From the NCBI GenBank assembly GCA_034440575.1, contig JAOTOL010001661.1, positions 2,140,001 to 2,204,000 of the forward strand: DNA of 64,000 nt. Reading direction: 5' to 3'. A program made the translations under genes and the position numbers. Source of the DNA: Imbricaverruca yamaguchii. Taxonomy: Eukaryota > Arthropoda > Thecostraca > Neoverrucidae. The first letter of the stretch is position 1. Each line of letters starts with the position of its first letter. Positions 1-64,000 of the stretch are shown here, in pieces. Below the pieces are notes generated by a model, which saw nothing but the letters and a program-made list of their open reading frames with translations, was not told the origin of the DNA and made no database searches.

Positions 1-329
1 GAAGTCGACTGCACGGATTGCAATTCCTTCTGTGTTGAAACACGTGCTGGCAGACGTCTGTTGTACGTGAGCCGAGGCACCTTCACGAGACGACTGTTGC
101 TGTCGCAACCTCACTGAGTGCGGATGTCTGTCGACCGGAGTACTCGCTGGGTGGTGAGTGCAAATGAGCACCCGCAGGATAAATATCAATTAAGCCGGCA
201 CTGCCGGGCCATCAAAGCGTCAGACGGGCTCTGCAGTTGAGTGGTTTGATCAATAGATACTAATTGATGCCAATGGAGAATGAAACGCTGGCGAAATAGA
301 CTGCTGCCAAACTGTCCTCGTCATTGCAG
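1..329. other. Unique sequence, no gene seen
   Basis: Mixed-composition DNA with no recognisable exon, repeat or RNA. It borders the first minisatellite array. Confidence 0.5.
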
Positions 330-1056
330 CTAAGTAAGCACTGGGTGGCGGGCCACCGTGTGCAGGTGTGGTGCGGTTGCGACTGCGGTGGTATCGGGTG
401 TTCTATGTGCCAGTGTGTGGCGGTGCGGTGCGATGGTGGTGTCGTCTTGGTGTCCATCCTGTCCGGCGGTGGTATCGGGTGTTCTCTCAGTCAGTGTGTG
501 GCGGTGGTATCCGGTGTTCTCTCTCAGCCAGTGTGTGGCGGTGGTATCAAGTGTTCTCTCTCAGCCAGTGTGTGGCGATGGTATCAAGTGTTCTCTCTCA
601 GCCGGTGTGTGGTGGTGGTTTATGTTTTCGCCAGTGTTCGAGTGTTGTCCCAGCCAGTGTCCTATCTGGTGGTGGTATCGGGTGATTTATCAGCCAGTGT
701 CTGGCGGCGGTGTCAGGTGTTCTCTCAGCCAGTGTCTGGCGGCGGTGTCAGGTGTTCTCTCAGCCAGTGTGGCGGCGGTGCCGTGGCAGGGTGTTGTCCT
801 GTTATCCCTCGTGTTTGGCGGTGGTATCGGATGTTCTCTCAGCCAGTTTGGCGGTGGTGTCGGGTGTTCTCTCAGCCAGTGTGGCGGCGGTGCGGTGGGA
901 GGGTGTTGTCTTGCTAGCCCTCCTGTTTGGCGGCGGTGGTGTCGGGCGTCCTCTCAGCCAGTGTGTGGCGGCGCGGTGTGAGGGTGTTGTCTTGTTAGCC
1001 CTCCTGTTTGGTGGCGGTGGTGTCGGGCGTCCTCTCAGCCAGTGTGTGGCGGCGCC
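330..1056 (+). repeat. Minisatellite, 33-37 bp unit passing into a ~76 bp unit
   Basis: The core GTGTTCTCTCTCAGCCAGTG followed by TGTGGCGGTGGTATC recurs about 12 times. From about 880 a longer unit of ~76 bp takes over; it adds a GTGTTGTCTTGTTAGCCCTC segment and occurs about three times. The overlapping 100-200 residue ORFs on both strands are low-complexity products of the repeat. Confidence 0.9.
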
Positions 1057-1560
1057 AGTATCGTGTACGTGCCGCTGGTCGGCCGCACGAGGTGTGACGG
1101 CCGCCGGTGGGGCGTGGCCGCGCCGGTGCGCGCCAGTTGGGCGGGGTTGGCCTCCGTGGCTGGCACCGTTTGCGGCTGGTGGCGGCTCGCGGCTCGCGGC
1201 TCGCGGCTCGCCATGACTGTTGGGCCGGGCGTCGGCGCCGCCGCCCGCACCCGGCGCCCAACGGTACACCAACGCCCGGCAAACACGCAAAAACGCGTCG
1301 CCTCGCCGCCGCGGCCGCAGGTCTGCCGCGTTGCCGTGTCCGGCGGCGGCTGCTGCTGTGACGCGACAGCGGCGGTCGACTGTCCGGTCCGACGCACGCG
1401 AAGCGCGCCCGACACACGTGTGGCAGACAGGGGAAAAACTCTGCCCGGCTATCGAACCGGCCGCCCGTCGGCCGGCAATTGAAATGTCGCGTCGGAATGC
1501 GTCCGTCTGGACGAGACGGGAATGCCGCCGTCCGTGTCCTGTTCCTGCCCTGTCGACTTA
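1057..1560. other. GC- and CpG-rich island, no exon recognised
   Basis: Very GC-rich sequence with runs of GCGGCTCGCG and CCGCCGCCC. It could be an unmethylated promoter-type island, but no downstream exon, TATA box or initiator can be supported. Several overlapping ORFs on both strands look like compositional artefacts. Confidence 0.4.
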
Positions 1561-1737
1561 CTGCCTGCTGTGCGGTATCAGCAGATCGAATCTTCGCTCG
1601 TTTTGTCACTGTCTGTCACCTTGTCACTAGAATAAAATAGATGGTAATTTATGTGCGATTGAGGCGTAGTGATAAAGGTGATACAGTTTCCTGGTGCGAG
1701 TATCTATTTTAATTAACATATTTCAATGTTTGTTTAG

Positions 1738-1746
1738 TATATACAT

Positions 1747-1825
<79 letters not shown>
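1738..1825. repeat. Compound (CA)n(TA)n microsatellite
   Basis: An ATACATACACACAC run passes into an uninterrupted AT/TA dinucleotide run of about 55 bp. Confidence 0.95.
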
Positions 1826-2308
1826 AATGATAGTTGGAGCATTTGATTTAACATTTGGTTGAATGTTGCTGATGTAGGAGAGCGACAAGCGCACCTATGG
1901 TGCTGAAATTAGTGCTGACTCGGTATCGCCATCCATTCAATTATATAATACTTAAATTGCGAACGAACTACGTGAGAGGCATCCTGACTTGGGCCTCATG
2001 CATTGGGGGCGACCTGCCAGCACCGGCTGCATTTTCCTATAGGCTTACATTCGGAGAAAATGTGGTCCACGCGCAAGCGGCATAATCATTTTCATCCGTC
2101 TTCTGATTTTACGCGACAAGAAATATCTTCAGAAGGATCATGCCACCATCGCCTGAGTGAACTTTGCGCTGTATTACGCTCCGACGTTTCCCTCGAAAGC
2201 TAAGATTTAGGAAGCGAAATCCGATTTGGCTCTGGATTAAAACCGTACAACGGCGAACAGGAGATTCCATTGAATAACTCGTAAGAAGGGCGCATGGTGA
2301 AGTCTGTC
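1826..2308. other. Unique sequence, no gene seen
   Basis: No exon, RNA or repeat could be identified between the microsatellite and the 32-bp array. Confidence 0.4.
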
Positions 2309-2690
2309 AAGTCCAGTCCCCTGCACTCGAGGCGGAACTGGAGTCCTGTCCCCAATGCTCGAGGTGGGACTGGAGTCCTGTCCCCTACACTCGAGGCGGA
2401 ACTGGAGTCCTGTCCCCTACGCTCGAGGTGGGACTGGAGTCCTCTCCCCTACGCTCGAGGTGGGAGTGGAGTCTTGTCCCCGACACTCGAGGCGGGACTT
2501 GAGTCCTGTCCCCTGCAGTCGAGGCGGGACTGGAGTCTTGTCCCCGACACTCGAGGCGGGACTGGAGTCCTGTCCCCTGCAGTCGAGGCGGGACTGGAGT
2601 CTTGTCCCCGACACTCGAGGCGGGACTGGAGTCCTGTCCCCTGCAGTCGAGGCGGGACTGGAGTCCTGTCCCCGACACTCGAGGCTGGAC
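2309..2690 (+). repeat. 32-bp minisatellite, ~12 copies
   Basis: Units begin GGACTGGAGTCCTGTCCCC and end TCGAGGCG. Two subtypes (ending CTGCAGTCGAGG or GACACTCGAGG) alternate from about 2480 on, so a 64-bp higher-order repeat is partly established. A unit not divisible by 3 explains the 32-residue period in all frames. Confidence 0.93.
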
Positions 2691-3024
2691 TGCCAACTCG
2701 TGCCAGTCAGCTGGTGACGTGTGCCATCCGGACAACTCGCTGATGCTGCTCGTGCCGTCCGTGCAGCGTACGTCTGACGTAGCCGTCGGCAGGGCCGGGC
2801 CGTGCCGGCGGCTACCGCCAGTGGTGGTCCGAGCCCGACGACCGCTGTCAGCTGTAGCTGCGACTGGCGGTGGCCAGCTGCCGGCGGAGACTCGGCTGCT
2901 GTCCGGCGCGCGACGGTCGCGTCGAGTGGCGCCGAGTCAGACTTGCGGCCATGCCGAGCCGACGTAGCCGCGCTGAAGCTCTGGTTTGGAGGCCACGCGC
3001 GGGCTAATGGTCGGTGGGGACCTG
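2691..3024. other. GC-rich flank, no gene seen
   Basis: GC-rich DNA next to the array, rich in CCGGC and CGACG. No exon is recognised. Confidence 0.4.
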
Positions 3025-3190
3025 CCGGCCAAGCTGGCAACGACACCATGCTACTATGAATAGAGAGTGCTGCTGATGTGTACCTGGCAACGACTATACC
3101 GTCCTATCGTGAATATAGGCTGCTGTTGCTATGTAGCTGGCAGCGACTACACCGTCCTACCGTGAATATAGGCTGCTGCTGGTGTGCAGT
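3025..3190 (+). repeat. ~56-bp tandem repeat, about 3 diverged copies
   Basis: Copies share CTGGCAACGACTA, ACCGTCCTA and CGTGAATATAGGCTGCTG. The first copy is the most diverged. Confidence 0.8.
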
Positions 3191-3394
3191 TCGTGAGTGA
3201 AATGTTGTTGCACAAAAATATGATTGGTCATGGCACGTGAAACCTGTTTATATCAAGAGTGGCAACCTTGGCAACTTGTTTACTTTATTGAAAAGTAATT
3301 TGTTATTTCAGTCATATGCATTGTCAACGTTTGGTTCACACAAGCTTTTCAAGCCCCCTGAACAGGAGAAACAAAACAACTCTTGAATGTCTCA

Positions 3395-3610
3395 GCAGCT
3401 CGCAGTCTGTCGAACACTGATCTCTCGATACAAAGCAGTAGTATCCCACTCTGTCAAACAATGGTATCCCATTTATCCAAGCGCCCTCGCATTATGTCAC
3501 ATAGTGGTCTCCCACTTCTCCAAGCGACCTTGCATTATTTCGCACAGTGGCATCCCACTCTGTCAAACACTGGCCTTCCACTGAGGAAAATATTGACGGC
3601 CCACTTTACA
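3395..3610 (+). repeat. Diverged ~30-bp tandem repeat
   Basis: The phrases TCCCACTCTGTCAAACA and CCAAGCG(A/C)CCTTGCATTAT recur several times with substitutions. This looks like an old array. Confidence 0.6.
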
Positions 3611-4209
3611 TCCTACTCGGCCAGCTTGATTCCCACCACGCGAGTCAGTCGATTATTTCTGTTAATTGGTGTCTTACTCGACATTGCTTGATATCGCATC
3701 ATCTGGCAACCACTGCCCGCCTTAGCTCACATTGGCAAGAGTATGTCATTGCGGATGTATTCAGAATGATAAAGTAGAAGGTGGGCGTTGCGATTGTGAT
3801 TCCCCGTTACGTGTATTGAGCTGCTTGAATCGACCACATGTGGGCTGAGGATTGTTCGCGTCTCTCATGTATTTACAGTATCTTTAGATTAACATAAATA
3901 ACGGATATGCATAGTTTCCTGTTGACATTTTGCTGTTGCAGTGAACTACCGATTAAGCGATACGAATGTCGTGTAGCATGCACCAGGCACCAGCACCAAG
4001 CACCAGCAAATTCTTCAAATACGATCGTCCTAACAGTTCGTTTTGCGAGCTGATTCTTCCATCGAGTGACTGGCAACATTGGCTTCTGCATGCTCGTACC
4101 AATGTGTACAAGCATTCCCGAGTCGCAGCCACATGGGTCCTGGCGTCTTGAACGGCATTTCCACTACCGCTAGGTGTTGCCAGGCCAGTACTGCCTGACG
4201 CCGGCGAAG
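3611..4209. other. Unique sequence, no gene seen
   Basis: No exon or element recognised. CACCAGCACCAAGCACCAGC near 3990 is a small local duplication. Confidence 0.4.
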
Positions 4210-4858
4210 TGTCAACAGGGAAGGGCCATCAGGTGCCAGTGGGACGGTACCCTCCGGCGTCGGCAGGGCAGTACTGTCCGAGGCCGACAGAGTATCGACA
4301 ATGCCGTCAGGTGCCAGCGGGTCGGTACTGCCTGAGGCCGGCAGGGTGTCGGCAGGACAATGCCGTCAGGTGCCAGCGGGTCGGTACCGCCTGAGGCCGG
4401 CAGGGTGTCGGCAGAATGAGGCCGACAGAGTATCGACAGTGCCGTCAGGTGCCAGCGGGTCGGTACTGCCTGAGGCCGGCAGGGTGTCGGCAGGACATTA
4501 GGTGCCAGCGGTCGGTACTCGAGGCCGGCAGGGTGTCGACAGTGCCGTCAGGTGCCAGCGGGTCGGTACCGCCTGAGGCCGGCAGGGTGTCGGCAGGACA
4601 GTGCCGTCAGGTGCCAGCGGGTCGGTACCGCCTGAGGCCGGCAGGGTGTCGGCAGGACAGTGCCGTCAGGTGCCAGCGGGTCGGTACTGCCTGAGGCCGG
4701 CAGGGTGTCGGCAGGACAATGCCGTCAGGTGCCAGCGGGTCGGTACCGCCTGAGGCCGGCAGGGTGTCGGCAGGACATTGTCGCCAGATGCCAGCGGGTC
4801 GGTACCGCCTGAGGCCGGCAGGGTGTCGGCAGGACATTGTCGCCAGATGGCGGCAGGA
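4210..4858 (+). repeat. 59-bp minisatellite, ~11 copies
   Basis: The unit contains TGCCGTCAGGTGCCAGCGGG, TCGGTACCGCCTGAGGCC and GGCAGGGTGTCGGCAGGA. Several copies are internally deleted (for example around 4500). Confidence 0.93.
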
Positions 4859-5875
4859 TAGCGTGCCCGCCACGCCGTCGGCCGGTGTGGCCGGCCGCTG
4901 ACCAGACCTTGGTGTCGGATGCCAGCCGATATGACGGTGTCACGCCGGCCGAGGACCGCAGACGGTCGCATCCATCACTGTCGCGCTCACAGACAGCCAG
5001 TCGGCTGACGGTGAGCCGCCGCTCAACCGCAGCACGCTATTTTGCCGGTGTTAGGTTGGCCTGCATTTATGCTATTTTTGGAGGTTTACATGACAAGCTG
5101 CATGCTTCCATTGCTTTCCATGCTTTTTCGGTGGGCTTTCTTGGCAGGCTTCGATGCTTCCACGTTTCACATCAATTATGTTTTCACATCAATTCTTTTC
5201 AAAGCTAAATGAAGTAGCAGTGTTCTATATTATTCACGAAGGATGTAAATGTAATGCAAGTTTCCCAATTCCGAACTTGAATATCTCTTGTTCCGTGTGG
5301 TTTTTTCCAACATTTGTGCGTTTGGACACACTGCGCGGTACGGGGCCACTGCTGGGACTTCTGTGCCAGGGCTGCTTTGTGGCCTTGGGGAAAGTGCAGT
5401 GTATTTATAACTGATCAGGATGAATTATGTACTGTTAGTGAGTAAGAGTGGATATTCACTGTTAGCCATTTGCTTCGGTTTAAAGGGCACATCGACTGCA
5501 ATGGTCATATAGCGCCCATGTCCATTGTTGGTGGAGATCCACGAACGGTGTGTATCCACGACCCCGGCACTGGCTGGAGAGCGTGTTATCCCAGTTCGCG
5601 TCAGCGGGTCAGACACCGCTGGCGGCCGGCCGGGACCCGGCGGCCGGCGGACCACCCAGCTGGATGGGCGCGGTGGCGCGGATCGCCCTCAGGTGGCTGG
5701 ACGGGAGATCCGGGTAGGCTATTGAGGCGGCGCCATGACCTCGGCTCGACCCCAGCGCGGCCCGTCCCGTCGTGACGGTTTTCAGTCATTATCGCGTCGG
5801 CCCCCAATTGGGCCGGTAATTCTGTTGTTGCTCGGCGGTGGCGGGCGTGCGCCGATCGATTGGCGGTGGTGGCTG
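4859..5875. other. Unique sequence, GC-rich at both ends, no gene seen
   Basis: GC-rich stretches (4859-5045 and 5600-5790) flank a more AT-rich middle. No exon with convincing splice sites was found. Confidence 0.4.
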
Positions 5876-6480
5876 CCTGCTGAGGTCGCTCTCTGCCTGC
5901 TGAGGCCACTCTCTGCCTGCTGAGGCCACTCTCTGCCTGCTGAGGTCGCTCTCTGCCTGCTGAGGTCGCTCTCTGCCTGCTGAGGTTGCTCTCTGCCTGC
6001 TGAGGCTCGTTCTGCCTGCTCTGAGGTCGCTCTCTGCCTGCTGGCCTCTGCCTGCTGAGGTCGCTCTCTGCCTGCTGAGGCCATTCTGCGGGTCTCTGCC
6101 TGCTGAGGCCGCTCTCTGCCTGCTGAGGCTTGCCTGCTGAGGCCACTCTCTGCCTGCTGAGGTCGCTCTCTGCCTGCTGAGGTCGCTCTCTGCCTGCTGA
6201 GGTCGCTCTCTGCCTGCTGAGGTCGCTCTCTGCCTGCTGAGGCCGCTCTCTGCCTGCTGAGGTCGCTCTCTGCCTGCTGAGGTCGCTCTCTGCCTGCTGA
6301 GGCCGCTCTCTGCCTGCTGAGGCCATCTCTGCCTGCTGAGGCGCTCTCCTGCTAGGCTGCCTGCTGAGGCCGCTCTCTGCCTGCTGAGGTCGCTCTCTGC
6401 CTGCTGAGGCGCTGTGCGTTCTGTGCTCTGCCTGCTGAGGTCGCTCTCTGCCTGCTGAGGCCGCTCTCTGCCTGCTGAGA
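5876..6480 (+). repeat. 20-bp minisatellite, ~29 copies
   Basis: The unit CTCTCTGCCTGCTGAGGTCG alternates with a variant ending GGCCG. Short deletions occur around 6005-6060 and 6330-6360. The 310- and 231-residue minus-strand ORFs here (RERPQQAESDLSRQ repeats) come from the array and are not genes. Confidence 0.95.
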
Positions 6481-6499
6481 CCACCCGCCATCTGGGCGG

Positions 6500-6645
6500 T
6501 GGTGAGCCGCCACACTACTTCACACCTGGACATCTCCGACTGGATGACGAGCCTGGGTGGACGTGGTCAGCGGCAAGTGCCAGACTACATCACACCTGGG
6601 CGTCTCCGACTCTCTGATGAGCCGGGGTGGACGTGGTCGGTGGTG
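6500..6645 (+). repeat. ~78-bp direct duplication
   Basis: Two copies share CACACCTGG(A/G)C(A/G)TCTCCGACT, GATGAGCC and GGGTGGACGTGGTC. Confidence 0.75.
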
Positions 6646-7085
6646 TGGCCGACAGACGTGGTCAGTGGGCGTGGTCGGTGGTGTGGCCGACAGGTGTGGT
6701 AAGTGGGCGTGGTCGGTGACGTGGTCGGTGACATGGCCGGTGGACGGGACGGGGACGGCCGGGTGGTTAAGGTGTGGAGCTCTGGGTACCAAAGGTTCCG
6801 GATTCAACGCTCGCAACCGCTCGGGACATCCCCCAATTCCGCGGTCCATCGCCGAAACAGTGTTGCGGGCGCCATTAGCCGTGATCGTGCCTAAAGCGCC
6901 TCGTGAGCCAACCAATGAACAATAATAAACAAACCAATGAACAATAATAAACAATGCCCAGTGTACGTGGTCGGTGGCTTAATCTGTGACGTGGTCGATG
7001 ACTTGGTCGGTGACGTGGTCGGTGACGTGGTCGGTGATGTGATCGATGACATGGTCAGTGGACGTGGTCGGTGGCTTGGCTGGTG
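6646..7085 (+). repeat. Short GTGGTCGGTG-type minisatellite, split by a SINE
   Basis: Irregular 10-14 bp units of GTGGTCGGTGAC occupy 6646-6750 and resume at 6966-7085, with a SINE between them. The arrangement indicates insertion of the SINE into an existing array. Confidence 0.75.
6751..6955 (+). mobile_element. tRNA-derived SINE, family A, copy 1
   Basis: The 5' part GGCCGGGTGGTTAAGG resembles a pol III A box of a Ser/Leu-type tRNA. CGGATTCAACGCTCGCAACC, about 45 bp later, occupies the B-box position. The body has CGGGACATCCC, CCGAAACAGTG and GGCGCCATTAGCCGTGATCG. The tail is made of CAATAATAAACAAACCAATG repeats. The same order is found at 12,105 and 28,377, and a 3' fragment lies at 16,045. 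There is no coding capacity, so it would be mobilised by a partner LINE (inference). Confidence 0.8.
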
Positions 7086-8235
7086 GACGTGATGGATAGC
7101 TAGTCATGGAGCTGGCGCAGCTCTTACTGTCCGCTGGGACAGATGTGCTAATTTGTATCGACAGTTTGTGATCCATGAAGATAGATTGGTGTATTATCGG
7201 TTCTTTCTTACATCCTGAACGGAGCCATTTGATGTCATCACTTTTCTATAAATATTCATCATGGTGATGATTGTCATGGCTCAATAGGAATGTAGCTATA
7301 ATAGAGATTGTTGGTGGAGCTTAGTAATGCTCAAGCTGATAGGCTGAGTTAAAGCTTGCCCGATGTATTTCCATATTGACATCGATTTATCAATGGACTC
7401 CATCAAACATTCGAGTTCTTATAATCCTTCCATGGGCATCGGTTCACGACATGGGTCACGGGCATTTGCAAACAACTCAACCTAACGGAAGCTAATTTAC
7501 ATGAGAAACTTGTACGTCGAGGGTGATCTCTTTTTCTCATTTCGAACTCTGATTACCTCTGACATTTTCAGCAAGTTTGGTGCACTTTGCTGTGGTCGGG
7601 TGTTGGGAATACAACGGATGGATTCAGAATCAGTTGACTGATAACGCAAGGTGTCAATAAGAGCAAGGCGGTATAAGGTGGAAGTAAGGCGATGGAAATA
7701 AGTATGTCAGTCAAGGAAAATGGAGGTGAAGCCGTGGATGCGCGAGGGTGAAGGTTTACATTAAGCAAGACGAGGATTCCCCTCCATTTGCCTGTCCATC
7801 ATTGTCTTACTGATTTGTGGCTACTGGTTCTTTAATTTAGTGTGATCGACACGTGCTGCACGTACCGATGATGTCACATATCGTCACGATAGCCGGCTGT
7901 GGACCGGCTAGTTGCTGACTTTTTATGACTCAGTGCGTTTCCGTCCACTGGCCACCCTTCGGAAACGTCAGCCCGTTATCCAGCTGGGATCTGTGATACT
8001 GTGGAAACTCACGTCCAGTCTGCTGGGCAGCTCGGTCAGGACGGGCGTGGCGTCTTTGTTCCGCCGCGGCGATGGGTCCGAACACTGGCTTGGCCATGAG
8101 CTCCCGACAGACGTCGCCACCGCCCGATCCGCTTCCGATCCGGCATTTAATCGCGTAGATGATTCCGAGATGTGAGGGGCCGGTCTTTCCATTTACTCTC
8201 GTCCAGATTCTTCAGCAGCGAACGACTGCGTGCAT
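7086..8235. other. Unique sequence, no gene seen
   Basis: Mixed composition. No exon with credible splice sites or similarity was recognised. Confidence 0.4.
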
Positions 8236-8375
8236 GCGGTGCCAGCTCTCTCCTCTCTCTCCTCTCTCTATCTCTCTCTCTCTCTCTCTCATCCCCTATC
8301 TTTCTCTCTTCTCTATCTCTATCTCTATCTCTATCTCTATCTCTATCTCTGTCTCTGTCTCTGTCTCTATTTATC
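8236..8375 (+). repeat. Polypyrimidine (CT)n / TCTATC microsatellite
   Basis: Runs of TCTCTC and CTATCTCTATCTCTATCT make a pure-pyrimidine tract of about 140 bp. The SLSLSLS and YLYLYL ORFs here are artefacts. Confidence 0.95.
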
Positions 8376-9232
8376 TGGCATTACGTCGCTTGCCATACGA
8401 CAGAATTGGACGGTGTGCTCGCGCTCTCAACACAACCAGCGCTTGCCCGCCCTCGCAGGCAGCGCCGCGTCGTCCTTGCGGTATGTTTTGTTGTCGGTGC
8501 GGGTTTGGGTTCGCGGCCACTGCCTGTTTGAAGGGCGTGGTGGGCGCGGTCGACACCACCCTGGCTGGGCATGATGCAGCTGAAGATAATTGTTTGTTTC
8601 CGCCGGTGTCGCTAACCGGCGTCTCCAGCAGACTGCGAGGCCGCTCCACCTTATCGTTGCCTGTCAACCGTTGGTAACCGTCCAGCCGGTACCAGGAGCT
8701 GGTCAAAGTAAACACTGCATGAGAAAGGGGTTTGGCAGTGGACGAGGGAACTTCCCTAGCCAGTGTACTCGCTGCCGTACAGTAGACAAAAGCCGCAAAC
8801 TCACGAGTTAACCTCCGCCTCGGCGCGCACTCTCGACAGACACAGCCTGTATCCGTCAATGTGGGAATCCGACAGAATCCACGAACCGACGAAATCCGAC
8901 AGAATCCACAACCGAGCCGCCCATACGACCAGGTCAGGTGACAGCTCGTGGGCGGGGACAAAGCGGCGGGCACAAATGTGGCGTGGAAACGGTTCGCTTT
9001 TGGCTGAAAATGGAATGACGGATCGGCTTTCGGCTGAGATTGATGGTGGCAGCACACATTTCCGGAGCATTGTGTGCTCAGCTCCACGCCGGTGTTTGGT
9101 TTTGGTCGGCGGCCTTCACCCTGAGGACGCGTACGCCGGTCAGAGTCGGCGGCGGTCGTTCCAGTCGGATGGCGGGCCAATGGCAGCTGTACCAGCCTTG
9201 TGCGCGCCACGCCGCACCGCGCCGGAGTCGAC
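8376..9232. other. Unique sequence, no gene seen
   Basis: Contains a short duplication of CCGACAGAATCCAC (8868-8912). A 279-residue minus-strand ORF spans 8371-9210 but has no recognisable domain and no splice context, so I do not call it a gene. Confidence 0.35.
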
Positions 9233-9808
9233 CGCCGCCCGGCCGGAGGACGTGGGCCGGCCGGAGGACGAGCCAGCCGGCTGGAGGACGTGAGCCGGCC
9301 GGCCGGAGGACGTGGGCCGGCCGGCCGGAGGACGTGGGCCGGCCTGCCGGAGGACGTGGGCCGGCCGGCCGGAGGACGTGAGCCGGCCGGCCGGAGGACG
9401 TGGGGGGGGCGGCCGTCCGGAGGACGGGGCCGGCCTGCGGAGGACGTCAGCCGGCCCGCCGGAGGACGTGAGCCGCCCGGCTGGAGGATGTGAGCTGGCC
9501 GGGCGGAGGACGTGAGCCGGCCTGGCGGAGGACGTGAGCCGGCTGGAGGACGTGGGCCGGCCTGCCGGAGGACGTGGGCCGGCCGGCCGGAGGACGTGGG
9601 CCGGCCTGCCGGAGGACGTGAGCCGGCCTGCCGGAGGACGTGGGCCGGCCGGCCGGAGGACGTGGGCCGGCCGGCCGGAGGATGTGGGCCGGCCGGCCGG
9701 AGGATGTGGGCCGGCTGGGCGGAGGACGTGGGCCGGCTGGGAGGAGGACGTGAGCCGGCCTGCCGGAGGACGTGGGCCGGCCGGCCGGAGGATGTGGGCC
9801 GGCGCGGC
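9233..9808 (+). repeat. 22-bp GC-rich minisatellite, ~26 copies
   Basis: The unit GGAGGACGTGGGCCGGCC is followed by TGCC, GGCC or similar. It has GGCC palindromes in every unit and is about 75-80% GC. Confidence 0.95.
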
Positions 9809-10284
9809 GCACGTTCGTGCTCCAGCTGGCGCCGATGGCGGTGCGATAGTGACGTGCGGCCGAGCTGGCCTGTTGTCGATCACGAGCCGCGCTGCGGCGC
9901 CGCGGCGGCTGTCTGACCCGGTCCGGTCAGCGACGCCAAACAAGGCCGCCCGGCCGCACGGTGCGCCACGTCATGGCTGGGCGATGCGCCGCTGGTGCCG
10001 CGCATGACGGCCGGCCGGCTTCCGTGGCGGTGCGCCGGCCAAACTGGCGCAATTGGCCGCCCAGAGCCGGGCGGCTACCGCGTCGACACGGCCGGCGGGC
10101 GCCGCCGTTGCTCTGTTTTGGCTGCGGGTCGGCAGCAGTGGCCGCTAACCAGCTGTCTTACGGGCTGGTCGGGGTGTTGGCCCCCGACAGGCCTTTTCCG
10201 GGCCACAGTAGCCAAAGGAGTGCCGAGGCAGAGTGGGCCGTTGCGGCCGCACCGGCCTTTTGTGGGCACTAGAGCGTGGTGGCG
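9809..10284. other. GC-rich flank, no gene seen
   Basis: Strongly GC/CpG-rich DNA between two minisatellites. No exon is recognised. Confidence 0.4.
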
Positions 10285-10556
10285 GGGGCGCGGTGGGTGG
10301 ATCGTCGGGGCGGTACGCGAGTGTTTTGGACGCGTGGCGTGGTGGTTAGGGAGGGGTTGGGTGGATCGTCGCGGCGGTACGTGTGTCTGTTTTGGGCTCG
10401 TGTCGTGGTGGTTATGGAGGGGGGTGGATCGTCGGGGCGGTACGTGTGTCTGTTTTGGGCGCGTGTCGTGGTGGTTAGGGAGGGGGTGGGTGGATCGTCG
10501 GGGCGGTACCTGTGTCTCTTGGGCGCGTGGCGTGGTGGTTAGGGAGGGGGCGGGTG
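10285..10556 (+). repeat. ~66-bp minisatellite, ~4 copies
   Basis: Units contain GTGGATCGTCGGGGCGGTAC, then TGTGTCTGTTTTGGGCGCGT and a G-rich GGTTAGGGAGGGGG end. The + strand is G/T-rich with little C. Confidence 0.92.
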
Positions 10557-12104
10557 AGTGGGTTGGAGGTTTAGGCGCAGCATCATTCTTGTGCCGGTGG
10601 AAAAGTGGCCCTCGTGCCCACTGACCGGTGCTCAGTACGTATGCCGCCATCATGCTGACGTAGCGAAATTTAACGGCACGGAAGCGAATCGACGCCTTTG
10701 TTGCCTGGGTGGAGGGCAGGGATTAAACTGCATCTTGCGTCATGACCGTGATTCAGACGTAAGATGCTCTGCGCCTTGCTTTGTGTGGACATTGATTGAA
10801 GATATGCTCGTTATGCTCAGCTTTTCGTCGAAAACACTGCATAGGCATGCAGCACATTTGATGCAACACTTGGTCTTAGTTTCCTGCTCTACGAATCTTC
10901 GGATTTCAAGAAACTAGCTGCAACGATGTTCGAGACAAGGGAACAAAGCCTAGAATGATCCCTATGCGTGATTTACGCGAAGGAACTCGGCTGGCTGCAT
11001 TTCTAGGAGAATGCAAATTGCGATATAATCGCTGACGGCCGGGTGGCGATTATGCAGCACTGAATGCACTGAGCATTTCTATCGCACAATACATCCGGTG
11101 GGTGTTGCTGGCTCTGCTGTCCGCGCATACTCTTTCTTGGTATCACCATTGCGATCATAGCGTGTATGAATGGTATTTTAGTTTTTATTCGTGCAGGGCG
11201 GTGTTCTGTTATAAGTAGAGCTTGTTGCGTAGTCCCCACTCGATCTGGAAATTCCAGTTCAACGCGGGAAATTCAACCGAAGGTTGCACGTGGCGTCAAT
11301 GCACCGACACGGCTGTCCCGTTCCCGCGTCCTCGGCCTGATCGGGCCAGTCCCCAGCTGACCCTCCCAGCCGGAAACGAAATTCGAGCGCGTGCAGCGAC
11401 TCTTGTGCTGCCAGGATGGGGAGGTCAGCGCAGGCCGGCGCGCCAACCAACTGCGTCGTCAGGGCAGCTGAATGCACCCGATCAGTAGGATGGTGGTGAC
11501 GACGACAGGCCTGGCCATCGAGTGGCAATTACCGGCGCACACGCGGCTGCTCTGAGTTATGAATGCGCCACGTCAGCTGGGGTTCTCAAATCTGCACGCG
11601 TGATGTGTGCTCATCCACCGCTGGCGACACGAACTGGCAGCCTCTTCTCGGGTTGGGTGTCGGTCGGTGTATTCTCGTGACCGTTTCGTATATCGATGAG
11701 GGGCTACCGTGGCCAGGCTTGGCCGTCTGTTGCTCCGGCGTTTGAGAGCCTGCCACCTGGGTAACTGAGGCGGTTGTGGCTGTGCAGCGGTGGAGCTGGA
11801 ATACTTTGCTTTGTTCGGTTCATCTCGAACTGATGTATTTTTCTAATGGTCAGGTTTATTCGGGCATTTCATTAGCCGCATGGTGCTTTTTCAAGACAAT
11901 TTCAAGTAGTTAATTTCACATCTTGACAATTTGCGTTGTGATCACATTTCGGCCTCATGCTAATTCGCATTGTCAATCTGTGACACCGTCCGAAGGATTC
12001 TCACTTTCTTGGCGGGTGCATCTTGCCAGGGTGCTACCGGCTGACACGTCACCACTGCTGTGGTTGCTACAGCCTGGCTACCGGCTAACCCGTCGCAACC
12101 GTAG
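10557..12104. other. Unique sequence, no gene seen
   Basis: Ordinary-looking spacer. Nothing coding or repetitive could be supported. Confidence 0.4.
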
Positions 12105-12281
12105 GGCGAGGATGGCCAAGTGGTTAAGGTGTTGAGCTATGGATACGAAGGTCCCTGGCTCAACACTATCACCACTCGGGACATGTTCCAATCCCGCGGC
12201 CCACCGGCGAAACAGTGTCGGCGGCGCCATTATCCGTGATTGTGCATAAAGTGCGTCGTGAACCACCCAATAAGCAATAAA
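12105..12281 (+). mobile_element. tRNA-derived SINE, family A, copy 2
   Basis: The A-box-like GATGGCCAAGTGGTTAAGG and B-box-like GGCTCAACACT are followed by CTCGGGACATG, CCGAAACAGTG and GGCGCCATTATCCGTGATTG. The end is GTGCATAAAGTGCGTCGTGA and CCCAATAAGCAATAAATG. Flanking GTCGCAACCG (left) and GTCGCCACCG (right) may be a target-site duplication with one mismatch. Confidence 0.82.
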
Positions 12282-12894
12282 TGTCGCCACCGCTATGGTG
12301 GCTACAGCCCTGTCAGGGTGCAGCCTGGCTACTGATGGAAAAACACCCCGCTGCTGTGACTACTACCGGTCAGGGCACATCCGGTGGCCACACCTGGGCG
12401 GCCGTGGCGGCGGCAGTGGACGCCGGGTACTCCCACCGTCGCGACATATTCATCTGATGCATGTCCAGGCGGGCGGGCCTCAGCCGCGGAGGTGCGGCCG
12501 CCGGAAGCGCGCCGCGTCCGCCGGCGCAGCTGGCCGCCGGCCGGTGTCGACGCTGCGGTGGCAGCGCGCGCCTTATGTGTCGCGGCGCGTGCCGCCGCCG
12601 TGTCGGCTGCGGTGCGGGCCGGTCGGCGCGCCCACACCTCTCGTCATCGGCCAGTGAGTGCCGCCGTCCGGCTGTCTGTGCGGCGGCCTCGCCAGCCGCC
12701 AGCCGCCCGCCGCCCACGCTGCCGCTGAGCGTGTCGGTCGGACACGGCCGCTGCGTGTCCGGAGAGCGTGCTGATCCAGTTCAAATTATGCCGGACAGTG
12801 GACGGGCGAATTTGACAATTTCAGGTAGTTGGCACCACATGGTCGAGACATGTGGTGTGTTGCTTGTGTTGGTGTGTGGTGCCATGCCCGCAGG
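12282..12894. other. GC-rich island, no gene seen
   Basis: GCTACAGCC/CTGGCTAC phrases are duplicated on both sides of the SINE. Positions 12,380-12,740 are extremely GC/CpG-rich. No exon is supported. Confidence 0.4.
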
Positions 12895-13032
12895 AGCGCA
12901 CGCACCACCACCTTACATGGTTGTGGCCTTCGTGCCATGAGACTACGCACCACCGCCTCACATGGCTCTGACCTTCGTGCCATAAGACCACGCACCACCT
13001 CCTTACATGGCCCGACCTTCGTGCCGTGAGCA
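12895..13032 (+). repeat. ~45-bp tandem repeat, 3 copies
   Basis: Copies share CGCACCACC, TTACATGG or TCACATGG, and ACCTTCGTGCCATGAGAC. Confidence 0.85.
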
Positions 13033-13484
13033 TCGTATGGCAACTTCCGTAGTTTGTCAGAACGAGAGCATTTGTCTGATGCCGATGTCATGGTTCGTCG
13101 TCATTATTGCGCACGTTCCAAAGCTGTCCATGGCCTTTTCGGCATTCCGTTTGACCTCTGACATAGGTGACAATGGGTAGGAAGTTAAGTGGTATGCTTG
13201 TGTGTATCTGCCTGGTGTGCTTGATTTGTGTCCTTTCCCAGTGTCGTCAGATTCAAGGGGTAGATCCTGGAACCTTTGATGATTGGCTTCACCATGCCCG
13301 GTGGCCTGTCGTGTCGGACTAAGCGCTCTCGATATGGGTGGAGAGCGCGCCCAGTCTAGCAAAGATAGTGTGACATTTCCAGTGGTGTTGGTTTTACCTC
13401 ATGCGTAGTGCAGAAGATATTCAGATCGCTAATGGCTCAGTGGTTCCTCAGCTGGTCCCCCGGTGCTCTAGACTGTGACACTCC
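13033..13484. other. Unique sequence, no gene seen
   Basis: No exon or element was recognised here. Confidence 0.4.
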
Positions 13485-13750
13485 GAGAGCATATGCTGAG
13501 CAGTTGATCCCTGGCTCCAGACTACGACACTCCGTGAGCACATGCTGAGCGGTTGATATCTGGCTTCAAACTACGGCACTCCATGAGCACATGCCAAGCA
13601 GTTGATATCTGGCTCTAGACTGAGGCACTCCGTGAGCACATGCTGAGCAGTTGATATCTGGCTCTAGACTACGACACTCCGTGGGCCCATGCTGAGCAGT
13701 TGATATCTGGCTCTAGACTCAGGCACTCCGTGAGCACATGCTGAACAGTT
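13485..13750 (+). repeat. 49-bp tandem repeat, ~5 copies
   Basis: Units contain GAGCACATGCTGAGCAGTTG, ATATCTGGCTCTAGACT and GACACTCCGT. Spacing measured between two TGAGCA starts (13,535 and 13,584) is 49 bp. Confidence 0.9.
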
Positions 13751-14569
13751 GTGGCGCGTCACATCGCCGACAAGTTTGGCGTGATGACGAACCAAAGGTT
13801 GGCGGAACATGATCAGATGGCACGAGTCACTGTGCATGGTATGCATACATGGCCATGTACCTATACATGGTCGGCGTTCTATCATTACGGTCAGCAGAAA
13901 CCCACTCCCCAACGTTTATTTTCGTGGCGTAGCTTGTCGGCAATTTATCAGCTTCTCTTATCAACGTTCGTTGTACAGCTGCAGTCCGTCTTGTCACCAG
14001 TTACCACGCTCAAGGTTGGAAAGCGGCCGTCTTAGATCTGTGTCACCTAGAGCAGTACGCTTCCCAGAAATCTGTGCGCTTGTTTTGCCCTTGAAGCGGT
14101 ACGAATCATGTACGAAGCGGTACATGATGATGAACTGGTTCAAGCGTAGAACTGTTCCTTGTACTCCTGTAGCTACTCACTGCAGTCGATGTGTCATAAA
14201 CCCAAATAACTAGCTGTAGCTAGGGGTGGGTGTGGGTGTGGGTGGGTTGTGTGGGAAAGAACCAGTGAAACGTATTTTTATTCGCATTGTGCCGTACATT
14301 TCACCGACTGGTTGCTGAGGAAAAAAGTTCCTTCTCTTTGCCGCTGAGTAGACCTGGAGATACATCAGCCTACATGGTCAACACTTCGACCAAGCCGGGA
14401 AAAAGTACTTGAGCTCGTGTGTGGTGGTAGTACGTCACGTGCATGTCCTGACGTCATCTGATAAAACTCATAGTGGACTAAGATCCAGATACTCTGACGT
14501 CGTCGAAATGTGGCGGAACGGTATAGCGAAACGTCGGCGGCGCATCTTGAGACATTTGGAATGTCCTGT
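13751..14569. other. Unique sequence, no gene seen; short G-rich run
   Basis: A GGGGTGGGTGTGGGTGTGGG run at 14,221-14,247 could form a G-quadruplex. A SINE-tail-like fragment lies just before it. No exon is recognised. Confidence 0.4.
14181..14210 (+). mobile_element. SINE family B tail fragment
   Basis: TGCAGTCGATGTGTCATAAA followed by CCCAAATAAC matches the 3' tail seen in family B copies and at 16,531 and 16,631. The rest of the element is missing or too diverged. Confidence 0.5.
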
Positions 14570-14980
14570 TGACGAGCGGCGCCAGTGTCTGACGGGCGGC
14601 GCCAGTGTCTCCCGGCGGCGCCAGTGTCTGACGGGTAGCGCCAGTGTCTGACGGGCGGCGCCAGTGTCTCCCGGCGGCGCCAGTGTCTGACGGCCGGCGC
14701 CAGTGTCTGACGGTCGGCGCCAGTGTCTGACGGGTGGCGCCAGTGTCTGACGGGTGGCGCCAGTGTCTCCCCGCGGCGCCAGTGTCAGCGGGCGGCGCCA
14801 GTGTCTGACGGCCGGCGCCAGTTCCTCCCGGCGGCGACAGCGTCTGTCGGCGGCGCCAGTGTCTGACGGCCGGCGCCAGTGTCTGACGGCGGCGCCAGTG
14901 TCTCGGGGCCATTCGGCGGCGGCACCGTTCGACGTGGCGCCAGTGTCTGACGGCCGGCGCCAGTGTCGGCTCACCTGCTG
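14570..14980 (+). repeat. 19-20 bp minisatellite, ~19 copies
   Basis: The unit GCGCCAGTGTCTGACGGG has 1-3 variable bases; a CTCCCGGCG variant recurs. The 233- and 229-residue minus-strand ORFs (RHWRRPSDTGA repeats) are array artefacts. Confidence 0.95.
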
Positions 14981-15264
14981 ACATGTGCTGGCGGCGGCGC
15001 CAGACGGGCCCGTCTGAGGCTGGCGGCCCAGTGCGGTGCCGCCCGGCGCACTGGTTCCGGTCGGCCGGCCGGCGCCGCGCCGCGCCGCTCGCCCGACCGG
15101 TTCCCGGGCCGGATACGCCGGCTTCCTGTGCCGGCGCCGTATTTGTACAGCCAGCATCGAGATGGCGCGGCCGTGTCATCGCGCGCCGACTCTGATGCCC
15201 CGGCTGAGCCGGCCACCGGCCGCCGGCCGGAAGGCGCCATCCGGTGCTGACGGTGGCAATCCGC
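14981..15264. other. GC-rich flank, no gene seen
   Basis: GC/CpG-rich sequence separating two arrays. Confidence 0.4.
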
Positions 15265-15575
15265 GGCAGCTGGGTCGGGAGATGTCGGCCACGGGGCAGT
15301 CAGGTCGGGAGATGTCGGCCACGGGGCAGTCGGGTCGGGAGGTGTCGATCACGGGGCAGTCGGGTCGGGAGATGTCGCACGGGGCAGTCAGGTCGTGAGA
15401 TATTGGCACGGGGCAGTCGGGTCGCGAGATGTTGGCCACGTGGCAGTCGGGTCAGGAGATGTCGGTCACGGGGCAGTCGTGTCGAGAGATGTCGATCACG
15501 GGGCATTTTGGTCTGGAGATGTCGGCCGCGGGGCATTCGGTTCGGGAGATGTCGGCCACGGGCACGGGGCATTCA
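15265..15575 (+). repeat. 30-bp minisatellite, ~10 copies
   Basis: The unit is GGGCAGTCGG plus GTCGGGAGATGTCGGCCACG. Later copies diverge (CATTTTGG, CATTCGG). The same unit reappears at 16,091. Confidence 0.94.
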
Positions 15576-16044
15576 GGTCAGAGTAGTAGTAAAGTATTGT
15601 TTTTCGTGAGCTGTGAGATTTCGAAGCGATTACAGTAGTACAGTAGTCATACAGATGTCAAATTTCCCAATATAGACGAGAGCTATATTTTAAGCTTAAT
15701 ATCTTTAGAATGTCGCTGAACTCCTTCAAGCCTAATCTTGAACCAATAGTGCGCTAATAAGTTTTTGGCTTTTTTAGATGCCTAGCAGGGACACCTATAT
15801 TAGGAAGATAAAAAACGATAACAGTACCAAGCTATGAAGAAACAGTATGGTATAATCCACGCCATAGATTCCGTTGCATAGACTTGAGCTGCAAGATGTT
15901 TGTATATCACAATATGCAATGGAGCCATGGGAACACGCATCAGGAAGCACCATGTGGATACTTATGTTGGGTGGACGTATTCAGTGTTTACAAACTGGCA
16001 TATTCCACTATATTTCGCGAATAATTTATCACTAGGTCGGTGTG
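15576..16044. other. AT-rich unique sequence, no gene seen
   Basis: A sharp composition change from the GC-rich array to AT-rich DNA. No exon is recognised. Confidence 0.4.
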
Positions 16045-16090
16045 CATGTGCATAAAGTGCGTCATGAATCACCCAATAAACAATAAATAT
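16045..16090 (+). mobile_element. SINE family A, 5'-truncated 3' end
   Basis: GTGCATAAAGTGCGTCATGA and CACCCAATAAACAATAAAT match the 3' end of the 12,105 copy. The tRNA-like head is absent. The 30-bp minisatellite sequence begins right after the tail. Confidence 0.75.
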
Positions 16091-16270
16091 CGCTGGGTCG
16101 GGAGATGTCAGCAACGGGGCAGTCGGGTCGGGAGATGTCGGTCACGGGACAGTGGTCGGGCCAGCTGCAGGACAGTCGGGTCGGAAAATGTTATCCGAAA
16201 GACAGTACCTTTGGGAGGTGTCGGATACAGGGCGGTTCGATCAAAAGGTGTCGGCCCGTGTGGCGGCCTT
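16091..16270 (+). repeat. Second, degenerate locus of the 30-bp minisatellite
   Basis: GGGTCGGGAGATGTC, CACGGG(A/G)CAG and CAGTCGGGTCGG recur 4-6 times with divergence, about 500 bp from the main array. Confidence 0.8.
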
Positions 16271-16530
16271 TGCGAAAGATTTCTTCCGCAAGACAAAATA
16301 CTTGTCATTAAAAAGTGAAATAAAATAAAATATAGAGAAAGTTGGCGGTGTGCTCGCGGCACCAGCGTCAATGCTACATTCCTGGCTGAGGCTGTTTTCC
16401 AATGTTATCGCTTTTTTATTTGGCCACTGATTTTCCATTGTTCTCCGTATGCTGTCGTTCCCCCAATTTTAAGTGACACAATTTGCCAAATATTTTTCAA
16501 CGCAGAATAGTCACAGATGGGCGTCGTAAA

Positions 16531-16572
16531 GCCTATGCAGTTGATGTGCCCCTAGACCCAAGTAACAACAGA
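16531..16572 (+). mobile_element. SINE family B tail fragment
   Basis: GCAGTTGATGTGCCCCTAGA then CCCAAGTAACAAC resembles the family B tail. Confidence 0.4.
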
Positions 16573-16630
16573 ATAGGCTCAGAAAATAGCACCTTATTAG
16601 CAGGCATAGGCATGGGCGCAGTATGACCAT

Positions 16631-16669
16631 CGCAGTCGATGCACCCCTAAGCCCAAATAACCAACCAAC
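16631..16669 (+). mobile_element. SINE family B tail fragment
   Basis: CGCAGTCGATGCACCCCTAA then GCCCAAATAACCAACCAAC closely matches the tail of the minus-strand copy at 43,853. Confidence 0.5.
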
Positions 16670-18068
16670 TAGCAGGCAGAGACAACGGCTGAGAAGTTTT
16701 CGGTGTGCGTGGTCTTCCGGTACTATGAGTGCGTTTCTTTCTAATCCTTTTGATCCTTGCGTTTCTTTCTGACCTAATCTGGCCTTAATTAATCCGCGAA
16801 ATATCGAAGTATGGTCATTACCAGGATATGTGCTGTCGTTATTAGCAGTTATATATTGGCAAGAGTCCAATACATCCATTCAACACCCACGTTTCAGGAT
16901 TCGCTAGGTGCCACGTTTTTGGATGTTCTGACTGAGGACAATGTCCCGTGATGTTCCATCAGACGCGTGGTTAATCGGCGCGTGGTCTCGTATGGGGCCG
17001 TTCTATCGTCCCCTTTGTCTGTGTGGCTGGTGGTAGCCTTGGTCACGGCTGGGTGCGGACTAGTTAGTGGTGGGATCCGAGATCGGTGGCCGGCGCACCC
17101 ATGAATTGCACAGTGCCAGGTCATCGCTGCCACCGACGCAGCTGTCGCCGGCTGGAATTACTACAAAGCCGGGCTTCAACTCTCCGGCGCTTTGTTCGGT
17201 TCTGCTGATTAATACTATCCCAACTGCATGACTAGTGCATTGCTCACTGTCACATACCCCTTCAGTTCGATATTTGCAACGACAGTTAATACGATAATAC
17301 TTTATGCATTGATACGATAATGCGAGTTACAATAATACGATAAAATTAAGTAGAATCATGTAGTATTACGATATTACTCTGTAAAATAATGCTTTAAAGT
17401 CATGTACAATAATACGATAATTTTATGTACAATGCTACTATAATACGATATATCATACGATACGAACACCCAATAGTTAGTACGGATTTATCAGGGACTA
17501 ACCGTTTCGAAATGACTATTGCAGTTGTCTGCTCGCTGACCATTACTGCTCGATGAGCGTCAAATTGTGTTCAGTGTTCTCACCTGTGGGTGTCTCCATT
17601 GGTGGTTTATGTATTGTTAACGCTCAGTAGGTAACTTCGGTTGACCGGAATTTCCCAGCCCACTGCTTTTCCTCGACTTAATCAAATGAACGCGTTAAAT
17701 TGAAGATGAAAATGCAGCTGTGCAGCTGTCCGCAGGCCGAGTATAGCAGAAAATGAAATGAGGAAAATGTATGTTGATTTTCTGACCATCAATTATCTTC
17801 GTGTTCGCTCCTTAAGACTTATGTTCCATATATGATTCATGAAGTTTAGTTTCATAAGGGCCCATTTGGCTCAGGTGGAACTTGCAGCAGCTCCGTGAGG
17901 TTGGGGGCTAAGGCGAAATTTGTCATCAAATCGATATTATGTGTGAGCACTTGGGCCAATGTATCACTATGCCACGAACATATGCTATCCATCTTTCCTC
18001 CATTCCGGGTGCGTGTGCTAACTAGCTCTCCTGCCGTGACCCCTACCGACAGCTTCCTCTCTCGCCAG

Positions 18069-18256
18069 AAAATCTCTCGCCTGGGGAGCTGAAGAAGCTG
18101 CGCTCCCAGCAGCGGAAGGCTCGCAAGAAGGAGCGTCAGGAGCAGGAGCGCAAGCATCAGGAGCAGCTTAAGAAACAGCAGCAGCAGCAGAACCAGCGCA
18201 AGGACGACCAAGAGGAGAGCAAACATGACGAACTGCAGCCGGACAAGTTGGCTCAG
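18069..18256 (+). CDS. NAA15 internal exon (Lys/Glu/Gln-rich linker)
   Basis: Internal exon of NAA15, the TPR-type auxiliary subunit of the NatA complex. NatA acetylates Ser/Ala/Thr/Gly/Val N-termini co-translationally; NAA15 wraps the catalytic NAA10 and docks it on the ribosome. The exon reads NLSPGELKKLRSQQRKARKK..., then a charged, Gln-rich stretch with five CAG codons, ending DELQPDKLAQ. Family members have the same ELKKLRNKQRRAQKK-type basic segment followed by an acidic linker and a P(E/D)KLA motif before the C-terminal TPRs. The acceptor follows a pyrimidine tract ending CTCTCGCCAG. The exon starts in phase 1 (one base comes from the previous exon, not in this window as far as I can see). 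The donor GTCGGT is weak, but ending there gives LAQ-TEQPLEEA, which aligns gap-free with the family. Confidence 0.85.
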
Positions 18257-18645
18257 GTCGGTAGCCTGCGCTGGCCGCGCAGCTGGTTTGTCTCTCCGTG
18301 TGTGGTAGCATCCGAAACGGGGACGAAGTCGATAAGCCAGTCATTTTAAGTCTGATAGCTTTGTCAGACGTTCCATTATGGGTGTACAAAGTCATGCTCC
18401 ATTGTTTAATACTCAGGTTTTGCGGTGCACACTTTGTTCTTGATCAGTATCGGAGGGTACGGTGCAAGCTTCAGAGAAGTCCCTCGGTTTTCACTTATTC
18501 ATGAGCATCAATCACCTCTTGCAGGAAGTATTTGGATGTCGTGAAGCTGAAACTCGCCTCCGCGCCGGCCACCAGCCAATGCTTAGCTTCCCACGGTGTT
18601 TGCACTGCGCGGAGTGTGTGGATGATTGGGCCGTTTGGTGTTCAG

Positions 18646-18754
18646 ACGGAACAGCCGCTGGAGGAGGCGACCAAGCTGCTGCAGCCGCTTCTGCAGCTGG
18701 CCGGCGACCGGATACAGACTCACCTGATGGCCTTTGAGATCTACTACCGGAAAG
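18646..18754 (+). CDS. NAA15 internal exon (PLEEA...HLMAFEIYYRK)
   Basis: Second NAA15 exon seen here, 36 codons plus one base. It encodes TEQPLEEATKLLQPLLQLAG and then DRIQTHLMAFEIYYRK. This is the conserved helix pair where vertebrate NAA15 has PLEEAIKFL and ETHLFAFEIYFRK. The acceptor is TTTGGTGTTCAG and the donor AAAG|GTGAGT is canonical. It enters in phase 0 and leaves in phase 1, matching the next exon. The upstream intron is 389 bp. Confidence 0.9.
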
Positions 18755-18860
18755 GTGAGTTGCGCCGTGGCTGGGAGCACGCTGCTGCTTGCGTATTCTG
18801 TGAGTCGGCGCTCATCACGCTCCTCTTTGTGTGGCCGTGGATGGCCCGTTCTATGTGTGA

Positions 18861-19797
18861 CTGTGGACCCCCGCTCCCTGTGTGACTATGGACCCTCGCT
18901 CCCTGTGTGACTATGGACCCCCGCTCCTTGCGTGACTACGGACGCCCCGCTCCCTGTGTGACTGTGGACCCCCGCTCCCTGTGTGACTATGGACCCCCGC
19001 TCCCTGTGTGACTATGGACCCCCGCTCCCTGTGTGACTGTGGACCCCCGCTCCCTGTGTGACTATGGACCCCCGCTCCCTGTGTGACTATGGACCCCCGC
19101 TCCCTGTGTGACTATGGACCCCCGCTCCCTGTGTGACTATGGACCCCGCTCCCTGTGTGACTATGGACCCCCGCTCCCTGTGTGACTGTGGACCCCCGCT
19201 CCCTGTGTGACTATGGATCCCCGCTCCCTGTGTGACTGTGGACCCCCACTCCCTGTGTGACTATGGACCCCCGCTCCCTGTGTGACTGTGGACCCCCACT
19301 CCCTGTGTGACTATGTACGTCCCGCTCCCTGTGTGACTATGGACCCCCGCTCCCTGTGTGACTATGGACCCCCACTCCCTGTGTGACTATGGACCCCCGC
19401 TCCCTGTGTGACTGTGGACCCCCCACTCCCTGTGTGACTATGGACTCCCTGCTCCCTGTGTGACTATGGACCCCCGCTCCCTGTGTGACTATGGACCCCC
19501 CGCCCCCTGTGTGACTATGGACCCCCGCTCCCTGTGTGACTATGGACCCCCGCTCCCTGTGTGACTGTGGACCCCCGCTCCCTGTGTGACTGTGGACCCC
19601 CGCTCCCTGTGTGACTATGGACCCCCGCTCCCTGTGTGACTGTGGACCCCCGCTCCCTGTGTGACTGTGGACCCCCGCTCCCTGTGTGACTGTGGACCCC
19701 CGCTCCCTGTGTGACTATGGACCCCCGCTCCCTGTGTGACTATGGACCCCCGCTCCCTGTGTGACTGTGGACCCCCGCTCCCTGTGTGTGTCGCAGT
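18861..19797 (+). repeat. 25-bp minisatellite filling NAA15 intron, ~37 copies
   Basis: The unit CTCCCTGTGTGACTATGGAC + CCCCG recurs almost without interruption; TAT/TGT is the main variant. It occupies most of the 1,088-bp intron, stopping ~45 bp before the acceptor and starting ~106 bp after the donor. Its unit does not contain exon sequence, unlike the arrays further downstream in this gene. Confidence 0.96.
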
Positions 19798-19842
19798 GTT
19801 GTGTCGCTGAGGCGGGACTGACGCTGGCGCCCGCACCACCAG

Positions 19843-20088
19843 GACGCGTGCTGCTGATGCTGCGCGCGCTGATGAAGGCGCAGCAGCTGGAGCCGCAGAG
19901 CGCGCGCCTGCACAGTCAGCTGGTGCGGTTCGGCCGGCTGCTGGCCGAGCGCGACGACGAGGCGCCAGAGGCGCTGCGAGCCGTGGTGGCCGCCGCCCGG
20001 CCGCGACTCTACGCCGGCCGCACGCCGCGCCAGCTCAACGACCACCTGCTGGCGCAGCACCCAGACTCGCTGGCGCACGTGCTAGAGG
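19843..20088 (+). CDS. NAA15 internal exon (TPR region)
   Basis: A 246-bp exon in phase 1. It reads GRVLLMLRALMKAQQLEP, then ARLHSQLVRFGRLL, and ends QHPDSLAHVLE+G. This aligns with the family block containing FLLMLQSVKRA, HPWLHECMIRLF and RNSDSLPHRLS. The middle is Ala/Arg-rich and much more GC-rich than typical, matching the local composition. The acceptor is CCGCACCACCAG and the donor GAGG|GTCAGT. The exon's last bases (GCGCACGTGCTAGAGG) and the donor are copied into the downstream array. A read-through past the donor meets TAG within 3 codons. Confidence 0.88.
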
Positions 20089-20862
20089 GTCAGTAGTGGC
20101 CGGTCGGTTGTGTGTCTTCTGCGTCTGCGTCTGCTCACGTGCTGTCGGGTCAGTAGCGGTCGACCGGTGGTGTGTCTGTATCTGCGCACGTGCTGTGGGG
20201 TCAGTAGTGTTCGGCGGGTGGTGTGTCTGTATCTGCGCACGTGCTGTGGGGTCAGTAGCGGTCGACCGGTGGTGTGTCTGTATCTGCGCACGTGCTGTGT
20301 GGTGGTATGGTGGGGTCAGTAGCGGTCGACCGGTGGTGTGTCTGTATCTACGCACGTCCTGTGGGGTCAGTAGCGGTCGACCGGTGGTGTGTCTGTATCT
20401 GCGCACGTCCTGTGGGGTCAGTAGTGTTAGGCGGGTGGTGTGTCTGTATCTGCGCACGTGCTGTGGGTCAGTAGCGGTCGACCGGTGGTGTGTCTGTATC
20501 TGCGCACGTGCTGTGGGTCAGTAGCGGTCGACGGTGGTGTGTCTGTATCTGCGCACGTGTTGTGTGGTCGGTAGTGGTCGACGGGTGGTGTGTCTGTATC
20601 TGCGCACGTGCTGTGGGGTCAGTAGTGTTCGGCGGGTGGTGTGTGTATCTGCGCACGTGCTGTGGGGTCAGTGGTGTTCGTCGGGTGGTGTGTCTGTATC
20701 TGCGCACGTGCTGTGGGGTCAGTAGTGTTCGGCGGGTGGTATGTCTGTATCTGCGCACGTGCTGTGGGGTCAGTCGCGGTCGGCGGGTGGTATGTCTGTA
20801 TCTGCGCACGTGCTGTGGGGTCAGTAGTGGTCGGCCGGCCGTGTGTCTGCGTCTGCACACTT
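20089..20862 (+). repeat. 51-bp minisatellite carrying copies of the NAA15 donor junction, ~15 copies
   Basis: Each unit has GCGCACGTGCTGTG followed by GGGTCAGTAG, i.e. the end of the preceding exon plus its donor. It continues with CGGTCGACCGGTGGTGTGTC and TGTATCT. The real junction at 20,073-20,095 reads the same except for CTAGAG in place of CTGTGG. The first full unit starts immediately at the donor. Confidence 0.93.
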
Positions 20863-21012
20863 CAGCTGTTGGTAACAATGCAAATCAGCTCTGTCCAGTG
20901 CCGAATGGAAGCGTTTTCAAGGCAGTGATTTGGTGACTATGAATTGCCAGTGAGCACACTTAAAATGTGCTGCATATAGGTCCATTCCTCCATATTGCAT
21001 ATCGTATCGCAA

Positions 21013-21175
21013 GGACGTCGGTGGCTCAATGGTTAAACTGAGCGTCTGGCACGCCAGAGGTACGGGGTTCGATTCCCCTCAATGCCCGCCCTCCATGACA
21101 GGGTGAGAGGCAGGCGACGCCATATGGCCTCAGCTGCTGAGTGCATCGTAAAGCTACAATCCAATCCAATCCATA
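21013..21175 (+). mobile_element. tRNA-derived SINE, family B, in NAA15 intron
   Basis: The A-box-like GGTGGCTCAATGGTTAAACT and B-box GGGTTCGATTCCCC have normal tRNA spacing, but the anticodon loop is degenerate. The body GTGAGAGGCAGGCGACGCCA then TATGGCCTCAGC and the tail GAGTGCATCGTAAAG are shared with the copies at 41,985 and 43,853. It ends in a CAATC repeat. Confidence 0.82.
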
Positions 21176-22348
21176 TTGTACCGCAGTGTTTCGAACAATT
21201 GCGCACGTCCCGCCCACATGTGTGTTCCGTGTATGCTCGCGATCAATTGTGCAATGTGTTGTGGGCAACTTTTGGCGCCTAATGGTCCGAAAAAAATCAA
21301 ATATTGTTTATTCTTGCTTTAAAGTACCAGTATCGAAATGTTCAACATCCGCTGTAATGTACGCCAAACAGCCGGTGTGATCGATCACGGAGTTGTGTGG
21401 ATGCCTTGTTGAATCCTGGCCGATGTAAGACTATCTCACCAGTTACCATGCCCAATGCTTCTTAGACCGTCCTTGGCAGTTTGTTGAGCCTGACAACGCA
21501 TGCTAGAAAACGCTTCTGTATCGTAGCTATCGCCGTACATGCTTACTATGCCTCATCTACCTGTCACCTTACATTCGTTACCTTTGGCATAGCTAACACC
21601 ATGCATGCTCACCGCGCCTCGTGTACCCGTCACCCTGTATGATGTGTATACGCAGAACCTTCTATATTTAATCCTATTTAATCCGTAGGTTTCCTGGAGC
21701 GGCTTTACAGTACGGTGCTACCAGGTTCCCTGCTAATCTAAGCATGTTGGAAGGCCGCTAACCCCCTCCAGCCAGGATATTTTCAGTTCAGCGGCAGAAT
21801 TACACCCAGAGCGTGTGGTGCCGCTAATGCCCCGACACGGTCGCCCTGTTGTCTCGACTCTAGTCTCAGCTGCCCGCCTGCCATCGGATTCCCTCAGTGT
21901 AATGTTGAACTCCGTGTGGGATGCACGACACACCTGCGGCATCCAGCACAGGACAGACATGCGACACATCTGGGGGTCGACCGTCGCAGAGCTAGTCATA
22001 GATCGTTCCCAGGTGTGAGCGCGTACAGCGGCTCGGGTCGTTGTCATGTCCGGATGGGGAGGGCCAGTGCATGTCGGTGCTCTGCTCGTGCTGTTGTGTT
22101 GGTACAACACTGCCGTCACAGTGTCGAATAGAATAGGAGGTGCAAGGCAATGGGCAGCGAGCCTGATTTGGGAACCTTAGATTAGCTACGGCGGTTTCCT
22201 CTCAATCGACGGCATCAGCGCAACGTTCACGTTACAGTGTAAGATCACACATTCACACATTCACATTACAGTGCACGATAACCGTGCGTACTGTACTGTG
22301 TTGTGGCTGCCGTATGGTAGCGAATGCTAACGCTGTGTGGTGTTGCAG
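21176..22348. other. NAA15 intron, no further feature recognised
   Basis: Unique intronic DNA up to the acceptor at 22,348. An ACATTCACATTACAGTGCA phrase near 22,250 is locally duplicated. Confidence 0.5.
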
Positions 22349-22443
22349 GGGCTAGGATGCTCTGCCTGCTGGACAGCAACAGCGATAGTCAAGCAACGCA
22401 GCTGGTCAGAAACTTGGATAACTTCCCACACTGCACGTGGCAG
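22349..22443 (+). CDS. NAA15 internal exon (ARMLCLLD...)
   Basis: A 95-bp exon, entering in phase 1 and leaving in phase 0. It encodes GARMLCLLDSNSDSQATQLV then RNLDNFPHCTWQ. The family has [20 protein letters not shown] followed by TTLDESLTNRNLQ at the same place, so length and pattern agree. The acceptor is GTGTGGTGTTGCAG and the donor CAG|GTATGT. The last ~20 nt of the exon recur with the donor in the tandem units just downstream. Confidence 0.88.
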
Positions 22444-23050
22444 GTATGTCGCTCATTCCTCAGGCAGGTATGTATGTACATCAGTGTCGGGACAACTGCC
22501 CACATTACGTGACAGGTACGTCGCCTCGTCCCCGATACACTGACCAGTGTCAGACAGTTGCCCACATTACGTGACAGGTACGTCGCCCTGCCCCCGATAC
22601 ACTGACCAGTGTCAGACAGCTGCCCACATTACGTGACGGTACGTCGCCCTGCCCCCGATACACTGACATTGCGTGAGACGAAATGCACGACCCTCAATAT
22701 ACCAGGAGGTGCTGGGTTTACATCAAAAGTAGCGTTGCGGGATTATGCTATATTACTCAACGTTTCGGCCAGGGGCCATCGTCAATCAGTTCCATAAATC
22801 ACTCCTGACGATGGCCCCTGGCCGAAACGTTGAGTAATATAGCATAATCCATAACGCTACTTTTGATGTAAACCCAGCACCTCCTGGTATATTGAGGGTC
22901 GTACATTTCGTCTCACGCAATGTCTAAAACTCAGGACGCACTTAAGAGCCATTCTTCGTTGTATTAAACAACCCGATACACTGACCAGTCTCAGATAGCT
23001 GCCCACATTGCGTGACAGGTACGTCGCCCTGCCCCCATACACTGACCATT
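22425..23050 (+). repeat. ~60-bp tandem repeat carrying copies of the exon-22,443 donor junction, interrupted by a foldback element
   Basis: The exon ends CCCACACTGCACGTGGCAG|GT. Downstream units at about 22,498, 22,560, 22,621 and 23,003 have CCCACATTACGTGACAG|GTA followed by CGTCGCC. Unit bodies read CCGATACACTGACCAGTGTC. The foldback element at 22,665-22,924 lies within the array. Confidence 0.85.
22665..22924. mobile_element. Foldback (inverted-repeat) element, ~115-bp arms
   Basis: The left arm begins GACATTGCGTGAGACGAAAT and the right arm ends with its near-perfect complement ATTTCGTCTCACGCAATGTC. Arms pair for over 100 bp with few mismatches around a ~30-bp loop. Each arm contains GATGGCCCCTGGCCGAAACG (one on each strand), and the right one is preceded by CCTGAC. 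That motif resembles the CUGANGA...GAAA core of hammerhead ribozymes found in Penelope-like retroelements, but the rest of the ribozyme is not confirmed. No coding sequence is present. Confidence 0.8.
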
Positions 23051-23800
23051 GTCTCCGGTCCCCTTTGGGTGGTCAGCTATATGTGTTCACAGCGGGGTGT
23101 TGCGGTGTAGCGTCAGGTCGGGACCTGGAGCGGTGAGGTCTCCGACTAGGTCGTGTGCTGGTGTTCTGTTGTGATCCTTAGCAGATCTCCCGTGTGCCAT
23201 TTGTTCAATGATAAATTATTTATGAAATTGGGTGGAAAATACCACTTTCTGAACACTCAATCTACATCCTTCTCCAATATGTATCGACATCCTAGTCCTT
23301 GATGCGTGCTTATGAAGTCTTCATGTCTCCTTTCTAACAGTACCTCGTGTACATGTATCGTATGCATTCTCTCCATAACGAATCGTGATGCACGAACATT
23401 TTGCAGCTCAATTTTCAGGCAAAGTGATTGCCTATAATGTGGTATAGCATTACAATGCCGGTTTATAGGATAGGTAATATCCTCCCTATCCTGAATAAAG
23501 CTCTTCCTAAATTGTACACTTGGAGCCAAATGATACAGGCACAGTCATAAGTACACCATTGGTTCAAATTTCGATCTGAAAGGCATGAAAATCATTTTAA
23601 ATGACACCAATTTCATGGCAAATTTCCACATCCTATTGCGCTCGTTTCGACATCTCACACCTAATGAAAAAAATTAAACACTGCATGTGTTTCAGAGGTG
23701 CAACGTTTCAGATGCGTCCCGTGAACTGTGGGGTATGCCGTGTGCTGCAGCTGTGCTGTGTGTACTGTGCAGTTTCCTGTGCACTGTGTAACGTGTCATC
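23051..23800. other. NAA15 intron, unique AT-rich segment
   Basis: No exon or element recognised. It becomes GT-rich (CTGTGTACTGTGC) from about 23,720, where the large array begins. Confidence 0.5.
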
Positions 23801-25490
23801 TGCCGCGGATGTACCGTGCGTGCTGTGCAGTGTTCTGTGCGTGCTGTACAGTGTTCCGTGTGTGCTGTACAGTGTACCGTGTGTACTGTACAGTGTTCTG
23901 TGTGTGTGCTGTACAGTGTGCCGTGTGTGCTGTACAGTGTTCCGTGTGTGCTGTACAGTGTACCGTGTGTGCTGTACAGTGTTCTCTGTGTGCTGTACAG
24001 TGTTCCGTGTGTGCTGTACAGTGTACCGTCGTGCTGTACAGTGTACCGTCCGTGCTGTACGTGTACCGTGTGTGCTGGTGCCGTGTGTGCTGTGTGACCG
24101 TTTGCTGTGTCGACCGTGTGTGCTGAGTGCCGTTGTGCTGTACGTGTACGTGTGCTGTCGTGTCCGGTGTGCTGTACAGTGTACCGTGTGTGCTGTACAG
24201 TGTACCGTGTGTGCTGTACAGTGTACCGTGTGTGCTGTACAGTGTACCTGTGTGCTGTACGGTGTACCGTGTGTGCTGTACAGTGTACCGTGCGTGCTGT
24301 ACAGTGTGCCGTGTGTGCTGTACAGTGTACCGTGTGTGCTGTACAGTGTACCGTGTGTGCTGTACAGTGTACCGTGTGTGCTGTACAGTGTACCGTGTGT
24401 GCTGTACAGTGTACCGTGTGTGCTGTACAGTGTACCGTGTGTGCTGTACAGTGTACCGTGTGCTGTACAGTGTTCCGTGTGTGCTGTACAGTGTACCGTG
24501 TGTGCTGTACAGTGTACCGTGTGTGCTGTACAGTGTACCGTGTGTGCTGTACAGTGTACCGTGTGTGCTGTACAGTGTACCGTGTGTGCTGTGCAGTGTC
24601 CGTGTGCTGTGCAGTGTACCGTGTGTGCTGTACAGTGTACCGTGTGCTGTACAGTGTACCGTGTGTGCTGTACAGTGTACCGTGTGTGCTGTACAGTGTA
24701 CCGTGTGTGCTGTACAGTGTACCGTGTGTGCTGTACAGTGTACCGTGTGTGCTGTACAGTGTACCGTGTGTGCTGTACAGTGTACCGTGTTGTGTAAGTG
24801 TCGTGTGTGCTGTAAGTGTGTGTGTGTGTTGTTTTGTTTTTTTTTTTGTGTTGTGTGTGTGTACGTGTCCGTGTGTGCTGTACAGTGTACCGTGTGTGCT
24901 GTACAGTGTACCGTGTGTGCTGTACAGTGTACCGTGTGTGCTGTACAGTGTGCCGTGTGTGCTGTACAGTGTACCGTGTGTGCTGTACAGTGTACCGTGT
25001 GTGCTGTACAGTGTACCGTGTGTGCTGTACAGTGTACCGTGTGTGCTGTACAGTGTACCGTGTGTGCTGTACAGTGTACCGTGTGTGCTGTACAGTGTAC
25101 CTGTGTGCTGTACAGTGTACCGTGTGTGCTGTACAGTGTACCGTGTCGTGCTGTACAGTGTACCGTGTGTGCTGTACAGTGTACCGTGTGTGCTGTACAG
25201 TGTACCGTGTGTGCTGTACAGTGTACCGTGCGTGCTGTACAGTGTACCGTGTGTGCTGTACAGTGTACCGTGTGTGCTGTACAGTGTACCGTGTGTGCTG
25301 TGCAGTGTTCCGTGTGTGCTGTACAGTGTTCCGTGTGTGCTGTACAGTGTACCGTGTGTGCTGTACAGTGTTCGGTGTGTGCTGTGCAGTGTACCGTGTT
25401 GTGCTGTACAGTGTTCCGTGCGTGCTGTACAGTGTTCCGTGGTGCTGTGCAGTGTGTTATGTGCTGCAGATGCATCGTGCTGTATAGTGC
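23801..25490 (+). repeat. 21-bp minisatellite in last NAA15 intron, ~75 copies
   Basis: The unit GCTGTACAGTGTACCGTGTG+T is highly homogeneous between 24,160 and 25,280; edge copies are diverged. An interruption at 24,800-24,880 contains GTGTGTGT and a poly-T run. The unit length is a multiple of three with no stop in several frames, which produces ORFs of 398-997 residues (VQCTVCA, CTVYRVC; HCTAHTV on the other strand). None of these is credible as a protein gene. Confidence 0.96.
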
Positions 25491-26916
25491 ATCATGTGCT
25501 GAAGATGTGACGTATGTAATCCACTGTGTGCCGTGTGTAATGTGCAATGTGTCGTGTGCCGTAAATGCGTCATGTGGCGTGCTGTACAGTGCGTCGTGTG
25601 CTGTGCTGTGTGCTGCCGAAGTGTCATGCTGCACAGTGTGTGGTGTGCCACAGATGTCCCATGTGTACTGCATGGTGTTCTGCGTGCTGCAGATGTGCCG
25701 TGTGTACTGTGCAGTGTGTCGTATGCTGCAAATGTGCCGTGTGTACTGTATAGTGTGTCGTGTGCCACAGATGCTCTTTGTGTACTGTGCAGTGTTCAGT
25801 GTGCTGCAGACGTGTCGTGTGTACTCTGCCGTGTCCTGCCGACGTGCTGCGAGTACTGCACTGTGTGCCGTGTGTGCTGTTCAGTGTGCCGTTTGCTGCA
25901 GACGGTCGTGCTATGCAGGGTGTGTCGTGTGCCGCAGATGTGCCGGTCGGTACTGTACAGTGAGTACCGTGTGCCGCAGATGTCCCGGTCGGTGCCGTAC
26001 AGTGTGTGCCGTGTTCCGGTCGGTGCCGTACAGTGTATGTCGTGTGCCGCAGATGTGCCGGTCGGTGCTTCAGTGTCTGTGCCGCAGATGTGCCGGTCGG
26101 TGCTGTACAGTGTATGTTGCCGCAGAGAGTGTGTGCCGTGTGCCGGTCTGTAGTTCCGTGTGCCGCAGATGTGCCGGTCGGTACTGTACAGTGTATGCCG
26201 TGTGCCGCAGATGTGCCGGTCGGTGCTGTACAGTAAGTGTGTCGTGTGCCGCAGATGTGCCGGTCGGTGCTGTACAGTGTGCGTGTGCCGTGTGCGTGTG
26301 CCGGTCGGTGCTGTACAGTGTGCCGTGTGCCGCAGATGCGGTGTTTATGTGCCTTGCTCGTGGTTTGTGTGTGTGTGCCGATGTGCCGGTCGGTACTGTA
26401 CAGTGTGTCGTGTGCCGCAGATGTGCCGGTCGGTGCTGTACGCGTGTGCCGCAGATGTGCCGGTCGGTGTTGTACAGTGTGCGTGTCGCAGATGTGCCGG
26501 TCGGTGCTGTACAGTGTTTTCGCAATTGCGGTGGTGTACAGTTTGTGCCGTGTGCCGCAGATGTGCCGGTCGGTGCTGTACAGTGTGCCGTGTGCCGCAG
26601 ATGTGCCGGTCGGTGCTGTTGTACAGTGTGCCGTGTGCCGCAGATGTGCCGGTCGGTGCTGTTGTACAGTGTGCCGTGTGCCGGTCGGTACTGTACAGTG
26701 TGTGCCGTGTGCCGCAGATGTGCCGGTCGGTACTGTACAGTGTGTGCCGTGTGCCGCAGATGTGCCGGTCGGTGCTGTACAGTGTGTGCCGTGTGCCGCA
26801 GATGTGCCGGTCGGTACTGTACAGTGTGTGCCGTGTGCCGCAGATGTGCCGGTCGGTGCTGTACAGTGTGTGCCGTGTGCCGGTCGGTGCTGTACAGTGT
26901 GTGCCGTGTGCCGCAG
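25491..26916 (+). repeat. ~42-bp minisatellite carrying copies of the last NAA15 acceptor, ~25 clear copies
   Basis: Units from about 25,930 read GTGTGCCGTGTGCCGCAG followed by ATGTGCCGGTCGGTGCTG and TACAGT. CCGCAG|ATGTGCCGGTCGGT is exactly the acceptor plus first 14 nt of the last exon. Positions 25,491-25,930 hold degenerate versions. The 21-bp array upstream shares GTGCTGTACAGTGT and looks like a shortened derivative. Confidence 0.94.
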
Positions 26917-27120
26917 ATGTGCCGGTCGGTGCTGCACGCTCTGCAGGCCGGCGAGCTGGGCGCCGCCGGCCTGGCCGCCGCCGACCAGTACCACGCCGAC
27001 TGCGCGCGACGGTTTCCGTACTGCGCCGTGCTGGGCGGACCGCTGCCGCGGCCGGAGCCGGCGCCGCCCGTCGAGAACAACGGGCCGCTGAGCGTCAAAC
27101 ACGTGCCGGACATCAACTGA
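26917..27120 (+). CDS. NAA15 terminal exon and stop
   Basis: The last exon, 67 codons plus TGA, entered in phase 0. It encodes MCRSVLHALQAGELGAAGLA, then AADQYHADCARRFPYCAVLG and a Pro-rich tail ending KHVPDIN. This fits the family end ([20 protein letters not shown] followed by YRANCHKLFPYA). The five exons together give 842 bp, i.e. ~279 residues in one frame, about a third of a typical ~860-residue NAA15. NAA16 is the vertebrate paralogue, and I assume a single orthologue here. The acceptor I chose is the last of many identical CCGCAG|ATG copies, and it is the one followed by CTGCACGCTCTGCAG rather than the repeat's CTGTACAG. The N-terminal two-thirds of the gene are not seen. Confidence 0.88.
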   Translation: MCRSVLHALQAGELGAAGLAAADQYHADCARRFPYCAVLGGPLPRPEPAPPVENNGPLSVKHVPDIN

Positions 27121-27640
27121 CACGCGCCGACCGGCGACGCTCGCGACACGGCTAGTTCCAGTACAGCCCGTGGCGCGGCGCTACCAGCTAACAGTGGGCC
27201 GGCGGACAGCGTTCAGAAATTTTGTACAGTTTGTATCATACTATCGCTGGGTTTTGAAAGCTAGTCGATGACGTTAATCTGCTGGGACCGGCGACTTCTG
27301 TGTCCATACTTGGTAACGCCCGTCGCCTCGGCCTCAGTTCGATGTTTCAGTCACGCAGACTTAGTTTGTATCAGTGAGCAGGGTGATGAGGATTTTACCC
27401 GTATGATTGCCCGGATCCACTGATTTGTCAATCATTCTCAGTTATTGCTCCAATACCATTTTGGACGAAAACACTATGGGTCTTGCGAGTTAAGTTTGTC
27501 TTGTGTGACCTTATTTATAGCAATAATTGGTTTGAGTTGACAGTGTAGTGTGTACAGATAATGCTCCCCATCTCCAGTTTGCCTGTAGATTTCGCCGGTC
27601 CGCAATTGAATAATAAACTTTTATAAAAACGACTGTGCTT
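27121..27640 (+). other. Probable NAA15 3' UTR
   Basis: Composition changes from GC-rich coding to AT-rich. No further splice site is needed after the stop at 27,120. The 3' end is inferred from the poly(A) signal near 27,612. Confidence 0.55.
27612..27617 (+). terminator. Candidate poly(A) signal for NAA15
   Basis: An AATAAA hexamer ~490 bp after the stop codon, followed within 40 bp by GACTGTGCTTCTCTG, a plausible downstream GU-rich element. Not proven by transcript data. Confidence 0.5.
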
Positions 27641-28376
27641 CTCTGATTTCCACCAGTCTGTTGGTGATGGGAGATTCGGGACGGTTGTAACGATGATGAT
27701 TGCATAGGTCCATATTGTGCGGGACTGTCCTGAGCATGGTTAGTAATGCTATAAGTAAAATTGTTTACCTCATGCCCGTGGTAGCCGTAAAGTATCATTT
27801 GGATCAGAATTGAACAGTTTTATCCTGCCGTAATGTAGCCCGCTCGGTTATAGTGAGCATACGGTGAGCGTTTCTAGTGTGATTGCATAGTGTGGGATCT
27901 TCCACCGGGACAGATACAAGGGGGAGCGCAAAGGGGGCTCCCGCTCACCACCCCTTTACACCATAAAAGGCTCTCCGACGAAGGTGGGGCGCCCCTCACG
28001 GGGGCACCTTTATCCCTTCCCCAGCTCAAATAACTGAAGTCGAAGGTGCTCTTACTAGTGGAGAAGACGCCCATGCGGGAGGGCCGAGTGCACTGCCCCA
28101 CCCCCGCCACGCTCAACGAATTTTCAAGTCGAAGGCTCCCAAAACATTTCGTTGCCCTTTAACGAACTCCCTGACCGGTCAGTGGCACTCACCTTGGCGG
28201 CACATGGACTATACGAATTCGGTACAAAGATGCATTCATCACAACTCGACGAGCTCATTCGGCACGATCACACAATGTACACCACAAAGCCGACAGAGGA
28301 GCAGCGACGCGAATCGAATATATGGGGGAGGGGGTCGTTCATTGGTGGTCAGACATCCACGGACACGAGCTGACTG
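27641..28376. other. Intergenic, no gene seen
   Basis: Positions 27,890-28,140 are GC-rich with several short inverted repeats (GGGGGAGCGC/GCGCTCCC type). It could be a structured or repetitive element, but I do not recognise one. Confidence 0.4.
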
Positions 28377-28543
28377 GGGCGGGGATGGCCGAATAGCTAA
28401 GCTCTGGATACCAACTGTCTCGAGTTCAACACTCGCACCGCTCGGGACATTTCCCAATCCCGCGGCCCGCCGGCAAAGCAATGTGGGCGCCGCCATTAGC
28501 CGTGATCGTGCATAGAGTGCGTCGAGAACCACCCAATAAACAA
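28377..28543 (+). mobile_element. tRNA-derived SINE, family A, copy 3
   Basis: A-box-like GGATGGCCGAATAGCTAAG, B-box-like GAGTTCAACACTCGC, body CGGGACATTTCCCAATCCCG and CGCCATTAGCCGTGATCGTG, and 3' end ACCACCCAATAAACAA. A possible imperfect target-site duplication is GAGCTGAC (left) and GAACTGAC (right). Confidence 0.82.
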
Positions 28544-30309
28544 CGACCTGAACTGACGCTGGCCGACTGGTGACATTCGCTACACTACTATCTTCCCGCT
28601 CAGTCGTAGCCTCAACTAGGCTACTACGTGCCCTACTAGGCGTGAACTACTAAAGGTTTCGCGAAAATTACCAAAGACTGAATTGAAGTGCATTTCTAAA
28701 TAGCTTCCGAGTCGGCTGTCTTTTTTTCTCGTTTTTCATGAATGAGATCAGCTGGTGGCTTGCAGAAGTGGACTTGCTTACAGAGGAGCGGTTTTTATTT
28801 ATAAGTGAGTTAGAATACAATAAGTGAATGGAGTTACAGCCTGTTGTCCAGACGAACTGAAATCGTGTCATGAAAATAATCTTATTAAAACCATTTAATC
28901 GATCAAGGTTTGGCTTCGAAGTGCCCAAGAATCCAGCTGTCCGAACTGAACAATGCTCGGTGTGTCATGATGCATAGTTGTATCAAGGACCACGTCAATA
29001 ATTTATTCCCCGACGAAAAAAACGGCCTTTGAGGTGGCAATTTGCAGTGCTTTGTTCTATTCCGTCCAGTGAGGTTACTTCATCTCAGAGCAACGTCGGT
29101 GTATACGACAGTTAGTTTGCGGATCGTAACAAATTGGGCAGCAGGGGATCGCCCGCCGCCCACGAATTTATTTATATCATAAGTATCGCCGAGAAAAAAA
29201 GTGTCAATGAAGCTATCGTCAGAATTAAAATTAGTTGCCACCTGTGACGTACCTTATATTTGCGTGAAAGAGAAGGGAGGATTTGGAGGTGCTTCAGGAA
29301 GCTCTATTTAATAAAGTGCACGGAGTTCGACCACCATGTTTATTAATGGTCCCAACTTTTTGTTTAAGTAATTAATGACCAACTTCAATTTCCTGTGGAG
29401 GGAACCCAGTCCATCACCATCGTTTCGAAGTGAACTGATTTCAACCTGGTACCCTGTACTCAAAGGTTTTTTTTCCAGTATCCCTTGATAAGTCAGCTCA
29501 TTGTGCCGAAATTGCACGTGCACAAATCTCTTAGAATGTACAATCGTATTTGACGCATTTCCGTTCATGATACTCGGTCGCCACCACGGCAGTAGTTGTG
29601 ACCACGCACACCAAACTTGAGTATTCGGCGCATTTGCCACCCTTCGTGAGATCCTGTGATTTCTGCAAGACCTTCTTCATTGTGTTAATTGATGCTACAT
29701 GCTAGTCTTGTGACATATTTGTCGTCATGGAATGCTTTCTATGGGGGTTCGCTGGAAAAATGTGGTGAATTCAGTTCAAGGATTATCTCTCTTCTTATCA
29801 CATTTTCTGGTGGAAAAGATGCCCGGATACCCTTGCTTTGAGCATTGATGCATCTTATCTCATTATCTTAAGATGTTCCCAGGCTTGCTACCGAGCCGAG
29901 ACGCTGGTTCGGTGTACTTTTTGGGGACCCCGTTGTACTTTTCTCGTCTGCTGATATGCTTTAGATCGCCAGTGGATTTTGCTTATGGTTCGACACACTT
30001 GCATAACACCTGCGCTTTTCAAGGTTTCGTCGCTTTTTTGCGGATCAATGGTATTTTAGTGGACCGGCGCGTTTTCGAGGGCCCCAATGTGTTTATTTAG
30101 AGACAAGAAGTATAGACCAGCATATTGCTTTTCATAAATTATCACAAAATGACCTTTTGAGCTTATTCGGTCACTTGCTAGGTTAGGTCGAAGATAAAGA
30201 GTTCCAGACAATCGGATATGGTTCCCATCAAGCATGCTATCACGTGCCGAGAAAATCGAGATAACAAATGGGCGTCCACGTGTAAATATGGCATGGTCTA
30301 CTAGCTTCA
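28544..30309. other. Intergenic, AT-rich, no gene supported
   Basis: Several 60-110 residue ORFs on the minus strand (for example 29,308-29,640 and 30,056-30,322) have mixed, protein-like composition. They carry no motif I recognise and no splice links. They could be decayed coding relics. Confidence 0.35.
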
Positions 30310-30495
30310 TCCCTCGCACCATGATTGGATGCTTATCCCCCAGGTTAGGCTATATAGCATAACCTATGGGCTCACACACCACACACCATGATCGGACCCT
30401 TAGGCCCCCAGGTCAGGCTATATGGCTTGGCCTATCGGCTCACATCCCTCACACCATGATCGGACCCTTAGCCCCAGGTCAGCCTAGTGGTGACC
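30310..30495 (+). repeat. ~63-bp tandem repeat, ~3 copies
   Basis: Copies share CACACCATGATCGGACCCTT, CCCCAGGTCAGGCTATATGG and TATCGGCTCACA. Confidence 0.85.
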
Positions 30496-32484
30496 CGGGT
30501 CATATACACTTCAAAACATTTCGTAAGCTAAATGTGACCATGCGACAGCTCAGATGGCTTGAAGATAAAAATGAACGGAACTGAATTCCTGCTGTAAGAG
30601 GCCATCTGATGTCATACACTTATCCTGGTCATCGTAGGACATCGGCCTATGATGAGCTCGAATACCCTTTCCCAATTTTGGAACCGCTCCGGAGTGATCT
30701 TGCTTGTGGAATTCGAATTTAGCAACCACAATTTCTCTGGAGAGGTGAACGGTGTAAATTTTCCGCGAAAGGTTGAGAATGAGATGAAGAGCTTGACCTG
30801 GTGTTGCGCATTTCCTATGAGCCAGAACACCACTAGAAGCACGTAATTAGGCTGGCCAGATCCGACTGGGCACTTCGATGAGTTTTTCTGAGCATTTCGT
30901 GCCCGCATGAGCAGTGCAGTTTGGTTAAAAGGTACGAAAAAACTGGCAAAATGTATCGACTGTTGAGAAGATCTGACGTTTGCCCTTGCCTCCGAGGTTG
31001 ATCGATAGCACCCCAAGGCCATCGTTGGTGTGAGGCGCGAGGTTTTGCAGCAAGTTGCACGCCAGTTTTTGTTTTGTTTCCCTGGTCTGCTTGATTTAGA
31101 ATTGTCAGGGGTCGTATCAATCCCCTCCCGTGCCATTCGAAGGTAACAAACTGCCCAACGCCGGCCAGGGTAAGTGACCTTGCATGATCAGGATGGTTTC
31201 TCGATGAGCATAAAAGATGTATATTCGTATTTCTTTAAGGTTGTTTTAAAGTGCGAGAGGACAAGCTAAAATTGCAACATTAGTCCATAATTGTGTGTGG
31301 GATTGAAGAGATCAATGACCTTATGTCGTGTGAGAAAGGTCAAAAACTCGCCTGATAGCTATATTTGATTAGTCAAGCATGGATTTTCACATTGTGATTA
31401 GCTAGTATTCACTAATACTGATCGTACGTGCAATATCATCACCGTTTAGCACAAAATCGCTTGCCATGCCTTCAAGAATGGCGCCATATCTAAGTGGCCT
31501 GGCATAACCAGTATTTTTTTTTCCATCAAGGCATGCACAAAAAGCGCATTATCATAAATTTGAAGCTTTCAGTTTCGAAGATATCTCAGCGTGTTGTCGT
31601 CGGACGGCTACTCGCCGTTGTGGACACCACCGATGTCCTCTGCTGACGGTGGTGCTGGGCAGCGGGTCCGGCTCGGCCAGCCGACTCCCGCCCTTCCGCG
31701 GGCCGAGTGTACTGGGTCTGCGGGAGGGGTCACGTGCGTGCTGACCGTCGCCACGGTGGCCGCCTCTGCAGTCGCCGCCGGGCGCGCTGACAACCGATCG
31801 CGGGTGATTGATTATTTTGGCTTAAGGGCGCGCCGACTGCGAGGTCATTTAGCGCCCATACCGATCGCGGGTGAACGATGCCGGCAAATGGAGACGGGAT
31901 AGTCCAAATAGGGTGTTTGTCCAAATTGCACCCTCGTAATCGTCCAAAAATTACAGCCCCTCTCAAAGAGGACAGCACCGTCAATTCTGCGGTCGATCTA
32001 TTAATCGACACTGGTGCTAGGCCGTGAGTAGTCTGCCGACCGAGCACCATGTGACTGCGCCTGATTAGTGTCACTATTATTGACGAGGTCGTGCGGCTAT
32101 TGAGTCACCAGATACTCATATAGGTATATGAGTATTATTGTAGGATCGTTCAGGTAAATAACGAAACCTTTGTCATTAGTATAGACACTAATTTAGAAGA
32201 GATTACATGGATGCATAGATATTAAGGCACAACTCTGTAACTGGACGTTGCGTTGCGTCCCACGTTAGGTTACGTCACAATTCCCAAGCACTGCGTCAGG
32301 TCAGTTTGAGGCTGATTGACTTCTGACTTCTCCAAGAAATCTGCAGCAGCCAAAGCCTTCTGGTGATACTCTGACTACCTAGCGACCGGCCCCAGGTGCC
32401 GCACATCCTCAGGCACCTAGCACCGATGACATGACACCAGCCATAAATCCGCGTCGGCCAAACTGGCATCTGATGACGCTGCGA
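30496..32484. other. Intergenic, no gene supported
   Basis: Contains a 174-residue minus-strand ORF (30,612-31,136) without recognisable domains and a GC/CpG-rich island at 31,590-31,880. Neither could be tied to a gene. Confidence 0.35.
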
Positions 32485-32878
32485 TTATCTGATGACCGAT
32501 CCGAGGTCCCGGGCAGCCTCAACCGACGAGCACTCACGGCACGACATCGTCCAGAACGCGCCGCAGATCAATTCGCCGTCTGAGCGAGCCGCAGTCCACT
32601 TGCCTCCTGTCTCGGGCGTCGGCCATCTCCTGGAGCATGGAGCAAGCATTCGGTATCGATTGCGCCCCACTCAGGAAGAACGCAATAATGTGCATGCAGA
32701 CGGGCGGCGGGTCGCATGCGGCCGCCTCCGCTCGCCGGTCGGCGCGTGTTGCTCAGTGTCGGTGTCGACGCGCGGCCTCGTCGGCAGGGCGGGTCGGCAC
32801 CTGTGCCCGACAGTCGGCGGCGACGAGTGACGGCGGCAGGCGCGCCGACGGCGGCGGACCGGCCCGGGCGCGACAGGC
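32485..32878 (+). promoter_or_regulatory. GC-rich 5' region / probable 5' UTR of the C12orf56-like gene
   Basis: CpG-rich sequence directly before the start codon at 32,879. An in-frame TGA at 32,828-32,830 closes the frame upstream. No TATA box is evident, so a CpG-type promoter is inferred only from position and composition. Confidence 0.4.
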
Positions 32879-32970
32879 ATGGACCTCAACGACGACCGGT
32901 ACGACCGCAACTCGCGGCTGGAGAGCTTCCTGCTGCGAAAGATGACCAGCTCCGGCTTCGAGTCTGTCAG
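32879..32970 (+). CDS. C12orf56/DUF4551-like protein, first coding exon
   Basis: Encodes MDLNDDRYDRNSRLESFLLR then KMTSSGFESVR. The ATG follows CGACAGGC with G at +4 and is the first in frame after the stop at 32,828. The donor TGTCAG|GTGGGT leaves phase 2, which fits the exon at 54,988 exactly (AG+G gives Arg). The NSRLESFL...FE(S/A)VR...YEPCIV pattern recalls the N-terminus of C12orf56-type proteins (DUF4551), a family of unknown function. This is recognition from memory and tentative. The exon itself is well supported by phase and by in-frame continuity over four exons. Confidence 0.6.
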
Positions 32971-32984
32971 GTGGGTGGCGTTAG

Positions 32985-33180
32985 GCGTGAATGCATGTTG
33001 ACACTGGCGGGTCACTGTCAGGGTGTTGTGGAGGAATTTCCGGTGATGGATGGTGTTAACACTGTGGCGGGTCACTGTTAGTGCTGTAGATATGGGGAAG
33101 GTCCGGAAATGGATGGTGTTAACACTGTGGCGCGTCACTGTCGGAGTGTTGTAGGTAGGGGAAGGTCCGAGGATGTGGTT
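32985..33180 (+). repeat. ~65-bp tandem repeat just after the first exon, 3 copies
   Basis: Copies share GGGTCACTGTCAGGGTGTTG-type and GGATGGTGTTAACACTGTGG segments. The GTCACTGTCAGGGTG part resembles the exon-donor junction (GTCTGTCAGGTGGGTG). The similarity is short, so derivation from the junction is uncertain. Confidence 0.7.
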
Positions 33181-33475
33181 GCACGCCAGATCACTGTGAC
33201 CGTCATGATCGCGAGTCGTGACACCACCGTGGCTGTGTCATGGGTCGTGACGCCGTGATGTGGCGTGAGTCGTGACGTCGTGACCTTCGTAACACCGTGG
33301 AAACCGTGATACTGCGGACTTCGTGACACCGTGGTCGTGTCGCGAGGTGTGCAGCTGAGTCCGGGGCTGCGTCGTGATATCTCCGTCTCTTCGTGGATCG
33401 TGAGTCGTGACGCCGAGGTCGGGCTCACTTCCCAAAATAAGCGAGCATTTATTATGCATTGCTGCTTGCACGCAC
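33181..33475. other. First-intron segment rich in CGTGA phrases
   Basis: GTCGTGACACC, TCGTGACGCC and similar words recur irregularly. It is probably a decayed short tandem repeat. Confidence 0.45.
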
Positions 33476-34800
33476 GGCGGGAACGGCTGAGGAAGCCGGT
33501 CGGCCGTCTACCCCGCCGCGTCTGTGGGTCGGTAGCCATCTTCCCTCTCACGGTCATGGGCAGGTCGGCCGTCTACCCTGCCGCGTCTGTGGGTCGGTAG
33601 CCATCTTCCCTCTCACGGTCATGGGCAGGTCGGCCGTCTACCCTGCCGCGTCTGTGGGTCGGTAGCATCTGCCTTCATGGTCATGGGCAGGTCGGCCGTC
33701 TACCCTGCCGCGTCTGTGGGTCGGTAGCCATCTTCCCTCTTGGTCATGGGCGGTAGCCATCTACCCCGCCGCGTCTGTGGGTCGGTGCCATTCCTCTCTG
33801 GTTGGACGGTGCCATCACCCTGCCGCGTTGTGGGTCGGTAGCCATCTTCCTCTCGCGGTATGGGCAGGTGGCCGTCTACCCTGCCGCGTCTGTGGGTCGG
33901 TAGCCATCTGCCCTCTCATGGTCATGGGCAGGTCGGCCGTTACCCGCCGCGTCTGTGGGTCGGTAGCCATCTTCCTCTCACGGTCATGGGCAGGTCGGCC
34001 GTCTACCCTGCCGCGTCTGTGGGTCGGTAGCCATCTGCCCTCTCACGGTCATGGGCAGGTCGGCCGTCTACCCTGCCGCGTCTGTGGGTCGGTAGCCATC
34101 TTCCCTCTCATGGTCATGGGCAGGTAGCCATCTACCCCGCCGCGTCTGTGGGTCGGTAGCCATCTTCCCTCTCATGGTCATGGGCAGGTAGCCATCTACC
34201 CCGCCGCGTCTGTGGGTCGGTAGCCATCTTCCCTCTCATGGTCATGGGTAGGTCGGCCGTCTACCCTGCCGCGTCTGTGGGTCGGTAGCCATCTTCCCTC
34301 TCATGGTCATGGGTAGGTCGGCCGTCTACCCCGCCGCGTCTGTGGGTCGGTAGCCATCTTCCCTCTCACGGTCATGGGCAGGTCGGCCGTCTACCCTGCC
34401 GCGTCTGTGGGTCGGTAGCCATCTTCCCTCTCACGGTCATGGGCAGGTCGGCCGTCTACCCTGCCGCGTCTGTGGGTCGGTAGCCATCTGCCCTCTATGG
34501 TCATGGGCAGGTCGGCCGTCTACCCTGCCGCGTCTGTGGGTCGGTAGCCATCTTCCCTCTCACGGTCATGGGCAGGTCGGCCATCTACCCTGCCGCGTCT
34601 GTGGGTCGGTAGCCATCTTCCCTCTCACGGTCATGGGCAGGTCGGCCGTCTACCCTGCCGCGTCTGTGGGTCGGTAGCCATCTGCCCTCTCATGGTCATG
34701 GGCAGGTCGGCCGTCTACCCTGCCGCGTCTGTGGGTCGGTAGCCATCTGCCCTCTCATGGTCATGGGCAGGTCGGCCGTCTACCCCGCCATAGCCATGTA
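33476..34800 (+). repeat. 65-bp minisatellite, ~20 copies
   Basis: The unit contains CCGCGTCTGTGGGTCGGTAG, CCATCTTCCCTCTCACGGTC and ATGGGCAGGTCGGCCGTCTA. Copies at 33,720-33,960 carry many single-base deletions, unlike the homogeneous remainder. Degenerate copies continue to ~35,050. Confidence 0.95.
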
Positions 34801-35660
<860 letters not shown>

Positions 35661-36381
35661 ATAGCAATGTCTGTCAAAGTTATGCCAGAATATAGCCCTC
35701 AGAACGGCCAGTCTAACCTAGCTGTTGCATTTTTGCCACCTTATGATGATTTTGTAATACCTTTTTTGTAATACTTGTGCCCGCAAAACGGCGTTCAGGC
35801 GTATGTATTTTAAAGGGTCACTACTTTCGAAGGAAAACGACCGTACAACTCTCCCCAAAGTCAGCCCTAGGCCTTGGTCCCTTGGTCACGACGCTGAAGG
35901 CCGAATGCTGGCATAAACCAATTCAGACGAGTAGGAATCGCAACTGGAAGCCGACTGAGGGCGCCTCCTGGCAGCAAGCCACCTGCTGTATCCTGTAGCA
36001 TGTCTCGCGTATCGTCTAGTGGTCACCAACAAGCAATGCCCAATTATAGGTGAGGCCATACAAAATATACTTACTCCATTAAATGAGTGACACCATAGAC
36101 ATGAATGGCAATGCGAGTATGCGAAGCATAGAGAGTGGCTCTCAAAGTCGCCATACAAGCGGCGACTCGCGGCTTTATTCGGCCTGTTGGGCCACAGAAA
36201 AGGTCGGTCGTTCGTGAGAAGGACATGCAGTTATGCACAGCGCAAGGGGGCGGACGTGGATACCAGCTGTAACACGATTCGTCCTACCAAATGGTATACG
36301 GAGAAGTGCTGCCTGGATGTTACTGGTGCTTCTGGATGGCACATGGATATAAAAATACTTTCTGACGTTGTAAACAGACGT
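35661..36381. other. First-intron sequence, no feature recognised
   Basis: Unique DNA, no exon or element supported. Confidence 0.45.
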
Positions 36382-36705
36382 GACGATGCACCAACAGACG
36401 GGACAATGCACCAACAGACGGGACAATGCACCAACAGACGGGACAATGCACCAACAGACGGGACAATGCACCAACAGACGGGACAATGCACCAACAGACG
36501 GGACAATGTACCAACAGACGGGACGATGCATCAACAGACGGGACAATGCACCAACAGACGGGACAATGCACCAACAGACGGGAGAATGCACCAACAGACG
36601 GGACAATGCACCAACAGACGGGACAAGTGCACCAACAGACGGGACAATGCACCAACAGACGAGACAGTGCACCAACAGACGGGACAATGCACCAACTATG
36701 GGACA
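36382..36705 (+). repeat. 20-bp minisatellite, ~16 copies
   Basis: The unit CACCAACAGACGGGACAATG is highly homogeneous; the last copies have an inserted base or deletion. Overlapping ORFs on both strands (TNRRDNAPTDGTMHQQTG; LLVHCPVCWCIVPSVGA) are artefacts. Confidence 0.97.
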
Positions 36706-37547
36706 ATGCTCAACACCCGGGTGGTGAGTAATTCGCTGGGATGGACGCTTAATCCTGAGCTGAAAATAACCGAAGTCCACTCTCTGGCGTGATTGAGTGG
36801 AGTTAAACTGTCACTGGATGCATATGGACAGAACGGCAGCCTGACCACATTAACTTCCGACATTGTATGACCCGCTCAACTACTCTACGACTGGCGCTCA
36901 CTGGCAGGGAACCCGGCATTCACTGCATCTCACAGCAGCATGCAGCTTATCGGCGTTCAGGCGTGCAGCTCAAAACTAAGCCTATTTGGACCCGCAATAA
37001 GGAACACACAACTTGACCTGGGAAAAATTGCAAACAAAACTAAAAGCTAAAACTTACAGGGATCGACGAGAAGCTAGGATGCGTTGATATTACTTGCACA
37101 TGTTGGGTATTCTGATTACACTACGCATCGATTCTTTTCATCTGGAAACACTACTATGTGACATCGGTAACCCTGTAAGGCATACAAATGTGTCATCGAC
37201 CGGTGCAACAAAGCATGATCGTCGTATCATTTGGCGTGGTCACACATTATTCTACTGCCTCTTCGGAAACTCATCTACCCCGCGGCTCGCTATCTCCCTA
37301 GCATCAGTCGGCAAGTTGTTTCAAGTCACCATCATCAGATACGATAGGAAAACGGCACGGTTGAGCGACTGGCGGGCAACATCTTCAATGCCATAGCTCT
37401 TCGGCTGTCGAGGCGCGAGCACTTCCCTCCACGGTCTCTGCCCATCTTCAAAAATAAGTCCTCGAGGACTGGAGACGTGCTTCACTAATGCTCTACTCGG
37501 AACGCACGGCACAATGGCCTGACTCGCCGCTTCGGCCACTCTCTGAC
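36706..37547. other. First-intron sequence, no feature recognised
   Basis: Unique DNA up to the 78-bp array. Confidence 0.45.
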
Positions 37548-37968
37548 AGCCCAGGCGACAGACGGCAGCTTGACGGCTCACGCATGAGATAAGGTCCTGA
37601 CACACCACACCAGTTACTCTCCGCCAGCCCACCAGCAGACGGCAGTTTAATGTGTAACGCATGGGATGATGGTCCTGACACACTGCACCAGTCACTCTCC
37701 GCCAGCCCAGCGACAGACGGTAGTTTGACGGCTGACGCACGGGATAATGGTCCTGACACATTGCACCAGTCACTCTCTGCGAACCCACCATCAGACGGCA
37801 GCTTGACGACCAACGCACGGAATAATGGTCCTGACACACTGCACCAGTCACTCTCTGCCAGCCCAGCGACAGATGGTAGTTTGCGGCTGACGCACGGGAT
37901 AATGGTCCTGACACACTGCACCAGTCACTCTCTGCCAGCCCAGCGACAGACGGCAGCTTGACGGCTAG
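37548..37968 (+). repeat. 78-bp tandem repeat, ~5 copies
   Basis: CAGTCACTCTCCGCC, AGCCCAGCGACAGACGG and GGGATAATGGTCCTGACACA recur at 78-bp spacing (for example starts at 37,689 and 37,767). Confidence 0.92.
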
Positions 37969-40900
37969 TCTGGGGACGACGGGGGATGGGATGCCGCAGA
38001 TCTTTTATTGGTGCAAAAGGATAGCGTTGTTCACTTCCAAGCTGAGCGACTGAACCTCTAGCCGACTGCTCGACTTCCAGGTTAAGTGCCGGAGAATGCC
38101 AGCCCTGGGAAGGTTCCCGAGAACCTCCCAGACTGTGATGATGAAATATCGATACCCGACAGCATAATGTGAGCTGTGACCTTTTCAGAGACGATTTCGT
38201 GTCAACCATGTATATGTGGGTTTTCGTTGGGTTCATTTTCAGACCGTTTGATTAATATCATGCCAGTAACGCCACATGCTTCTTTTGTCCTTGTCACTCG
38301 CTGCGATCGCACGCAACCATTGATGGGAGGCTGTTGAGGGAATGCCAATGACATGCCAGTCACGTGTTATCGAATATTCCTTGCTGTATTCAATGGATGA
38401 TGCTGCATTATTGATAAATGCCCATATTTTGTAGGTGCGTCCTATATCAGGTTTGATCTGGTGTGAAATTTCTGGAAATGGCTGTTAGTAATTTCGGCAG
38501 CGTTTCTACCTCTCAGTCTTGCTTTACTTTGCTACTTTACCATAGTCTTTCTTTACTTTACTACTTTGCTTTTGCCTTACTTTACTTTACTACTTTACTT
38601 TGCTTCACTTTATTTTAATTGCTTGCTATATTTCAGCATTCGGTATGCTGTTACAATGCTTGATATTATTATTTTAGGCAGTCCAACTGCATAATTGATA
38701 TTTGCATAATTGCAATTGAACTACTTTTAGTGTAAGAAATTACTATTTCCAACATTGAGTGCTATCTCCTTATGTTCTGTTCCCTTTAAACATATTGCAT
38801 TAGCGGCCAGGAAAAGTTGATGGGTGTACAGTCAAAACCTTGTTTTCAACAGTTTCCACCTGTTTTGACAATGTTCACACATGGAACTCAAGTGAACGCT
38901 GATGCTCTACAGCAGCAATTAATTGCGACAATGTACGGCAGCATTTTGTTGCGTAGCTATCTCCCACGTTAACTTCATTCTTCCTTGCTCTGTCATCCGC
39001 TTATCCTTTGTCGTCTTCTTCTTTCTTCCGTGACTTCGTCTCTGCATCAACTTGCCTTGTCCCCCTGCTCCTGGTATTCCCCATATGTTTGACCAACCTC
39101 TTGTGAGTGGAATGGGTCATGACATTAGCAGAAAACCTGCCATAGTCTATGGACTGATTACTAACAATTGAAAATTGGACTCTGCGCTTCAAGGTGGCGG
39201 TCTGGTGGTGATATATCGCATGAAGGAGTTATTCGAAGCTATCGTCCAGTGCAGCCCGGCGTATCATTTGATTCACGTTCACATTTGGTTATATATGCCG
39301 TAGCGAGGTCACGGAGGGAGGCACATGGACAGGAGTCCTTCGCGAGGCCAGTTTTGTTTTCTTATTGAAGGCTGCCCCACAACAGCTTGCACTAATCTTT
39401 GACAGTGACATGCCCTCCACCTCCCCACCCACCTTCCCGAGATGGCTCACTACTGTCCGGGCGAAATGCTGGTGTCGATATTAATATGACTGGAAATAAA
39501 ACTGTGCTCAAATGAAAAGACTTACTCAATCTATTATATGCTATCGACCTTGCTCCTTACAAGTATATAACGGATAAGACCATGTAGTGCTATGCTATGT
39601 TATACTATGCTAGTGCTGTTAACTACCATCATGCGGAACTTTGCTCCTTTCCTCAGGCGTGCTGTATGCTATGGATCTATTTTTGATGCTTTGAAGTTAG
39701 CCTCTCCCTACGAGGAAGCTCCAAGGCCTCCTGAGGTCTTTGTTACATAATTTTGGAGTAACTTCGGTAGCTGGCGGACAGAGTTGACGGAGTGCCTAAC
39801 TATGCATGCAGACTACGATGCAGAGGGCGGTGAGTGAGTGTCACAAGTTGTGTGTGTCCGATTGCTCTTTCTCTCTGTCTGGAGGCTGGAGAGACGCTGT
39901 CTTCCGCAACCCTGTCGCAAGGTGACTGCAGGCGTCGATTCTCACCAGCTGGTCGTAGTCCAGTGACTGAGGCTGTTCATGTCAGGTTTGTGGCGATCCT
40001 CCAATAAGGAAGAATTTTCCTCGGTTATTTTTTGTTGATGAAAAAAACGGAGGTGCTTAGCAGGTGAATTGCACGTGCTTACGTGGTTGGGAGGGCAGTG
40101 TATCAAGATTGGTCATACTTGGCCTGCGGGGATCCTTCGCGCGGTGGATTCCTCGGCAGATATCGGTATCCGAAGTTCGATATAACCGATGAAATCAATG
40201 ACCCCATGCCATGATATTAAACAAATATTTTGCCTGCCGTCTCAGAAACTGAAAACTTTCGTGCTTGCTAGCACAACGTAACTTATGAATCATGCTACGA
40301 ACAACTCTGTTGACATGGAGCGTTCACATAATCAGTGCCCTCAGCCAATAAAAATATTTGAACTACTTACAAACAAACAGTGCTGAGGCTGGATTCTTCT
40401 CGTCTGTAAGAATTTGTCACCTCGCTCGCTTCGTTCGCTCACTCGCTCGGTCTGAATGCATGTCACGCATTGTGTGGAGGTTTGGCCAGCCATCGTGACT
40501 GTTCGTGGCCTTTCGTTGAGTTCATACAAGTCCAGTGGCGTTGTAAAAATATAAAACAACATATCTGCTGCGATGCAGGCGTTCTAAATATCAACGTCTG
40601 ATTATGTTGTATGATGGTGGTATTCGATGCGAATAGAAGGATGTTCACAACATCATCTCCGTGTCAGGCCATTGCAAATTAAGTTATGCCAAGCATGGAA
40701 ATGGTGAAGCGATGTAGTGACTCTTGACCAGCACATTCACCAGTCATATGTCTGCTGCCAAAAGAAGCGTGGCATGTAGCCATATCACATCAACTATGCC
40801 CCGCCCAGTCACGTAGGCCACGAGTGGTCGCGAGATTACCTTTGATCGCTAGTTTAATCTTGCTATTATCAGGCGATGTCGGGGAAAGTCACAGAATCCG

Positions 40901-41160
40901 AGCAATTATGGAGTAGTCTTGAACATTTTCTTATTGGCATTCTATATTAGCTCTATATTATACTAATTTAGGAATGTACTAATAGCGCTGTCATCCCTCC
41001 GTATCGTGTCATCAACAATTAGTACCGGAGCAGATTTGAATGTTGCTTTCCTTTTGCAGACTGAATAGCTACTTGTAGGGATCTTTACCTCAAACCCTCC
41101 AACTGTACGCCAACTGAGGCCACATGTGCAGAAACCTCTCATTAGCCGGATAAACTCATC
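37969..41160. other. First-intron sequence, largely featureless
   Basis: AT-rich unique DNA. A pyrimidine-rich TTTACTTTACTACTTTGC tract lies at 38,515-38,620. No coding sequence is supported. Confidence 0.45.
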
Positions 41161-41163
41161 TTG

Positions 41164-41196
41164 ACGGGGTGGGGGTGGGGTGGGGTGGGGGTCGGT
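41164..41196 (+). other. G-rich tract, possible G-quadruplex
   Basis: Five or more runs of four to five G separated by single T within 30 bp (GGGGTGGGGGTGGGGTGGGG). Confidence 0.6.
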
Positions 41197-41984
41197 TCTC
41201 CCCTGTCAGACGGCGAACCGGACGTCCAGAATGGACGGATAACAACGAGTGTGTTACACAACGAAGAACGTGAGGAAACGAACGAAAGAACAAAGAGCGT
41301 GTCACACAAGGAGTGTGGCACGTTCGTTCGGGTGTGCTTCGGCTGTCACGTTCCTTATAATGTTGAAATGGAATGGTGGAATGTTATCCTTGATCCGACC
41401 TTCCAGCTCGGGTCAAAGATAACATTTACGATAAATTCTGACATTTTTATTACAGGAGCTATTCATTGCCCTATGTCCAGCTAATCCGTCCTCGAACGCA
41501 TTCTGCAGTTCAGTGAGATTTTATTTATACCTAGCATTAATTCACTTCTCACGGGTTTTGTTATGTCAACATCGTAACACCAATTTTGACTCACTGAGAA
41601 AGGCTCACGGTGAAGGAAACCCATCATGCTTTTGGTTCAATGTGACAGCTGTATTCAAATTCAGCGCCAAGAAATACTTCCGAGTTAACAAAACATCCAG
41701 GAATGTCACTCGAGGCTATCTGAGGTAAATGACATTGAAATGGTAAAACTCATGTTGAAATGTGTGTGAGTTGACGTGAGGATGTCTGAAACATGCGATG
41801 GCCGTCGTCAGATCCCTTACTGGGTATGAACATACATTGGGGTTGAATATTCTGAGCGCTTCGAAACACTGCACCGCTCAAACCGAAGTTCAGCCAGGCC
41901 GGTCGACCGGGATCAGGACGGCCTTGAACCCGACAGCCTTGAACAGGACGGCCTTGAACCCGATCAATGTGCCGTGAAGGCATT
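41197..41984. other. First-intron sequence; small GC-rich duplication at its end
   Basis: AGGACGGCCTTGAACCCGA is duplicated at 41,905-41,965 with an intervening AGCCTTGAAC. Otherwise unique. Confidence 0.45.
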
Positions 41985-42176
41985 CTCCCACAGCCGGTGG
42001 GAGTACAGCGTCCACCCGTGACCAATCGGCACGGGAGGTTGGTGACGCTATATAACCTAGCAATCCACCCGTGACTAATCGGCACGAGAGGCTGGCGACG
42101 GCTATATAGCCTAGCAGCTGCTAGGCTATATAGCCTAGCAGCTCAGTGCATCGTAAAAGAACTAACTATTAAAAAC
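41985..42176 (+). mobile_element. SINE family B, headless copy with internal duplication
   Basis: CCGTGACCAATCGGCACGGG and GTTGGTGACGCTATATAACC, then a second CCGTGACTAATCGGCACGAG and GCTGGCGACGGCTATATAGC, precede the tail CAGTGCATCGTAAAAGAAC. The body is the same as in the minus-strand copy at 43,853. A perfect palindrome of ~34 bp (CTATATAGCCTAGCAG and its complement) sits at the junction, ~42,101-42,134. Confidence 0.72.
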
Positions 42177-42192
42177 CTTCGGTTCTTGTCTT

Positions 42193-42219
42193 GACACGTA
42201 AACATTCGGTTTACGTGTC
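42193..42219. repeat. Perfect 11-bp hairpin
   Basis: GACACGTAAAC and GTTTACGTGTC flank a 5-base spacer, ATTCG. Function unknown. Confidence 0.7.
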
Positions 42220-43852
42220 TTGTCGTGAAACCCGGCAAGGAAGTGCCGTGTGGTATAATAGTACCGTCACGTTTTTCAACTAAAAGAAGGACTTCCAGCT
42301 AAAAGAAGTCCAGGGTATTACCTGTTCAAGCAATCCCTCCTACTTCGCGTATATCCAGCGCCTTCGCTCCACGCTGCCAGCTTAGCTAGTCTTAATCGAA
42401 ATACATGTGCAAATAGTTAGGTACTTCGACAGCTGTCTCGGTTGTTCAGCAAATTCCGAGTTATTATATATATTATATATTATACACGATTGACGAACTG
42501 AAGATTATGAAAATTGATGAGAATGATCAGTTCCTGAACTAATCAAGCAAGTGATAGGATTAACATACTGTCTAGTTGTCTTAGTATATCTAATTTCCCA
42601 GAGCTATTAAAATATTCTGTATTTTCATGTATACGGCATATATCCCGCAGACAGGTCAAAAAGCCCACCGGTCTTCAGCGGGTTCTCTAACCGGGGCTTC
42701 AGCCTAAATGTCTAGTCTGTACCGTCGCACACATCTGTCAAGCGGCACAGTATTTCTTGTCGGTCCGCCAGACCGACAGCGAGGCAGCGCGGGCCGGCAC
42801 CATGGCCGACAGTCGAGTAGCCGCCAACGGCGACGCGTGCCCGGTTTCAAGGTCACACGGTCTCGTGACTCGAACGTCACGCCACGCCTCAGGCACACAG
42901 GAGGCGCCGTCCGTCACGCGGCCGGCGCCCCCGGCCACCGTGCCCTACTTTGGTGCGGCAACATCCGCTGCTAGGTTGGGGTGGCGCCAGACTTCCGTTC
43001 CATTCAGGGTGTAGCTGCCTATTCAGAGCGGTCACTCCATTCGGAACGTTGTCGTCCTTTCCATGTATTATCGCACCTTCAGCATGCTGCCGTTTGTTTG
43101 GAGCGTGTTGCTATATCCCACACTGTCGACCGCCACGCCGGCCCGCCTCTTTCCTCCGGTCAGGTGTGCGTCGCACTTGTGTTGGTTCGAGGCCGACAGA
43201 TCAGAAGACACGTCGTTGGGGGCACAGCTGTGGAATGTGGGTTGGTGCACCTGCGTCGGTGGGGCACTAGGCCAGTTGACGCCGTGCTGGCGGCCATATA
43301 AAGGTCAGGCGGAGGGCCACGGACACGGCAGTTACCGGAAATCGATGGTGTCCGACAGCTTCGGCTGTTGTATGCGCCGACACGTCACAAACAACGCCGG
43401 ATAAGAAGTGCAGGCACACCCACCCGTCTCACGATGGCCGCTCAATAGGCGTCGCTTGGCGTTGTTGCTTTGGTTCTGTGCCTGTTCGATATCCGCCTGG
43501 AGTAAATGACGTACCGAAGGGCAAAGAGGATAGTTGCCACGCCACTGAGAGGTTGTGTGGCCCGCAGTGATCGCACCAGAGTTAAAAGAAATTGCTCCGG
43601 GTCCCACTACGGTCCAAAAAATCGCACCGGAGCACCTGAAAATTAAATTGTGGACCTAAAAATGTCACACCGGTGCTCCTGGAAATGACGTCGAGGCTCT
43701 CAAAATCGTACCGATATCGTAGCGAAATACGGAAAATCGCATTGGTGTCCCAAAAAGCTCGCATTCCTAGACGAAGAAAAACATAGCGGGTGCAAAACGA
43801 ACATCGAACCAGGTCGTCGATTCGGTTACAATATGGGAGCATATGTTGGTTG
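42220..43852. other. First-intron sequence with a GC-rich island
   Basis: Positions 42,710-43,350 are GC/CpG-rich without a supported exon. Positions 43,600-43,760 have 3-4 diverged copies of an AAAATCGCACCGG phrase. Confidence 0.4.
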
Positions 43853-44011
43853 GTTATTTGTTTTTACGACACATCGACCGCTGAGTCATGTAGCGTCGCC
43901 AATCTCTCACGCCGATTGGTCGCGGGCGACGAGTAGCGACAGGTGAGACTCGAACCCACAACCTTTCGATTGTGAGACGAGCAACTTACCCCTAGATTAC
44001 TCGTCCCCTGG
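43853..44011 (-). mobile_element. tRNA-derived SINE, family B, minus strand
   Basis: On the minus strand the head reads GACGAGTAATCTAGGGGTAA (A-box region), and GTGGGTTCGAGTCTCAC forms a T-arm-like stem with a B box. The body has CGACCAATCGGCGTGAGAGA and TTGGCGACGCTACATGAC. The tail GTCGATGTGTCGTAAAAACA ends in AACCAACCAAC. It is the most complete family B copy in the window. Confidence 0.82.
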
Positions 44012-45166
44012 GAGCATATGTGACCAAACCGATCAGTTGCATCAAAGCTCAGCGGGTATCTGGATTTTTGAACCGCCAGAGAGTGTGGGAAGAATAGAAC
44101 TAATCATGGAGCTGAAGTCATCACATTTTCCCAGCGAGCCCTCATACGAAGCATTTCACGATGTCAAATATAGCACAAGACTACCATGTGGCAGCAATTA
44201 GCAAAACGTAGGTCTCGCAGAAACCGCAGAAACGCAAGAAGTGTGGCGAATGCGCCGAATGCGCAAGACAAGTGTACAGCATTAATACTTTAAACAACAT
44301 TGTCCAACCCGTGTGCAAAACACATTGTGAAGCTAAAAGGGGTGACAAGGTGTACAAAAGGGACCGACTGTCCTAAATTCGTCTTTTATAGACCGTTGTC
44401 AGAAAATGATGTTAAAGTGCCTACAGTTCACACAGTCCAATTTAAATGCTTACTTTCGCTAGTAAACTGATTTGAGGAGCCGTCGACATATTCAAGCATC
44501 AACAGTCTAACAGCAATATGCCTGCCACATTTTGAAGTCTTGCTCAAGGAGGCGCAATTCCTGCGCTTCCCTGCATTAATCTAATACCACTAAGCTTGTG
44601 ACATGCAATTTCCTTGCATGTTCTGCTCTGGTGCATGCAAACGGTCGATTCCATAAAGGTCGAGACACAAGCATCCTGAACCGCGTATCATAAAACATTG
44701 GCCGGGCAACAAATATCGCTTCGCGCGAGATCCTCTCAAATACTTTAGCATTCACATATATGACGGGCTAATGCCTGTTTACTCATCACTGTCCTAACTT
44801 AGACTTGCCTTTGTCTCAATTTTGGGCTTGCCATTGTAGGTTCAGAATTGGCTACTGCCCCATCGTTGAAAAAGTAAAAATATGCTTAATTACAAGGCAA
44901 TCACAATGGTACGCTGTCAATGCATGTCGTGGCTGCCCTACTAAATTGCATACAGGAATATTATGCGTGCGTATACACATCGCGTACGGTGTACATAAGT
45001 GTACACATGCACATGTGCAAGAAGGTCCGGCAACGTCCTTGCATATGTACATGCACACGTACACGCACACGCACACGCAGAACCGGAGAATCGGTCGCTC
45101 GGCCTTCATGTAGCTCGGCAAGCACTCAGCGGGTATCGTGTTGCGTATGCGTGACCAGCCACACTC
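44012..45166. other. First-intron sequence, no feature recognised
   Basis: Contains a short ACACGCACACG-rich stretch near 45,050. No exon or element is supported. Confidence 0.45.
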
Positions 45167-45374
45167 TCATGGGACTAATTTGCTGGCTGACAGACGCTGT
45201 TGAGTGAGTGAACGAGTGGGTACTGTGTGACCATCGCATTCACAATGACCGAGTGAGCAGATCAGCGAATCTGCGTCAAGTTCTGCTAGAAACTTGAGCA
45301 TACGTCCGCGGGAACTATTTGAACGACTAAGAAGGCTTCGGGGGGATGATTCAACGAATGAAGCCCATATAAAG

Positions 45375-45725
45375 TTTTGATACAGACGCTTTGCAGATGG
45401 CCGGACTTGTGGATCATTGTTAGCGGATTGAAGCAAGTCCTCTGCAACAGCAGAACGAAATTCCTTTTGCTCTCGTGACGGGAGCCAAGGAGCGAGTTTT
45501 GCCTACAAAACTAACCATGGCAGGATCCTCCGCAAACATCTCTGAAACACCAGCTCGTGGAATCCCTTGATCTCCTAATTCTCGCACTGTCAATCGCAGA
45601 TTTTTGTTCACTGCAGCCCGCAAGCGTTCAACACCTTCGGGTGTTCTGCCCGTTGGAGACTTTCCAAAACGTGGTTCACTTTCAATGGATTTCCAGCCAC
45701 CTTCAACGTGTCCGTACCACAATTT
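45375..45725 (-). pseudogene. Mariner-type (Tc1/mariner) transposase relic, N-terminal part
   Basis: Minus-strand reading gives HVEGGWKSIESEPRFGKSPT, GRTPEGVERLRAAVNKNLRL, then TVRELGDQGIPRAGVSEMFA. This matches the helix-turn-helix half of mariner/SETMAR-type transposases (DPRSGRP, VRxLVxxDRRLTVRELAxE). After a frameshift near 45,480 it continues REQKEFRSAVAEDLLQSANN-DPQVR. The catalytic DD(D/E) domain is not found downstream and no terminal inverted repeats were located, so it is a dead fragment. Confidence 0.78.
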
Positions 45726-45739
45726 TATCTGCTTCTCTA

Positions 45740-46275
45740 AAGTGGATAAGTAGCCTATTGTGAGATGGATATAAGATGGGTAAGTAGCCAGTTGAGAGGT
45801 AACTGTAAGGTGGAAAAGTAGCTTGTTCTGAGGTCGATATCAGATGGACAAGGAACCTGTTCTGGGGTATATATAAGGTGGACAAGTAGCTTGTTGTGAA
45901 ATAGACATAAGCCAGATAATCTGCCTTTTGTGAGGTAGATATATGGTGGATAAGTAACCTGTTGTGAGGTAGCTATGGAATGCATAGGCAGCCTGTTCTA
46001 AGGTAAATATGTGGTGGATAAGTAGCCTGCTCTGAGGAAGGTATGTGGTGAATAAGTAGCTTGCCCTGAGTAAGATTTGTGGTGGAAAAGTAGTCTCTTC
46101 CGGAAACATATGAGGTGGATAAGTAGCCTGCTCTGAGGAAGATATGAGGTTGATAAGTAGCCTGCTCTGAGGAAGATATACGGTGGAAAAGTAGTCTCTT
46201 CCGGAAACATATGAGGTGATATGAGGTTGATAAGTAGCCTGCTCTGAGGAAGATATACGGTGGAAAAGTAGCCTG
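45740..46275 (+). repeat. ~36-bp diverged minisatellite, ~15 copies
   Basis: Units contain GTGGATAAGTAGCCTGTTCTGA and GG(A/T)AGATATG-type words, with many substitutions. A short duplicated block (46,085-46,215) shows recent local expansion. Confidence 0.88.
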
Positions 46276-46504
46276 GGCTCGGTGTTCGACCCGACCGAAC
46301 TCAATACCCTGGAATCAATGAATGTCAATTGATTTCCATAATCGATCAAGCACTCCTCTACCAGGAAACTACTAATGGCACCACTTCCAGTCGGTAAAAA
46401 TTCCATCAACCGACCGCCGGCAATACTTGGGGAAATTACCTGGTCAGATGGTCCCGATGTCACGGCATAGCGGGCGAAGCGACCTCAGCCCGGGCTCAGC
46501 CAAG
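46276..46504. other. First-intron sequence, no feature recognised
   Basis: Short unique spacer between two arrays. Confidence 0.45.
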
Positions 46505-46812
46505 GCTCAGCCAGGGCTCATCGCAGGCTTCACCACAGGCTTCACCACAAGGTTCACCACGGGCTTCACAACAGGCTTCACCACAGTCTTCACCACATGG
46601 TTCATCACTGGCTTCACCACATGTTTCAACATAGGGGTCACTACAGGGTTCACCACAGGGTTCATATCAGACTTTACAGCAGGCTTCACCACATGCTTCA
46701 CCACAGGCTTCACCACAGGCTTCACCACAGGGCTCGACACAGGGGTCACCATAGGGTTCATCACAGGGGTCGTCACAGGGCTCGACACAGCGCTTGCCAC
46801 AGGGCTTGACTG
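46505..46812 (+). repeat. 12-bp minisatellite, ~24 copies
   Basis: GGCTTCACCACA and variants (GGTTCATCACTG, GGCTCGACACAG) recur, with a second subtype at the 3' end. Confidence 0.92.
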
Positions 46813-46853
46813 AGCCCCTCCACAAATAATGCTCAGGAAATGAGGTCGGTTAT

Positions 46854-46875
46854 CAGTGGCGTAGCCAGGATTTGC
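46854..46875 (+). mobile_element. Possible transposon end motif
   Basis: CAGTGGCGTAGCCAGGATTT closely resembles a terminal sequence seen often in invertebrate DNA-transposon-type repeats. No matching inverted end was found nearby, so this is a single-ended match only. Confidence 0.3.
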
Positions 46876-47599
46876 TTAAGAGAGAGGGGCAAAAACAACA
46901 TGAATGAGGTGACAAAAACATGACGAAACAGAGATTAAGTTTTGCGCACGAAGGGCGTCGAAAATGTCTAATCTTGTGTGGTGAAAATGACAACTTGTCT
47001 TCTTTGATCTAGTGTATCTTTGGTTAGTAAGGTGGATGGGTGGGGCCCGTGCCTCTGCATACTCCTCTGTTGGTCACTGACTGGGGGAGGGGTGATGTTA
47101 TGACTAGAAGCAACAGCCCACCCCTCCAGCTGCATGTTAGAGGAAGGAGGCCCTGATCCCTGTTTTATTTTCTTCCTCATTCCGTCGTAACTAGTATGCA
47201 TCATAAGGCTGTCTCATGGGAAAACACTAAAGCAAAAGTTCATGGACGCAGCGTGTAGGCAGAGCCTGGAGAAGGAAGATGGATGCAGCGTGTGGGCAGC
47301 GCCTGGAGAAGTAAGCCATCGCAGTTGCGGGAAATGATGCAATACTGCAAACACAAAGTATAGCATGCAGACATGTCGCTTTGGCTAAAAAGGACGCTAA
47401 TTGTAGCTAATCGCAAGTGTAGAAAATACAAACCAATTCTGAATTTAAACAGCATTCAATTATATTCCACTTTTCAGCCTTCGCAATTATCAATACGTTA
47501 TGAATCGGGCGTGTACATAAAACCGATGGATGTCTGCTGAATTCCGCCAATGGGAACCGAAACCTGTTGTCTACATCCTAGCCAAGTATGCAACTTTGT
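46876..47599. other. First-intron sequence, no feature recognised
   Basis: A short duplication GGATGCAGCGTGTGGGCAG / GGACGCAGCGTGTAGGCAG is present at 47,243-47,302. Confidence 0.45.
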
Positions 47600-47840
47600 G
47601 CGCCACTGCCACTGCCCCTTTGACCTCCCTTGCAACTGTCACGGTCCTTAGAATCGCCCCTGCAACTGCCACGGCCTCTAGGATCGCCCCCTGCAATTGC
47701 CACCGCATATGGGGATCGCCCATTCAATTTCATCGTCCCTGGGATCGTCCCTGAAACTGCCACTGTCTCTTGGGATCAACCCTGCAGTTTTGTGCGCTAC
47801 TATCACTGCCCTGGGATCACCCTGCAGCTTCGCAGGTCGC
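47600..47840 (+). repeat. Diverged ~30-45 bp tandem repeat
   Basis: GGATCGCCCCTGCAACTGCC and CACGG/CACTG words recur 6-7 times with variable spacing. Confidence 0.7.
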
Positions 47841-48499
47841 CACAGGGCTGGTCGTTCCACTGCCTGGATCAGTCTCGCTGGAATGCACCCCGGCCCCCGC
47901 CGGCCGAGCAGGGGGAGGATCTCACCGCGTGTCAGTTCATCACCGCCAATCCGAGAGTAGCGGCTCAAGCCTTGAGGGCAGCCGTAGCCTTTATTTCAGG
48001 CAATTCGCCGCCGCCACCACCAAATACAGCGGAGGAGAGCCTAGGCTCTGGACCACCGCAGTGATCTTCCAGTTAGTCTGTAGTCTTCCAGCCGGTGAAG
48101 TCTGAACACACCAATCTCGTTGGCCTCTTCGTCACGTTAGCGGGTGCACACACGACCCAGAGACGTTGCACAACTGCAGGAATACTGTCGGAGGCGTTCC
48201 GCGTTCCGGTTATGCTCGATTGGAGGAACGGATCACCAGATCCGTGGAAATTGCCGCAAACGACTGGCTGCCGTGCAGTTCTCAAGTTCATCTGCGACTA
48301 GTAGCGTCTAGCTAATGCGGCGTGTCAGACAGTTTAACCTTGCCTACATCCTCAACAGCAGACGCTCCAACATGGCCTGCCGCCGGTAGGGCGGACAAAT
48401 GTCTCAGACAAAAATGTCACATCAAAACGCAAGAAATTCGACACGACATGCGTGCACTTCGCACGTGTACGTTATTGACTACCAGCACGGTCGGACCCA
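47841..48499. other. First-intron sequence, no feature recognised
   Basis: Unique DNA before the CCACCG array. Confidence 0.45.
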
Positions 48500-48511
48500 C
48501 CAACACAGCTA

Positions 48512-48542
<31 letters not shown>

Positions 48543-48578
48543 TGCCACCGCCACTGCCACCGCCACCGCCACCACCAT

Positions 48579-48609
<31 letters not shown>

Positions 48610-48721
48610 GCCACCGCCACCGCCACCGCCACCGCCACCGCCACCGCCACCGCCACCGCCACCGCCACCACCATCACCACCGCCACCGCCATCGCCACCG
48701 CCACCACCATCACCACCGCCA

Positions 48722-48753
<32 letters not shown>

Positions 48754-48878
48754 GCCACCGCCACCGCCACCGCCACCGCCACCGCCACCGCCACCGCCAC
48801 CGCCACCGCCACCGCCACCGCCACCACCATCACCACCGCCACCGCCACCGCCACTGCCACCGCCACCGCCACCACCAT

Positions 48879-48909
<31 letters not shown>

Positions 48910-49217
48910 ACCATCACCACCGCTACCGCCACCGCAACCGCCACCGCCACCGCCATCGCCACTGCCACTGCTTCCGCCACCATCACCGCCACCGCCACCA
49001 CCACCGCCACCGCTACCACCATCACCACCGCTACCGCCACCGCTACCGCCACCGCCACCGCCACCGCCACCGCCACCGCCACCGCCACCGCCACCGCCAC
49101 CGCCACCGCCACCGCCACCGCCACCGCCACCGCCACCGCCACCGCCACCGCCACCGCCACCGCCACCGCCACCGCCACCGCCACTCCACGCCACCGCCAC
49201 CGCCACCGCCACACCAT

Positions 49218-49248
<31 letters not shown>

Positions 49249-49300
49249 GCCACTGCCACCGCCACCACCACCGCCACTGCCACCGCTTCCGCCACCATGT
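48500..49300 (+). repeat. (CCACCG)n hexanucleotide microsatellite, ~800 bp
   Basis: Almost pure GCCACC repeats with periodic interruptions (ACCACCATCACCACC every 50-150 bp; CCACTG). The interruptions define a loose higher-order pattern. Ala-Thr, His-Arg, poly-Gly and Val-Ala ORFs of 280-400 residues result. The ORF at 48,322-49,521 continues past the array but shows no domain. Confidence 0.97.
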
Positions 49301-51224
49301 CGGATGCGAGACCCGTATTTGGCCACACCGTCAACCCGGGCCCACTCTATTGCCCCGCCGTTCAGCCGGGTCGTCCCAGGCAGCGATCATACGACTTGCC
49401 AAACACACACGGCATGGAGCACGCAAACAAGGGCGAGTGTCGTCACGTCCGGCATCACCTTAGTAAAATGCACGGCTGCGACTGGTCAAGCGTTAAAGGA
49501 TTTATGGATTTCATACAGTGATTTTGGTTGCTCATGCTCTACAATTGTCACGAGCTGCGGAAAATCGTTCCAACTTGGGTATTCATGTCGGGAAAACCCG
49601 GGACGCAAGCAGCACGGAAGCTCTCACATCAAAGACGTCTGGTCTTGACGAGACCAGACTTCGCTATTGAGAAATATGTGCTCTTGGGGATCCTGAGTAG
49701 ATAAGTACATATTATGTTGCTGATAAAAGTACGCTTTACGTGCCGACACCCACGCGAGCTTTTTTCCACAAAGTGAGTGATTAATGTAGAATATGTTCCC
49801 ACGATGCTGCGTCACCTTATTTCAGCATGGCGCTCTCGGCACCTTTATTCGACAGACACAAAATAGAACGTGACGCATCTAGTTAAAATAATGCCGACAC
49901 TTTTCGGTGGACAGCTTTATCACTATTTCAGCTGTCGAAGCTAAAATTAAGTGTTAAATAGCTCCGTGATTTGTGTCCATTTCACGTCCTTAGCATGACG
50001 GTTGTCGTTGATTCATGTTCGCGGAACCTAGATAAGACAATCTTGCAATCAAGTCGATGCAATCGTTTTCATTATGCTTTGAGGAATGCGTTAACCTTAT
50101 TACGGTATGGCTCCGACGGATCATGAAGTACTTGGTGAGGGAGAGGGATGGGGGTTGGCACTGTGCAAGTGAATAGTAGATACACATTGATCTATACAAA
50201 CGAAAGGTGAATTGAAGGCCAGAGATGGGGTGAAAGCGGCTTTGGCTTCGCGAAACTATAACTGTTGTCAGTATTAGCTTCGGCTTTGGCCTTGTGCCAT
50301 CTGATCCCTCGCAGCGCGGCGGGTCGTATTAATCGCTCCCCGACAGGTATTGTTCCGAAGTCACACCTAGAACGGTAACACTATCGTTTTGAGATTTTGC
50401 ATGCGAATTTTAGATACGCATTGAAACAACTTGAATAAGCAAACCATGCAGCAACCAAACCTGATATAGTCCAAAGTGAAAAATTGACGCATGGACAAAT
50501 GGTGAAAAAAAGGATGGAGAACTTAGAAATGTGATCTTTGGTCTGGTCTTGAGGTCAAATGAAGGCATAAATTAGAAACATGATCCTTCGCTGATGGCTT
50601 CAAATTACTTTTTTTTACTGAAGTGCATGCAGTGGAAAATTACGTTTTATAAAAGCTTATCGGGCTTGAAGTCACCATCAGGTTAGGCCACTGAACTCTG
50701 ACTGGAAGTGTCGTGAAGCGCATGTATTACAGAATCCCGTGAGTACTTTAACAAGAACACATGCATCAACAAACCTCGCTAAGGAATAACGATGCAATTC
50801 AGCACACAACAGGCTTCAAACTTGAAAACTGCTCAACAGTAAACCAGCACCGTACGACCCACGTACAATGCAGTAACGCTAACGGCTGCCATCAGCGGTC
50901 ACTGGAGAAATTAACGCGGAGGCGCCGGAGGACCGAGACTGAAGTACGGTGCAATTCAGCTGAATACATAGCTATTGTCGGCAGCTCACCAGGTGCGACG
51001 AGTTATCAGAAGGGCTTTCGTCTCAAGGTCGTTTGAAAATGGCTTCCGAACGCCTGTGAGGATGGCATTTTCCTAATTTGTGCGAATGAAATGAGTGACT
51101 TTAGTGGCATAGCTCTGAACGGACGATCTTCAAACCTTACATGCTGACAGTTGCGGTTGTTTTAATAGGCACAGTAAACCTTTCGCAGTGACGACGTTGC
51201 AGCTTATTTGCAATTCTGGAATAC
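49301..51224. other. First-intron sequence, no feature recognised
   Basis: A 9-bp hairpin (GTCTGGTCT-TGACG-AGACCAGAC) lies at 49,637-49,659. Otherwise unique AT-rich DNA. Confidence 0.45.
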
Positions 51225-51388
51225 TTCCTTGATGGAAGTTGAGTGTCGCTTCGATTACATTCGTGCTGGCATCAGCACAAGTGGCCCTTGCTGGATGTTT
51301 AGTGTAGTTTCGGTCGTGTTCGTGTTCCCACTGACCCTTACTGTAAGGTTAGTGTCGTCTCGGTTGTATTCGTGCTGGTACTGAAATA
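51225..51388 (+). repeat. ~58-bp diverged tandem repeat, 3 copies
   Basis: Copies share GTTGAGTGTCG(C/T)(T/C)TCG, TTCGTGCTGG and TGACCCTTGCTGGA-type words. Confidence 0.7.
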
Positions 51389-51799
51389 TGGAACATAATT
51401 TTGCACATTCATGGGGTCACTCTGAACACGAAATTAGACTGTCACCATGGTGAAAGTCGGCTATGGCCATTAAACTCACCAGCCTCGAAATACTTCCGAA
51501 ATTTGTGACTTCCATGTTGGGCGAGCAAAAAAGGAGCGATAAGCCACCACGAGACTACGCACATAGTCTGCTTCCGCCACCAGTATCGCAATCATAAATA
51601 CTATCCCGCCCCCTTGTACTGCCACGAAGTTCCCAGCAACTGTGAGGGCACCAATATCCTGGAGGCCCCTTCGGCACGGACACCTGCTCAGCCAACAGCC
51701 GTCTCGGTATGTTTGCTGGGCTTCTTCCGTGCGCGGTCGATAGGCTCAAGTCGGCGTTTGGTCAGCAGCTAAACCCCTCCGGCCGACATGAATCCAAGT
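51389..51799. other. First-intron sequence, no feature recognised
   Basis: Unique DNA. Confidence 0.45.
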
Positions 51800-52440
51800 T
51801 GGAATTCGAAGCCCTCGCGATTCGTCGCTATAAGTTCAATTTGCACCAAGTGGGTGTGATTCCACGTGGCTTGTGCCGCATTATAATGTTATCAAATATA
51901 ACTAATTTCTAGGGCTAAAGAGCACACTGATTTCTTTGGTCGCCTCGCAATTTTTTCTTCGCCCTAACCTATTCTCATCTGGTACCAAGCAATAGCCGTG
52001 GTGCACCTCAAGTAACATTTCAAACCGGGACATCTCAAAGTCAAACCACAAGACCGAAGGTTAGCTTACCTTGTTCCAACTCTTCGTGCCTCATCGCCAT
52101 GCCTTCAATTTTCATCAAGTGGCGTCATTCGTCGTGCCGTTTCGTACTCTATCAAACTGTTCACAACTCCCATTAATTGTCAAAATCAAAGGTCGAACTC
52201 ATTTCTCCGGTCGCCCCGCGTTTCTTCGCTTTCTCCCAAAGCTACCCATACTTGGTATCAAGAGATAGCCCGTGGGCTTCCCTCGAGTACCATTTCAACC
52301 CCGAACATGCCAAATGAGGCATCCAGGTCAAAGGTAGTTTAATTTTTCAGAGTCCTCGCGTTTTGTAGCTGGTACTTCAATTTGCATTATGTGGGTGTCA
52401 TCGACGTGGCCTGTCGTACGGTATCATAATGTTGAGATCT
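51800..52440 (+). repeat. ~270-bp diverged tandem repeat, ~2.3 copies
   Basis: TTCAATTTGCACCAAGTGGG (51,835), TTCAATTTTCATCAAGTGGC (52,104) and TTCAATTTGCATTATGTGGG (52,376) are spaced 269 and 272 bp. Other shared words keep the same offset: GGTACCAAGCAATAGCC / GGTATCAAGAGATAGCC. Confidence 0.8.
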
Positions 52441-52689
52441 CGATATGATTTCAAATCTATGTGGGTGTCGAAGGTCCGGCGTGCGTACAATGATTGAGTA
52501 TAATAGGAACAGGATGATCAAATATATTTTTGTTTGCAGCCGTTGTGATAGCAAGCACTCGTATCCAATATGACTAGGGGCTCCCCCAAGAAATTCGTCA
52601 TAACCTGCTCGGACGGTGGTGCTATCATCGCTAGTTTTTAATCTACACAGCCGCATTGCTGTTCCGGCCATATAAAATACAGAACCCTA

Positions 52690-53192
52690 AGATTGTTGGC
52701 TTTTAGAGGGAGTACAAAAGAAGGCTACAAAAATGGTTAATGGCATAAGCAACCTGGCATATGAGGAAAGGTGGAAGAAATTGAATATGTTTTCATTTAT
52801 AAATAGAAGACTGAGAGGAGATCTCATCGTGGTCTTTAAATTTGTTGATGGTCAGGAGAAGGGACATCTCAGGGAAATGTTTGAATTTAACAGGAATGAT
52901 GTAATTAGAGGTCATCAATTCAAAATTAAAGTTAACCACAGGAGGACAAGGTTAAGATAGTCTTTCTTCACCAACAGGGTAATAGAACACTAGAACCAGC
53001 TGCCAGAAACCATTGTCAGTAGCATCACATTGAACATCTTTAGAAACAGCATAGACCATCATTATAAGAATAGGGGGCTTGCTTTTCAGTCTCCAGGGAG
53101 GGCTGATCGACAGATTTGGTGGGCAACTGGTTCAGTGTCAACCAAGAAGGGCCCTTGTGGCTCATAGTTGCACTGATCTTTTATGTCTTTAT
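52690..53192 (+). mobile_element. 3' end of a CR1/L2-type LINE (pol C-terminus and 3' UTR)
   Basis: Translation gives EGVQKKATKMV, LAYEERWKKLNMFSFINRRL, RGDLIVVFKFVDG, then FEFNRNDVIRGHQFKIKVNH. After in-frame stops it continues SFFTNRVIEH-NQLPETIVSS and LNIFRNSIDHH. This order (QRRATK, L.YEERL..L.L..LE.RRLRGDLI, FF..RV...WN.LP) is typical of the C-terminal end of non-LTR retrotransposon reverse transcriptases of the CR1/L2/Rex kind. Two TAG stops (at 52,958 and in the Trp position of the WN.LP motif) show it is dead. It is strongly 5'-truncated. Confidence 0.85.
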
Positions 53193-53762
53193 GTCTAAGA
53201 GCGACATAAAGCTTATGCGAGTTTATGAACATTAAGTTTATGCGACATAAAGCTAAATGTTCATAGGTAGTGATAAGTAGTGAAACTTGCTAAGTTTGGT
53301 GGAACTTTTGGTCCCTAAAATATTTATTTTTCTTTAAATGGTAAATCTGAACAATTGAAATACATTGAGCTTTAAATTGAAGTCTCTGAAAATGACATCG
53401 AAAACGAATTGGCTGAAATCCAAGGATTTTTTGTCCTGGGAGAGGAGGCTAAGCCTCTCTATCCTATTCAAACTTATCGCGTCCCGGGTTTGTTCCCCCC
53501 CCCCCACACTAATTTCGAATCCGTGGTCACACCCATGGCAGTGCTGATATCTGGAGGGCAAAATTACGCTTGTCACGAAGACTTCATTCATAAATGGAAT
53601 AAAGATGGCAGCAATTCCATCCACGATCACAAAATATTAGCCCATCCACATCAATGTCGAGTTGCGACTCGGAAGTTGAGTCTGAAATATTCAGAGCACA
53701 TCGCGTCCTTCCGGCTGCTTAGTCACAGAACAGATATTTCCTTGGGGACGCAGCGAGAACGA
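53193..53762. other. First-intron sequence, no feature recognised
   Basis: GCGACATAAAGCT is duplicated at 53,201-53,255, possibly the LINE's 3' terminal repeats. Confidence 0.45.
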
Positions 53763-53890
<128 letters not shown>

Positions 53891-54987
53891 ATGCAATCGT
53901 TTTCTTATAACATCACACCTGTCTGAGGCCCTCTACCACATTCGCACAGTTGGACTTCATTTAGATGTAGCTTTTTACCAGACTCTAAATCAGGTAGGCA
54001 CACCCATTTGTTGGCTTGGCACCAAATCAGGTGAGCTTCAATTGACTTTTATAGACGTCTCTGCATTATGTTCGTTTATTAAAATAAAGTCTGGTCTAAA
54101 AGAGATACTGATCGAATGAGAAATTTGTGCATGCTTTGATGAACATCTTAGCTACAACTTCCCGCATGAAAGATAATTCAGTGCTGATATTTTTATTTTG
54201 TTTTCAAGATATATGATACCATCATTTTTCATTGCGTGCATTTTAAATTCCATTGTGCAAGAAGTTTCTTCCAAACGCAAGAAGTTTCCAAACGCGCATC
54301 TCCGCTCTCTCTCTGCGCATTAAATCTTGAGAAAACTGGCAGCCTAATGTTGTGTGTAGTCGGCGACAAGTTGTGGTAAAGTTTTCTTGTTTGCATTTAT
54401 GCCTGAGTAAAAACTGTGGACAAAGTTAAAAGAGGAGGCTATTCATGCCTGTGTTTAATTCGAGGCCATTTTCACTACAAAGATGTCGGTTCAACACGAC
54501 ACTGTTTCTACGTGTGGGCAGACGACGCCTGCCTTGCCGACCCTTGAGCTGCCACACCGATGAGATGCCCAGCAGTGCGACAGCCATTTCCGGCCGGCTC
54601 GGCCAGCGGCCAGCTCCGGCCACCTGAACCTGACGCAGCGAGGCCGGCCAGGTGTGAGGTGGGCGCCGGCCAGGTCAATAGGGCCTGATCGATAGCGCGC
54701 CGGGCCGCCCATGGGACGCTCGCTGGCCAAGTGCGCGCGTGATACGATGCCCCGCGAAGTGCGGTTCGCCAGATCGTTCAGCGGTCGAGACTTCACGGGC
54801 ATCGTAGTCATTTGTGATGAACATTTTTCCCAGTCATTCATGCTCTTAATGTAATTAATCTACAATATAAATGAATCCATGCCGTGCAATTAATGCGCAT
54901 CGATGGGAGTCGTGAACACCATGCACCGGCGCAGCGTGATGCAGGACCGGACCGGCAGCGTTCAGCCGTGCTCGTGTCCACTTCCAG
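53891..54987. other. First-intron end before exon 2
   Basis: Positions 54,500-54,760 are GC-rich. The intron ends GTGTCCACTTCCAG. No other feature. Confidence 0.5.
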
Positions 54988-55135
54988 GTACTACGAGCCG
55001 TGTATCGTGCGGCGCGGCAACACGGTCCAGTACCAGACAGCCGTGGTGACTGAGGCGGGCCTCTTCTCGGTCGAGGAGCCGCCCAAGCACCTGCAGCAGC
55101 TGGTGCGCCTGCTGGACATCGTCAGCATTGAACGG
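54988..55135 (+). CDS. C12orf56/DUF4551-like protein, second coding exon
   Basis: A 148-bp exon, entering in phase 2 and leaving in phase 0. It encodes YYEPCIVRRGNTVQYQTAVV then TEAGLFSVEEPPKHLQQLVR and LLDIVSIER. The hydrophobic alternation (VVTEAGLFSVEEPPKHL...LLDIVSIE) looks like a PH-like beta-sandwich segment, as expected near the N-terminus of DUF4551 proteins (inference). The acceptor is CACTTCCAG and the donor CGG|GTTAGT. Coding potential is clear: GC-rich third positions in an AT-richer intron, and no stops. Confidence 0.72.
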
Positions 55136-55368
55136 GTTAGTGACACAGATGTCGGCAGTTTGTCGCTCTTGCAGGGCTGCAGCTTTGTATGCTGCTGGGA
55201 GGGCACTTGCCTCCTCCCCACAATGTTGTCTGTGCCCCCCAGTAATTTACACTTTTAACATGGGACCATATGTGGTTCCCCAATCCACTTCGGCCTGTCC
55301 ACTGCTTTCATGTTATTGCCCCCCCCACCAATAATTTTCAGAAACCTATACTCGTGCGTCTATGCATC

Positions 55369-55370
<2 letters not shown>
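55136..55370. other. Second intron, unique start
   Basis: Unique DNA with a GCCCCCCCCACC run. No tandem copies of the donor junction follow this exon. Confidence 0.5.
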
Positions 55371-55424
<54 letters not shown>

Positions 55425-55430
55425 CATCGA
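55371..55430. repeat. (TA)n microsatellite
   Basis: ACACACATACATA passes into a ~40-bp TA run and ends in ATACATACAT. Confidence 0.95.
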
Positions 55431-57293
55431 AGAATCGCGTCGCATATATTTTTGTGGGCTACTCCCAATTCCCAATTTTAATTCCCGCAAATCTAGGAAT
55501 TTTCATATTTAATATAAGATCCCGAGTAGCTGCCACTCAGCTTGCATGAGCTTCCAAGCCGATAATTGCAGCGAAGTTGGTTTCTGGCGGTAGCTTTAGT
55601 TTAGTTAGTTTAGTCCAGCTCCAATTAAGTAGCCAAGTTATAACTGTATGTGTTGGAGCGTGCCTGGCGCGCTTTTCCGCATTGCCGCAGCTGGCAGGGC
55701 GCGCCAAGTTGCCGAGTCAGCCGGTGTGTGTCGACGGCCGGGCAGCGGACTGCAGCGACTGGCCGGGCGTGGCGGGTTTATGGCACGGCCGCCGGCCGGC
55801 GCAGTGCGGAAGTCTCCAGGGCTGCAGGCGTCGCTGCGGAGCTGTTGACTAGGCCGGACTGTTGCGCTGCTCTGAGCGGAGTCACGGAGGTTACGTCGGC
55901 GGTCGGGCGCACGCCCGGCTGACGCTTCAAAGTCCAGTTAATGGGCAGAAGTTAGCGGCAGCTCTTTCGAACCGAGTTACCGCGGACCATGCGAGGCTTT
56001 CCGAGGCTATCGCCTTGGCCACAAAAGTGCGAAGGAGCTCTAGGTGGGGTGTCAACAGTATATTTTCCGATTTATTACATAATCTGTCACATTTTCCTCC
56101 GCTGGTATGATTAATAACGGTGGGGTGCATAAAAGCTGTCAGCTTGTGACGGCATGAAGCAGGTAGGCTTTTCACCTGGAGTTGTTTTATAACTAGCTGC
56201 ATAACGTGATATAGTACTTTGCCACCTTTGAAGCAATTGCTTCCATCTGCAAAACACACTGACAACTAGAGTAAGAAAAATAAGCTGTCAAATTTTGCTT
56301 TTTCACCTATTGCAAGCGTCGTATGTATCAAAATCATGGGCAATTATATACTGATTAGTGAATGGAGATTGAAGGCGTTGGGAATGGTGGTAAAGTTTGA
56401 TTAAATGCGAAGCAAAATGGTTTTAATTAGGAACTGGTTTTTCGCGTTGTGACAATTAATATACGACAACCACAATTTTGCATTTCATCAAGAAGCTTGC
56501 TTTATGCATCAAATATGGGAAAAAGTCATATTAAAAACAAAATACTCTACTAACATGAACACACCAAGTTGACCAGCTGTCCATTCTCACCAATGATAAC
56601 AGCACGCGTCATGACCTACCAACGGCATTGGAAAATAAGAGCTAAACTCGTCCAAACTGCAAGTAAAAGCTAGTAGTTTTGAACTGTGGTCTGTAAGCTA
56701 TGACCAATGCATAAATAGGCAAGAAGCTCCACATCTTTAAGGTCATTTCAGGCTGCTTCAATTCAAATTTCATATGCGTCACAACTCGTTTACCTATACT
56801 ACCAGGTACCGCTGACAGCACTGGCAGCAGTGCCTAGTTAGTGACCTAGTGACCAGTACCATTAGGTGGGCATAGTGTCCTATTGCCTATTGCCTCGTGT
56901 TGGGTTGGAGGTGGTGTCTCCGTTGATGAGAAGTGACAGCTCGTTCTTCGCGTGGTTGTATATCTGGGATTTCCATGCTCGCTTTTTATGTTATTCCTGA
57001 TGACGGCCTTCTTACGAAATGCCGAGTATTTCACAGCTGTCATATTTTTAATTGATCACAACTCCCCTGAGATAAAAGAGGTTGTGCTTGTCCTAAACTA
57101 ATTGCCACACAAGAAAAGCGCAAGGTACAAGGGCCAGACGGAGAAAAACTCGGCTTAACGAAATGCGACCTATAAATTAACAGCAAAGAAACTGTGCGTT
57201 TCCTGTTAGGCGCGTGCGGGTTGATGCGATTCTGCCTAAGATCTAGGTTCGCTGCATCATTTTTTTTGCCGAAGGCAACCCTATGAAGTTTAA
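55431..57293. other. Second intron sequence with GC-rich island
   Basis: Positions 55,640-55,930 are GC/CpG-rich but have no supported exon. At 56,996-57,034, TCCTGATGACGGCC and CGAAATGCCGAGTATT resemble the motif in the foldback element at 22,665. Both may come from a Penelope-like element. Confidence 0.4.
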
Positions 57294-58447
57294 AGGCCTG
57301 TTTACACGTGGCGGAATTCCGGCAGAATCTTGCCTCGGCAGACCCGACGTTCGCGACGCAGGCGACAGAAATAGGCAGGCAGCGGCAGAAATTAGCAGGT
57401 AGCGGCAGAAAGTAGCAGGTGCGGTGGACTCTGACGTCACGCTTCATTCTGCCAATGTCATACTAACGGGCTGACGTCATCTATCCAATGCGCCATGAAG
57501 CGTCTCGGCTGTTCGTTTATTGCGCCACAAATAGTCCGCTGCAGTACGAATTGGTGCAAGTTGACTCAAGTGGTACCATTAACGGTAGTACCAAGATAGC
57601 ATTGATTTATATATATTTCGCACTAGCTCATTACAATAATGGCTCTTGCATGCCATCCATGCACGGTTTTCTATGAAGGATGTGGTAGTGAGGTTACGAT
57701 GACAGGGAAACAGAGCACAATATATTCTGGTTAAAGAGCTGAAAAGGGTGCCGAAAACTGAAGTGCCGAAAACTGCTCATTCCTACCACGATGAGACCAG
57801 AGCGCAAGAGCCGAACTGTGGTTGGGGTTAAATTTTGGGACTAAATTTGGAGTTCGTACATTCCATGCGCCAACAAAAGCCTGAGATTAACCTTCGCAGT
57901 TGGTACTGCATCAGCAACACACAAAACAAGTGCACCAAGTTCAACCCCTAAGCAGACACCATTTGGTGACATGCGTCTCCTTGCAAAAGAAAACATGTTA
58001 ATTTGGCATACCATCTTTTACACTTATTTGGATTGCAGTGCAAGGTATACTACAAAGGACAAAGGAAAGCGAAACATACCCACCAATATGTCCATCCACA
58101 ACACCCGCAGAGTTCAATTTTAACAAGTGTGGTCACCGAAAGTCCGGACAGCAGCCACAAAACTGTCCGACGCTCGCGTCCGACGGCAGAGCGCGGCAGA
58201 CAACTTGAAATGTTTTACGTTGTCTGCAGCCGTCGTCGCCGACGTTGACAAAGCTACCAAATCAGAATCGCTATGGCTAATGCATTGCGTGACGTCACCC
58301 ATCTATGCTGTGACGTCAGAGGCTGCTGGCGTCGCCGACGTCGCGTTCTGCTCAATTATACTCGGTTCTGCTGGGTTCCCCTCGGTTCTACCAATGCCAC
58401 GATTCTGCCGGGATTCTGCCAGGTTTCTGCCGCGTGCACTCAGGCCT
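57294..58447. mobile_element. Non-autonomous DNA transposon, PIF/Harbinger-like, ~1.15 kb
   Basis: The left end AGGCCTGTTTACACGTGGCG and the right end (complement) AGGCCTGAGTGCACGCGGCA are imperfect terminal inverted repeats. They are flanked on both sides by TAA (57,291-57,293 and 58,448-58,450). A 3-bp TWA duplication is the rule for PIF/Harbinger and ISL2EU-type elements. Both subterminal regions carry multiple GGCAGAA/CGGCAGAAT motifs in opposite orientation and a TGACGTCA-type site. No transposase ORF is present. Confidence 0.75.
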
Positions 58448-58968
58448 TAAAACGAATATATTGTGAATGATAAGCTCTAACTCGAGTGTTTGAACTGAAG
58501 CCAGCGTTATCTGCGCAGCCTAATCCAACTCGCGCATCACTTGCAGGTGAGATTGGTGTAAGCCAGATGGCTCAGGCTAGATTAGCATAGCATAGCATAT
58601 GCCATGTCATAGTAGCTTAGGCTAACTTAGACATAGCTAGGCTAAGCGTGGTTAGTTTTAGATAGGTGGTTGGGCAGGGCTTTGCTAAGCCTACCTAAGA
58701 TCAGGGTAGCTAATAGGTGTCAGACGTGTCTAAAATGCACAAACTATTCTGTGATAATTGCGTCTACCCAGCGTACGCTCCTGTATCGTATGTGTTGCTT
58801 TTACCCCCATATCGTGCACATACCACCCCCATCCCATAACCACTTGTTTTCTACACTGACGCAGCTATCTGACGATGCCCAATGCCCTGCTTCCTGTCGT
58901 GTAGCATGTGCCACAAGTCTGCACTGCTTTCGGCGTCCGCGAGCCACCTCTTCGATGTTTCACTGCAG
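58448..58968. other. End of second intron
   Basis: Unique DNA with TAGCATAGCATAGCATA and AGGCTAA words. It ends at GTTTCACTGCAG. Confidence 0.5.
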
Positions 58969-59309
58969 GTGCACGACATCGTCGAGTTCCTGCGGGAGCC
59001 GCTGAGGGACAAGGTGCAGCACGTGCGCGTCGAGTACCGGCCGCGGCAGCTGGTGACGCCGACGTCGGCTCGCGCTGACGCCAGCGACGGCGACGGCGAC
59101 GCGGGATCGGCGGCGACGACCGCTTCCTCCGGCAACGGGCTGCTGACGGTGCCGACCAGACGCACGCTGCGGCGCAGCAGCGACTGCGCCACGGAGCGCC
59201 GCCGCACACTCAGCCGCCTCGAGGAGGAGGTGGAGGAGTTCAGCGGCCGGCTCCGGATCGACGGCCACCCGCCCGACCGCCAGACGGCCAGACCCAGCCT
59301 CGACCTCAG
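58969..59309 (+). CDS. C12orf56/DUF4551-like protein, third coding exon
   Basis: A 341-bp exon, entering in phase 0 and leaving in phase 2. It encodes VHDIVEFLREPLRDKVQHVR, then VEYRPRQLV, a low-complexity Ala/Asp/Gly/Ser stretch, RRTLRRSSDCATERRRTLSR and an acidic LEEEVEEFSGRL. It ends DRQTARPSLDL. The first 30 residues look like the end of the folded N-terminal domain (FL...D.xxQH(V/I)R(V/I)xY), and the rest is likely disordered. The donor CCTCAG|GTGAGG is strong. Reading on past it meets TGA at once. The last ~28 nt plus the donor are repeated ~18 times in the following intron. Confidence 0.7.
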
Positions 59310-60232
59310 GTGAGGCCGGACCGCCGGACCGCCAGACCCAGCCTCGACCTCAGGTGAGGCTGGACCGCCAGACCTCCAGACCCAGCCTCGACCTCAGGTG
59401 AGGCCGGACCGCCAGACCACCAGACCGCCAGACCCAGCCTCGACCTCAGGTGAGACCGCCGGACCACTAGACCCAGCCTCGACCTCAGGTGAGGCCGGAC
59501 CGCCAGACCCAGCCTCGACCTCAGGTGAGGCCGGACCACCGGACCGCCAGACCGCCAGACCCAGCCTCGACCTCAGGTGAGACCACCGGACCGCCAGACC
59601 TCCAGACCCAGCCTCGACCTCAGGTGAGGCCGGACCGCCAGACCGCCCGACCACCAGACCCAGCCTCGACCTCAGGTGAGGCCGGACCGCCAGACCGCCA
59701 GACCGCCAGACCCAGCCTCGACCTCAGGTGAGACCGGACCCTCCCGCCTCGACCGGTGGACGCCGACCCCGACCGCCAGACCCGCTTTGACCTCGGTGAC
59801 CCGGACCCCGCCCGCCTGAGACCACCGGACCGCCAGACCTCCAGACCCAGCCTCGACCTCAGGTGAGGCGGAACCGCCAGACCACCAGACCCAGCCTCGA
59901 CCTCAGGTGAGGCCGGACCGCCAGACCACCAGACCGCCACACACAGTCTCGACCTCAGGTGAGGCCGCCGGACCACCAAACCTCCAGACCACCAGACACA
60001 GCCTCGACATCAGGTGATACTGCCGGATCGCTAGGTGGCCAGACCATCAGACCACTAGGCCCAGCCTCGACTTCAGGTGAGACTGCCAGACCACCAGACC
60101 CCCAGACCCAGCCTCGACCTTAGGTGAGACATCCGGACCGCCAGACCACCAGACCAAGCCTTGACTTCAGGTGAGACTGCCGGACCACCAGACCCCCAGA
60201 CCCAGCCTCGACCTTAGGTGAGACATCCAGAC
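59310..60232 (+). repeat. 36-62 bp minisatellite carrying copies of the exon-3 donor junction, ~18 copies
   Basis: Each unit has CCAGACCCAGCCTCGACCTC + AGGTGAG, identical to the last exon bases and donor. It is followed by a variable number of GGACCGCCAGACC blocks. Later copies decay (GACTTCAGGTGAG, GACATCAGGTGAT). Confidence 0.95.
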
Positions 60233-60289
60233 CACCAGACCGCCTGGCCCATAAAACCACATAAGAATTACTGCATTGTGTGAACGGCA

Positions 60290-60329
60290 TGATCAAACAT
60301 CCATGGTATCATCCATGGATGTTTGATCA
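60290..60329. repeat. Perfect 17-bp hairpin
   Basis: TGATCAAACATCCATGG and its exact complement are separated by TATCAT. It lies between two splice-junction arrays. Confidence 0.8.
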
Positions 60330-60565
60330 TCCATTTGATCATGAAACATACATGTGTTTTGCTGTAGAGGATATTGCTTTGACAAATTGCCATGCTATGT
60401 TGTCTGATAGTAAGTGCGGCACATGAACAGTTTCGAAGCATCGCTTTCCGTCTGTCATTCCATTTACGTCTATTGTCAAACATGTGTCTGCAATTATTCA
60501 ATCTGCGTGGTGCCTGCACTAGCGAATGTGCGGATGGGCGCCGATCTGCGCATCGGTGCAGTTGC
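60330..60565. other. Short unique spacer in third intron
   Basis: The only non-array DNA of the third intron, together with the hairpin. No feature. Confidence 0.5.
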
Positions 60566-62235
60566 TGTCCCGGTCGAAATCAGTCCTCGCCTGGTGGTGT
60601 ACAGGCGTGTATGGGTCCCGTCCCGTCTAATGGTGTATCCGTGTCCCCAGTCCCCGTCTGATGTGTTCTGTGTCCCCAGTCCCCGTCTGTGGTGTGTCTG
60701 TGTCCCCCCCGGTGCAGTTGTCTGTGTCCCCGGTCTGCAATCAGTCCTCGCCTGGTGGTGTACAGGTGTGTCTGTGTCCCCAGTCCCCGTCTGATGGTAC
60801 GTCTGTGTCCCCAGTCCCCGTCTGATGGTGTGTCTGTGTCACCGGTCCCCGTCTGATGGTGTGTCTGTGTCCCCAGTCCCCGTCTGATGGTGTTCTGTGT
60901 CCAGTCCCCGTCTTGGTGTGTCCCCAGTCCCCGTCTGATGGTGTGTCTGTGTCCCCAGTCCCCGTCTGATGGTGTGTCTGTGTCCCCAGTCCCCGTCTGA
61001 TGGTGTGTCTGTGTCCCCAGTCCCCGTCTGATGGTGTGTCTGTGTCCCCAGTCCCCGTCTGATGGTGTGTCTGTGTCCCCAGTCCCCGTCTGATGGTGTG
61101 TCCGTGTCCCCAGTCCCCGTCTGATGGTGTTGTGTGTCACTCTTTGTGTCCCCAGTCCCCGTCTGATGGTGTGTCTGTGTCCCCAGTCCCCGTCTGATGG
61201 TGTCCGTGTCCCCAGTCCCCGTCTGATGGTGTGTCTGTGTCCCCAGTCCCCGTCTGATGGTGTGTCTGTGTCCCCAGTCCCCGTCTGATGGTGTGTCTGT
61301 GTCCCCGGTCCCCGTCTGATGGTGTGTCTGTGTCCCCAGTCCCCGTCTGATGGTGTGTCTGTGTCCCCAGTCCCCGTCTGATGGTGTGTCTGTGTCCCCA
61401 GTCCCCGTCTGATGGTGTGTCTGTGTCCCCAGTCCCCGTCTGATGGTGTGTCTGTGTCCCCAGTCCCCGTCTGATGGTGTGTCTGTGTCCCCAGTCCCCG
61501 TCTGATGGTGTGTCTGTGTCCCCAGTCCCCGTCTGATGGTGTGTCTGTGTCCCCAGTCCCCGTCTGATGGTGTGTCTGTGTCCCAGTCCCGTTGATGGTG
61601 TGTCTGTGTCCCCAGTCCCCGTCTGATGGTGTGTCTGTGTCCCCAGTCCCCGTCTGATGACGTGTCTGTGTCCCCAGTCCCCGTCTGATGGTGTATCTGT
61701 GTCCCCAGTCCCCGTCTGATGGTGTGTCTGTGTCCCCAGTCCCCGTCTGATGGTATGTCCGTGTCCCCAGTCCCCGTCTGATGGTGTGTCTGTGTCCCCA
61801 GTCCCCGTCTGATGGTGTGTCTGTGTCCTCAGTCCCCGTCTGATGGTGTGTCTGTGTCCCCAGTCCCCGTCTGATGGTATGTCTATGTCCCCAGTCCCCG
61901 TCTGATGGTGTGTCCGTGTCCCCAGTCCCCGTCTGATGGTGTGTCTGTGTCCCCAGTCCCCGTCTGATGGCGTGTCTGTGTCCCCAGTCCTCGCCTGCTG
62001 GTGTGTCCGTATCCCCAGTCCCCGTCTGATGGTGTGTCTGTGTCCCCAGTCCCCGTCTGATGGTGTGTCTGTGTCCCCAGTCCCCGTCTGATGGTGTATC
62101 TGTGTCCCCAGTCCCCGTCTGATGGTGTGTCTGTGTCCCCAGTCCCCGTCTGATGGTGTGTCTGTGTCCCCAGTCCCCGTCTGATGGTGTGTCTGTGTCC
62201 CCAGTCCCCGTCTGATGGTGTGTCCGTGTCCCCAG
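60566..62235 (+). repeat. 31-bp minisatellite carrying copies of the exon-4 acceptor, ~50 copies
   Basis: The unit GTCCCCAGTCCCCGTCTGAT + GGTGTGTCTGT contains a polypyrimidine-CAG acceptor plus a version of the exon start. Copies at ~60,580, 60,742 and 61,987 keep TCAGTCCTCGCCTG-type or CCCAGTCCTCGCCTGCTGGT sequence, like the true junction at 62,231-62,250. A 621-residue minus-strand ORF (GDWGHRHTIRRGLGTQTHHQ) is an artefact of a unit not divisible by 3. Confidence 0.95.
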
Positions 62236-62550
62236 TCCTCGCCTGCTGGTGGACGGCTGGCCCGTCAGCCCGGCCAGCCCGGACGGCCACCCGCTGGCCG
62301 CCGACGGTGACCAGGTGACACTCTCCCTGCTGCTGAAGCGGCGCCACGCGGCCGGCAGTCCGCAGCCGCGGCCGACCGTCGCCGGCCGCGGCCCGTCGCC
62401 GGGTCCGGCCCGCCACGGCGGCGAGTTCGAGACCGGTCGCGGCATGACGCGGTCACAGAGCGCGCTGCCCGCCTACCACCGGTCGACCAGCGCCAGGGAC
62501 GACTTGCCCGAGCGGTCGCGCAGCGTGCTCGACGCGCCGCACGTGCTGAG
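62236..62550 (+). CDS. C12orf56/DUF4551-like protein, fourth coding exon
   Basis: A 315-bp exon, in and out in phase 2. It encodes S-PRLLVDGWPVSPASPDGH, PLAADGDQVTLSLLLKRR, then a Pro/Arg/Gly-rich stretch with GRGMTRSQSALPAYHRSTSA and RSVLDAPHVL. It is likely a disordered, basic, Ser-rich region. The acceptor is GTCCGTGTCCCCAG (the last of ~50 copies) and the donor GCTGAG|GTGAGT. The protein is open at this point (~298 residues so far), so further exons lie beyond the window. The identity of the family is tentative; the exon chain is supported by matching phases. Confidence 0.65.
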
Positions 62551-62712
62551 GTGAGTCTCGCACGTGCTGGACGCGCCGCACGTGCTGAGGTGAGTCGCGC
62601 ACGTGCTGGACGCGCCGCACGTGCTGAGGTGAGTCTCGCACGTGCTGGACGCGCCGCACGTGCTGAGGTGAGTCTCGCACGTGCTGGACGCGCCGCACGT
62701 GCTGAGGCGAGG
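62551..62712 (+). repeat. 39-bp minisatellite carrying copies of the exon-4 donor junction, ~4 copies
   Basis: The unit is GTGAGTCTCGCACGTGCTGG + ACGCGCCGCACGTGCTGAG. Its second part is the last 19-20 nt of the exon and its first part the donor. Use of a downstream donor would introduce an in-frame TGA at the first codon boundary. Confidence 0.95.
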
Positions 62713-62754
62713 GCCGCCCGGCCCCAGCGCGCACGGGTTAGCACGCTATCTCTC

Positions 62755-63130
<376 letters not shown>

Positions 63131-64000
63131 ATGAAACCTGGCATTCGTGAAGCGCCAGGCCAGGGTGGAATATCGGGCTCACTCGCCACACTTACACACG
63201 CACATGGTTGGAAGAAGCGCTTACTGATGCATCCGGGACGACATGCGGTAGATCAAAGGGTCAGTAAATCAGTGATAGCTTATTGCGTAGGAGAGCTTAA
63301 CTCAGGAGCCGATTTGGCTCTTTGTTAGCGGGCAAACTAATCTTACCCTGTCTCTCCTACTAGAACGCATGCTGTTAATTACTATTTAATTAGAATTGGC
63401 ACTAACACTCAGCCGGCGTGAGAGGCGTTCTAGACAATTACCTCCTGTACGGTAAAGACCCCTGGGTGCTCCTCGACAAGAGTTAATGCTGAGAGCTAAT
63501 GCTGAGACACCCTAGACAAATCAACTTTCCTGCCAGCCCTCATCGACCCAAGTTATACTGTGGAGTAGTAGGCAAAGTATACTAAACTTTATCAAAACCG
63601 CCCAACTACCTGGAGACGGCACCCGCCCCACACGCACCCGCACTCCAGCACCTAACGTCACATACGCTACGACATAAAATTCCTTTTCACGTAGATGCAC
63701 ACTTGTCTTGAATTGCCATGCATAACCCGCTCGCTTTAAAGGCGGCGGAAATGACCGCTGTGGTTCGGCACGCCGCTAAACACTCTCCCGATCGCCCACC
63801 AGTTCTGCCGCGCAGCGTCAGTAGCCGCGAAATAACGCGGCCCGTGCTAGCTTTGTCGCCAGTACGTTAGATGTGCCAATACTGTCAGATGTAAACAAAC
63901 CAGTTACGCAAACCGACCCTGCCTCAAAGCGGGGTAAGTTTTCCGGTCGATTTGTTTACATTCTCGCGACCTTGGATCGTTACCGAGTCTAGCCAGCTGA
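63131..64000. other. Intron of the C12orf56-like gene, unique, no exon recognised
   Basis: AT-richer unique DNA to the window end. No exon with matching phase was identified. Confidence 0.45.

Follow-up and report, generated by a model that had tools for sequence, protein, structure and literature searches.

Mirages are minisatellites built from repeated intron–exon boundaries, and they have been described in amphioxus in Adh3 and in the globin genes BflGb6 and BflGb9 (PMC3087553), to which TnC and PGBD5 have been added (PMC3902484). These two papers report mirages at both donors and acceptors, with unit lengths of 10 to 160 bp and with AG/GT decoys among the repeated copies (PMC3087553, PMC3902484). 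The globin paper further describes edge units as excluded from homogenisation, proposes an intron-gain route for mirages, and presents RT-PCR that suggests normal splicing (PMC3087553). A splice-donor minisatellite is also on record for the human gene IFI6 (6-16) (Turri et al. 1995, as cited in PMC2915984 and PMC4526556), where two downstream repeat units reportedly serve as splice donors (PMC4526556, citing Turri et al. 1995), and the tandem genomic duplication of AGGT segments has been reviewed as a route of intron gain (PMC3443670). Among the matches listed from the open-licence literature, which holds few subscription papers, none names mirages outside amphioxus, and the accessible passages on earthworm metallothionein genes (PMC12783039) and on amphioxus VCBPs (PMC2632668) report no boundary repeats.

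The DNA considered here is a eukaryotic stretch of 64 kb (the window), and its initial annotation held that no system with such regularity had been described. That claim falls, as the amphioxus mirages have the same structure (PMC3087553, PMC3902484). The kind of structure is already known, and what is new here is its density together with a measured, small-sample excess at junctions. As in amphioxus, the repeated unit spans the exon–intron boundary and takes in exon bases (at 6/16 exon ends), and both types of boundary are hit, with four donors and two acceptors. Unlike in the amphioxus reports, the arrays found here lie at six junctions of two neighbouring genes, reach up to 49 scanned copies, and come with a measured excess relative to positions shifted along the window. 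The likeness to the AGGT route is that a segment with splice signals has been tandemly duplicated; there, however, a new intron arises from exon sequence, whereas in the present case the junction already exists and its repetition enlarges the intron.

By homology, the two neighbouring genes are NAA15, encoding the NatA auxiliary subunit and represented by its last five exons, and a DUF4551 gene represented by four exons; together they give 16 placeable exon ends, the number also stated in the initial annotation, which lists coordinates for six of them. NAA15 was recognised by profile matches to PF12569 (at 2.5e-11, 8.4e-10 and 3.4e-06) and by a match to PDB 6c95 chain A (8.5e-07), and a protein search at E 0.001 found no NAA15 relatives. 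The DUF4551 gene matches PF15087 (4.6e-05, 0.00027 and 0.00022, each under Pfam's own cut-off), a family known as C12orf56. Exons without a Pfam match of their own were located through an open frame, splice signals and matching intron phase, and the five NAA15 exons past the Pfam domain presumably belong to that gene, an assignment made partly from likeness to the human protein. Five exons, all on the plus strand, concern us most. Those of NAA15 at 19843–20088, at 22349–22443 and at 26917–27120 (the last exon, with the stop codon) are each placed by open frame, phase and splice signals; that of the DUF4551 gene at 58969–59309 is placed by its PF15087 match, below the Pfam cut-off, with frame, phase and splice signals, and that at 62236–62550, which lacks its own Pfam match and has a junction array at both ends, by its open frame and matching phase. 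Within the regions scanned, Pfam revealed no further genes beyond the PF12569 and PF15087 matches, sub-threshold matches to DUF4169 and TilS_C being taken as chance. These scans, with stops read through, covered 1–20, 36–51 and 45–60 kb (three frames) and 57.5–64 kb (two frames) of the plus strand, and 1–15 kb (three frames) and 36–51 kb (two frames) of the minus strand; between 20 and 36 kb of the plus strand, coverage was of the known NAA15 exons. GC content is 47–62% per 4-kb block of the window, which seems high beside the figure of about 41% for amphioxus.

At six of the sixteen exon ends, a tandem array stands at the intron edge and its unit includes the exon's own splice site. All six arrays run along the plus strand, and the numbers of scanned copies given below count the real junction among them. 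In NAA15, the array of donor 20088 (20073–20860) has a unit of 51 bp and 13 scanned copies, the donor itself lying in the first unit, whilst that of donor 22443 (22416–23050) has a 62-bp unit and four scanned copies. The latter is interrupted by a near-perfect hairpin at 22665–22924, foldback or MITE-like, with arms of 72 nt (99%) and 45 nt (100%); since copies of the array flank the hairpin on both sides, the array is probably the older of the two. The array of the acceptor before 26917 (23810–26936) consists of units of ~42 bp adjoining the exon and, farther off, of a related 21-bp array, with 19 scanned junction copies. This 21-bp array occupies 23810–25455 and, given its kinship to the acceptor array of the fifth NAA15 exon, ~3.1 kb may stem from a single junction. 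In the DUF4551 gene, donor 59309 is followed by an array at 59269–60274 (unit ~45 bp, steps mostly 36–63 bp, 18 scanned copies), acceptor 62236 is preceded by one at 60584–62251 (unit 31 bp, 49 scanned copies), and donor 62550 is followed by one at 62515–62735 (unit 39 bp, five scanned copies). The four donors and two acceptors are those named in the initial annotation and were confirmed at the positions given there, and the measured unit lengths agree with the 51, ~60, ~45, 39, 42 and 31 bp given there for 20088, 22443, 59309, 62550, 26917 and 62236. It had also placed 15–30 nt of exon in each unit; exon bases are indeed included, over the somewhat larger range of 16 to about 41 in the matching stretch (16 at 20088, 28 at 22443, 21 at 26917, at least 40 at 59309, 16 at 62236 and 36 at 62550).

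The remaining ten exon ends scored low in two tests of self-similarity. When the 20 exon and 20 intron bases at each end were matched, no gaps being allowed, to the intron side, the six array junctions scored 25–40 out of 40 and the other ten ends 19–23; on the exon side, all 16 ends scored 19–21. With gaps allowed, the intron-side scores were 37–80 at the six junctions as opposed to 14–18 at the other ten ends, and the exon-side scores were 33 at 59309, where the exon end is itself slightly repetitive, 24 at 62550 and 14–22 at the remaining ends. The weakest of the six junctions is 22443, with a gapped score of 37, where shuffles reached at most 27 and 26. Donor 32970 was considered as a seventh case and rejected, its match being of 8 nt only.

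These arrays are probably minisatellites of the amphioxus mirage kind, grown within introns from the junctions beside which they stand. A short tandem duplication across an exon–intron border would have come first. If the exon-proximal copy continued to be spliced, the mRNA would be unchanged and the extra copies would be intronic and nearly neutral. The copies would then multiply and homogenise within the intron whilst the edge units stayed original, a step to which the unit patterns of two arrays lend support, and the array would lengthen the intron and load it with decoy sites, the use of which would probably be disfavoured, being mostly protein-truncating. The 31-bp units of the 62236 array vary little, and a derived unit fills its interior; the exon-like form TCCTCGCCTG marks the real junction and recurs at 61988 and, with a different intron part, at positions 60584 and 60745 on the far edge. 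Among the decoys of the 20088 array, the most distant one is the one whose intron part best matches that of the real junction (17/20). The combination of a homogenised interior with edge units of the original type is clear in the former of these two arrays and suggestive in the latter. By analogy with BflGb6, both patterns fit a history in which a junction would first have been duplicated and a derived unit then amplified, the edges on either side staying conserved. Resemblance to the real junction declines with distance in the arrays of 59309 (rho -0.63), 26917 (-0.54) and 62236 (-0.29) but not in the fourth array tested, that of 20088 (0.23), so no single growth pattern is common to the arrays.

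The units of the six arrays differ in sequence, as the initial annotation had stated, save for matches of 12–15 nt that link the array of 20088 to those of two other junctions. A shared origin was rejected, and the proposal that each array was seeded at its own junction is supported. Similarity exceeded that of 200 shuffles in 5/153 pairs of array stretches, and two of these five pairs were the 12–15 nt matches just mentioned. The 12-mer GCGCACGTGCTG is common to the arrays at 20073–20860 and 62515–62711; the exon ends at 20088 and 62550 both encode His-Val-Leu, and codon usage may therefore explain it.

Growth from the junctions has to be weighed against coincidence, that is, against a repeat-rich genome in which some arrays will touch exons and in which the reader's window was a lucky one. 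Tandem Repeats Finder (TRF) rows, with overlaps merged by hand, gave 51 regions that cover 28% of the window, 29% of its noncoding sequence and 10% of the coding sequence mapped in it. Because arrays fill so much of the window, raw array membership is not enriched at exon ends: 6/16 ends lie in or near an array against a mean of 4.32 under circular shifts, and six or more do so in 29% of 9,115 shifts. With 6/16 so near to expectation, membership was dropped as a measure of any effect of the junctions. What argues against coincidence is the form of the arrays. Edge units that span a border and have copies on the intron side only were found at 6/16 ends, about eight times the 0.72 expected, and none of 21,267 circular shifts reached six at the threshold of 25/40, which just admits the weak junction 22443. 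At 28/40, the count is 5/16 against 0.59 expected and two of the 21,267 shifts reach five. Binomial tests against noncoding positions gave 3.7e-05 at the looser threshold and 0.00022 at the stricter. When the genes are taken singly, the looser threshold gives 3/9 ends in one (reached in 140/21,267 shifts) and 3/7 in the other (56/21,267), and the stricter 2/9 (913/21,267) and 3/7 (51/21,267). The regularity seen in the initial annotation is in part background, as arrays fill 28% of the window and one intron is 86% array with no junction included. The sample comprises 16 ends from a single window chosen by its reader for its striking looks, so that these figures overstate the case at genome level, and the excess at junction edges holds for this window only. 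Even so, we regard coincidence as improbable. A general tendency of AG|GT motifs to favour array edges was considered and was not seen among noncoding AGGTR motifs, 4/131 of which have copies on the right only. Candidate causes of the excess are that arrays are founded by duplication more often at junctions, or that they last longer there, the exon-side unit being kept intact by selection.

A second alternative is that the extra units are functional, serving as alternative splice sites or aiding exon recognition, and have been kept by selection. The present donor arrays resemble IFI6 in that a single exon end has several splice donors, supplied by minisatellite units. The unit of the IFI6 minisatellite is short, at 12 bp. 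In IFI6 downstream units are reportedly used (PMC4526556), whereas the donor decoys described here would bring stops, which makes their use in coding unlikely. The scans of the arrays found 99 decoy sites that retain the GT or AG, 35 of them donors and 64 of them acceptors, in keeping with the earlier description of introns filled with decoy splice sites. Use of any of the 35 decoy donors would be followed by an in-frame stop, and this favours the copy nearest the exon as the real site. For the decoy acceptors, a stop falls inside the extension in 47/64, 13 would shift the frame without a stop there, and four are clean and in frame; these four, which would fit a functional role, all belong to the 26917 array (4/18 of its decoys). 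Judged from the predicted reading frames, such a role for the units is decidedly unlikely. The real donors of the arrays match 7–8/9 bases of a simple donor consensus and the other donors 7–9/9, so they are no stronger; many decoys retain the bases around the site. As array donors are no stronger and many decoys have the same bases, the site is probably chosen by its position beside the exon.

That some of the introns were born from tandem duplication, with the arrays as remnants of that birth, is the least probable reading and a very unlikely one, although both the reviewed AGGT route (PMC3443670) and the proposal made for mirages in the amphioxus globin paper (PMC3087553) give it a precedent. 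Introns 22444–26916 and 59310–62235 carry arrays from different junctions at their two ends, with which growth of an existing intron fits better than birth by a single duplication. Growth from junctions, the reading preferred here, also bears on intron length. Arrays make up 88% of intron 59310–62235 and 74% of intron 22444–26916, both with junction arrays at their two ends, and 33% of intron 20089–22348; in the remaining three of the seven introns examined, besides the one described next, the share is 0%, 21% and 4%. Intron 18755–19842, the second intron of NAA15, is 86% array, mostly a 25-bp array at 18854–19788 with 37 copies, and neither of its junctions lies inside. Arrays can therefore lengthen introns with or without a start at a junction; the initial proposal of intron expansion by junction arrays finds support in the two introns that are mostly array (74% and 88%).

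With 6/16 exon ends in two neighbouring genes and arrays that occupy most of two introns, a curiosity of a few amphioxus genes becomes countable. It is possible, though on present evidence doubtful, that across this animal's genome minisatellites preferentially arise or survive at exon–intron borders and that introns grow in large part as their junctions are duplicated again and again, perhaps outside the lancelets from which mirages are known. If this were true genome-wide, it would offer a natural test of how splicing selects one among dozens of near-equal sites, and of intron growth too.

Other repeats were noted in the window. ARAGORN found no tRNAs in it, and Rfam gave one weak tRNA match, at 43941–44001 on the minus strand. 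Stretches of a tRNA-like, SINE type were seen by eye near 12106, 21012 and 28386. In the DUF4551 gene, the first intron mapped is 22 kb long and contains an array of 131 copies of the hexanucleotide ACCGCC at 48511–49296.
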